Source: Amphiura filiformis (lineage: Eukaryota; Echinodermata; Ophiuroidea; Amphilepidida; Amphiuridae). Taken from it: a DNA stretch of 64,000 nucleotides. The stretch spans positions 806,001 to 870,000 of the forward strand of contig NW_027305510.1 of NCBI RefSeq assembly GCF_039555335.1, written 5' to 3'. The notes below the pieces were generated by a model that had not been told where the DNA came from, did no database searches, and was given only the letters and a program-made list of their open reading frames with translations. The position numbers were made by a program, and so were the translations under genes. Positions 1 through 64,000 of the stretch are shown here, piece after piece; within the stretch, counting starts at the first letter, position 1, and each line of letters opens with the position of its first letter.

Positions 1-215
1 CGCTTCAACGGAAAAAGTTGAAGTTTTGAAATATTTTCTCAAAATATCAAAAGCTATCTTAAGAACTACTGAACCAATACTAGGCTTGCTTGTACTCATT
101 TTAATGCATTTTTCATGCTGATTCCAAATATGGTCATAAAAATTTACATTTCTGAAATTTTTGAATTAAAAAAAAAAATTTGAAACATGTCGTCTGCAGT
201 CGACACCCGCATGAA
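1..215. repeat. Dispersed repeat, copy 1
   Basis: This stretch matches 17,370-17,560 closely. Both contain the run AGCTATCTTAAG, an ACTGAAC...ATACTAGGCTT segment, a TGTACTCATTTTAATGCATT segment, and an ending with GTCGTCTG.AGTC.ACACCC. The copies are in the same orientation and flank the receptor kinase gene. No coding content is recognisable. It is probably a non-autonomous transposon or SINE-like family of the host. Confidence 0.6.
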
Positions 216-3200
216 GAGAATTAAGAATGAGAACAAATGTGTTATTTTTAGCCGCTATCGTGCATAGGTCTACTTTCGTCTCTTCTTGTACCACCCCTTC
301 CATTTCTAGTACCGCCCGGGGAGGGTCTTGCCCCAAAGCGCCCCCTAAAATATACTCGCATGATACCATTTTGGTGATTCCCGAAATCCTTTGCCAATTT
401 GACCGAGAATACGTCATCGTTGATGCGGACGCACATCGTCACTATGACGTAATATTGGTTAAATTTACAACATTTTCGGGATAGGTTAAACAGAAAAGTG
501 TATTTCTGCCTTGTGTCTTGCATCATTTCTCGCACCGTCTGCTTTTGCACTCTTTATTTTCTCGTCCTCAATTGATCTGGAAAAGCCATAACCGATAGGA
601 ATAGAATTACAGATAAACGTTACTTTATACGAGCGTAATGATTAAAATGACCAATTACCTGATACTTTTGTTTTGTTTGTGTGTGTGTTTGTTTTAGGTT
701 CATCAGCGTCGTCATCGTCATCTTCATCGTCATAATCATCGGCCACCACCACCCAGGCCTGACTACTATGTTGATACCAGTAAAATCTTCATTCCATAGC
801 AAACAAAGTCATACGGTTTAAGTTATTAGAATTATTAGAATGCATACGGTATATTAAGTTATTTTTTAACCAGAGGGTATAGAATGATAAAGGGCACATA
901 AAATAAAAATTCGTTTCACGCCCCCACCTTTTTGGAAAAGTAAGGAGGGAGGGAGGTGGTTTTGGTTTTGATTTTTGCTATAGTTGATCAAATAGGACCT
1001 ACAGCATACAGTTTGCACATAGAACTGACATTGCTAGCAGTTTTCAGCATCTGCCAGGAACACGACAAGGCTCTTTCAGGGGTTACACCCGTTAGAGTTC
1101 CACAAAAAACACTTGCAAGTGATTAATGCTGACCAATAAACTTTTTTATTAGAATTAACGTTTTACAGTTTTATGTATTAAAAACTTGAAAATAATTTGA
1201 AAATTAAAAACTTGAAAATAATTTGAAAATTCAAAAGAAGAAGAAGAAAAAGATGGACTGATGCCAGAAAATGAGGAAGGAGGTGGACGCGAAACGATTT
1301 AAAAAAAATGTGCTATAGTTATAGTTAAATCCGATATCCATGGACCCCTTATGGAAGGCAAGTCCTTACTCTTTTAACTTTGCACAGGGAGTGTGAATGT
1401 CAAATAGGGCTACCTGTATAGGTTATTCCATTTGAGATCTACACTCCCTGTGTGGGAGATTATAATGTCTTATTGGATTTCAACTGGATTAGCTGAATGT
1501 GAAGCTCAATGATTGCGTTAATGTTAAAGAAACACATAGGCTTGGGAACCGGGGGCTGGGGCCTGGGGGTCTCAGGTATAATGATCATGACCATGTCATT
1601 CACTGTATTTATATGATCACCTAAATTGAAATTATTCGTGTATTCAGTCAGCACTTTGTAATGTAATCATATGTTATATATATTCTAGTGTATTATACAT
1701 GTACAAAATGCAACGATATCTTTATTTTATTTTTTTATTATAGACCCCAACTCGTCTATTTTTGACAAACTTAAAACCAAATTTATCGAAGTAAAATGCC
1801 GCTAATTTAGAGTTTAACAATAATTTCCTGATTTAAAACTAATGTGTAGGTGTATAAAATGTACATTATTTTATATAAATATCAAAGCAAGGGCATTGCG
1901 ACTTAAGTTGCATGGAATTTCGCTAGGTTTAAATACGCATATTACTAAGAGAGTATGTTATAACATTGTATAATGGTGAAAGAGGGGTAAAATCATATAA
2001 TTGCAAAATATGTAAATCAATTATGAAACAATTATTGCTGAAATGAGTATTAAAACTAGAAGCCGACAAATCTTTGACAGTTGTAGTGATTCTTTTTCCT
2101 AATTTGTGATGTGGAATCAGAATAAAGGACATTCCGCTCTCTATCCCATTCAATTTCTGTATTTACATAACTGGTAGCAAATCGACGACAATAACAAGTT
2201 TAATAATACTACAATGACAGGTTACTTCGGGTGGTAATATAACTTAGGGAACTTCCCTTTTGGTATATTCGTATCATGTGCATTAATTTCCGTCAAATTT
2301 TGATTTTGTTATTCTTATTCCATACTCATGATAATGCTGAAATAATATTAGTAATATCACAGAATTTCACAAACTCCTTCCAAGAATGGAGTGTCCATAT
2401 TACAAACAACACCCAAAATACAATTTTAATTTTTTCCTTTTCTTGTTTACAAAAAATTAAATCACAAAATGTGTTTTATTGATTTTTCCTAAATGGGTGT
2501 TTTTACACCAAATCTGTGTTCATAGTTAGATTCCGTGACTAATTTCCTTTCCAAACATATACTTTTACATATTATATACATTTTGTGTTTGCCCAGTCTT
2601 AAGTAAAGTTGTTCATGTTCAATGTTATGACTGGTGACCCATATCACATGTCACCTCTCAAGTTTACTCATTGTACAGTAAATCGTGTTATATATATAAC
2701 TGCTCATTTGTCATAATTGCAATCATTGGGGCGGACAAACGAAAATAATTATCCGTGGCAGCTTTTTTTTGACTTAGTGATATTGTCTGCCTTGAAAAAA
2801 AGCAAGTTGACCAGTGTGTTCCTTACCCTACTAGATTCAACTGTTTAAAACATATTCACAGTATTTTCTCCCTTTTTCTAATTTCGTAATTTCAAGATTC
2901 TACAGTGATCAAAGACAGTTATAGAATCATATATTTTCAGTTCATCTGACAAGCTAATAGACCCTGTCCCCCTCCCGGTGCAGGACTTCCAAAAATAATG
3001 TAGACTTTTGAAATAAAAAGTGCGCATGTGCAGCTTTGTTTTTGTAAAAACTAGACTATCCCCACCCTTAAAGTCGGGCCCCTTTTCAGACTTTTTTTAT
3101 CACCAATATCACCAAAAGTGGACTTTTTGTCAATTTTCATTTTCTACCATTTTTGATTGGGGGAGGGGTTAGCAAAGAGTGGACATTTTGGACCTAATGA

Positions 3201-3336
3201 GCAATTTGCATTTTTATGACAAAAATTTAATCTTTTAATACTTGTTGTTTTGCGGACTTCGTAATGGCTGCCCTGTGCAAAATACACAAGGAAGTAGGTG
3301 TGCTTAATGAGCCGTGGGTAACAGGTGACATCAATA
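216..3336. other. Intergenic, no gene recognised
   Basis: Only short open frames without conserved features occur here. The run at 230-280 resembles one arm of the inverted repeat at 9537-9721. A 27-base tandem duplication built on TTAAAAACTTGAAAATAATT sits near 1,180-1,230. A stretch near 1,385-1,500 (ACACTCCCTGTGTGG) resembles the repeat at 16,762-16,955. The DNA is AT-rich and CpG-poor. Confidence 0.6.
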
Positions 3337-18778
<15,442 letters not shown>

Positions 18779-19546
18779 TATATTGAGGCTGAAACGCAGA
18801 AACAGACAACGAAGGAACCAGAACACTGACAGTTTGATTAAACAAACCCCAAATGTTCATAATACTTACTTTAAAAACTGCATGTGTTGTTGTAATGAAG
18901 TTCCCCCATAGTAGAATGCCGGTGATTGGGGGATACCGATGATAACCTGAAAGTGGACCTTCACTACCAAATGTCCACGTACCCATTGCTGTACCAAATG
19001 TGATGCATGATGCAGTCATGTCTACAGTAGAATTCACCACGACCTTTGCAGGACTTAAACCCATTAAAAGCTATTAAACCAAGATAACACTCATTGAAAA
19101 CAGCTCAACTATGTTAAATCAAATCTTCTCTGGTTAAATCCACACTACACATGTTTCTATTAGAGGTCACGCGTCAATGGTGAGAGCACTGTGTATTGTG
19201 TATAGGAAAACGGACAGTAACTGCAGTATGGTGATCAAGTAAAATCAGTCGGAAGTTGGATATGTTGAATTTCAGATATAGCCAACTAAAGATAATAATT
19301 CCTTTTGCATATTGTTTTGGAAATATTTTACCTATTCATATTTTTTGAACTAAATGTTCAATTTCAATAGGGTTTTCTGCAAAATGTAAGTTTGCAAATG
19401 CTTCATACAATCATGTAAGAAATGAAAATTGAACAACTCCGACTTCAGACTGATTTTGTTTTGATCACACCACAAATATCTCACACGGTTCTTAAAATAT
19501 TATACTGCTCACAAAAATTATACTACACACAAAAATATCCGTTCAC
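18779..19546. other. Receptor gene 3' flank, no further gene
   Basis: Sequence after the stop codon at 18,776-18,778 should include the 3' untranslated region. No clear AATAAA is close to the stop. An open frame on the minus strand at 18,705-19,064 has no recognisable features and overlaps the last exon, so it was not taken as a gene. Confidence 0.5.
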
Positions 19547-19907
19547 TTAAGGGGGTACTACACTCCTGCCCAATTTTTTTGCCTATTTATGCATTTTTCT
19601 CAAAAATTATAGCGCATTGGTGACAAGTAAGATATGTATATTATAGGGGCAAGGACTACAACTACTGCGCTGGAAACTTTATTTTAGCACAGACAACAGT
19701 TGTGGAGTTACAGTCAAAAATGAGGGAAACCAATATTTGATCAATAAATCAATAACTACTTGTCTTGAGTTACTGAATTTTCAGTGCAGTAATGCTAGTC
19801 CTTGCCCCTATATTATCCATATCTTACTTGTCACCAATGCGCTATAATTTTTGAGAAAAAATGCAAAAATAGGCACAAAATTGGTCAGGGGTGTAGTACC
19901 CCCTTAA
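19547..19907. mobile_element. TTAA-flanked foldback MITE, copy 1
   Basis: Bounded by TTAA at both ends, with GGGGGTACTACAC at the left and GTGTAGTACCCCC at the right. The inverted arms run over about 110 bases and include TAGGGGCAAGGACTA and its reverse complement near the middle. TTAA targets are typical of piggyBac-type elements; this copy has no transposase. Confidence 0.8.
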
Positions 19908-19944
19908 AACAAAAGCAATACAAAAGCAATATCGTAAAGACACT

Positions 19945-20174
19945 AAAGTTGTTTTCTTTAAACTTCCGTGGTCCGGGTTCGCGCTGGTGAATTGCGATCG
20001 CGTAGAAGTGACAAGGTCGCCTACTACGCGCCGCGCCGAAGACCAATGGGTCAGCCGGCTTGTTGTCAAGTGCATTGATCAGCCAATCAGCGTGATTGTT
20101 TATTGCTTTTGTGTTTACGCTCGTGTACGCGATAGGCACAGGCACGACCACGGAAGTTTAAAGAAAACAACTTT
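19945..20174. mobile_element. Inverted-repeat MITE
   Basis: Perfect 27-base inverted ends: AAAGTTGTTTTCTTTAAACT... at the left and its reverse complement ending AAAGAAAACAACTTT at the right. The interior is unusually CG-rich for this part of the window (GCGATCGCG, CTACGCGCCGCGCCG) and carries no protein. Confidence 0.75.
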
Positions 20175-20334
20175 AAACCTTAAGTACAAAATAATGTAAT
20201 CAATATAATGGATAATTTTGTCGTGCGTATTTGACACCTCACTAGACACGAAGCGACTTTATACCCTCAAGTTATACCAATTGGAATGGACAAAGAAAGC
20301 ATTTCAAAAGAGAAATATTTGGGATATTTCGTCC

Positions 20335-20662
20335 TTAAGCTGGTACTACACCCCTTGATAAATTTGTGACTATTTTTGCATTTTTCTCAAAAAATAATAA
20401 CACACTGGTAACAAAAGTTATGTATATTACAGGGGCAAGGAATCCAGTTACTACACTGGAATTTTAGTGACTCAAGACAAGCGGTACTTTATTTATTATA
20501 AGAAAAGAGGTACCGCTAGAATGTACCCCATTTCTTGACATATATAATGAACCACTTGTCTTGAATCAGAAGTTATTGGATTCTTTGCCCCTATAATATA
20601 CATAACTTTTGTTACCAGTGTGTAGTTATTTTTGAGAAAATTTAAGTGTAGTACCACCTTAA
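20335..20662. mobile_element. TTAA-flanked foldback MITE, copy 2
   Basis: A second member of the family at 19,547-19,907: TTAA flanks, GGTACTACACC / GTAGTACCACC ends, and an inner GGGGCAAGGAATCC mirrored by GGATTCTTTGCCCC. It is the last clear host-type repeat before the virus-like region. Confidence 0.8.
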
Positions 20663-21342
20663 TGACGATTCCACTCTCTTTTGTAACGGGCTCATTGCAG
20701 CGTTACAGACCAACACTGCCTAGTTATGCGGTTTCAAGAGAAATCGTTGTCACTTTTGATATGCTCTCTTTTTTCATACTAATTTGCATAAGCATGATAA
20801 GCTAAGTTGCAGCGTGCTGAATGACGTATCCAAATAGGCAGAACAAGAATCCACATTTATATTAACTACTTCATTTGGTAATTTACTTTAAATGTCTTTA
20901 AGATATTGCTCAAGCTATTGTTTTAAGTTTACGGACACCTTTTGTGCGCATTATACAAACGAGTATTTTATTCAGCATATAAACGTTTAACATTTGATGT
21001 AGGTTTAAACAAAAGAAATGCTTTAGTATACCCAGAGTCCTAAGTATAAGGCATAACAAACACAGACTGTCTGTTTTGTGTTTATTAAGCGAGAATTGCA
21101 ATACTTTTATAACATTTATCTTAACTCATGTTATCGTGCAGAAATCCAAGTAAAAAGTGAATAATCATATTTCTCTAGAGTTAATGGTATGGCTAGTTGT
21201 ATTATAATATGTACATGTTAGTAGATTCATATTATTTATTAATACTTTTCAACCATAATTGTGTGTTCTGCTTGGTTTCGTTTTACTTAGTGCCCATTAT
21301 CATGATTATGTTCGTGCTCTGAAATTACTGGTCACATTATTG
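20663..21342. other. AT-rich transition zone, no gene seen
   Basis: The base composition is still host-like and no frame is convincing. The left edge of the virus-like element should lie here or slightly to the right, but I found no terminal repeat or target-site duplication that marks it. Confidence 0.5.
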
Positions 21343-21705
21343 CTATATACCAGCTGGGACATACTTTATAAATTGGTCATGAAAAGATTTTTCTATCATC
21401 TTGTTTGCATCGTCGAGCTGTTTTTGGAATGCTAGGCTTTGATGGTCTCCATCAGCTGACGTGCATTTTACTACGTCCGTCGCATCTGCGTCATGTCCGA
21501 GCTCTTTCTTCAGGGCGACTTTTGCCAATAACAAATTGGCCACGTCTCGTCGTAGGTCTTGTATTATGTCATTCTGAATAGAGGTTATGTTTGTTAAGTG
21601 GCGATTGGTTTCTTCCAATTGACGATTGGTCGCGAGAGTCTGGTTGATGATTTCGTCTTTGGCCTGGACGATGCATTTGTATTCGCCTTGGATGTTTTCG
21701 TACAA
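21343..21705 (-). CDS. Small coiled-coil protein, unknown function
   Basis: The 120-residue product is mainly helical. Residues 15-70 have heptad-type spacing (NRQLEETNRHL, IIQDLRRDVANLLLAKVALKKEL), and a second helix follows near the end. It starts 12 bases after the stop of the 450-residue gene upstream on the same strand, so the two may share a transcript or be related parts. No family was recognised. It is the leftmost gene of the element. Confidence 0.6.
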   Translation of the reverse strand: MYENIQGEYKCIVQAKDEIINQTLATNRQLEETNRHLTNITSIQNDIIQDLRRDVANLLLAKVALKKELGHDADATDVVKCTSADGDHQSLAFQKQLDDANKMIEKSFHDQFIKYVPAGI

Positions 21706-21717
21706 GTGCGTCTTTCT

Positions 21718-23070
21718 TTACAATTCTGCGACGTAAGCCTTGCTGTGGGGATCGATGGACAATAGCGTATCTTCGACAGTTTTTATTTTCTTATCGGTCG
21801 TTCTTGTCGTTCGATCCGAAAGTTTCAAATTCCTAACAATCGACTCCTTCCTAGTTGGCTCTATCGACGATTCGGTGGTGCTGGAAAGCGATCCTGGGAA
21901 GCAGGCATCGACGAATCTGGCGACTCCTCCGGCAAGACTTTCTTCCTCGATTAGCTCGTGTGGACAGTCGTTTTTGACGGTGACTTTCATCTTGGTCACT
22001 TTAGTTGGGGGTGGTATTTTGAGAGACGTACGTATTCTCAACGGCTGCCACGCTTCCGCAACTTTCCACGTACCAAGTTGGAATGACAACGTACGACCGA
22101 AATTCTTGGACGGGAAAGCCACCTTACAGTCCGTCCGACCTAACAAGATCGGCAGTTGGCATTCTTCCTCGAAGAACGTTCTCAGTTGTTCGTCGAGGTC
22201 TTCGACGGTTACGCTGTCTTGCACCGACCCGAAACTGACCGACATCACGTAAGGGAAAAGTTGCACCTTGATATAGTCGTCGGGTCCCTCACCACACAGC
22301 TTCACCGCTTCTTCTTCGTTGATCTCATCCATACCAAATGGAATAGGTACCGCCATCTGAATCTCGTACGTGTAGCTATCTGCCTTGTTCTTTGGAATGG
22401 GTACTTTCGTACGGAGATAATCAGGTACGGTCCTGGTTTTAGATTTCTTGCTCGGTCTTGTCTTCTCTGTTAAGGATATGTCCAAAGGTTTTGGATATTG
22501 GGTCAGGGCTTTCATGTCGCAGACGACGGATGAGAATTTGGCGCTGGGTTGCGACGGTAAGAACAGTTTGTCGACTCTTCCTGTCGACCTGAGGCGTTGA
22601 CACGCTTGTTCGTCGCTTAAACGTTGCATCACGCTGTTTTCCAAATGAGTTTGAAGTAGAGTGCGAGCCTCCTTCGGGTTACACGCCACGGCTTTCAACG
22701 CTCCTTCCTCGCCTTCGACGAACATTAGATGCGGTATTTTGTCGAAAGACCTGCTTGTCTTCCCTTTCAACGAGCTTAAGATTTGTGGCAGGAACAGTAC
22801 GTTGTAACCTTCAACCGTTACTTCTGGCTGCGGTCCGATGAGCTGTTTCGCCAATAAATCTACGTCGACTTCTTCGTCGTGCGGAATCTCATTGCTGAAA
22901 AAATTATTTATGCAATCATCGACAATCGGGCCAAGCATGTTAGCATCTATCATCTGGGCCATATTCTCAAAGTAGTACTCGTCCTGTTCCTCCAGATTAT
23001 TCTCGCTGTTCAGTATGCTGTTGATATCGTACAACTCGGCCATTGTGTTCTGTTCGTTGATACTAGCCAT
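21718..23070 (-). CDS. Unknown 450-residue protein
   Basis: A long, clean open frame with no recognised domain. The first 90 residues are acidic (Asn/Glu/Asp-rich), the middle (about 205-240) holds a basic segment with KKSKTR and a Pro-Lys stretch, and the C-terminal third is Ser/Thr-rich. There is no signal peptide or membrane segment, so it is probably intracellular. A TATA box on the minus strand at 23,116-23,122 lies 46 bases before the start. It shares the upstream gap, with its CRE-type sites, with the divergent gene at 23,406. A nucleic-acid-binding or structural role is possible but not shown. Confidence 0.7.
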   Translation of the reverse strand: MASINEQNTMAELYDINSILNSENNLEEQDEYYFENMAQMIDANMLGPIVDDCINNFFSNEIPHDEEVDVDLLAKQLIGPQPEVTVEGYNVLFLPQILSSLKGKTSRSFDKIPHLMFVEGEEGALKAVACNPKEARTLLQTHLENSVMQRLSDEQACQRLRSTGRVDKLFLPSQPSAKFSSVVCDMKALTQYPKPLDISLTEKTRPSKKSKTRTVPDYLRTKVPIPKNKADSYTYEIQMAVPIPFGMDEINEEEAVKLCGEGPDDYIKVQLFPYVMSVSFGSVQDSVTVEDLDEQLRTFFEEECQLPILLGRTDCKVAFPSKNFGRTLSFQLGTWKVAEAWQPLRIRTSLKIPPPTKVTKMKVTVKNDCPHELIEEESLAGGVARFVDACFPGSLSSTTESSIEPTRKESIVRNLKLSDRTTRTTDKKIKTVEDTLLSIDPHSKAYVAEL

Positions 23071-23115
23071 CTCGACGGTCGATGCAAAATGAAATGACGA
23101 ACACCGATGTGCCGC

Positions 23116-23339
23116 ATTTATACTAACGAGCGTCGATGCGAATGGCTGTTTGAACGTGACGTCGTCGAAAGAAGTTATCGTAACGTCACATAATGAACAT
23201 TACTCGACGACAATCGATCAGATCGCAACGCCACGTTGAACTCGTTCATTGTATGTGTGACGTCACGTTTATCTCGATATCGTGACGTCACGTTATCTCG
23301 ATGTTGTGACGTCACGTTGCTCACTTTTTACCTATAAAT
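23116..23339. promoter_or_regulatory. Bidirectional promoter with phased CRE-type sites
   Basis: TGACGTCA occurs at 23,258, 23,283 and 23,307, about 24-25 bases apart within a short tandem unit (ATCTCGAT.T.GTGACGTCAC). Related sites TGACGTCG (23,157) and TAACGTCA (23,181) lie to the left. TATA boxes face outward at both ends: 23,116-23,122 on the minus strand and 23,333-23,339 on the plus strand. TGACGTCA is the known CREB/ATF palindrome. Confidence 0.75.
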
Positions 23340-23405
23340 GGCGAGCTTAGTGTTACAGTCTGACATTATCGTGTCCGTAATCGTACACTCAACATACTCG
23401 CAAGA

Positions 23406-24281
23406 ATGGAAGATTTGCCGCATACTCCTTCACAGTTCGAGATGGAGGAACAACGAGCGAAACAGCTCCTGAATTCCTTAATGGACGACTATCTTCTCAA
23501 GGACAAAGCGATCAGCGAACGCATGATACAAGTTATGCAGGAGTCTGCGAAGGAATTCACAAGACATCACGACGTTCTTCGGGTCATACACGAGAAAGGG
23601 CTAGAGGACATCGCGTCCATTTTTGAGGTAGGCATACGTGTTTAACATTTAGGATAAGGACTATATGAAAAACAACGTCACGAAAACGTCGTCATTTTAC
23701 GTGTAATTTTGACTAAACACTAATCGAATAAACATATTGAATTGCAGGAACGGAGACAAGGAAAGACAGAGAGTGGCGGAGCTTCGGCAGAGCAGTACGG
23801 TGGCAGACAGAGAAGATATCCTAAGCAGTTGTACGTCGTGGTACTGACGTGTTTGCGTAAAGATCACCGCAGGGACCAGGTGGAAACCGATTTCAAGAAA
23901 CTGATGTCTTTGTTCGATAACAACAGTTACGGCATCTTGATGGTGGGAGCGACGATGTTTTACGGGTGCGTCGGATACGTCGACGAACCTCTGGCCTTAC
24001 CGCTGGACGTCGTATTTCAAATGGGAAACCCCGTGGTTTGGTGTATGCACGATTTTGTCGACGAATTGAAGAGCTGCAGACGGAGATATCACAACACCCT
24101 CTATCATGTCGACCGCGATATACTAGATATTATGGTCTACAAGAACCCAAGAACAAAAATGAGCAACAGATCCTGTAACAATTTCTGCTTGAAGAACATC
24201 GTCACAGAAGAAGAAATAGAACGCAGCCGGCTCAACGACGAAATCCAACAATACTGCAAAGACGACCAGATGGAAGATTGA
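23406..24281 (+). CDS. Unknown protein, probably with one short intron
   Basis: The first open segment (from 23,406) encodes a helical N-terminal part with MEEQRAKQLL and many charged residues. The second (to 24,281) encodes a compact region with VVVLTCLRKDH, LDVVFQMGNP and a charged tail. About 120 bases between them have GT...AG borders and a pyrimidine-poor acceptor, in the same phase, so a short intron is likely. The TATA box at 23,333-23,339 lies 67 bases before the start, and an AATAAA follows near 24,409. No domain was recognised. It is divergent from the 450-residue gene across the CRE-type cluster. Confidence 0.6.
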
Positions 24282-24683
24282 ACGTGTCGACGGTCAGCGA
24301 AGTGAATTGTATAATATTTGTCAAATAATGATGATGAGAACTGTTACGTTACGGAGACACAAATCGATTGCCAAAGAAACTTTAGAATTGAATTAATTTA
24401 AATTGAAAATAAAACTAATATCTTTGAATGAAGTAACTGACTACGATGTTCGATGTTGATTTATTTGAGGGTCTGTTAACGCTAGCTAGAATTTAAACGT
24501 GAGTAAATCGAGCGTCGTTTTTGTTTTACATTCAAAATGGTTTATGTTTCACTAGTCCCCAAGTTGAAACAAGATGGTAATCATTTTGAACAGATGCTTG
24601 ATGTTAGTTAGAAATCGTGGTTGATAAAAAGGGTTCAAAAGCAAAACAAAGTAAGAGATCAGAGAGCCTGAATTCGAGTCTCG
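24282..24683. other. Gap without a recognised gene
   Basis: AT-rich spacer between two plus-strand genes. It contains a likely polyadenylation signal (AATAAA near 24,409) for the upstream gene. No conserved frame or repeat was seen. Confidence 0.5.
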
Positions 24684-24884
24684 ATGGAGGACGGCAGCAT
24701 TGTATCGGCTGAAATGGAATTAGGAATACTGAGGAACGACATTAACCTCTTGAAAGAGAGGCAAGCCCACTTTGAAGCCCTTCTCGCGTCTATCGATCGA
24801 CGGTTACGATTGATTGCTGAAGATCTACTCGATATCGAAAGATTAACAGTTCAATTGCAGAGTGTTCTACATATGGAAACGTAA
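24684..24884 (+). CDS. Small coiled-coil protein
   Basis: A 66-residue frame that is almost entirely one amphipathic helix with leucines at heptad positions (ELGILRNDINLLKERQ, IDRRLRLIAEDLLDIERL). No signal peptide. It is convergent with the coiled-coil gene at 24,954-25,871. Its size makes it uncertain, but the clean heptad pattern and its place in a gap argue for a real gene. Confidence 0.5.
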   Translation: MEDGSIVSAEMELGILRNDINLLKERQAHFEALLASIDRRLRLIAEDLLDIERLTVQLQSVLHMET

Positions 24885-24953
24885 AACAGCATTTATTAAT
24901 TTTGATGAGAACTTTATTAAACTAAAATAATCATCTAAACAGACACTCGTTCT

Positions 24954-25871
24954 TTAACTTGACCCCCGGGATCTAACAGATTGAATCACTGCCTTCATCG
25001 CCTTAACTTGCGACTTCAATCGTGAAATTTCATCATCTTCATTTAAAAACTCCTGCAGGCAACTGGAGTCGTAAAAGACATTTTCTACTTCTTTTGATTT
25101 GTCTTCCAGGTTTTGTTCCAGGACCCTAATTTTAGATTTCTGTTCAAGAAAATCTGTCCTGAGTTTGATTACCAAAGCTTCTCTTTGGGCGTTTTGGTTT
25201 TGCCATCTAGAGTTGTACTCAATTATCCTTTTCACTTGATCTAAAAGTCTTGAATTGTCTCTTTCCAGTGTTAAATTTTGTCTTTCCAGGATTCGAACTT
25301 TTTCTTCCGGCTTCAAATTATTTGACAAACGTGCTTTCTGTCGAACGACTTCCGTTAGATTCGCTTCTTGACTTGTTGCCTCGTCGTTGGATGTCATTGT
25401 GACAGAAGATAGTCGTTCTAATAAATCTTCAATCTCAATGGTTAGTGTCTCGCATGTAGCTTCTGTAGTTTCTTTATTTTTATTGAGTTGTTTCACTTTT
25501 TCAGTAAGTCTTGCAATTGTTTGATCCTTATCGTTATCTGAAGCTTTCATGCATTCATTTAGTTCAAATATTTCTTTGTTTTGTGCCCTACGCTGTTCGG
25601 TAATTTTCTGAATAATCCTTTCTAATTTGAATATCCTGTCTAACTGATTTTTTTTTGGTTCCGCGAAAGCCTCTTTCACCTCGGTTTCCAGTGCCAGTCT
25701 TAGTCTTAAGTTCTTTGATACCAACCTATACAAATACTCTTTATCGAGACCCGGCATATCATGTAATCGACTTTGAAGGTTTTCCACGGCCATATCTCTT
25801 TTCAGGCTTGCCGTCATATGCGAGAAGTTGATAACGTCGATGCATCTTGAGCTGTCACCGTCGTCACTCAT
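24954..25871 (-). CDS. Coiled-coil protein, paralogue of the gene at 48,016-49,049
   Basis: The 305-residue product is a long coiled coil from about residue 70 to the end. Its stretch LERDNSRLLDQVKRI..N..WQNQNAQRE (about 215-250) matches the paralogue's LERENTRLVDQLKEV..N.HWQRYDAQRE. No other domain. It may be structural or a scaffold for viral or cellular complexes; function unknown. A TATATATA run lies a few bases upstream of the start at 25,871. The frame is intact. Confidence 0.7.
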   Translation of the reverse strand: MSDDGDSSRCIDVINFSHMTASLKRDMAVENLQSRLHDMPGLDKEYLYRLVSKNLRLRLALETEVKEAFAEPKKNQLDRIFKLERIIQKITEQRRAQNKEIFELNECMKASDNDKDQTIARLTEKVKQLNKNKETTEATCETLTIEIEDLLERLSSVTMTSNDEATSQEANLTEVVRQKARLSNNLKPEEKVRILERQNLTLERDNSRLLDQVKRIIEYNSRWQNQNAQREALVIKLRTDFLEQKSKIRVLEQNLEDKSKEVENVFYDSSCLQEFLNEDDEISRLKSQVKAMKAVIQSVRSRGSS

Positions 25872-25952
25872 CGTTGCTCAATTATATATATGCAAGCAAC
25901 GATTAAATCGGTCACTATTTATCCTTTCATCGTACATTTATACGGAGGCTAA

Positions 25953-26389
25953 ATGCCTTTGCCCACGATGTGTACTATAACCCCGTGCGAGTTCGTTAAA
26001 CGGATGACAGATTTCGTCCTTCTGGATTGTCAGCCTTTTTGGTCATATAACAAAAGGCATATACTGAATGCTATCCACGTTAATTGCACAAGCGTTATTG
26101 TCCGTCGACGTATGATGTCTGGACAATTATCCTTGGCTCATTTGATACACGACGAAAAGGTAAAGCGTCGATGACCCGTCAAGAAAAACGCTTTGTCATT
26201 TACGATGAGCATGGGCTGGATGTCCAGGGTCTTCCCGAAGATCATCCTACAGTTTTGGTGTTCAAATCTGTGCATCCTGAAGGCTCGGACACGGAGGCAT
26301 GGATCTTGAGAGGCGGAATCGGGGAATTTGAAAAACTTTTCCCCGATCTATGCACGAATGGCCCAACTTGTTGTTACAATAAGCGTTAA
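25953..26389 (+). pseudogene. MAP-kinase phosphatase N-terminal (rhodanese/docking) module
   Basis: The region resembles the N-terminal rhodanese-like domain of animal MAP-kinase phosphatases: a LLDCQPFWSYNKRHILNA start, a VIVRRRM arginine-rich motif in the position of the kinase-docking site, and a later WILRGGIGEFEKLFPDLC strand-helix. In cellular enzymes this module binds ERK, p38 or JNK and a separate catalytic domain follows; no catalytic domain follows here. A role in binding or sequestering host MAP kinases is an inference. The locus looks broken about once. Confidence 0.7.
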
Positions 26390-26459
26390 GAAAAGTTAAT
26401 AAACAAATAAAATTTAAAATAAATACACCCTGTTCCTCTTAGTATTTGATTCTCCTCGA

Positions 26460-27677
26460 CTACAAAGCAACGTCTAGGTTTTGTAACAAGCCGGAAAACA
26501 CGTCCGCAATTTCTACCAACTTCAGACGAGAATCCAGTTTGGAAAAAAGTATCAGCAGGTTACCTACTGCCTGTCTCAGTTGCATGTCACGTGTATTGGC
26601 CATCGCGGATCCGTAACAGAGGTGCGATGGTCTGCAGCATCTGCAGTGATCTTTTTGGATGAAAAGTTCGCATCTTGTCGGATGATGACGAACGACGTGC
26701 CTTTCCATTCCATCACCGCCGTGGGAAAATAAATCCCTGGTTCCTAAACCATCGTACTTCCACGTTGCCACTGTTCTGTAGGTCGTTAGACGTGGGGATA
26801 ACCAACATCCGCTTTGTCGAAACAACGTACATTCGTGAAATATTTCAGACATTTTCCTTACCAGAGCGCGAGCGTTGTCTTGGCTCCGTCTCGACACGGC
26901 AGCCACGTCGATGAAATCCGACTGCCAGTCGTAGTGCTCGTGTCCGAAATGATGATAGAGCTCGTGAGCGAGCTGCTCGGAATAGCTCAGGGCATCGATG
27001 TCCATCTCGATCGAATAAGATCGTGAATTGAAACGCGTGACATTTGCTTCAGGTTTGACTTCGCTATCTTCGTCATCATCTTGATAATGATTCCGAACAC
27101 CATCGAGTAATTCGCGTTTCGTTCTGGTATCCAAAACGGAAGAGACAAGATAAATATTGAAAATTCGCCATACCTCTCTGTTCTTCTTAACGCCTATCAT
27201 TCGCACTAATCCATCGTACATAGCGGCCGCTTTGCCGAATGTGACGTGGTTGTATCGACGGGTTTCGTCGAAAACTTTTGAATTCGGTTTCCAATCGAGT
27301 TGGAGACGAAACCTATAATCCGACGTTTTAACCCTCACAGCGTACACGACAACCGGTTTCGTTTTTCCGGATAGACCGGCGAACGTGTCACCGATGCCTC
27401 GTCCTTTTTTGGCGTATAAAAATCTTGGCAACTCGTTGCTGGTCAGCAGATCGGATTTTTTATCATCTTCGATAGGAGTACTATAATTTTTCGTAGATTG
27501 GACACGGTGGGTCTCAGTGTGCTCATCGTTAACCTCGTCGTCGTTTTTCTGAGTTTGAACGTCGACAACGGTTTTGTTTAAACGATTCGTCCGAGTCTTC
27601 GAAGAACGTCGACGGCTGCTGTTGTTGATTTTGGGTTTAGCGCAACGAAACGCGTGTCTCTTAGTAGGGGGTGACAT
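26460..27677 (-). CDS. Metzincin-like zinc protease or peptidase-like protein
   Basis: The start at 27,677 gives about 405 residues; an upstream ATG exists at 27,812 but would run antisense through the conserved DWNN coding region, so the shorter start is preferred. The motif HELYHHFGHEH fits the metzincin consensus HExxHxxGxxH exactly, with the Glu as catalytic base and three His zinc ligands. The N-terminal 70 residues are basic and low in complexity. The C-terminal part is Cys/His-rich (CELFIQKDHCRCC). No signal peptide is seen, so an intracellular role is possible. No specific family was recognised. The start codon overlaps that of the plus-strand DWNN gene. Confidence 0.6.
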   Translation of the reverse strand: MSPPTKRHAFRCAKPKINNSSRRRSSKTRTNRLNKTVVDVQTQKNDDEVNDEHTETHRVQSTKNYSTPIEDDKKSDLLTSNELPRFLYAKKGRGIGDTFAGLSGKTKPVVVYAVRVKTSDYRFRLQLDWKPNSKVFDETRRYNHVTFGKAAAMYDGLVRMIGVKKNREVWRIFNIYLVSSVLDTRTKRELLDGVRNHYQDDDEDSEVKPEANVTRFNSRSYSIEMDIDALSYSEQLAHELYHHFGHEHYDWQSDFIDVAAVSRRSQDNARALVRKMSEIFHECTLFRQSGCWLSPRLTTYRTVATWKYDGLGTRDLFSHGGDGMERHVVRHHPTRCELFIQKDHCRCCRPSHLCYGSAMANTRDMQLRQAVGNLLILFSKLDSRLKLVEIADVFSGLLQNLDVAL

Positions 27678-28350
27678 GACTACCGTTGTGTATCGATTTT
27701 CGTGCGAACGAGAAGAGCGCTTGGCGAGTAACGTTTGGACGTACCACGACGTCAAACAGAGAATAGCGGAAGATTGTAAACTTCGCAAAGATAGAACACG
27801 ACTGATTCTCAAATTTGACGACGACGTCGAGTCGACGCCAATAGATGACGACCGTGTGCAGAAAAATCGTCGACTTGTAGTTCAACGACTGCCAGTTCTT
27901 AGCGACGACGCGACCAGCTCCCAGAACGGTTCTTGCGAAAGATTTCCTTCTGCTAGAATGTCGAGCATCAAGACGACTGGACAACCTACTCCATCGCTTC
28001 GTAGAGATAACGCCTCTCTAGAGGCATGTCGTAGACGACAGTCTTACGATACATTGAGGAAATGGAACCAAATTCGAATAAAGTTGTCAAAATGTCGTCG
28101 AGTTTTCCACGAATCTCGCGACCCTTGCAGAAGCTCGTTGAGCAATAAGGTCACGGTGCTCGATTTTCTACGCCAAATCCGGACGAATCTCAACCGCTAC
28201 CCGTCAGTAGCCTTGGATGACTTCGATGACTTTCGAGCTGCCTATAAAGGTACGGTATATTTTGCGAGATACTGCGGTCGACGAGGCGAACATATGATTG
28301 CGTTAGAGCGTATTTTTTACGGATTATTCGAACAAGATTTTGCGAATTAA
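27676..28350 (+). CDS. DWNN (RBBP6-type) ubiquitin-like domain protein
   Basis: Residues 1-73 fit the DWNN domain found at the N-terminus of RBBP6: VVYRFS near the start, a DVKQRI helix, a DDDRVQKNRRLVVQRLP ending that mirrors the IPKNSSVIVRRIP of cellular proteins. DWNN is a ubiquitin-like fold that in RBBP6 is linked to a RING domain and to p53/Rb binding. Here no zinc knuckle or RING follows; the remaining 150 residues are basic and unknown. ATG at 27,676 is chosen because it starts the domain. The stop overlaps the start of the next gene by one base (TAATG). A role in host ubiquitination is inferred. Confidence 0.7.
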   Translation: MTTVVYRFSCEREERLASNVWTYHDVKQRIAEDCKLRKDRTRLILKFDDDVESTPIDDDRVQKNRRLVVQRLPVLSDDATSSQNGSCERFPSARMSSIKTTGQPTPSLRRDNASLEACRRRQSYDTLRKWNQIRIKLSKCRRVFHESRDPCRSSLSNKVTVLDFLRQIRTNLNRYPSVALDDFDDFRAAYKGTVYFARYCGRRGEHMIALERIFYGLFEQDFAN

Positions 28351-28781
28351 TGATCGAAATGTCAATATATCAAAGTAGCTTGAAAGCCCTAGAGAAAAAC
28401 GTTTCCGTCACAGCTATGGAGAAAGACCGGGCGGTGGAATTTGACATTTCGCGGTTGAAAGAACACTTATGGATGCAGTTTGTCAAAGTGTTTTACGAAT
28501 CGATAGAGTTAACTAACGGGATATTTCGCGACTTCATCGTGATAGGGGGTGGACAATTTACGGAGACGCTCGTCGTCTTCTTACGCGACGACCAAAAACT
28601 CAACGACACGATGACGTGCAGCTGGTTTCACGCATTAAATGGTCTCTCTTTCGGAAACGACCCTGAAAAACAAGCATGCGTGGACTTTTTAAAAACTCGC
28701 AACGTGGATCTGTGCCGTCAATTGCTCAATTGTAATCTGATAGATTCCAAAAGTAATTTTCTCACTTTCTGTCAACTGTAA
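28350..28781 (+). CDS. Unknown 143-residue protein
   Basis: The frame follows the DWNN gene with a one-base overlap, which implies coupled expression from one transcript or re-initiation. The product is globular, rich in Phe, Leu and Cys near the end (VDLCRQLLNCNL). There is no signal peptide or recognised domain. AATAAA near 28,830 could end the transcript. Confidence 0.6.
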   Translation: MIEMSIYQSSLKALEKNVSVTAMEKDRAVEFDISRLKEHLWMQFVKVFYESIELTNGIFRDFIVIGGGQFTETLVVFLRDDQKLNDTMTCSWFHALNGLSFGNDPEKQACVDFLKTRNVDLCRQLLNCNLIDSKSNFLTFCQL

Positions 28782-28893
28782 CGAATGACTTTTGTTGTAC
28801 TATGTAAAACATAAATGTATTGTATTGAAAATAAACAACGAATGACCATGACGACATTTCTGTTTCTTTGTGATTTTTATTTATTCTTGCTCA

Positions 28894-29160
28894 TCACGCT
28901 TTCACCTTCACGTCAAAGTAAACGTAATCGTCCACCGGACATAATAGTTTAACCAATGAAGTATCTGACAATTCAGATTTTTTGATCGTAAATAACCTGT
29001 CTTGGAAAAACGGAGGGCTTGCGTCGTTAACGCTCATCGATGCATTTTGCGCTTGAGTTTCGTCGACGATCACATGTTCCGAAATTTCGGCGCTTTTAGA
29101 GTTGTCGTTGATCACTTCGGAAGAGAGAGACGGCGCTTCGTTCGCCATGACGTGGGCCAA
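28894..29160 (-). CDS. Small acidic protein or 3' portion of a larger gene
   Basis: An 88-residue frame, Ser/Asn/Asp-rich at the start and with a VDDYVYFDVKVKA strand-like end. It overlaps the end of the 430-residue gene that lies just upstream on the same strand, so it may be a separate gene or belong to the same locus. No domain recognised. Confidence 0.4.
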   Translation of the reverse strand: MAHVMANEAPSLSSEVINDNSKSAEISEHVIVDETQAQNASMSVNDASPPFFQDRLFTIKKSELSDTSLVKLLCPVDDYVYFDVKVKA

Positions 29161-30388
29161 AGATTCTGTCGATGCACGTCGACAGGTACAAATCGGTTAC
29201 TTTATGCGAAATAGATGTTTTGTTGCTCCTGGTAAAGAGGATTTCTTTAATACGTTCATCTTGCAAAGTTGGTACGACTCGAAGCAGATCGTGCAATGTC
29301 CATCGATCCCATTCGTACAGAACGACGGTCGTGCGTCGATGCGTCAATAATCCCATGGCGGTCAATGCATCCGACGTTGCGTGTGAGGTGATCATCTCGG
29401 CACATTTCTTTTGAACTTTGTCGAGAGCCTGTTGGTCGTTGCATAGGACCAGGCAAGATTCGGACAAGTTGTGTCGACCACGCAAAAATACGTTCCAATC
29501 GTCGATGAGAAAAAATCGATTCCACGATTTGATAGCTTTTAAGATTTTAGATAACTCAGATGCGAGCATCGGTGTTGTCAACCAGCATCTGGAGTCACTG
29601 TCACTTCCACGCTCGACTGGTTCGACGCATCGGTGTTCTTCGAGTAAACTGAGAGACGAAACGTTCGCGTCTCTTTTCAAGAATGCCAGCACGAACGCTC
29701 CCTCGTCTCTCAACTTGGTACTGGACATGTGCTTTTCGGTTTCTTTCAAATCCAAAAAATCTCTTAGAGCCTTTTTCTCTACGCCAGTGCGAGGTTTCAC
29801 AACCCCGGACAACACAGATTGAAAGTTGAAAGGTCCCGATATTATGTCAATCAAATCAGGATTCCAATTCAGGTCAGAACTTTTCTTCGCGTATCGCCCC
29901 ATATCTTTAGTTGGACAACGTTCAAGAATCAATCTCAACTTGTTGGTCGTCTCGGATTTCATCTGACGCAAAAGCGTTTTCGTTATACATTTTGCTCGTC
30001 GGTCGCTACTTTGGACTTGGTCTACCAACTTGCAAAATATGACAATGTGATCGATCGTGATTGTTTTTTCCCACTTCAACTCTATCGAAGCAAGTAGTTG
30101 AACATACTTGGTGACGAATTTACGAAACTCGTTGACATTCATGGGAACGTGTTTGAATAATTTCAGTCCATGTTCCAAGAATTCCACGTCGATTTTGTCA
30201 GGTATGATTATATCTTTTACGAACTTAACGTTCGATCCCGGGTCATTTTCGACGACGTAATAAACAAATGCTAAAGGACCGGGAACGTTGTCGACCACGA
30301 CCGAAATGGATAGATTATCGGTGCATCGAAGCCTCGCCGCTTGACCCTCTTCGCGGTCGACAAAGTTTTCGAATCGAAAGTATCCCAT
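29096..30388 (-). CDS. Unknown 430-residue protein
   Basis: A long frame starting at 30,388, only 8 bases from the TATA box of the divergent gene at 30,467. The N-terminal half is mixed alpha/beta (LSISVVVDNVPGPLAFVYYV), followed by charged helices with ERCPTKDMGRYAKK and KALRDFLDLKETEKH. No catalytic motif or membrane segment was recognised. A replication or virion role is possible but not shown. The C-terminal end may extend into the overlapping small frame. Confidence 0.6.
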   Translation of the reverse strand: MGYFRFENFVDREEGQAARLRCTDNLSISVVVDNVPGPLAFVYYVVENDPGSNVKFVKDIIIPDKIDVEFLEHGLKLFKHVPMNVNEFRKFVTKYVQLLASIELKWEKTITIDHIVIFCKLVDQVQSSDRRAKCITKTLLRQMKSETTNKLRLILERCPTKDMGRYAKKSSDLNWNPDLIDIISGPFNFQSVLSGVVKPRTGVEKKALRDFLDLKETEKHMSSTKLRDEGAFVLAFLKRDANVSSLSLLEEHRCVEPVERGSDSDSRCWLTTPMLASELSKILKAIKSWNRFFLIDDWNVFLRGRHNLSESCLVLCNDQQALDKVQKKCAEMITSHATSDALTAMGLLTHRRTTVVLYEWDRWTLHDLLRVVPTLQDERIKEILFTRSNKTSISHKVTDLYLSTCIDRIFGPRHGERSAVSLFRSDQRQL

Positions 30389-30466
30389 GGTAAGCTATAA
30401 AAGTCCTTCCACCGTTAGGGTACCCAAACACTTGTCATCGCAGCGTGTGGAACAAGTTAAGTAAGG

Positions 30467-32059
30467 ATGGCCGCTTGTATTCTTTATCGTTACGAAGACA
30501 GTTTCAACGAGGCTCTCAGAGCCGAACTTCTGAATAAACTAGCGTTCGACGATATACCGACGGAAGTTCTTCAAAGTATCTTATATAGCGAGGACGATGA
30601 CGACGACGACTACGTGGATTTGCAGGACGAAGAAGAGTTAGTTGAGCTCATGTCGGCCAAGAATGAGAAAGGGGATGAAGAATCACGATGGTGGAATGAA
30701 AACAAAATCGAACAACTCACCGTCGATCGGTTCATGAAGTACTTTGTTCGTTCCAAACTGTTTCAACGAACCGTAAAAAGACTCTTGGATCCGGTATTTG
30801 CTCCTTCGAAGATGGAAACTCTGCAACTTGCCGATAACGGAGAAGATTTGCTGAGTTGCATCGAAGAAGGCGACGCTGCCGACCACCACGACATACTTAA
30901 ACTTCGAAAGGTAGATTTGATCAAGGTCGATAAAGATGTCCCTGGTTCGAGCATATCGGCAAAATACACGGCTAGTTTTGAATTTGAGACGGGAGCCAAT
31001 TCAAAACGCAAACGTTACGTCAACACGTTTTTCAACACTGGCTCTCTTTTTCTGCTGTTTGCATCTCTCGGCGAACTCGGTAATACCGGTGACACGAACA
31101 ACACGACGCAAAACGACATTCGGTTAGCAGATGCCAGCTACGAAATAGGCGTGAACGGCGATCTGCTTACGTGGGGAAGCAAATTGCGTTTCTTAAAGAA
31201 CGAGCTCGTGTCCGTCATCCTCGATGCCAAGTACCTGTGGAAGTGCATGGTGGCAGAACCGGATCACCCATTTTTCAAAGAATGCCATCCTGCCCGAAAC
31301 GGAGGGAGTCTGCAGACCAAGCTGTTTCTAAAGCGATACGCTTATCGATTTGCGATGCGTCATTCTTGCGAGATGACCGAAAAACAGATGCTTCCCAAGA
31401 TACGATATTCGAAGAACAGTGGGAAGCACTACATGAAATTCACAATGTCGGTCCTGCGAAAGATGGGCGCCAAGGAAAAACGAAAAAACTTCGACGACAA
31501 AAACAACATCACGGATTCATCACTGCGAAGCACTTTGCAGGAAGAACTTCGAATCTCATCTCAGAAGATCTACCGCTACTTCCACGTCTACCTTCACAGT
31601 CTACTGGGAAGAAAGAAACTCAATCATAACCGACGTGAGAAGTTAGGTTACGGCGATCTGATTAGATTCTGCGTGTCTGCAACGTGCTACTGCGATTCTC
31701 AAAAGAACGTGTTTACCGTGTTGCACTCGCCGCGAGGGACCGCCGAGGTGCTCCTGCACGGAATGTATCTGCGCAACGCCGAAGGAGCGGAAATGTCCAA
31801 ACCAAAAGTAGATGCGCGACTTCAGCAGATTGCGTTGAAAAACATGATGAAGATCGAAGATGACGATGACGATATCGGCGAACTCTTCTCTACGACGGAA
31901 GCGCTACCTTTCACTCAGATGAAGGAGTTGAAGTACGGAGAGTCGGACGACGTGTCCGATGCAACGGAACAGGACGACGACGACGACGTCCAAGGGTCCA
32001 GTTCCAAAAAAATGCGGCGCTCGATTACCAACGAGCCGTTTCAGTACAAGTCCGTGTAA
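30467..32059 (+). CDS. Novel two-member family protein A (530 residues)
   Basis: The product opens with an acidic linker (SEDDDDDDYVD at about 41-51), has a conserved core around residues 180-280 with NTFFNTGSLFLLFASLGELG and TWGSKLRFLKN...YLWKCMV, and ends with acidic runs and a basic KKMRR. A second copy lies at 46,287-47,755 and shares that core (FFRTGWVFVKFASLSELG, TWGAKLRSVK...YMWYTCV). No known family was recognised. TATAAAA at 30,396-30,402 is 65 bases before the start, and AATAAATAAA follows at about 32,110. The frame is intact. Acidic tails suggest a nuclear, histone- or DNA-associated, or virion protein; this is inference. Confidence 0.75.
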   Translation: MAACILYRYEDSFNEALRAELLNKLAFDDIPTEVLQSILYSEDDDDDDYVDLQDEEELVELMSAKNEKGDEESRWWNENKIEQLTVDRFMKYFVRSKLFQRTVKRLLDPVFAPSKMETLQLADNGEDLLSCIEEGDAADHHDILKLRKVDLIKVDKDVPGSSISAKYTASFEFETGANSKRKRYVNTFFNTGSLFLLFASLGELGNTGDTNNTTQNDIRLADASYEIGVNGDLLTWGSKLRFLKNELVSVILDAKYLWKCMVAEPDHPFFKECHPARNGGSLQTKLFLKRYAYRFAMRHSCEMTEKQMLPKIRYSKNSGKHYMKFTMSVLRKMGAKEKRKNFDDKNNITDSSLRSTLQEELRISSQKIYRYFHVYLHSLLGRKKLNHNRREKLGYGDLIRFCVSATCYCDSQKNVFTVLHSPRGTAEVLLHGMYLRNAEGAEMSKPKVDARLQQIALKNMMKIEDDDDDIGELFSTTEALPFTQMKELKYGESDDVSDATEQDDDDDVQGSSSKKMRRSITNEPFQYKSV

Positions 32060-32159
32060 ACGAAGCAAGAAAGAGATGACAAACACGTTTCCAAACATAC
32101 ACTTTGTTTTAATAAATAAAACGAACATGAGATAATGTAATTGCTTGAACTAAATAAAA

Positions 32160-32570
32160 TCAATTATACCATAGTTCCGTGAAAGCGTCAAAATAGTCGT
32201 TATCGAGTTGTTCTACATCCGTTATTAAAAATTCCGATTTTGATATTTTATCGTCGTGATTTGCATCCGCGTCGAGTAACAGATCGACGAAATCTTCGAA
32301 CGTGCCTGAAGATTTTTGCCATTCCTCGAGAGTGATCTCGCCGTCGCTGTTGTCGTCGATGGTGTTAAAAACTGCGAGGCTATTTCGATTATCCTGTTCA
32401 TCAATGGCTCTCTTGAAAACCCTAAGCGATTTCAGCAATCTCGTGGAATTCACTCGGAGAATCTTGTCTTTACCATCGTAGGTTACGAAGGACGAGCTTC
32501 CGACATTTCGTTAGCTGTCATCAGGACGAAACCTGTCACGTACAAAATGATGGCAAAATTCATCTTGTCT
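32160..32570 (-). pseudogene. Secreted-type EF-hand calcium-binding protein
   Basis: Two canonical EF-hand loops, DDNSDGEITLEE and DANHDDKISKSE, have Asp/Asn at positions 1, 3 and 5 and Glu at 12. A hydrophobic, signal-peptide-like stretch is encoded just upstream on the same strand. Two EF-hands in this spacing resemble calmodulin-like or sarcoplasmic small calcium proteins of animals. The locus looks broken about once. Its role in the element is unknown; a calcium-buffer or secreted effector is possible. Confidence 0.65.
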
Positions 32571-32662
32571 TTACCGCTGCTGAAATTCTTCACGTAGGCT
32601 AAAAATCGAGGTACGTTAATATAAAGACTATTTACCTGGTTACTCGAGATGAAATCAACAAA

Positions 32663-33403
32663 ATGTCTTCACGATTTGCAACTACGATCGATAAAGAAGA
32701 GCAGCGGCGAATAGAACACGACACGCGGGAGCAGAGAAATTGCCCAAAATGGTTCGAGCACAGACGAGGTCGAATAACGGCTTCTACTTTCGGAAAGGTC
32801 TTGAAATTTAAAAAAGAGGAGACAAAGTTAAACTTTGCGGATAGGCTCTTCGACGTCGACAACGATCGTGCGTTTCTAGCCGACGCCGTCCAGTACGGCA
32901 TAGTTCACGAGAAGGAAGCCATAGATAAATACCTATCGCTCGATCGTTGTCAAAACATCACCTATTTCAAACGAGGTCTTTGGGTTCCCACCTGGAAGGA
33001 TTGCGCCTGGTTAGGAGCTAGCGTCGATGGCGAGATAGTAGAAGAAAGTCCGCCGGGCATTCGTAGAAGCGGCATTGTCGAAATCAAAACGGTCTTCGAT
33101 CTCGTTGCCGGTTCCATCGACGAAATTGCACGAAAGAGAAAGAGTCGATTTTATTTAACTCGACTACTCGATGGACATTTTCAACTGAAGAAGGAAAGTC
33201 ATCACTTCTGCCAGATTCAGGGTCAGATGGCGATATGTCAAGTTAATTTTTGCGACTTTGTCGTCTATCATCCAAGCTCGGGAGATATATTTGTCGAACG
33301 TGTCCAATTTGACGATGAGTTTTGGAAAAATCGACTGTTTCCTAAATTGAAATTGTTTTATACGAAATACGTACTTCCTCTGACAAAGGTGTACACTTAT
33401 TAG
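32663..33403 (+). CDS. YqaJ/lambda-type exonuclease
   Basis: The 246-residue product has the family's motif order: HRRGRITASTFGKVLKF (about 33-49), a GIVHEKEAIDKY segment (about 79-90), LGASVDGEI followed by GIVEIK (about 116-142, the Asp...Glu-x-Lys metal site) and HHFCQIQGQMA (about 180-190). This family includes lambda exonuclease, YqaJ and the alkaline nucleases of herpesviruses and baculoviruses, which process double-stranded DNA ends for recombination and genome maturation. The size is usual for a minimal domain. A TATA-like AATATAAAG lies near 32,616. The frame is intact. It is the clearest viral replication enzyme in the window. Confidence 0.85.
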   Translation: MSSRFATTIDKEEQRRIEHDTREQRNCPKWFEHRRGRITASTFGKVLKFKKEETKLNFADRLFDVDNDRAFLADAVQYGIVHEKEAIDKYLSLDRCQNITYFKRGLWVPTWKDCAWLGASVDGEIVEESPPGIRRSGIVEIKTVFDLVAGSIDEIARKRKSRFYLTRLLDGHFQLKKESHHFCQIQGQMAICQVNFCDFVVYHPSSGDIFVERVQFDDEFWKNRLFPKLKLFYTKYVLPLTKVYTY

Positions 33404-33572
33404 TTTTATGTATTTATGCGACCTACGAGAATAAATACTCGTTAAACAATTTTGATTAAACTATCATCTTCATAGCTTTATTTCAAATACCAAACAATAT
33501 GCAAAGAATATATAGCAATATAATTTTAGTCAATATCGATTTATTTCGTTCGTGAGGTAATCAATTTGCATC

Positions 33573-34728
33573 TTATACTAGAGTTGAAGCTTTCGTTTTA
33601 GGTTTGACAACATCCCATTCGCAGCAGTGATCCTGTCCTTCTTCTCCGAACAGGAAATTGTCTCCCAATTCGGCTACAAAGCGTTGCATGTTCTTTTCGT
33701 TCCACTTTTCCTTGATACCCTGTTTAATTATTGCAGTCGTTGCCTCTTCTCTCAAATTCAGCAGTTCCAGTTCGTTGTTCACCTCGAGGTATTCAAGGGC
33801 ACGTTTTCGCCAATCGAATTTATCGCGGGTTTTGCTAGCCATGGTGATCATTTTGTCGCTACTGCTTTTGGCACGAGTTGAAGCTACCATGTCCGACAAC
33901 GCCCGGAATACCTTGCTCGCGGTGTAGATCCCCGTGTTGATACATGCTGTTTCCATCAACCCCGAACGTACTTTGAAGCCCATCGTTTTCTGCGTTGGTT
34001 TCGCAAGTTTTCCACCTTCCGATACGTCCTCCACGTCACGGCCATCGAAATACACCACAACTCCTTCAACTCTTGTATAATTTTGCTTTAGGTAATTGCA
34101 AATTTCTACCAAAGTGTCTTCGGTGAAAATGGGTCTGAATTGTCTACAATTATTCTTATTATTACAACTAAAAAAAGGCTCGGAACCCCGTCCGGCAAAT
34201 CAGGCATCCTGTACACCTTCTTGGGATCAGACGTATCGGTCGTGTCCACCCAAATTTCAAAGGCATAAAATCGGTTCAGTTTGTCCTCCTCCGCGTAGAC
34301 GTTGGCTTTGGCAGCTTTGTTCAACTTGCTACCGGCGTTGGGATGCAGAAATTCGACGTAAATTCTGACGTATTCATTGGCGGAAATTTCACCAGATTCC
34401 AACCACTCTCCGTGCCGTTTGATTTCAGCCAGAGCCAAATCTTTGAAATTCGAGCAGCCCTGATATTGAGAAGAACCAACGAGGAAATCGTCCACGACCC
34501 ACAGCAGTTGTTGCCCGCTGTGACTGAAAACACCGTCCGAGACCCATCCGTACATATCTAAATTCTTATAGTCGAAATAAACTTGAGTTCCGTCCAATTT
34601 TTCGGTGATGTGACAATGACGGCCGTAATATAATTCTAAATTATCAGATTCGAGCAGATCCCATACGTTTTCGTCCGATGTACGTTTTCTGTACGGTGAA
34701 GAGCAACTGAATAGTTTGGTGCAGGCCA
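33573..34728 (-). pseudogene. RNA ligase (nucleotidyltransferase superfamily)
   Basis: The N-terminal part has EKLDGT (motif I, the adenylated Lys), then FYAFEIWV (motif III-like). Further on come EGVVVYF (motif IV) and MGFKVRS (motif V, Lys). This set fits T4 Rnl2/kinetoplastid-type RNA ligases more than DNA ligases, as no OB-fold DNA ligase domain was recognised. Such enzymes repair nicked RNA, including tRNAs cut by host defences. The start at 34,728 is chosen because TATAAAA on the minus strand at 34,805-34,811 lies 77 bases upstream. The locus looks broken about once. It neighbours the exonuclease, with convergent orientation. Confidence 0.75.
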
Positions 34729-34992
34729 TAATGACCTGAAAATATTTAGACTGGATTGACAAAGAGCTTGGTTGAATAATGAACTCGATATTTACAAACC
34801 CTCTTTTTATAGACAATGGCAGACACATCGAACGGTGTCGATTCTTAACACGAACGGCATCTTGTTTAGTTAACTTTAGTTAATCTTTATTAAAGTCAGA
34901 CTTTACACATTTACCAAACAAAGCTGCGTTCTAGTAGCTTCGACGACGATGTTATATTACGAAATAACGAAGCGTGTTCATTTTGTTAAACT

Positions 34993-35436
34993 CTACACGA
35001 GCCCAAGTTCAACTGCCCCTGATTTAATATACGGAATGCACTCCATCAGAAAGCGATTAAAAGTTTGCATACGTTGGCTACTACCCTTTAAGAGATGACA
35101 AACGTTGTTCATCTCCTCTAGAACTGCCCTATTGTATGCGCGATCGTTATCGTAGCTAAAATCAAAAGAGGCTAGCCTTCGACGACATTCCTGGTCACCA
35201 AGATGAGTGCCTACTGGTCGTTCGTGAAAAGCGGTGTTCGTGTTCTGTATAACGCTATTGAAAGCAAAAACAAATTCTACCGATTTCTTATCTAAGTCCC
35301 CGAAGACCGTATAATCAAACGTCACGCGACCATAATTGCCGTTCTTGTACGATACGATGTGAACGGTAGGACTGACGGTATCGTATAACAAATGGAGTAA
35401 ATCCTCATCGTAGTCTGGTATCTCTGCAGTGGCCAT
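34993..35436 (-). CDS. Unknown protein, tandem duplicate A
   Basis: The 147-residue product is paralogous to the next gene upstream (35,517-35,942): both begin with a VPDYD/IPDYD motif and LLYDTV, share NDRAYNR in the middle and end with LLKG...FLMECIPYI..GAVELGLV-type sequence. No known domain. The pair points to a recent local duplication with divergence. Confidence 0.7.
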   Translation of the reverse strand: MATAEIPDYDEDLLHLLYDTVSPTVHIVSYKNGNYGRVTFDYTVFGDLDKKSVEFVFAFNSVIQNTNTAFHERPVGTHLGDQECRRRLASFDFSYDNDRAYNRAVLEEMNNVCHLLKGSSQRMQTFNRFLMECIPYIKSGAVELGLV

Positions 35437-35516
35437 GGCTCGGTAGATTCATGTGTTCACCGACGGTGTCTGTGGGTTCTATAGTTGTCGAGTTATTCTT
35501 CAATTTGACTACAGCT

Positions 35517-35942
35517 CTAGACGAGACGAAGTTCAGCTGACCGAGATCTAATATGAGGAATGCATTCAATCAGAAAGCGAATGAAGGTTCGTATACGTTT
35601 GTTACGCCCCTTTAAGAGATGCAGAACATTGCTCAATTCATCTAGAATTTCCCTATTATAGGCGCGATCGTTATCTCTGCTTAAGAATAAAGCGTCAAGG
35701 AATACAGCGTGTTGGGTGATTACTGGTCGTCCCTCAAAAATGGCTTGTATGATCTGTAGAACGCTGATGAAAACTTGAGAAAAGAGAACCGGGTTCTCGT
35801 CGATGTCGTGGAATACTGTATGATCAAACGTCACGACACCGCAGTTGTGAGACGACGATACAATGTCGACGGTAACAGTGACTGTATCGTATAACCGTTG
35901 GAGTAAAAATTTATCGTAGTCTGGTACCCTTAGGGCGCCCAT
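35517..35942 (-). CDS. Unknown protein, tandem duplicate B
   Basis: Paralogue of the 34,993-35,436 gene. The ATG at 35,942 (MGALRVPDYD) is preferred to one at 36,026 because it aligns with the start of the sister protein and leaves a TATATAA-type box on the minus strand near 36,015 about 70 bases upstream. Shared motifs: TVFHDIDE, NDRAYNR, LHLLKG and ECIPHIRS. Function unknown. Confidence 0.7.
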   Translation of the reverse strand: MGALRVPDYDKFLLQRLYDTVTVTVDIVSSSHNCGVVTFDHTVFHDIDENPVLFSQVFISVLQIIQAIFEGRPVITQHAVFLDALFLSRDNDRAYNREILDELSNVLHLLKGRNKRIRTFIRFLIECIPHIRSRSAELRLV

Positions 35943-36220
35943 TATTAATCGGTGATGAAGAATGAATGACGATAAATTGGTTGAAGCGAGTACACTGCTC
36001 GGGTCGAGCATAAAATTATATAGCACCGACGTTGACGTTTAAATTGGGACCCTCACAAGCGAGTAAACAAGAACGACATCGAACACGCATTTATAATACT
36101 TATAGTAGTAAATAATTTGACACAATTGTTTTTATTGTACATGTTTAGTATTGTTTTCATCAAGATGTGAGTAGTTATCCTTTACTTTATTTTTTCAGAT
36201 CATTTATCCATTTTGCTGCC

Positions 36221-36670
36221 TTAAAGCCATTCGAAGCCGTTCCAATTTAAATTTGCAAATTTAAACATAAATTTGGGTATAAGTAATAAATCATCGTCGA
36301 ATTGACATTCATCGAATACGATGTGATCGAGCTTGCTGCAACCTAACGACAACTTCTTGATGAGTTCGTAATCCTTCATCTTCACGGACAAGGTGCGTAA
36401 TGTAAGTTTGACCAGATTGGGGCACAAATGCGTCACGTTATCTAAAGCGTCGATCTCCAAACGATAGTGAAATACTACATGGTTTACTTCGGACCACGGT
36501 TGGCCAAGCTTCGCGAGTCTATACCACACTTTACACACTCGCGAGCATACCAGCTTGTCGTTGACTTCTAGAAAAGAGAAACTTGCTTTAGAACCACGAT
36601 AGGTAAAAGAGTCCACGGTATAGTTGGCTCGTCGCGTCTCATTTCGGATATACTGCAACGATCGTGTCAT
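36221..36670 (-). CDS. F-box/leucine-rich-repeat-like protein
   Basis: Residues about 33-60 (LEVNDKLVCSRVCKVWYRLA) match the C-terminal half of an F-box. Leucine-rich-repeat-like strands follow (DNVTHLCPNLVKLTLRTL, CSKLDHIVFDECQF). F-box proteins bind Skp1 and bring substrates to SCF ubiquitin ligases. The N-terminal half of the F-box is weak, so the gene may be partial. A second F-box gene of this element lies at 43,329-44,003. Confidence 0.55.
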   Translation of the reverse strand: MTRSLQYIRNETRRANYTVDSFTYRGSKASFSFLEVNDKLVCSRVCKVWYRLAKLGQPWSEVNHVVFHYRLEIDALDNVTHLCPNLVKLTLRTLSVKMKDYELIKKLSLGCSKLDHIVFDECQFDDDLLLIPKFMFKFANLNWNGFEWL

Positions 36671-36689
36671 CCATTATTTGAACGAAGCT

Positions 36690-36772
36690 TATTGCACAAT
36701 AATAATCACCGTCGTTGGACATCCGGGGGCCAGAAAAACCACGCTGCTCATCTATCTAAAGCGATCTAAATG
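36690..36772 (+). pseudogene. P-loop NTPase-like remnant
   Basis: One frame encodes TIIITVVGHPGARKTTLL, a strand followed by a near Walker A motif, with an open reading frame of only about 30 codons. It lies in the gap between divergent genes. It may be a leftover of a captured ATPase; alternatively it is chance. Confidence 0.3.
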
Positions 36773-37084
36773 ATTCTAGTCTTCAACGATGGTCTCTATA
36801 GCTTTCAACTTATTCTCCAACAACTTGATCCAATTTGATGTGATTTACTTTAGATTTGTTTTTTGTTTTTTTAGATCATCTATCCATCTTGCTGGCGGCG
36901 GAGGGAGGCAACTCGCTTCGGGTGAGCTTGTGTGTACCTTCGATCCAGCGTAGTGAGATTTTGGGACGACCGAACGCTTTTTTCGTCGCCTTTTTCCCCT
37001 TTCCATTACAGAGAGTTTATATATACCGTTTCCTCGATCGATTGATACTTGAAATCGTTATGTCACAATATATATGTAGAATAG

Positions 37085-37253
37085 TGACGTCACAGAAACC
37101 TCAAATAGCGTCTTCACGTCGATTGACTCTGAACGGGCGAGAATCGTAACGTCACGTTTGATCAAATATTTCGTGTGGCTACGACACGATTTATCGTTTA
37201 CACCAATACCCGCGCGTGACGTCACGTTTTCAGCAACAGAAAGGGTATAAATA
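37085..37253 (+). promoter_or_regulatory. Promoter with CRE-type sites
   Basis: TGACGTCA at 37,085 and 37,217 and TAACGTCA at 37,147 precede the TATA box TATAAATA at 37,246-37,253, which lies 60 bases before the start codon at 37,313. The gap separates a minus-strand F-box-like gene from a plus-strand gene, as in the other two CRE-type gaps. Confidence 0.7.
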
Positions 37254-37312
37254 ACGGAGCAGAGTACGCTGAGATTCATTATTACTTTGATAGACCACCT
37301 ATATCTATCATC

Positions 37313-37954
37313 ATGAAGACGATCAGCTTACCCACCGACGATGCTCTGCAAACTTTATTGCCTGTTAGTGAATTTGACGAATTTCTCACATTTCTTGGCG
37401 TTGTGCATCGAAATGGACAAACCGAGATAAGATGGTTCGTGCAGTCTCCGAATGAAGACGTCGGCAATTCAAAGGGACACAATTTGGTCACTCACATAGA
37501 CCATTATCAACGATTTCGATGTCACAGAGAATCGGTGATTACGGCCGTTGCCGGACTGAAGAGACGTCACGTCGTGATAATAGATGGAAATCGGCATCAA
37601 AAACTGATAGTCATCCACGACGCACGTCAACTGGCTCATGAAATCGCCGATACGGAACAAGCCCGTGACTTCAAGTTGTGCTTATTTTCCGCCTTGGAGT
37701 CTTGGATGAAAAAGAACCACGGAATCTACGACAACCTGGAACTGAGACCCTTCGTTACGATGTTGCAGAATATCCTGTTCCCCTACTACGTCCACAGAAG
37801 GATGGTGAACACGTTTGGACATGATCACGCTTCGGCACCTCTTCAATCGGCCTTCAGCATCTACCATCAAGGCAGCTGGTACCCCAGGGATGACAATCAA
37901 ATGCGTCAGCAACGCAATGGTCTGGGTTTAAACGAATTTTTCGTACAGTGGTGA
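37313..37954 (+). CDS. Unknown 213-residue protein
   Basis: An intact frame of a globular protein with no signal peptide or membrane helix. Notable segments are GLKRRHVVIIDGNRHQKLIVIHDARQ and a His-rich NTFGHDHASAP. I did not recognise a family. It is driven by the CRE-type/TATA promoter just upstream, suggesting inducible or early expression. Confidence 0.65.
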   Translation: MKTISLPTDDALQTLLPVSEFDEFLTFLGVVHRNGQTEIRWFVQSPNEDVGNSKGHNLVTHIDHYQRFRCHRESVITAVAGLKRRHVVIIDGNRHQKLIVIHDARQLAHEIADTEQARDFKLCLFSALESWMKKNHGIYDNLELRPFVTMLQNILFPYYVHRRMVNTFGHDHASAPLQSAFSIYHQGSWYPRDDNQMRQQRNGLGLNEFFVQW

Positions 37955-38258
37955 ACAGAACTTTGCAAAAGCCGTTCGACAAAGAACATATTGACTATGG
38001 ACAAATCCAGATTTTGGACTTTAATGCCATTAATTATATCGCAATAATTTCATTATAGACTATTTGTGAACGATGGAGGATGAATTATAAGCCTGTTGGA
38101 TATTGGCAAATCTAAATGTAGCTGCGAAATAGACGTCATAATTTTAATAAAATGTTAATAATATTATTTTACTAGTGTGTACTATGTAGTATTATTATAG
38201 TTACGATATTTTTGTTTTTTTATCTCTAGTGAAAATATATTTGTTGAAGAGAAAAGAG

Positions 38259-38274
38259 AAAAAAAAAAAAAAAA
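38259..38274 (-). terminator. RNA polymerase III terminator
   Basis: An uninterrupted run of 16 T on the minus strand begins 8 bases after the end of the tRNA gene. This is the standard Pol III stop signal. Confidence 0.8.
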
Positions 38275-38281
38275 GCTCTCT

Positions 38282-38353
38282 TGATCCCGACGTGATTCGA
38301 ACACGTAACCTTCTGATCTGGAGTCAGACGCGCTACCATTGCGCCACGGGGTC
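38282..38353 (-). tRNA. tRNA-Trp (CCA anticodon)
   Basis: A 72-base, intronless tRNA of eukaryotic type. The anticodon loop is CTCCAGA (anticodon CCA), box A is TGGCGCAATGGT and box B is GTTCGAATC. The sequence is nearly the same as animal tRNA-Trp; one acceptor-stem pair looks mismatched (position 3 with 70). No CCA end is encoded. It lies between genes of the virus-like element, which also encodes a tyrosyl-tRNA synthetase. It could be a captured host gene or an old integration target. Confidence 0.9.
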
Positions 38354-38521
38354 AGCTTGTAAATTGAGTGGAAAAGTAAAATATATATCATTGTAATTTT
38401 GGTTTTCACATTGACTTGTCGCAAAATAAATTTAACGAGGCATACTAGCACAACTATTTACGTGAGGAGCTTTATTATTCAAAATATGATCGAGTGAATT
38501 TTCAAATACATTTGCATCACG

Positions 38522-40760
38522 ATGAGCGGCGTTGTCGTCCGAGCGATAGACAGGTCGTGGGATTTTTCACCGTTTGAACTCGTCAGATACTTTTCATATT
38601 TCACCGCGTTCGTCGACGATCTCGAAGAAGATCAAAATGAAATCGATCTACCTCATCAAGTTCACCCGGAAATATTCGACATTTTACAAACGTGCATCGT
38701 AACGAAATCTACGGAGCGAATCACCAAGTCGAATTTTCCGGCTGTGCTCGAAGCGATACCGGTTCTGATGGCGTGCGAAGGATTAGATGAAATTCTTGCG
38801 GATGCGGTCGATCGTGGAACGATCTTCTTTCTCTCGTCCAGACGGGAAATCAAAATTAGCAAGAAAGAAGGGGAATTATTCGCCGAAAGCGCTAACATCT
38901 TGTGGAAATACAATAGTTACTTTTCCAGTTTGAGATGCGCCTTTAAAAACTTATTGATATGGATATCTTCCCGTGCTGTACACACTAGATGGTTTGCTAA
39001 ATTACCCTACAAGATGATCGTTGATCTATCTTCGTTCTCTCAAAGATCCGTGGGATTGGAAGGCGATCTTAGTCTCATCGTATTGCACAGGTTGGTGTCG
39101 ATGCTCGACGCCGATAACGATATGGATCGAGAGAGTGATTTCACCACTTTCACCATGAGATCTTTAATGGGTATAGTTTCCTCTCTTCGAAGCGAAAGGC
39201 GCGAATTTCCTTCCGATACGTTTCGATGTTATCAAAATATCGCAACGCGATGGTCCAGTCGTTGCGGCGTCGATGGACTGGAGGTCGTCAACGTTCTGAA
39301 GAGAGCCGCAGCTGCTGTTTTTGGCGATGAAGCGGATGACGAAGAACTGCTTTTCACGGAGACGTCCATGGATTGCGGTAGAAACTTTTTGGAAGAAATG
39401 CAAAAGCATCTTCGATTTACCTGTGCAAGGAGTTTGTGCACCAAACACCTACGATGTCAAGGTACCCCAAGTCTAATTTGATATGTCACGACGACGTCCT
39501 TTGGGAATATAATTCCTACGCGAGATCGTATCGACTGCTATGCTTGCCACCTACGGACGTAATTTGCGACGGCGCGAAACAGAAGATCGCGATGGTGAAA
39601 CCCAACGAACCGTTAGCTCTGACTTTTCTCAGAACCCTTCTGAAAGGGAACTATATTGCATGAACGTTTGGTGGTTAGATTTTACCGTTTTCCATACCGG
39701 ATCTACGAATTACAAGTGGAGAAAAGTTGACACCGTTGAAAATACCACCGACGAAGTTGTATTTCCAAGAACCGCGCACGAGAAGTCGTCTTCGTCGACG
39801 ATCTTCTTCTACAAACGAACTTGTGTAGGCAGTTCTCATTGGTGGCTTCACGCAGTAGAAACATCCAAGTCGGTCAAGTTTGACACGAATGACACGACGT
39901 GTCAAATGTGTGAAACGTTCTCCGCTGCATTGCATCCGATCACGTCGTCGGAGCTTTACGAACCAGACACCACCGAAGACACTTCTATCGCGATGTATTT
40001 CGTCGGGCGCGCATATGGTGAACCGATCGTACGCGATTACGTGGTGCATTTCGACAACATCTTAACGGGCAAGGATATCGAAGTTGCATTTTTCGACTAT
40101 CCGCCTTGCCCCAAAGAGTTTGTTGACGCGAGCGGCGATCAATATGAGCATAATATTTCCGTGTTTTACGACGTACTTAATCGAGCACCGCTCCTCGTCT
40201 CGAGTACGGCGGTTCGCAAAGACGGAGTGTTTGACTTACTGATACTGAGACGTCGCCGTAGCCCTGATCAGTATTGGGAAACGATCACGGTTCCGGTTAC
40301 CGTAAGTAGCGACGTTTCTAGCTCGATGACGGGTGGTCGATTCGGTGGTGAATATCAGGGAAGAGTAAGTAACAACGAACTCATTCTTTGGGATGCTTCT
40401 GTCGTACCAAAGTTCGATATTTTTCAAGGTCGTATATTGCGCGTGAATCTTTCAACCAAATCGAGCTATTGGAAGACGTGGGGTGTGAACAGACTTTCCA
40501 AGCAAAGACTGAATTTGGAGGAGATGCAGCAGTTACTGACGAGAAAGGTTCCCGTTGTTGTCGATACGTTACCCGCACCTCAGAATAGAAAACGACGAAC
40601 GCGTTTGATTTACGACCAAGCATTTATTCCTAGCACTCGCGAAAGGTTTTGGGTGCCAAACGCTACGCGTGACGAAGGCGATACAAAATGCGAAATCGAT
40701 AGGCTGGAAAATGTCAGGTGGGACACGGATTATCAGATTTCAGTTAACGAGAAGATGTAA
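38522..40760 (+). pseudogene. Large BTB/Kelch-like protein, copy 1
   Basis: The N-terminal part has a BTB-like pattern (FELVRYFSYFTAFVDDLEE, IDLPHQVHPEIFDIL, a helix-rich LEAIPVLMACEGLDEIL), then a helical BACK-like region. The C-terminal part is beta-rich and Trp-rich, like a divergent propeller. It is paralogous to the gene at 61,751-64,000: YPKSNLICHDDVLWEYN...LLCLPPT against YERSTLLVDDEFRLYEY...LVALPPT. BTB-Kelch proteins are substrate adaptors for Cullin-3 ligases and occur in poxviruses. The locus looks broken about once or twice. The assignment of BTB and Kelch is by pattern only. Confidence 0.5.
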
Positions 40761-40764
40761 ATTG

Positions 40765-41040
40765 TCATTTCAAATCTTTATTAGCTTTGAGCATGCCGAT
40801 CAAATACGGTACTAGAGCCTTTCTCGCTGTTTTTGCATCGCCGCATCTTCGACGACGGCAAATGCATCCAAGACTGCGAATTTTATTCTTGATGCGAGCA
40901 GTTACGGTGCACTTGTACAGATATTTTATCGTACCTTTTTCGTACAGACAGAAAACGGGAATTTTATTGACGACAACGCCTAAAACTTTAAAATTTAGAT
41001 TGTCACGCTCGTGCGACATGTCTGCAGTCGAATTACTCAT
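40765..41040 (-). CDS. Small basic Cys-containing protein
   Basis: The 91-residue frame is convergent with the gene at its left and lies downstream of the pseudophosphatase. It has VLGVVVNKIPVFCLYEKG strands and a basic CICRRRRCGDAKTARKALV segment. No domain was recognised. The short length and the tight fit in the gap make it plausible but not certain. Confidence 0.5.
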   Translation of the reverse strand: MSNSTADMSHERDNLNFKVLGVVVNKIPVFCLYEKGTIKYLYKCTVTARIKNKIRSLGCICRRRRCGDAKTARKALVPYLIGMLKANKDLK

Positions 41041-41080
41041 AACGAATTATTATTATCATATATATATTTCTGTATCGTTA

Positions 41081-42273
41081 TTATACCGAGGTTTCCACCG
41101 CTACCCGAAAAAAACTTAACTTATTTAGATTTTTAAATTTTATATCGCTCTTTGGGAAATAAAATGTCTCTTCCGTAATCTGCTGCAGTATTTTCTGCTT
41201 TCTTCGACGAAGTTTGTCCTCGTAATAAAATAGAAAATGAAGGTAGTTTGCTCCTAGATAAACGCAACGTCCTTCGCTGGTTGCAAACAGAGCTTCTTCC
41301 ACGTTCACGGCGTGCGACTCCATGATGTATGCGGTAATTACGACATCTGCTAAACGCTCGTTCCGATCCCCCAGAACAAGGAGTCGTTCACCCCGATTCA
41401 AACAATCTCCGATAAAGGATACGCATATTTCTATCAACGATTCCAAATCGAAGGAAACGTTCTGGTATGGCCCGACCCTCGTTACTTTAATTCCTTCTTG
41501 GCTATATCTAACATCGTCGTCGTTGTCGTCTCTTCCACTTAAATCCAAGATATGCGAGATGTGATTTTGGCAATTTGCACCACGTCGGATGCTACGTCGT
41601 ACGATCCAACGAATAAGTTGAATATGATCATGCGAGCATCGTTCACGTAACGAACGGGTCGGCGTGGACCGTTGACAAAATTCAAAACTTTCATCAATCT
41701 TTTGCTCTCGTCGATAAAAATGTAATCGTTCTTGTCTCGTCTTCTCAGAGTTTCGTCGCTCAGACGTATCAGCTGTTGCAAAAAGAAATCGTTCGGTTTA
41801 ACGAGACGTTTCATAGCGACGACGAGCGACGCCCGTTCCACCGATAAACGATATGTTTCGACAAAATACGCTATCAGCGCTGCCGGTGCTTGATTTACGC
41901 CCAGCAAGGAGTATATCAAAAGTTTTCCACCGCTCGATAAAGCTGTTCTGACGAACCCTGACGTTAGACGAAACAGAGATAGACAATCGCTCTTTCGGTG
42001 TTTAACATCTTTGAAAGAAACGTGGGCGAGAATAATGCCAGACGAGTTAAACTTTTCACGATTGGTATGCTTCAGATCATTGCATAGGTTCAGTGCATGG
42101 GTAACTCCCAGTTGCTTTAGTTTCCAGATATCGTTTGCAAAATCTCTCGTACCGACGATAACGTTTGGACATATAGGTTCGAAACTTGACCCCACGGTAT
42201 GAGCATTCGAAGGAGTAAGAAAAGAATCGAACACTTCGTTTAATTGTAACACGCGTTTATCTAGAGCAGGCAT
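41081..42273 (-). pseudogene. Tandem dual-specificity-phosphatase-fold pseudoenzyme
   Basis: The first module matches the DSP fold: VIVGTRDFANDIWKLKQLGVTHALNL at about 40-65 (start at 42,273), an HVSFKDV strand, a GGKLLIYSLLGVNQAPAALIAYF loop at the usual P-loop place and a KPNDFFLQQL helix. A second DSP-like module begins with IIFNLFVGSYDVASDV and continues with GERLLVLGDRNERLADVVITAYIM. The catalytic signature is not conserved in either, so it resembles STYX-type pseudophosphatases, which bind phosphoproteins without cleaving them. The locus looks broken about once. Together with the rhodanese module at 25,953 it points to MAP-kinase pathway interference. Confidence 0.65.
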
Positions 42274-42385
42274 TATTGACTCGAATGTGGGTGACAAAAT
42301 CACAATATGGACTCGTTCATTTCTTTTTTCTCTTTTATTAGATCACTCGAATGTTTAATTACTGCTAATAATATCTTCTCTACGT

Positions 42386-43264
42386 TTAAAAGGTCACGTC
42401 TGCTGTAGGAGGAACTTGGCTCGTCCGATATTGGTTACTGTGTAGTAAGTCTCCTTTGATTCCCTTCACGTTGAGTTTTTTCACGCCCACGAAACTCTTC
42501 GGACTCTGCAATGTCCCAACAAGTCGGACGGCGAGGCAAGCTGTGTCCCTCTGATGGTTGACAGCGGAAGTCTGGAACATCTCCGTAGTCCATTTTCTAG
42601 TGTTTTCATTACCAAAACGAAGCGTGCCACCCTCGATCGCCAGTCCTGATTTCCTGGCTCCGCAATCTACTTCGTCGCATCCGCACCTTCTCTCTTTTAG
42701 ATTCAAGTTTTGCAGTAACGGTTCCACGTCACGACTCGAAATCTTGCACTGATCTGGTACGCGGTAATTTTGAACGAAATAAGCGGTTACGTTGTTCTCT
42801 ACGAACGAGTCTTCACACACGCCAAAGATCACTTTTATCAATCCCATGTTTTCAGTCGAGACTTGTTTGAAAGCCGGGATATTGGGAATCCAAGATCGTT
42901 GTTGAAACGGTCGTTGCCGTTGTCCGGTAGACGCATCTTCTGTACTGCACGTAACGAAACAGATGACATCTCCGTTGTTCGGAAATCGGTCTATCTGCAG
43001 CACTTGATCCATCATGATGAATAGACCCAGATCATGTCCGTCGATCGATACTTTTGCGCAAGGAAGCAATCCCGCCGAGTTGTTTTGGATGCGTTTGGAA
43101 AACAGACAGATCGAATAACATTCGACATCGTTCATGATTGTCAACTTTTTGTTCTCGATATTTTTGAGTTTGCCATCTTCTCCAACGATCCGCAGACCGA
43201 ATTCAAAATGTCCGTCGCTACATAACAGCTCGGTAACGTCGCAAGAAGAGGCCATTTCGTTCAC
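42386..43264 (-). CDS. Unknown 292-residue protein
   Basis: Globular, with a Cys-rich middle (RRCGCDEVDCGARKSG, about 190-205) that may bind zinc. The start at 43,264 or 43,255 follows a TATA-type run on the minus strand at 43,316-43,325, 55-65 bases upstream. No known family was recognised. The frame is intact. Confidence 0.65.
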   Translation of the reverse strand: MNEMASSCDVTELLCSDGHFEFGLRIVGEDGKLKNIENKKLTIMNDVECYSICLFSKRIQNNSAGLLPCAKVSIDGHDLGLFIMMDQVLQIDRFPNNGDVICFVTCSTEDASTGQRQRPFQQRSWIPNIPAFKQVSTENMGLIKVIFGVCEDSFVENNVTAYFVQNYRVPDQCKISSRDVEPLLQNLNLKERRCGCDEVDCGARKSGLAIEGGTLRFGNENTRKWTTEMFQTSAVNHQRDTACLAVRLVGTLQSPKSFVGVKKLNVKGIKGDLLHSNQYRTSQVPPTADVTF

Positions 43265-43328
43265 GTTTTCTCAACAGAGCTATTCGATTAAATAAATGAT
43301 GTCCATACATCGCAGGCTATATAAATAC

Positions 43329-44003
43329 TTAGGAAATGACGACGCACTCGACGAACCGAAGTTCGACACTTTCGCGAGGTTGTAAACGCGTGCGCAGGTA
43401 ACATCGAAGCAGAGTTAGGGATTCTAGATGGTTTAGTTTCTTCATAATACTACAGCCGTCGCGATGACTCACAAATGCATTTTCAAAAATTAAACGACGA
43501 ACGTCTTGTAGATATTCCACGTTGATCGGAGCCCAACGTCGTTGCAGCTCGTCCGACCTCGTCTCGACTCTGACTGTCAGATCGAGAAGGCCTTTTGGAA
43601 AGTTGCAAAAATCAACCTCCGTTTCGAAGTTTTGCAACGCTATGTCAAGTTTGATCAGGTTAACGTAACGATTATGCATCAACCAACCGATCGCAGCGAC
43701 GTCGATGCATTTGGGTAGACGTAAGATTCGGGTAGCTTCTCCACCGAATTGAAAAAGTTTCATCTGACGACGCCACGAACAGAAGCATTTTTCATTATCG
43801 TGTCGCTCGCACTTGGAATCGTGACGACGTTTCCTAACGCCGCGTAAAAAGTTAGTCGAAGTAGTAAAGTCGAGATTGCGGCGCAAAACGTTGAGTTGAA
43901 GTAGTCGTGTCCATCGCCTGCAAACACTACGTGCGGTAATTCTATCTGTAATAGGCAAGTGCTGGAAGATAGATAAGAGAGCGACGTCCGAAATACTTTG
44001 CAT
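43329..44003 (-). CDS. F-box protein
   Basis: Residues 1-40 from the chosen start (44,003) form a clear F-box: SDVALLSIFQHLPITDRITARSVCRRWTRLL. Leucine-rich strands follow (VNLIKLDIALQNF, GLLDLTVRV, LNHLESLTLLRC). The expected role is Skp1 binding and substrate choice in an SCF ubiquitin ligase. An upstream ATG adds six residues. It is the better of two F-box genes of the element. Confidence 0.75.
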   Translation of the reverse strand: MQSISDVALLSIFQHLPITDRITARSVCRRWTRLLQLNVLRRNLDFTTSTNFLRGVRKRRHDSKCERHDNEKCFCSWRRQMKLFQFGGEATRILRLPKCIDVAAIGWLMHNRYVNLIKLDIALQNFETEVDFCNFPKGLLDLTVRVETRSDELQRRWAPINVEYLQDVRRLIFENAFVSHRDGCSIMKKLNHLESLTLLRCYLRTRLQPRESVELRFVECVVIS

Positions 44004-44378
44004 CGTCTCGGATACAAACACGCTGTTGAAGAATCGACCGCTCGCTTCGACTGCCAGAGAAGGAATGACGACGCACGTTCCGAGTTTAGCTATCGCCGAA
44101 CTAACTAGTTCGTCGTCGAACGTCTGTCATTGGTTGTGATACACGCGCGATCATCAGTAACTAACTCGTGATTGCGCCCTCAGGCCAACGCCTTTGAGAT
44201 CACGAGTGAAGACGAAGACAATTGAACCATAAACGATCGTCAAAGTAGCGTTAAACTGTCATCAACCAGTGAATATTAATTTACGTTTTCAAAAAAGCAC
44301 ACCCCCCCCCCACACACACACACACTCGTCAATGAGAACATTTAACTCCATCACTCTTTGATTAACTTTCCGTTTCTT
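44004..44378. other. Gap without a gene; C and AC runs
   Basis: CG-rich spacer upstream of the F-box gene, ending in a C-run and an AC repeat at about 44,302-44,325. No conserved frame was seen. Confidence 0.5.
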
Positions 44379-45108
44379 TATTGTGTTGCATAAAATCGTA
44401 AGACCGCCAAACTACCAAGAAGTGCTCCAGTGACGAGTAACGAGTTGAACGCTACTTTTTCCTTCCAGTCCTTGGCTTTGTAGTTCTCGTTAAAATCCTC
44501 CTGTTATACAATAAAAAAAAACTTTTCCGTCTGTTAAGGTAATCACGACGCAATAATGTTATCATCGACATGGTCATAGTTATTTTAGTCAAATGTTAAC
44601 CTTTTTTTTTTACTTACCCAACCTCCCTGCTTTTGAATCCAATTTGTTAACCGCTCAGCTACATATTTTCCAGATATCGAAACAATGTTATCAACATACT
44701 CAGATTTGTGATGATCTTCGCAATATTTTGCCAAACGTGCTGCAAACACGTACACCATAACTATCCTTCCCCAGTTACACGGTCCTTTCTCAAATAAGCT
44801 GTTTAAGGTTTCAACGAAAGCTTCCTCGCCTCCATTTTCCGGATCAAATTTGAGACTCGTTATCAATCCGTTCAGACTGATTTCGTATCTTTTGTCGACT
44901 TCTTTTCCAACCCTTCGGAGTGTCTCGCTTCTCTGCTTGGTGGTGGTGCAGAACATTTTCCCAGATTGTAGCGAATGAAATCATCGCCGAGTACACGAGC
45001 AACATTTCCAATTTCTGTAATTGTTGTTGCATTGGTTAAGTCCACATTACCCTCGATATCGGTGTTCGTAGGACTTGGTATAGGATTGGATGACTTTTGT
45101 TGTTCCAT
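44379..45108 (-). pseudogene. Bcl-2/MCL1-like apoptosis regulator
   Basis: BH3-like ETLRRVGKEVDKRYE closely resembles the MCL1 BH3. BH1 is LFEKGPCNWGRIVMVYVFAARL. BH2 is WIQKQGGW, interrupted by GT...AG borders at the position where cellular Bcl-2 family genes carry an intron; the downstream segment begins EDFNENY and ends with the hydrophobic tail FNSLLVTGALLGSLAVLRFY, a typical C-terminal membrane anchor. The N-terminal part (MEQQKSS from 45,108) has a further helix. Bcl-2 family survival proteins bind BH3-only proteins and protect mitochondria; viral copies block host cell death. The locus looks broken about once. Confidence 0.8.
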
Positions 45109-45307
45109 ATCGGCGGTGCAGTGATACTTCCTCTTTCCGTGGGGATGTTGGGACTTTGTTAGCTATACTGCGTGACGCTGATGTTTTTTATTACATAATA
45201 TTTATACTGACACACGAATAAACAATATATTGGATTCCAGACGTCGCGATCGATATATAAATACTCGAGTACTTGATCGCATGTCCAGTTATCGTCGAAC
45301 CCTAAAA

Positions 45308-46113
45308 ATGACGTGTGGTGAAACGACGACGGATTATTTACGGGCACTTAACGAACTTCGAAAAGATGGTAGACTGCATGATGTAACGATACACGTCGAC
45401 GGAAAAGTTTTCCCGGCCAACAAGATCGTCCTAGCGTCTCGCAGTTCCTTTTTCAGAAACATTTTCACGACCGGGAATTGCTGCAGCCACGTTGTGTCGC
45501 TGTTCGACTTAAATTCGAACATTTTCGAACTTTTCTGGAGTACGCTTACGCTCAAGACGTCAAGATTACTACGACGAGAGACGCCAGAGATCTACTGATT
45601 CTTGCTGACGCTCTCGGCGTACCCCATTTGATGGATGTGTGTCGTCAACACATCATCGACAACCTCTCCTATACCGATGCTATCGAGATATGGCGTTTTG
45701 GCAAAAATACGTCCATCGTCGAACTAGAGAAACGTGGGTTTGATTTGATACTGGGATATTTCCAGGATATAGTTGGCAACGCTTCGACCGAAACTCCACA
45801 CCGTTTCCTAAATTTAACCATCGACGAGTTGATTAAAATTATCGAAAAGAGGACCCTGCACGTCGATAAAGAAGAAAAAGTTTTCGAAGCGGCGTGCAAA
45901 TGGATAAGTCACGACGAGGAAAATAGAAACGAGTTCATGTTTCGAATTCTTTCCAACATTTACGTCAGAGCGATAGATCCGAATTACTTCGCGAGGAACG
46001 TCGAATGCAACAAGTACGTTCAAGGTGACGAAGAATGCAAATCGATAATTAATCAAACTATCCTCTTCTACAGAGAAGTTTTCTTCTTGGACTGGCCGCC
46101 AATTGCAACATGA
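45308..46113 (+). pseudogene. BTB-BACK protein
   Basis: The BTB domain has LRKDGRLHDVTIHVDGKVFP, KIVLASRSSFFRNIF and a YAYAQDVKITTTRDARDLLILADAL helix pair. The BACK domain follows (DAIEIWRFGKNTSIVELEKRG, FLNLTIDELIKII, VFEAACKWIS). No Kelch repeats follow; the gene stops after BACK. Cullin-3 substrate adaptors have this architecture. The start at 45,308 (MTCGET) gives about 50 bases from the TATA box at 45,253-45,260. The locus looks broken about once. Confidence 0.8.
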
Positions 46114-46286
46114 ACTATGCTATATAGATGAATAGTTTTGAATTATTTTATGTTATCGCCGATATCTCACTTAGTAAAATAAAATGAGAGAAAAAAATGT
46201 GTTTTAAAAGGGATTGCGTGTTTATTTCTTAAACTGCAGTTGTATATAAAAGACCAAGTGTCACCGAGTCCACAGTAAATACCAAA

Positions 46287-47755
46287 ATGGCTGAACTTTG
46301 CGATTTCTTCCGTTACGACGACAGTGAGGAGTCGAAAGATAGGTATCTCGATTACCTAACATTCAGCGACTTACCCAAAGATCGTCTCGTAAAGATCCTG
46401 AATTCAGAATGTCTACGGGGGGATACCGAAACTCTGTTTTTGAGTGACCAGAAACTCGAAAACCTGCCGATTGAAGGACACCGGAAGACTTTTTAAATTT
46501 TTCGTGTCGACCGACCTGTTTGCCAACACCGTACGACCTCTTCTTGCGCCGATATTTCGATCGGACGCGCCAACACCGGAGGCGTACCCGTTGGAGAAAA
46601 ATGTCGCCAAAATCTTCGAGAACATGGAAGCCAAAACTAAATTCGACAAATACAACGTCCTGAGAGTCCAGCGAATAATTCTCAAGAAGCGACAAGACGA
46701 GCAACGACCGGATCACATCAAGTCAGATCAGACAGCGCGTTACCGCGGCACCTACGAATTTCGTCAAGAGGACGGTGAACGGGGAAAGACCGTAAAGGAA
46801 TTTTTCCGCACCGGTTGGGTTTTTGTGAAATTTGCCAGCTTGAGCGAATTGGGCACGTTTGAAGAAGGTCATAACTCCAAATCACGGCATCCCGTCGCGT
46901 TGAACACGGCTGGATACGTGATAGCCGTGACAGACCAGGCGCCTACATGGGGTGCCAAGTTGCGCTCCGTCAAGATGTTTTTAATCAAGATCCTTTTCGA
47001 CATCACCTACATGTGGTATACTTGCGTACGTGAAAAAGATCACATTTTGTTCGAACAATGTCGATCGAGCGACGGCGGATTGGATCGTCAAAAGTTCGTC
47101 AGCGTTTTTGGGTCCTACTTTGTAGACCGTTATCACTACGACGCCGAGGGTCCGGTGCAACCAAAGATACGACGATCAGAGGCTTCCGACTCCTACTGGA
47201 CCAAGTATTCATCGCCCCTAACGATCGCTCAAGACAGTGAAATAGAGGACGACCAATCCCTTAATGGAGCACTGCCGTCACGGACCACGAGTAGAGCCCT
47301 GAAAAACACCGTAGCGAGTTGAAACATCGTTTGTACCGCGCTCTGCCCGTTATACTAGACAAATATGCATCGGACATACCCATCCCCGAAACAAGTCGAC
47401 GAACCATTGGCTGGGGAGATTACGTCTACTTCAAAGTTACGAGCGACTGCTATAGCGACAACGTGAAGAAGCCTTTTCGGTGTTTCACTCGATCGACATT
47501 AACTACGGTGTGCAGGTGTACAGAAGAAGCATGTTTGAAGATCTCGACTTTAATGACACGCCAGTCACCCAGGACGACAGTTTGAAGGATTTACTGGCAT
47601 CAAATTTGGTGAAATATTATAAAATTGAAGGAAGCGACGGTGACTTTGAAAGCACCCTTCTGAAGACGTACAAACGAGCGGCTATCGAATCATCGCCGAC
47701 AGATTCTAGTCCCCCCAAGAAAGGTGTCGTGTGGGTTTGGGAAAACGCTAAATAG
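46287..47755 (+). pseudogene. Novel two-member family protein B
   Basis: Paralogue of the intact gene at 30,467-32,059. It shares the start pattern (YDDSEES...LTFSDLPKDRLVKILNSE), the core FFRTGWVFVKFASLSELG and TWGAKLRSVKMFL, and a late GWGDYVYFKVTSDCY like GYGDLIRFCVSATCY. It lacks the acidic runs of copy A. TATATAAA at 46,243-46,250 is 37 bases before the start. It looks broken about twice. Function unknown. Confidence 0.7.
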
Positions 47756-48015
47756 CGTCGTGTAGTATTAAAGAGTTTGATCTTTCACTTAGGAAAGGAA
47801 AATAAAATGAGAGAGAAGAATTGTAATTTAAAAGAGGTTTAATTTAAACTGTAGTTATACAACTCAACAGCATAGCGTGCAATATATTTACAACATACGA
47901 CACGTTAAGATATACGTTTTCATTTCCTTCGTTTTATTGTCACTGGCAATGGCGGAAAATAAATTATTCATTTCAGGCCATACAACAAGTATTGATTGGT
48001 GAACATCAAACGATA
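47756..48015. other. Gap between genes
   Basis: AT-rich spacer with AATAAA near 47,801. No gene seen. Confidence 0.5.
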
Positions 48016-49049
48016 TCAAACATCGTAATCGTCGCATTGTGTCTCATTCGGGCCTCCGTCGATTTCAACATCACTGGGCAATTCGGTCAAATCATCGCCA
48101 TAATAGTAAGGTTGTCGTGTTTCTCTTACCTTTTAACAGGAAAAACAAGAAAAAGCGAACATTAGATCATTTAAAATGCTGAATAAAACAATTTTATATT
48201 TAATTTCCCGATGTAATGTCGTTACGTAATATTAACGTTTTGATAATTTAATTCTATGTACAACTTTACCTGTTCCTCGTGAGCTCTTAAATCGTTCTCT
48301 ACCTGCGTCAGACGGTCTTTTAATCGTATATTTTCATCGTGGCATCTTTCTCTGTCCTTTCTCTCCTGTTTAAAATCTTCCACGCAGACATCAATCTGCT
48401 CTCCCAACAACAAAACCTTTTCCTCTTCTTTCTCTCGTCGGGTGTCTCTACCATTCTCCAGTTCGGCAATCCTGTCTTTCAACTGAGCAACATGATCCGT
48501 AAGGGCGGCTATCTCGTCTTCTTTTCTCAGCAACAACGATTCAAGATGCCCAGTCTTTCTTTGACGATTTTTGGATTCTTCATTCTCAACTTGAAGACTC
48601 TCAAATGCCAATTCTGAAAAAACTTTCAACTGGGCAATATGATCCGTAAGGGCGGCTATCTCGTCTTCTTTTCTCAGCAACAACGATTCAAGATGCCCCG
48701 TCTTTCTTTGACGATTTTTGGATTCTTCATCCTCAACTTGAAGACTCTCAAATCCCAATTCTGATAAGTTGGGGCGTTCCCTTTTCGCTTCAAGATCTTT
48801 GTCGAACTCTGAGATTTGGCCCTGAAGATCGGCTACTTTATCCCGCAGTTCTCGGTTGGTTTTCGTGAGCTTCAAAACGTATTCCTCTCTCTGTGCGTCG
48901 TACCGTTGCCAATGTGTGTTCATTCTAATAACTTCTTTCAGTTGATCCACCAATCTCGTGTTTTCTCTTTCAAGTTGATCTAACTGTGAGTTCGTAATTC
49001 GAAGTTGTTCCACTTGATCGATGCCACTTTCATGATTAGATTTGGACAT
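48016..49049 (-). CDS. Coiled-coil protein with internal duplication
   Basis: The main frame (48,222-49,049) starts at MSKSNHESG. This ATG is chosen over one at 49,277 because a minus-strand TATATAAAA at 49,112-49,120 lies about 65 bases upstream of it. The protein is a continuous coiled coil and a paralogue of 24,954-25,871. A 49-codon unit with NRQRKTGHLESLLLRKEDEI is duplicated in tandem (48,481-48,616 and 48,628-48,763), nearly identical. GT...AG borders near the end suggest a short intron before a last acidic segment (PSDVEIDGGPNE) ending at 48,016. Function unknown. Confidence 0.65.
48481..48763 (-). repeat. 147-base tandem duplication inside a coiled-coil gene
   Basis: Two nearly identical units, offset by 147 bases and in frame, each encode FESLQVE.EESKNRQRKTG and the following helix. 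The low divergence shows a recent event. The length of 49 codons is exactly seven heptads, so the coiled coil keeps its register. Confidence 0.85.
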
Positions 49050-49446
49050 TGTCTGAGTAACACGACCAAAGTCCACTTGTATCACTTTTGTTTTCCTGCC
49101 GGCTCTGTGTCTTTTATATACGTCGACACCCAAGCTATCCCTTCGAGCAATATATCCTCGTGCGTTCCTCGCTGACGGTGTCTTTATAGCAACACTACTT
49201 GCGTTTTTACCAACTAGCAATCGCGTTGAGAAGAAATTAAAACGAAAACAAAAAAAAATATACATTGATTTGATCAATTCTTTAATAGCTCATTAGATAA
49301 TATAACTAATAGATACAAATTCTTGGAATAGCCTATAATTGCGACAAGAGGTATTCTAACTAAATGTTATATTTGTTTGTAATAGTGTTTTACCTAGTTA
49401 CAATTGCGGATCACCAAACGTCTGTCATCGAATATAACGTTCAGAG

Positions 49447-50830
49447 TTAAACTCTAAACACTATCCGAACATGTTCAAAGTTTTGAGCGTAAATGAGAGC
49501 CAAGCAAGCTTCGTTGTTTGAAACCAGTGTCTTCCAAAATTCGTCCGTCTTGTTTAGATATATTTCAAGTCGATCGCATCTGTTTCTGACGTCGCAAAGT
49601 TGTGTTTGCATAAGCGCGTAGCCGGACAAGCATGTCGATGTAGACGGTTTGCATTCTCGTTGTTCAGGCTGACGTTCGCGAATCGACATGTTCGAAATAT
49701 TCATCGTGTTGTTATCCGCGTCGTTCGTCGATTCTTGTTGAAAACTCGCTTCACCTAGAGTCGTAAGGTTACATTCGTCTTGATTCATCGGGTGTGTTTG
49801 CGAAATTACACTTGGTTTTCTGAGTTTATCCCACAACTTTTTTGCTCGACGCCTATTTCTTGCTTTTTCGTTGATCGTCTTTTGTTGTTCATCGGTCATT
49901 TGTTTTCTCCACTCTCGCATATAGAGCGTATGTTTTACTCTTCTTGCCTCTTCTTTGCATTCTCGTTGTTCAGGCTGACGTTCACGAATCGACATGTTCG
50001 AAGTATTCATCATGTTGTTATCCGCGTCGTTCGTCGATTCTGGTTGAAAACTCGCTTCACCTAGAGTCGTAAGGTTACATTCGTCTTGATTCATCGGGTG
50101 TGTTTGCGAAATTACACTTGGTTTTCTGAGTTTATATAGAGTTATAGAGCGCATGTTTTACTCTTCTTGCCTCTTCTTTGCATTCTCGTTGTTCAGGCTG
50201 ACGTTCGCCAATCGACATGTTCGAGGTATTCATCACGCTGTCATCTGCGTCGTTTGTCGATTCTTGTTGAAAACTCGCTTCACCTATGGCCGTAACGTTG
50301 CATTCTTCTCGATTCATCGGACGTTTTTGCGAACTTACACTTGGTTTTCCTAGTTTATCCTCCAGCCTTTTGGCACGACGCCTGTTTCTTGATTTTTCGT
50401 TGATCGTCTGTCTTTGTTCATCCGTCATTTGTTTTCTCTTCTCTCGCTTTCGGAATGCGTCTTGTACTTTTCTCGCCTTTTTGCGTTGCTCGTCCGTTTC
50501 GTAAAAGGTACGAGGTCTTGGCATGTATCCCCTAGCTTGGTATTTTAGTTGAAGTTGCTTTTTCTTTCTCAATTTGACCTGTTCTTTTTCAATTCGTTTT
50601 TGCTCTTGCGTCATTGTTTCACGCCGCCAATCTCTGCACCGTTGCGCATTCTTGTCCCTTAGTTCTTCGAACTTCTCAGGGTCCGTTTCTTTAGTTTTTT
50701 GCCAAAAACTCTCTTTCTTCTTCTGTTTTCTAGTGACATCACTTCGACTGCCGTTCTTACGAGCAGGACTACCAATTCCTTGTTCTTTCGACTCGGACGG
50801 CTGAATTGTGTTTCTATTTGTAAGATACAT
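49447..50830 (-). pseudogene. Repeat-bearing basic protein locus
   Basis: The N-terminal part (start at 50,830) is strongly basic, with AQRCRDWRRETMTQEQKRI and RKREKRKQMTDEQRQTINEK, a repeated WR..MT.EQ pattern that may bind nucleic acid. Three copies of a longer unit, each holding SFQQESTNDADD and NMSI.ERQPEQREC, lie at about 49,651, 49,959 and 50,180. A C-terminal helix (CDVRNRCDRLEIYLNK) may form a coiled coil. The locus looks broken about once. TATA-like AT-runs lie near 50,880-50,900. Confidence 0.5.
49651..50362 (-). repeat. Three copies of a roughly 180-base coding repeat
   Basis: Each unit begins (plus strand) with CATTCTCGTTGTTCAGGCTG and runs through the GATTCATCGG motif to ACTTGGTTTTC. 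The copies start near 49,651, 49,959 and 50,180. The first two are closest to each other, the third is more diverged, which gives an order of duplication. Confidence 0.75.
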
Positions 50831-51074
50831 GTCTTTGTTTGTTTCTTATAAAGGAATAATTTAAACTGTAAAACCGTTTTATATATATATTTATAAACAG
50901 CAGAATGTCTATCTTCGACGTCAAACCTTGGAAATTTATAACGTGAATGAATGTAACATATTATTTTGGTATTTTATTTTATGTCTTATCCTGGATGTGC
51001 TTTCTCTGAGAATCTGGTCACTTCGTGATGCGTGACGTTATAGTATTTTTTCTATTCTTTACTGTGTCGTTTTG

Positions 51075-51283
51075 AATGGACACCTCGTCGTCAATTTGCT
51101 CTATAGAGTTATTGCAAACGAGGTGTCCATTTCTTTGCCGTGCATATTATTTTTCTTATTCTTTTTTGTGCCGTTTTGAATGGACACCTCGTAATCAATT
51201 GCTCCATAGAGCTTTTCCAAACGAGGTGTCCATTTCTTTGCTATGTATATTATTTTTCCTATTCTTTACAATGGACACTTCGT
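51075..51283. repeat. Hairpin repeat array, hr- or origin-like
   Basis: Two units of about 100 bases each contain an inverted pair AATGGACACCTCGT ... ACGAGGTGTCCATT with about 28-29 bases between the arms (51,075-51,088 with 51,118-51,131; 51,179-51,192 with 51,221-51,234). The loop includes a conserved CAATT(T)GCTC.ATAGAG. A third left arm (AATGGACACTTCGT, 51,270-51,283) has no partner. The array is in a 590-base gene-free gap between genes that end toward each other or flank it. It resembles replication-origin or enhancer repeats of large DNA viruses. Confidence 0.75.
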
Positions 51284-51516
51284 AACCAATTGCTTTATAC
51301 AATGTCTCGAAATTAATCCCCTTTAACAAATAATAAAGCGACAAACCACAACGTATATTTTCACGTGTTATATGTTTATTAAAAAATAATTTACATTTAC
51401 AATTTAAGATAAAAATTTAAATCCCTTGCTTGGTCGTCAGATCATTCGCGATTTCATCTTAGGGATTTTTTTGGTGAAGATACCCACAGATAATCAATTT
51501 GATAATTTAAAGTCAG

Positions 51517-52407
51517 TTAATCGCCCTCGCTTTCCTTCAACCACTCGTGTCGTAAGATTTCTTCCAGCCGGGGCCTCTTTTCGGGGTCGACGGACAGCAT
51601 GGATCCAACGAGATCTCGAAACGAAGTAGAAAGACCATCCGGAAAACGTAGTTCACCGCTACAGATTTCTTCTTTATTTTGGAACGGAATGTCTTCGGAA
51701 GCAATTGAGAACAGAGTGATGCCGAGCGTCCACACGGTTGCAGGTACAGCGTGATAATTGCCGTATTTGTGCCATTCTGGAGGAGCGTACACAGGAGTAG
51801 CGAGGAACTCCGTGTATTCCCCGTCTCGTAACAGCGCTCCTCCGCCGAAATCTATAAGCTTGATTGTATTGTCTTTCAAGTCTACCAACATGTTTTCTTC
51901 TTTTAAGTCTCCGTGTAGAACTTTGGCTTTGTGGCACGCCATCGTCGCTACCACCATCTGACGAAAATACACGCGACTTTCGTCTTCGCTCAGTGTGCCT
52001 TTGGCTTGTACTAGATTGAACAGGTCGATATATTTTTCCGGACGTTCCATGATGTAATAGCATGTGTGAGTGTCCTCCAGAAAATCCAACAGCTGAATGC
52101 ACCCAGGGATGCCAATTACCTGACGCAGCAAGACCAACTCCATTATCCTCGCAATACTTTTTTGAACCACCTTGATCACGACCTGCGTATGGTGAGAGAG
52201 AAAAGACGGAGAAAGATATTAGAACGACTTCGTGTTGAATCAACACTCTTTGTATGTTTTTGACCGTGTGCCTATTCTCTTCTGTATTCCCCTTGTACAC
52301 TCACCGGTAATCCGTCACACCGACGCTTTCCTTCCCAAACTACACCACATCCTCCGTTACATATGTGCTTACCAAACTTGTATTTCAATATAATCCCGTG
52401 CGACATT
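51517..52407 (-). CDS. PIM-like serine/threonine kinase
   Basis: The main segment closely follows PIM kinases: YIMERPEKYIDLFNLV, KVLHGDLKEENMLVDL, IKLIDFGGGALLRDGEYTEF, VYAPPEWHKYGNYHAVPATVWTLG and EDIPFQ. The glycine-rich loop (NGGCGVVWEGKRR) is encoded in a short segment from 52,407 just upstream, with GT...AG borders between, so an intron before the VIK lysine strand is likely. PIM kinases promote survival and growth, and are constitutively active. The proline-rich hinge signature (ERPE) is present. A TATTTAAG-type box lies near 52,450. It is divergent from the next kinase across a CRE-type promoter. The catalytic motifs appear mostly complete. Confidence 0.8.
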
Positions 52408-52471
52408 TTCGTCAAAATGTTGCGAGTGGAACGTATCGCGGTGCTTAAATAGGAAGCTCTTAGTTATTTCG

Positions 52472-52611
52472 TGACGTAACGTATATTTAACGTGACGTCA
52501 CGCGTACTATTACAAACCCAATCGATGTGACGTAAAGCTTTGTTTTTCTTTCGCTCGAATTAACGGTGACGTCACGATTTGATATTGAGGCATCGTTGAT
52601 GCGTGACGTCA
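52472..52611. promoter_or_regulatory. Divergent kinase promoter with CRE-type sites
   Basis: TGACGTCA at 52,493, 52,567 and 52,604 and TGACGTAA at 52,472 and 52,528 lie between the PIM-like kinase (minus, start 52,407) and the second kinase (plus, start 52,706). This is the densest of the three CRE-type gaps. Confidence 0.75.
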
Positions 52612-52705
52612 CAGTTCTCGTATTATTCTGTAATAAATAGAGCGTGTTTGCCCTCCGGTCATTCATTCGCCGTTTTAGCTACAGGATACATCGAAACACA
52701 TCAGA

Positions 52706-53751
52706 CATGGAGTGCATAGACGTAGATGCCCCTCCGGTTAAGAAGAGAAGAGTAGAAGTAGGCGCCTCTCCGGCGAAAAAGAGACAGTTATTAGAAGATT
52801 ATCATTCCACGGTTGACTTGGATCCACTGACAGACCTGATGAGAAGCAAACCAAACTCAACGTACAAGTATATCAGGGATTTTCCGAATCACACCAGACG
52901 ATCCAAAGACCGTCCAGTCGTCGGTTTGGCAACGGATACGATAACAAATGAAAAGGTGAATATTACGAAGCTCGTCGTTACACATTGAAAGACGCGAAGA
53001 CTTTTTGACAAATTCAAGTAATGACGTTGGAAAATTTATTTTAACACTTTCTCTTTTTCTCGTCTCTCTTTTTTTTTTCATCCTTGCAGGTGATTCTGAA
53101 GCGACATTCCCTCGTTTGGGCTCCGATGGCGTCACCGAGCATCGAGGTCGATTGCCTGAAGCGGTTGAGGGGCATGGGATGCGTTATCGAGCTGCTGGAT
53201 TACTACAAAGAGAACGACGAACTCGTGATTGTGTTGGAATACCCTTCCCGGTGCTGTACTCTTTACGAATGCCTGAAGAATCATCGTCATCTTCCGGCGG
53301 AGATGACGTGGCAATCAATCATCGCTATGATAGCGAACGCTCTGCTAGTCTGTAAAGATAAATACATAGTGTATCGCGGATTGGAACCAAAGAACGTGCT
53401 GCTCTGCGCCAACGGCGGTGAATTTTCCGTCAAACTGTTGGACTTTGAAGATTGTATCGACATTCAATCGACATTCTTCGACGTTCAGAACGGTGGACCC
53501 TGCGAGAGAAGATTCGTCTATCCGAGGATTACCGTTCGCCGGAACAGGACATCGATGAAGGGGACTACGACCAGGAGGCCGCGCAAGTGTACGCTCTAGG
53601 TCGCATATTGCACGACATGGTAACGAATGGACTCGTTAGAGACTGCTCCGCAGCCAGGATAATGTCGGCCCGCATGACAGCAACGAATCCGGAACGCAGA
53701 CCGACGTTGGAAAGTGTAGTAGCCAACAAATGGTTGAACGGGGAATTCTAA
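52706..53751 (+). pseudogene. Divergent kinase, pseudokinase-like
   Basis: The N-terminus has a nuclear-localisation-like PPVKKRRVEV and a repeated SPAKKRQ. A kinase-type N-lobe follows (VVGLATDTITNEK, then VILKRH after a GT...AG-bordered gap), with IEVDCLKRL as helix C and VIVLEYP as hinge. The C-lobe has a degenerate catalytic loop (KNVLL) and KLLDFEDC, and a late NPERRPTLESVVANKWL. The catalytic signature is not typical, so it may act as a pseudokinase. The intron-like gap lies at the same place as in the PIM-like gene, next to the VIK strand. The locus looks broken about once. Confidence 0.65.
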
Positions 53752-53929
53752 AGGGTTCAATTATTTTGATCGTAATGTGAACTTTGTACATTTTTTATGT
53801 TGAAAGTCAAATAAATATATATAATACTTTGACAGCAAACTAGATTGCGCCTTTATTCTTATGACTGGTACAAATGTTTTTAAAAAAGCGACGTGTTTGT
53901 AGTAAGATACCAAGGAATCGTACAACAGA

Positions 53930-55516
53930 ATGATGACCACCGACTTTGAAGAAGCAGCCTCCTTCGTATTGACTTGCTCGATATGTTTCGAGTATTACTC
54001 CGATCAGAACCTGCCAAAACAACTGTTCTGTCAGCACGTTTGCTGCGAAACTTGTCTCGGTAAACTGCAAACGCTGGGACCTCCAAATGCACCGATCACT
54101 TGCCCCATGCGATGCGCAGAAAACACGGTCGTTCCGCCGGGTGGTGTAGCGGATTTGAAGACCAACATTTACTTGTTAACGCTTGCCGAACAGCTTCCGA
54201 ATAAGGTAGGAGGATCACCGTCGAAGGAGCCTCTCGATGAAGGCGTTCATTGTCTGCGAGGTGCGTTGAATCGATATGAATCGTCCAAGGCTGAACTCGA
54301 AGCTGAGATTCGAGAACTGGAAAATGCTGAAAGTGTTATTCGAGAAAGCACGAGCACCTCGCAGGAACGCGTACGTCGTAGCGTGCAACTTTACGTAGAC
54401 GTTGTGAGAAGAGAAGAAGCAGAGTTACTCGATTTCGTCTCGTTAGAAGGCGCCAAAAAATTGCAAAAGGTTCGCGAGAAACTTGCAGAGGCCGAGAAAC
54501 GTCTCGCAAAGTTCATCGATATCGAAAACGTTTCCTCGACGGTCGATAACGTTGATTCTGCCAATTATCTGGCCAGCAACACAACGGTTATACCGCTGCT
54601 ACAAAAACTTAATCGAGCCACTCAAGAGCTGATAGAGGAACCGTGCCGATTTTCGACAATCGTATTCGACCCTCGCCGAATCGACAAACCTCCAAACCTT
54701 GGACGATTTGTGTCCTCCGTGCAACTGGAGCCATGCGAGGAAAAGACTTTAACGGACTTCGTATCGGCCAAACACATCCACTTGGCTCGCAAGTGCAAAG
54801 GGTTACCAGGAAGCGACGGTGCGAACGATGCGTTGTGCGTGTGCGATCATTTTCGGGGAACACTGACCGTCTTTCAGAAAATAAATGGCAATTACGAAGA
54901 AGTTAAACGTCTCGCAAACGTGTCCCACCTTCAGGATGCCATCATCAACGACGATGCGTCACTCTGGGTAGCTAAATGGTCGTCCATCGTTCGTTACGAA
55001 TCATTGGCGGTGGATCGGTTTGATGTGATTCAGTCTAACGATAAGCGATTGACGGGTTACAATTGTCTGTCACGAGGCGAACACGGTGACGTGTTTGCGG
55101 GAGATTACATAGAATGCAGCGTAGGAAGATACGACAGAAGAGGTGTTCTTACAAAAGTGTACCAAACTGCCGTTAAACCTAACTTCGTTCACGTCGTCAA
55201 AAATTCCCATTTAGTATTAAGCGACTGGAAAGCGTGTAAGGTTAGCGTGATGGATCTGTCGAACGGTAAAGAAATGTTGGCGATCGACGTGACGTCGAGG
55301 GTACAAGGAATGTGTTACCATGAGAAATCCGACTGTTTGCTCGTCGCGAGCTCAGATTCAGGAAACGGCGTGATAGAACAGTATTGTTTTCAAAGTGGTA
55401 CGTTCGTAGCCCGTATCGCGCAAAGACTGTTACGTCCCATGAGCATCACGATGGATTCAGACGACACGTTGATCATTGCCAATGGCAAAAATGTACAATT
55501 CATGAAAGTATTGTGA
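53930..55516 (+). CDS. RING-coiled coil-propeller protein (TRIM2/3-like)
   Basis: The 528-residue intact frame has a C3HC4-type RING at about residues 16-59 (CSICFEYYS...CQHVCCETCLGKL...ITCPMRC). No B-box is seen. A coiled coil follows (about 105-195, LEAEIRELENAESVI, AEAEKRLAKF). The last 240 residues hold repeats like an NHL-type beta-propeller (DALCVCDHFRGTLTVF, DSDDTLIIANGKNVQF). In TRIM-NHL proteins the RING is an E3 ubiquitin ligase and the propeller binds RNA or protein. This is a likely host-derived ubiquitin ligase. Confidence 0.8.
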   Translation: MMTTDFEEAASFVLTCSICFEYYSDQNLPKQLFCQHVCCETCLGKLQTLGPPNAPITCPMRCAENTVVPPGGVADLKTNIYLLTLAEQLPNKVGGSPSKEPLDEGVHCLRGALNRYESSKAELEAEIRELENAESVIRESTSTSQERVRRSVQLYVDVVRREEAELLDFVSLEGAKKLQKVREKLAEAEKRLAKFIDIENVSSTVDNVDSANYLASNTTVIPLLQKLNRATQELIEEPCRFSTIVFDPRRIDKPPNLGRFVSSVQLEPCEEKTLTDFVSAKHIHLARKCKGLPGSDGANDALCVCDHFRGTLTVFQKINGNYEEVKRLANVSHLQDAIINDDASLWVAKWSSIVRYESLAVDRFDVIQSNDKRLTGYNCLSRGEHGDVFAGDYIECSVGRYDRRGVLTKVYQTAVKPNFVHVVKNSHLVLSDWKACKVSVMDLSNGKEMLAIDVTSRVQGMCYHEKSDCLLVASSDSGNGVIEQYCFQSGTFVARIAQRLLRPMSITMDSDDTLIIANGKNVQFMKVL

Positions 55517-55615
55517 TATACTCTAAATATAATTTATAATTATACATCGTGTTTACGTTGTACACATATAAATGTTACTTCGTTGACAATTTGGCAGACA
55601 GCTGTGTTGGTCAAA

Positions 55616-56629
55616 ATGGTGCTCGTTAGATGCGAAGAAATCGTTGTCAATGATAATCAGACTTTGAAGCAATGGTTAATCGGCACCAGAGAGGTATCGA
55701 TCGATAAGGTTCCTTTCGTGGATCTGGAAAGAAAGGCAATGTTGAAAATTAAAGACGAAAGTGGAAAGGAAATCTCGTTCGGGCCTTCGTCTTTATCCGC
55801 TACGACGCTGAGAAGACTTGGATGCAAAACAGTGGAAGATGCCGTCGACGTCTTCGACCTCTGTCGCGTTACTATTTCGTCCGATAAACTTGAATTGGCG
55901 TTCGATTTTGTTAATAGAAAAGATTTAGAAATCGAATTGAAGATCGACCACTTCCCGAAGGAAGTAGTCGTCGCTAAGAACGTCAGTGCCTCATCGGAAG
56001 CTATTTTTGGCTCGGCAAAAGAGGCGCTTGATGACGTGGACGAAACGGATGCAATGGATTCCGTCTACTCTCACATACCCATCAAAATAGGCAATTGCAC
56101 GAAATACGTAGATTTAAGAGAAGTCGGTCGTGAATTTTGTAATGATATCGACGTACTTTGCCAACTTGATTTGGAGACGTACTATCGAAGTTTAACATTT
56201 TGGTTCGAAGGAGTTTTGCCATTTCGACGTGAAAACGACACCACCTTGTTGTTACCCGTTCCACCCACGACGAAAGTTTCGTTCAAGGAATTTCGTTTTA
56301 CAGACCAAGATCTTCACGGGGGTGATGCCATCCGACCCAGCACACAGTACGGCGATTGGAAACAGGACGTCGACAATGGTTTTAATTATTGTATGGCTCA
56401 CAAAGGACAACCGTTCGTTTACGATAGTTTGCAGAGGAGAATCAGACGTTTAGTTTTGTGGCAAGATCTGAAAAAAGAAGCTGTCGACAGACTTGTGCAA
56501 GAATGCGGTTGGCCCGTGCACAAAACGACGTCGTTTACGAAATCATTCGAAGCTAAATTTCGTAACACGAGATGTATGTTTTCTTACAATAAAGACAAAG
56601 GGTTTGGACGGCGACCGTTCCTGAAGTAA
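55616..56629 (+). CDS. Unknown 337-residue protein
   Basis: The frame begins at MVLVRCEE (55,616); an upstream alternative start at 55,583 adds 11 residues. It shows mixed alpha/beta content with RREND...VPPTTKVSFKEF and DSLQRRIRRLVLWQDL. There is no signal peptide or membrane helix. No known family. The tail KDKGFGRRPFLK is basic. It follows the RING gene on the same strand. Confidence 0.65.
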   Translation: MVLVRCEEIVVNDNQTLKQWLIGTREVSIDKVPFVDLERKAMLKIKDESGKEISFGPSSLSATTLRRLGCKTVEDAVDVFDLCRVTISSDKLELAFDFVNRKDLEIELKIDHFPKEVVVAKNVSASSEAIFGSAKEALDDVDETDAMDSVYSHIPIKIGNCTKYVDLREVGREFCNDIDVLCQLDLETYYRSLTFWFEGVLPFRRENDTTLLLPVPPTTKVSFKEFRFTDQDLHGGDAIRPSTQYGDWKQDVDNGFNYCMAHKGQPFVYDSLQRRIRRLVLWQDLKKEAVDRLVQECGWPVHKTTSFTKSFEAKFRNTRCMFSYNKDKGFGRRPFLK

Positions 56630-56890
56630 TGGGTGGAACGATCGATCATTAAACACGGACAGATATGTACGCGCCAATAGTTTAATAATAGAAAATTGGA
56701 CGAATATGTTTTTGAAGAGAGTCAACAAATGAGTCAGTAAACAAACCAATTGTGTATTTTGTGTTTTTTTTATTATTATTATTGCGGATGGCACCGTAAA
56801 ACGGCGTTATGTTGTTTGACGCATCATTTAAACCCTGCAAGGTAAAACATTTTTCGGTTGACGAATGAAGCGAAGAATCTCATCTTGTTT

Positions 56891-57166
56891 TTAGTCGTGC
56901 TGAATCCCACTGCAGATGTTTAGTTTGTGGTCTTGACATCGCTTTTGACAGTTGGTTCCAACGAAGCGTGAATGGCACCGGCAAGTGTAAAATCCGTTTC
57001 CATGACTAGTACATGTCCCACCATTTTGACACGGGCTGGGAGAGCACGGGTTAGAACGTTGCATGGTTGAGGTTTTCAAAATAGAACGAGCGTGTGTCAG
57101 CGTTGACAAAGACAATGCTGCGAGACAGAAAGTAATAAGATAATATGAGATGCAGGAGAACTTCAT
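56891..57166 (-). CDS. Secreted EGF-like peptide
   Basis: The product has an N-terminal signal peptide (MKFSCISYYLITFCLAALSL from 57,166), a short pro-region and one EGF-like domain with six Cys (CSPSPCQNGGTCTSHGNGFY, then TCRC and GTNC). It has the Delta/Notch-type PCQNGGTC motif and no membrane anchor. Poxvirus growth factors are secreted EGF relatives that stimulate host cells; a similar role is inferred here. An ATG at 57,232 would add 22 residues before the signal. The frame is intact. Confidence 0.8.
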   Translation of the reverse strand: MKFSCISYYLITFCLAALSLSTLTHARSILKTSTMQRSNPCSPSPCQNGGTCTSHGNGFYTCRCHSRFVGTNCQKRCQDHKLNICSGIQHD

Positions 57167-57313
57167 AATTGATCTTTTATCGAACAGATTTGGAGAAAAT
57201 GATGAATATGTAGGCCTACTTATGTGTTTCAAACAACGCTTGCGTTATCGGCATTACGACGCTATATATATAAATTATACATTTAAACTACCGACAGACT
57301 TCATTGTCTGACG

Positions 57314-58367
57314 ATGGCGACCGTCGATGACTCCACCACGTTCGACAAGAGATTGGAGTTGATTTCTCGAGGTCAAACCGATATTCTGGGTGGCAACGAT
57401 AAACTCGTACAACTTTTGAACAGCGGAAAGGAGATTTCCGTGTTGTGGGGAACGGCTACCACAGGGAGCCTCACGTGGCCTACTTCGTGCTTGCCACTAA
57501 GATCGCCGATCTCCTTCGTGCAGGATGTAGAGTTGTCGTGCTGTTTGCCGATCTTCACGCTTTTCTGGACGAGGCCGAATTAGAATGGGAAGGACGTCTT
57601 ACGTATCGACTAGAGTATTACGAAAACGTCATCAAAACTCTCCTCCAACAATTTGACGCGCCGCAACAAAAACTGGAGTTCGTTCACGGAAGGGACTATC
57701 AGCTGACCGACTCCTACATTACCGACTTGTACGTACTTTCCAAATCCGTAACGCAACGTAACGCTAAAAAAGCCGGGTCCGAAGTAGTAAAGAAAAATAC
57801 CAGTCCGACGTTAGCCGGACTTCTTTATCCGTGTCTTCAAGCCCTCGACGAAAAACATCTCGGCGTCGATTGCCACTTGGGAGGCGTAGATCAGACAAAA
57901 GCGTTCACGTTTGCTGAAAAATATCTTCCCAAGATAGGATGCCCAAAGAAAATCCATCTGATGACTCCGATGGTGCAGGGACTGACGGGGAAGAAGATGA
58001 GTTCTTCCGCGGAAGCGACAAAGATAAACTTGCTCGATGATCGAGCCACGGTGTTCAAAAAGATCAACGATGCCTTTTGCCACCCCGGCAACGTAGATCT
58101 AAACGGGTGCTAGGGATAGCCGAACACATCATCTTTCCGAACCTTCAGGATGGGCGTTTCGTCGTTGAGAAATCTGGCGGAGATTGCGTCACGTTCGTCG
58201 ATTTTCGATCTCTAGAATCTGCGTTCAAGAATCTAGACTTGCATCCACAAGATTTGAAAACGGCAGTTTCCGTCGAACTCGATCGTCTCTTAGATCCGAT
58301 CAGGAAGCGATTGGATACGCCAAAAATGCGAAACCTCGCACAATGTGCATATTCTACGGTTGTCTGA
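57314..58367 (+). pseudogene. Tyrosyl-tRNA synthetase
   Basis: The sequence follows the eukaryotic cytosolic/archaeal TyrRS: PHVAYF at the HIGH position, [63 protein letters not shown] with GGVDQ, and the GKKMSSS loop, ending in a LLDPIRKRL helix. The C-terminal EMAPII-like domain of animal enzymes is not present. TyrRS is known from mimiviruses, but this copy resembles the animal cytosolic enzyme. A TATATATA box lies near 57,265. The locus looks broken about twice. Confidence 0.85.
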
Positions 58368-58505
58368 ATTTCAATAAATGTATAAAAAAACAAAACGTTT
58401 TGACTACGGTTTGCTTCGTCCAATATCATCGCTCGTTGAGCACAAATATGCTATAAAAGATGGCTTATTAACCCGAACAACGTACATTCTTCCTCCTCAG
58501 TTACC

Positions 58506-61500
58506 ATGAGCGTCATTACAGCTAGCTCGTGCGACCTTGGCTCTTTAGGGACATTAGTTCGAATGAAAACTCCGAAAGAGTCATTAACCAAGGAATGGCC
58601 TCTTCCTATCTTTATCGTGGACAAGAGCGGTAGTATGGGGCACTGGGTCAGACGACTGGTCCAGCAGATTATTCCAAATGCCCTGGAGAGAGTGGGATAC
58701 CCAAAAGACGGACGAGTTCGCCTCCTCGCATTCGACGAAAGCGTTATATCTCGGACAACTACAATTAATGATCTGCGATCGACCACCGACATCAAAGCCG
58801 GCGGGAAAACGAAAATAACTGACGCTATCAGATTACTGAATACATCTTGTTTCACCGATGGACTTCACTCGTCCTTCGTCGTATACGCCATCAGCGATGG
58901 AAAAATTGACGACAAGGAAAAATTGAAAGCGTTGAGTGCGATAGATCAAGAACGTCAACGTCAACGTGACAACAGAATCCGTACCGGTTACTGCAGGTTA
59001 AAAACATCCGAATTCGACAATCCAGACACGAAAGTTTTGGCCAGTTTATCCGCGTTCAATACTTTCGGCAGTCCCGTCGGGACGACCATCGAGGTTAAGG
59101 ATAGTGGTACTGAAAATGCAACGCTTGTAGAGAATACGATATTCGACGCACTTTCGCAGATTCTAGTTCCCACCGGAATCGTTCTGGAAAGTGAAAACGA
59201 AGTCCTGAGGCATATGCCCCACGGCAAACCTAAGTCCAAGCTATCTCTTCCGATCGACAGGAAGTCAATTTTTCCTGTCCAATTCCAGCGAGATCGTCAA
59301 ATGCGAAACGAAGGTAGTGCGTTTGACGAACGAAGATATCTTGTCGGATTCGACCGGAGTAGAACTTCTACTACGAGACATCAATACGAGGATTAGACAT
59401 CTGCGAGTCGGTGGTTCCACAAACATGCACGAAGAAGCGGATCAACTTCTTAAGTGCGTCGACGTCATCGATTCGCTATTGATGTTTAAACTTGGTCCAT
59501 TTGTAAGGATGAAAGTTTTAGAACGTTTGAAATTGATGAAGCATTCCCTCTTTCGTCAATACAAGGATTCTATCCGTTGCATCAGAGAATTGGGTAACGA
59601 TCGAAAAGTGAGTGATCTGAACGATAAGCAACAAGCCGCATATCTGACGGCAAAACCGATCTCCAAAAGTTTAGCCAAACGTGCCAATAAGATAGATCCT
59701 ACTTTGGACTACGACGGACTTTGTCAAAAGGCCCTTCGGCGCTTGAAAATGACCGAAGAAAACATCCAAGATCTACGCTCTCCAGGGACAGCTGTCAGAT
59801 CTGTTTACAATTTCGATACCTTCCAGGAGATAATCGAAGTGGCGTACAAATTGGCTCGTGATACAACCAATTATTCTGTGTACCAACTTATGCCCGTAGT
59901 AGGCGGCTTGGGTGTAGCATTTCGATCGAACCATAAAGATCCGGATCTTACCGATCCATGGCAACTTAAAGTGACGCAAGTGTACTGCGGCACTAGTTAC
60001 GTTCCGAATGCGATCTTCAATCGGCCAGAGCTATCAAGAAAAATATCGTTTATCCCGGTTTCGGATCGGAAGCTATTATGACGGGCGTCGTGCCTCTTAT
60101 CACGTTGGACGAAACCTCTTACAAGATCTACATGCACGAACTCAAAGAGATATCCGAGTTTCACGCCAGTCTGTCTCTTCGTGGAATATTCGCGCGAATT
60201 CCTGGCGATGTAGCGGCACGGATCGCCGGGGTCTTGGTCGCTCTCTGCAGACAAATCGGTCCCGACGGCAAAACGACGGAGCCCCAGAGAGATATTTTAC
60301 GGGGATTACGCGAAACGGCGCAAGCATGGTGCGAAGATAACCCGACAAAGTATTCCTTGGTCATCGAAGCGTTGCTCAAGATTCATCCGGAAAACTGGTT
60401 ATCTGGAGACGACGGTTACAACGTCACTTCCAGTCTGAAACCCTTATTTCTGTTTCTCGCGTCACCGCTGTGTGAGAAAGTACGCAACGACGTTCAGAGA
60501 CGCCAGGGGGTTATGAGAGCCCTTTACACGCTTCACATCTACTGCGAATGCAAGGGACGTTACCGCAGCGATGTGAAAGGCAGATGGAGAGACATACGTA
60601 AACTTTTGGGAATCGATCTGAGGAATAACGGAGTGCCAGTCGGTGAATATTTCGACAAAGATGCCGAGTACGAATTGACATCCACCCTGGATTACTCCGA
60701 AGCTTTCGAAATATTAAACGCTCAATTCTCGTGGTGCCAGGACCCTCTGGAGTTCGCTTCCATTCTTCGATGTTTGAACGTCGACGAAACCGTCGACGTA
60801 CCCGGTGCTTACGGAATCGACGATGGAAACTTGTTGAGATTGATGGCCGCGATCGACGCCCTGCGCTGCTCGACGGAAAACATGCGCGTCGACAAGAATG
60901 ACCATTCCTTTAACGGACCCGATTACGAAAATCTCTCTCAATGTCGTAAACATCTGGAAGGCATTTACGAGTTGCAGTTCAGAGAAGATTACGACAAAAG
61001 ACTGGAGAAAAAGAAGCTACACGAACGAGAGTGCGAGGACCAAAAGGACATCAAGAACGATGTAGATTGCACGAGTCTAGTGGAATTCGTAGACCGTCTC
61101 ATTAACAGAACCGTTACCGTCGCCAAATCGAAGTATAACGATACCGCGAAATTCATCTTGCCTTTCTACAACGATCGCAGCTCTCCAAATTACCGCGAGC
61201 TGCTAAGACGCGTGCTCGAAAACAAAGATGTTCCGCTCAGACGCGAGAAGCTTTGGGTGATGATCACGGGATTTTATCCGTATCTCCCAGCTTCTCAGGT
61301 CAGGGTGTTGGCCTGGGCAAAGGGTAATTCGTCGCGGCAGGATCTGAGCAAATTGGAACGACGAAATAGGGAGTCCAGAGGTGAAACATTGGACGGTAAA
61401 TTCTGGCGGTCGATTCGCAGCTTTGTCGACGACAATACGCACTCTTACAGAAAGGACCTTCCAAACCGTCACGGGCACAGCGACAGCAAGCCGTCATTCT

Positions 61501-61601
61501 GGTCATTGGGCTACTCGAGTGTATCGGACATGGAATGCAAGATCGGTGTCGAAGATTTCGAAAGGTACAGGAAAGAACACAAGGCATGCTGCGGTTTCTA
61601 A
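58506..61601 (+). pseudogene. Large VWA-domain protein
   Basis: Near the N-terminus is a von Willebrand A domain: LPIFIVDKSGSMGHWV (the DxSxS metal-site motif), VRLLAFDESV, and GGKTKITDAI with a late FVVYAISDGKI. After it come long helical regions (GLCQKALRRLKM) and a C-terminal part that is helical and charged, with LEKKKLHERECEDQKD. The total span suggests about 1,000 residues. VWA domains of this kind bind partners through a metal site. The TATA box TATAAAA at 58,452-58,458 lies 47 bases before the start. The locus looks broken about twice. The C-terminal part from 60,078 could instead be a separate gene. Confidence 0.65.
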
Positions 61602-61750
61602 TTGACGAAGGTATCGACATTCATCGAAACGCCGTGTTTGAAATCAAAATAATCTTATAATAATTTGATACGATTAATTTGTATTTATGAATATTATCAA
61701 TACTGATACGATTAACATATTAAAGTTGAAATATACGCAAGTTTATTAAA

Positions 61751-64000
61751 ATGAATCCTGAAAGTAACAATTTGACGTATCGTGTGATTTGTTCGAACGA
61801 CGGACGTACCTTTACCTACACGGAGGAAGAATGGTCAAAGTTATGTAAAAGAATATATTACTTTGGTGCATTTCAAGAGTTTGTAACGGATGGCGGTGGA
61901 TCGTCTTTCATCGACGATTCGAAAAGAAGGACGGTTCGGTTAGCCGACGTCGACTCCAACGTTTACGAACGCATCGATACCTATGGCAGGAATGGCACTT
62001 TTGCCGACACCGTTACGGCCGACATTTTCTCCGACTACTGGAAGCAATCGATTACTTTCAGATCGACGGCACGGACGAGGACCTGGCACGTGCCATCGAC
62101 GAAAGGTGTGTATTTTACTCTGAGGCGAATCAAACATTACCCAATTCGTCGTCGATTGACGATCTTTACGTACAATGTACCGAAGTACTCTTTGAATCGG
62201 ACCGGTTTCTGTCGTCGCAATTTACCCAAATCAAACGCTCGTTGGCCGATCTGTGTTTGTTCATCGACGGACGTCCCGATCTGTACAGACGTGTTCCAAA
62301 AGAGCTCGTCGATCACATTCTGCAATGCGACCGAAGGAAATTTGGACTCGAAAGAGACGTGTTTGCAGTAGCGTTGATTCGTTGCGAAAGTCGAGGCAGT
62401 CTCGGCGATCTGCTACGTTTGATACGAAACTTTCGAATCGACTGGCCTTCCGACGTTTCGCCTTGGATATTCGGTGATTCCACCAGAGCAAAAATATCGC
62501 GAGTGTATCGTCGATTGGTTGACGTTTGGCTTACCGATACGACAAACAGTCATTCCTTCATCAAGATGGAGAACGCTATTATGCTTCGAAACATGATGAT
62601 GGGAGTGGACAACGTCGACGTCGAAGACCCGGATTTGACCGAGAATTTCAAATCCGTGTACGATTCGCTTTCGACTTTAGTTTATCGGGGCTTCATGAAC
62701 AAAGATGCCCTAAAGCGTAAATTGTACGAGGACGAAACGAGAGTTTTACAACTTCCAAGATACGAGCGTTCGACGCTGTTGGTAGACGACGAATTCAGGT
62801 TGTACGAGTATCATCCGTACGTGCGACGATTCCGTCTCGTAGCCCTGCCCCCGACTCGATTCGAAACGGAGCTAAATAAGTTTCCGGACTCGTTTACCGT
62901 GGTGCCGCACAGGTCGTCGGGCGTTTGGATGATCGCTGACAGTCCGACAGCATTCACTCTCGCCGACAAAAGGAACTTGTTAAGAACGTGGCATCAGTGG
63001 CGTTTAAGAAACGATCCCTTTTGCTGGTCTGGTTCATCGACTTCAACCGAGACTTCGAACGATGGCACGATCGCAGCAACGGTGGTACTTTCGAAGAGAG
63101 AAGCGACACGTTCGAACATTACGAATGGAGACCCATCCCGCATTGCACCTTACCCGTTGATAAAACCAACGCCAACAGACGTTGGGCCGATATGAAGATG
63201 GTCGTATCGAGCGGGCACGTCGACGACGTGCCGTTGGTGTTCGTCGGATATTTTCCGGAGAATTCCAGGGAATTGAAATGGACCGGCTATTTTCTTGAAC
63301 GCGGTCATATGGGAGGGTACGTCGATCTACCTAACGATCGTATCATCGACATTCGAGCCAGCCATCACAGTCCGAACGAACAATACACCCACCTGTACGT
63401 CATGCGACAAAAAAGCTTTGTGAGGGGACTGGATATAGCCATTTACCTTATTGACAAAAGCGAATGGGCCGAAAGGAGAAGATATCAGTTCGTTACGCTC
63501 AGCGTACTCCAACATGAGATGACGTTGAGGAAAGTCGTCGATCATTCTGCGGTGCCTGTAGATATGTTCCATCATCAAGGTCGCATAGCGTGCATGCCTT
63601 CCGGTCGGCCTTTTTTCATCACGCACGCACCTTCTTGGGCGTACGATCCGATCTCGGAGACCAACGTCATTTCTTTGAATTGCGCGACCTTAACGGAAGA
63701 GTATGTCTGGGATAGCTTTTCGTTACGGATTCCAGATCCCAATTCGACGATTCCACCGTACGCCTTCGGCAGTACGCTTTACTTGTACGGCGTAACGACG
63801 ACCGACGAGAACGTGATCATCAGCGATGGAATGAAAAGTTTGACGTTATTAAAGGGACGTCATATTATCGTCGACGTCGAAAATCGTAAAGCGTGGTTGC
63901 AAGATTTTGTAGCGACCGATGATGGGAAGTCGTCGTTGTTCCAGAAGAAATCGGACGATGAGATAAGAAGCGCTTGGAGAAAACACAGCCCGTTCGTAAC
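61751..64000 (+). pseudogene. Large BTB/Kelch-like protein, copy 2 (runs off the window)
   Basis: The N-terminal region has a BTB-like pattern (YYFGAFQEFVTDGG, TVRLADVDSNVYERI) followed by a BACK-like helical section (CLFIDGRPDLYRRVPKELVDH, VDVWLTDTTNSHSF). The second half is beta-rich (DDVPLVFVGYFPENSRE, STLYLYGVTTTDENVI) in the manner of a degenerate propeller. It is a paralogue of 38,522-40,760. The gene continues past the right edge. The visible part looks broken about twice. Assignment to BTB/Kelch is by pattern only. Confidence 0.5.

Follow-up and report, generated by a model that had tools for sequence, protein, structure and literature searches.

The right-hand 42.6 kb of the window (the whole stretch of 64,000 nucleotides that we analyzed), from about position 21,399 to 64,000, is foreign-looking DNA, probably a genome fragment of a large, as yet undescribed dsDNA virus of an animal that carries altered copies of many host control genes. 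The left part is ordinary animal DNA. The original prediction of a large DNA virus-like element is well supported, including its placement outside recognizable families, but the statement that no familiar group fits it holds only for the 42.6 kb in view.

Results

A gene-dense element adjoins an animal gene

Order-3 Markov log-odds placed the best change point at 21,399, at the edge of a junction zone (21343-21399, unstranded). GC rises from about 0.37 on the left to about 0.44 on the right, and CpG observed/expected, taken in 4-kb blocks, is 0.68-0.83 in the left part versus 1.31-1.65 in the right. The sequence is continuous across the junction, without N; we found no repeats common to the two parts and no host repeat inside the element. 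The host side (1-21342, + strand) carries an intron-split animal gene in which Pfam recognizes Calx-beta and receptor-tyrosine-kinase exons. The Calx-beta matches at 5420 and 7412 and the tyrosine-kinase exons at 13672 and 14091 are above cut-off, with two further kinase exons (9725 and 17944) below it. A repeat search also placed inverted-repeat elements on this side, at 19547-19907 and 20382-20640.

Between 21,343 and 64,000, 45 ATG ORFs reach 100 aa or more and 30 of them reach 150 aa; 50 Markov resamplings of the right part gave averages of 7.6 and 0.98, and the left part has 4 and 0. The 46 main ORF frames span 79% of the element, with genes on both strands. A dense array of mostly intronless genes that runs on both strands and is alien to the neighboring host DNA is a trait of large animal dsDNA viruses, and the element shows it. 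More than 42 kb of compact genes beside a host gene had been predicted, and the ORF counts, GC, CpG and change point bear out the first part of that description, as the Calx-beta and tyrosine-kinase exons do the second. The window ends inside the element, and only one junction falls within the 64,000 nt. A tRNA-Trp gene (38281-38354, - strand) lies in a 500-bp stretch of host-like composition inside the element.

Among the 54 element frames searched with Pfam (44 plus 10), none reached the cut-off for a polymerase, capsid, terminase or packaging gene, in agreement with the earlier remark that no hallmark polymerase or capsid gene was recognizable; such genes may lie beyond the 64,000-nt window. 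The host-like regulators that had been predicted were found by Pfam in the same frames.

Promoter motifs and predicted introns point to nuclear expression

Of 35 genes, 18 carry a TATA motif no more than 150 bp upstream, compared with a mean of 6.3 and a maximum of 13 in 200 shuffles of the same upstream segments. These shuffles served as the control because intergenic DNA is AT-rich, which makes random positions too lenient. CRE palindromes (TGACGTCA) occur 8 times versus 0.61 expected, and 6 of the 8 fall in two divergent promoters, three between one pair of genes (23258-23314, unstranded) and three between two kinase genes (52493-52611). Poly(A) signals were not in excess (19 observed; shuffle mean 11.8, maximum 21), and we dropped them as evidence. 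Three genes are predicted to be spliced: the two kinase genes described below and a gene at 23406-24281 (+ strand; exons 23406-23627 and 23748-24281), with a GT..AG intron of 120 nt (23628-23747) placed by eye. An MCM_C match on the 23406 exon was below cut-off and was taken as chance.

As many as 14 frame changes, most of them identified by eye, occur in the element, and in one place a stop separates long gene-like ORFs that share a frame. The frame changes suggest sequencing error or recent damage, and they weaken claims on individual proteins.

An exonuclease and a 530-residue protein have relatives in public contigs

A nuclease of the YqaJ / viral alkaline exonuclease family (32663-33403, + strand) scored 47.5 bits against PF09588 (YqaJ; cut-off 22) and 22.8 bits against PF01771 (Viral_alk_exo; cut-off 20). 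Its D122, E140 and K142, forming the acidic/ExK core, are invariant in 9 of 9 sequences. A 530-aa core protein (30467-32059, + strand) is 53-75% identical to five full-length proteins of public contigs. Close relatives of the two proteins (53-79% identical) were found only in such contigs, and their existence makes the phrase "gene families seen only here" too strong. Of 13 exonuclease relatives, one is a tick protein, and a viral name attaches only to a distant "putative phage-type endonuclease". The two genes apparently lie near each other in relatives too, a closeness we infer because the contigs are equal-sized (P0001 and P0007 both 3,935; P0005 and P0011 both 7,913). Where the relatives do not vary, the 530-aa protein deviates at 3 of 189 positions and the exonuclease at 4 of 109, no more than any relative does, in a comparison that favors a low count for the window since its proteins were the queries with which the relatives were found.

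A second copy of the 530-aa gene (46287-47752, + strand) is 32% identical in its longest frame. The family model is matched successively by three frames of this copy, at positions 5-56, 90-328 and 366-419, with at least two frame changes; a third was rejected, the last frame (47456-47752, by eye) being unsupported by that model. AlphaFold2 run on six sequences gave a failed model of the 530-aa protein (pLDDT 33.9). IMG/VR scans returned no relative beyond one weak match, to a contig that is a phage by its ORFs (L001), the GTDB genomes scanned returned none, and the only informative hit from PHROGs, NCBIfam and PADLOC was the lambda-exonuclease family, below cut-off.

Viral-type DNA and RNA enzymes had been predicted together. 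The exonuclease exceeds its cut-off, and the RNA ligase (33573-34828, - strand) is below it, with a first frame at 23.8 bits against PF09414 (E 5.4e-5; cut-off 27), frame changes near 34.2 kb and a second frame, unmatched in Pfam, placed by eye.

Host-like kinases, phosphatase domains and regulators

The gene for a PIM-type protein kinase (51517-52406, - strand) has a predicted 122-nt intron (52183-52304); with it removed, the Pfam score increases from 140.6 to 152.3 bits and the profile is matched over 1-263 instead of 27-263. Its PDB match reaches 1.3e-53, and the best 42 of the 60 matches listed are PIM-1 or PIM-2. The second kinase-like gene (52707-53751, + strand), a probable pseudokinase with a predicted 134-nt intron (52956-53089) and a frame change near 53.5 kb, hardly moves in score when spliced (46.0 to 46.7 bits).

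Two tandem dual-specificity phosphatase domains (41081-42273, - strand), with frame changes between them, lack the catalytic motif. The first, above the Pfam cut-off, matches DUSP3 (1.9e-17) with Ser for the catalytic Cys and Gln for the Arg that an active enzyme would carry; the second, below cut-off, also lacks the motif by eye. A rhodanese domain (25953-26386, + strand), MKP-type by eye, spans two overlapping frames that contain no phosphatase domain; the first scores 23.2 bits versus a cut-off of 22.2, and the second, unmatched, was placed by eye.

A Bcl-2 family protein (44585-44956, - strand) is matched by Pfam at 5.5e-26 (91.5 versus 31.4 bits) and has BAX, Mcl-1 and Bcl-xL among its matches. 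Pfam also recognizes two F-box proteins (36221-36670, - strand, 24.6 versus 24.3 bits; 43329-44003, - strand) and a BTB-BACK protein (45281-46113, + strand), whose frame shifts near 45.5 kb and which matches in both frames; a below-cut-off hit to a DDE transposase in the BTB frame was set aside as chance. Two candidates scored below cut-off: a RING-finger protein with a coiled coil and a possible beta-propeller (53930-55516, + strand; zf-RING_5 E 2.4e-5, 24.7 versus 27.9 bits) and a DWNN-like (RBBP6 N-terminal) ubiquitin-fold protein (27676-28350, + strand; E 0.0017, 19 bits, cut-off 26). A small EGF-like protein (56891-57166, - strand; Pfam EGF 1.4e-6) has a signal-peptide-like start by eye. 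A tyrosyl-tRNA synthetase of eukaryotic cytoplasmic type (57314-58367, + strand; match 1.2e-79) comprises the catalytic part only, with two frame changes by eye and a last frame that has no Pfam match.

A likely CEP55 mimic

The ORF at 48222-49265 (- strand) is likely a mimic of CEP55, a protein of cell division that brings in the membrane-severing machinery, and has the CEP55 layout, as judged from Pfam matches to an EABR of the ALIX/TSG101-binding type (PF12180, 33.3 versus 25 bits) and to a UBAN-type coiled coil just above cut-off (PF16516, 36.4 versus 35.3 bits). For the C-terminal 225 residues, all 9 PDB matches (E<=5) are ABIN1, ABIN2 or optineurin, and the best match of the UBAN region is ABIN1 (E 0.0023), not CEP55. 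A 61-residue EABR stretch weakly matched CEP55 in the PDB (E 0.0078), keeping the Trp and the ALIX-essential Tyr; one unrelated protein outscored CEP55 in that search (E 0.0042), and the whole protein matched no PDB chain at 0.001. Tyr187 of CEP55 is essential for ALIX, according to excerpted text of PMC10121106. A coiled-coil paralogue (24954-25871, - strand; 39% over 74 aa, 6e-10) keeps the EABR Trp but not the Tyr by eye; Pfam detected no EABR in it, and a PDB search with this stretch did not return CEP55. A limited literature search found no virus-encoded CEP55 or UBAN protein.

Remaining ORFs

Next to the junction lies a 450-aa ORF of no assigned function (21718-23070, - strand), with no Pfam or NCBIfam match, whose frame is continued past one stop by a 124-aa open frame (21343-21717); a PHROG baseplate match at 0.029, weak and below cut-off, was taken as chance. 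Pfam identifies an EF-hand protein (32160-32510, - strand). Two tandem paralogues are 50% identical (34993-36011, - strand), two further ORFs are closely related duplicates (49447-50830, - strand), and the protein at 38522-39481 (+ strand) is distantly paralogous to the frame at 61849-63195 (24% over 124 aa). A VWA-domain ORF (VWA_CoxE, 28 versus 26.4 bits) and the long ORFs that follow it in changing frames (58506-61601, + strand) are either one broken gene or neighbors, and more ORFs in changing frames (61751-63998, + strand) are open at the window end. We dropped a by-eye impression that the 38522 and 61751 proteins are BTB/Skp1-like, and took matches to Packaging_FI (in a coiled coil) and Abhydrolase_9, both below cut-off, as chance.

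Discussion

There is close to an even chance that the element is a free infecting virus that the assembler joined to a host contig. Undepleted CpG, the lack of shared repeats and the low divergence at conserved sites favor this, and the frame changes and single same-frame stop are defects expected from under-polished long reads; however, a random chimera would break so near a gene end (stop at 21343) only by coincidence. That same sharp boundary, together with continuous sequence without N, argues for a real junction at 21.4 kb and a virus integrated in the animal chromosome, endogenous or latent, a reading we hold as a serious contender somewhat short of even. Large nuclear viruses do endogenize in invertebrates, as described for shrimp nimaviruses in excerpts of PMC7016691, but here the window holds no second junction, CpG is undepleted, no host repeat was found inside the element and constraint is still visible at conserved sites.

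Compatible with an undescribed virus, and plausible without being the favored case, is a divergent member of Herpesvirales, of Nimaviridae and kin, or of Nucleocytoviricota whose hallmarks lie outside the window. The exonuclease reaches the Viral_alk_exo cut-off, and both spliced genes and genes captured from the host occur in an endogenous nimavirus (excerpts of PMC7016691); yet the window contains no hallmark, and the exonuclease relatives carry no viral name bar the one distant phage-type endonuclease, a tick protein being among them. The predicted introns, TATA promoters and many eukaryotic domains would also suit a parasitic or symbiotic cellular organism, for example a reduced animal or protist, whose compact genome became joined to host DNA, but this is improbable: the truncated tyrosyl-tRNA synthetase is the one housekeeping-type protein recognized among the 54 frames, and a recombination nuclease, Bcl-2, signaling decoys, many ORFs without assignment and in-element paralogues suit a virus better. 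An old, decayed viral fossil, suggested by up to 14 frame changes and a second 530-aa copy split over at least three frames, is very unlikely given so few deviations at conserved sites, undiminished CpG and a single same-frame stop between long gene-like ORFs.

The absence of hallmark genes among the frames searched, and of IMG/VR or GTDB relatives beyond the one weakly matching phage, counts against the favored reading, an undescribed large dsDNA virus. For that reading we infer a way of working from domain matches, promoter motifs, predicted introns and conservation. Transcription would be nuclear and rely on host RNA polymerase II, with the spliced, CRE-driven kinase genes acting early, and the YqaJ exonuclease, encoded near the virus-specific 530-aa protein, would serve DNA recombination or maturation. 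Host-derived mimics would keep the cell alive and disarm its signaling: Bcl-2 may counter apoptosis; the PIM kinase, the pseudokinase and the dead phosphatase and rhodanese decoys may act against MAP-kinase signaling; the EGF-like protein could be a growth factor; and the F-box, BTB and RING proteins could redirect ubiquitin ligases. The EABR/UBAN protein resembling CEP55 would probably draw in ALIX/TSG101 (ESCRT), either to aid egress or to block abscission.

A bolder proposal, which we advance tentatively and consider rather unlikely, is that the element is the first sample from a distinct order or family of large nuclear DNA viruses infecting early-branching or marine animals, with core genes unrelated to those of herpes-, nima- and nucleocytoviruses, a captured CEP55 as ESCRT adaptor, and dead kinase, phosphatase and rhodanese decoys that hold MAP-kinase and ubiquitin signaling. 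If the favored reading is right, a new lineage of animal large DNA viruses would be recognizable and classifiable in existing assemblies and metagenomes, the CEP55 mimic would offer a testable viral ESCRT strategy, and pseudokinase, pseudophosphatase and rhodanese together would amount to one pathway attacked by several decoys.

Comparison with known systems

Like the element, the endogenous shrimp nimavirus Nimav-1_LVa, in excerpts of its description (PMC7016691), is a large nuclear DNA virus beside invertebrate DNA, with some intron-bearing genes and captured host apoptosis and signaling genes. The word "exonuclease" is absent from the main text of that paper (PMC7016691), whereas the element has one. 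No nimavirus core gene was recognized, judging from the Pfam results alone, and the element differs from Nimav-1_LVa in its captured genes and in showing one junction only.

Herpesvirales (including Malacoherpesviridae) share with the element an alkaline-exonuclease-type nuclease, and herpesviruses have CRE-rich early promoters. Bcl-2 is known in herpesviruses and other dsDNA viruses (excerpts of PMC11209288). The element differs in that capsid, polymerase, terminase and helicase-primase are unrecognized within the window, and its exonuclease scores higher as YqaJ (PF09588) than as Viral_alk_exo (PF01771). In the window, Pfam recognized no HK97-type major capsid protein or terminase, and no double-jelly-roll capsid, A32 ATPase or D5 primase of Nucleocytoviricota.

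Animal YqaJ proteins (for example P0016, from Amblyomma) belong to the same nuclease family at 30% identity, but are 383-410 aa long, compared with about 245 aa for the element exonuclease, which differs from them too in that, on two other contigs, it apparently sits close to the 530-aa protein. With PIM kinases the element gene shares a full kinase profile after splicing; it differs in being compact, with one intron and a divergent CRE promoter common to the pseudokinase gene. CEP55 has a C-terminal zinc finger, which was not seen in the CEP55-like ORF. An EABR followed by a UBAN-type coiled coil is what this ORF shares with CEP55 and the ABIN/optineurin UBAN proteins, and it is set apart from both by being encoded in a virus-like element and by an internal 147-bp tandem duplication.

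An ORF-dense element adjoins animal DNA

The left part of the window, from position 1 to about 21,340, has a GC content of about 0.37 and a CpG observed/expected ratio of 0.68–0.83, and holds only four ORFs of at least 100 aa. A self-comparison of the window revealed inverted-repeat elements in this part, and Pfam identified exons that belong to one gene encoding Calx-beta domains as well as a tyrosine kinase, with both Calx-beta domains and two of the four kinase exons exceeding the cut-off. From a best compositional change point at 21,399, GC rises to about 0.44 and the CpG ratio to 1.31–1.65, and 45 ATG-initiated ORFs reach 100 aa or more and 30 reach 150 aa or more, where 50 resampled sequences averaged 7.6 and 0.98. 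The self-comparison found no repeats common to the two parts. GC, CpG ratio, ORF counts and change point thus bear out the original prediction of an ORF-dense element beside animal DNA. The left edge proposed for the element was accurate to within about 100 bases; its proposed right end, 64,000, is merely the end of the window.

Several repeats were also seen on the host side. Two mutually related MITE-like inverted repeats (19547–19907 and 20382–20640) lie immediately left of the junction, a kinase-exon fragment of the host gene occurs in several copies of ~60–110 bp at 14227–14950, and arrays rich in GAGTCC/GGACTC are found at 10124–10315 and 12186–12298.

Gene content of the element

Pfam was searched with 54 element frames (44 plus 10, partly overlapping), of which 15 reached the curated cut-off: an EF-hand, YqaJ, two F-box frames, one dual-specificity phosphatase, Bcl-2, BTB and BTB-BACK (two frames of one gene), a coiled-coil EABR/UBAN protein, two kinases, EGF, tyrosyl-tRNA synthetase (TyrRS), VWA and rhodanese. 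Matches to RNA ligase, RING, DWNN, a second phosphatase domain and, for kinase 2, its final segment fell below cut-off yet are plausible. The remaining frames gave either no match or weak ones under the cut-off (Packaging_FI, 0.0089; MCM_C, 0.059; and similar), which we attribute to chance. None of the 54 frames matched a polymerase, capsid, terminase or helicase above the cut-off.

The element contains seven paralogue pairs. A cluster of tandem or direct duplications spans ~3 kb (48476–48764, 49648–50447 and 51040–51269; units of 147, 223 and 103 bp, 85–98% alike), and one of them falls within the CEP55-like ORF. A tRNA-Trp gene (38,281–38,354), adjoined by a long A run, sits within 500 bp (38001–38500) that resemble the host in composition and are perhaps captured host DNA; one other 500-bp block, at 51,001, is slightly host-like too.

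Relatives of the 530-aa protein and exonuclease

For the 530-aa protein (30467–32059, +), 5 of 7,999 scored candidates were full-length relatives with 53–75% identity, and a second search (6 of 7,998) yielded one further relative, a fragment. The YqaJ-family exonuclease (32663–33403, +) had 13 relatives among 226 candidates, comprising six proteins with 66–79% identity (P0006–P0011), a shorter protein closely similar to P0008 (P0012), two with 39–44% identity (P0013 and P0014) and four remote members of the YqaJ family, including a tick protein. None of the close relatives carries a telling name. Because the source contigs match in size (3,935 for both P0001 and P0007; 7,913 for both P0005 and P0011), we infer that the 530-aa and exonuclease genes lie near each other in two other contigs. 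The exonuclease profile also reached an IMG/VR contig, L001, which is a phage by its ORFs, with a lambda-type exonuclease.

Probable mimics of host genes

Among the best 60 of 1,335 PDB matches to the PIM kinase (51517–52406, −), the top 42 were PIM-1 or PIM-2. Kinase 2 (52707–53751, +) is probably a pseudokinase, because, as read by eye, it has Gly in place of the catalytic Asp and an altered DFG. The phosphatase pair (41081–42273, −) lacks the catalytic motif, with Cys replaced by Ser and Arg by Gln in the alignment of the first domain to DUSP3, and the second domain judged by eye. The rhodanese domain (25953–26386, +), assigned by eye to the MKP type, has no accompanying phosphatase. The Bcl-2 match is strong. 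The TyrRS (57314–58367, +) is of the eukaryotic cytoplasmic type; animal TyrRS has a C-terminal domain, for which the next ORF, beginning at 58,506, leaves no space.

In CEP55 an EABR precedes a UBAN-type coiled coil, and a protein encoded at 48,222–49,265 has the same domain order: Pfam places EABR in its N-terminal half at 33.3 bits (cut-off 25) and the NEMO CC2-LZ domain in its C-terminal half at 36.4 (cut-off 35.3). The whole protein matched no PDB chain at 0.001. Its C-terminal 225 residues gave nine PDB matches at E ≤5, all to ABIN1, ABIN2 or optineurin (best 0.0023), and a 61-residue EABR stretch matched CEP55 (3e1r, 0.0078; 3wut, 0.0091) in a search in which an unrelated transporter protein scored better (0.0042) and five more rows were unrelated. 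In this protein the residues aligned to CEP55 W184 and Y187 are likewise Trp and Tyr. According to PMC10121106, Tyr187 of CEP55 is essential for ALIX. A paralogue at 24,954–25,871 keeps the Trp and not the Tyr, as judged by eye, and a comparable PDB search with it did not find CEP55. From its sequence, the CEP55-like protein may act in ESCRT recruitment.

Candidate nuclear transcription signals

TATA[AT]A occurs within 150 bp upstream of 18 of 35 genes, whereas 200 same-segment shuffles averaged 6.3 and never exceeded 13; poly(A) signals were not significantly enriched (19 observed; shuffle mean 11.8, maximum 21). The element holds eight CRE palindromes (TGACGTCA) against 0.61 expected, and the left part one against 0.24. 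Three lie at 23,258–23,314, one each at 37,085 and 37,217, and three at 52,493–52,611, with both triplets flanked by divergent genes. GT..AG introns of 120–134 nt are predicted in three genes at these two triplets. Splicing the PIM kinase in silico raised its Pfam score from 140.6 to 152.3 bits and extended the profile span from 27–263 to 1–263; for kinase 2 the profile start moved from 48 to 24 with a nearly flat score (46.0 to 46.7). The intron at 23,628 was predicted solely by reading the sequence.

Frame changes and stops

Of 189 sites invariant among the relatives, 3 differ in the window's 530-aa protein (10 to 46 of 196–232 in the relatives); for the exonuclease the figure is 4 of 109, against 4 to 14 of 109–119 in the relatives (seven of nine aligned rows, the two most distant omitted). 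The relatives were retrieved with the window's own proteins as queries, which tends to lower the window's counts. CpG is not depleted in the element. Inspection by eye gave 14 candidate frame changes, all left unmended, and four are backed by matches in both flanking frames: one in BTB-BACK, one in kinase 2 and two in the second copy of the 530-aa protein (46287–47752, +). Three frames of this copy fit the family model in order (5–56, 90–328 and 366–419; E-values from a four-sequence search); a third frame change there was unsupported by the model. The remaining changes come from by-eye reading, and those at ~59.2, 60.0, 62.1 and 63.0 kb may instead mark neighbouring genes. Seven single stops separate ORFs of 80 or more codons that share a frame; that at 21,718 possibly lies inside a gene, and the other six were read as lying between genes or antisense. 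Residual sequencing error or very recent damage matches this pattern better than prolonged decay does.

Placement of the element

We conclude that the element is very probably a fragment of a real, undescribed large DNA virus. Among the papers listed in the literature searches, which covered open-access journal articles, none described a virus with this set of genes, and no hallmark that would place the element in Nimaviridae, Herpesvirales or Nucleocytoviricota was recognised within the window. The endogenous nimavirus described from shrimp in PMC7016691 has 117 genes, of which some bear introns, along with captured host genes; in behaviour it is the nearest well-described analogue that we found.
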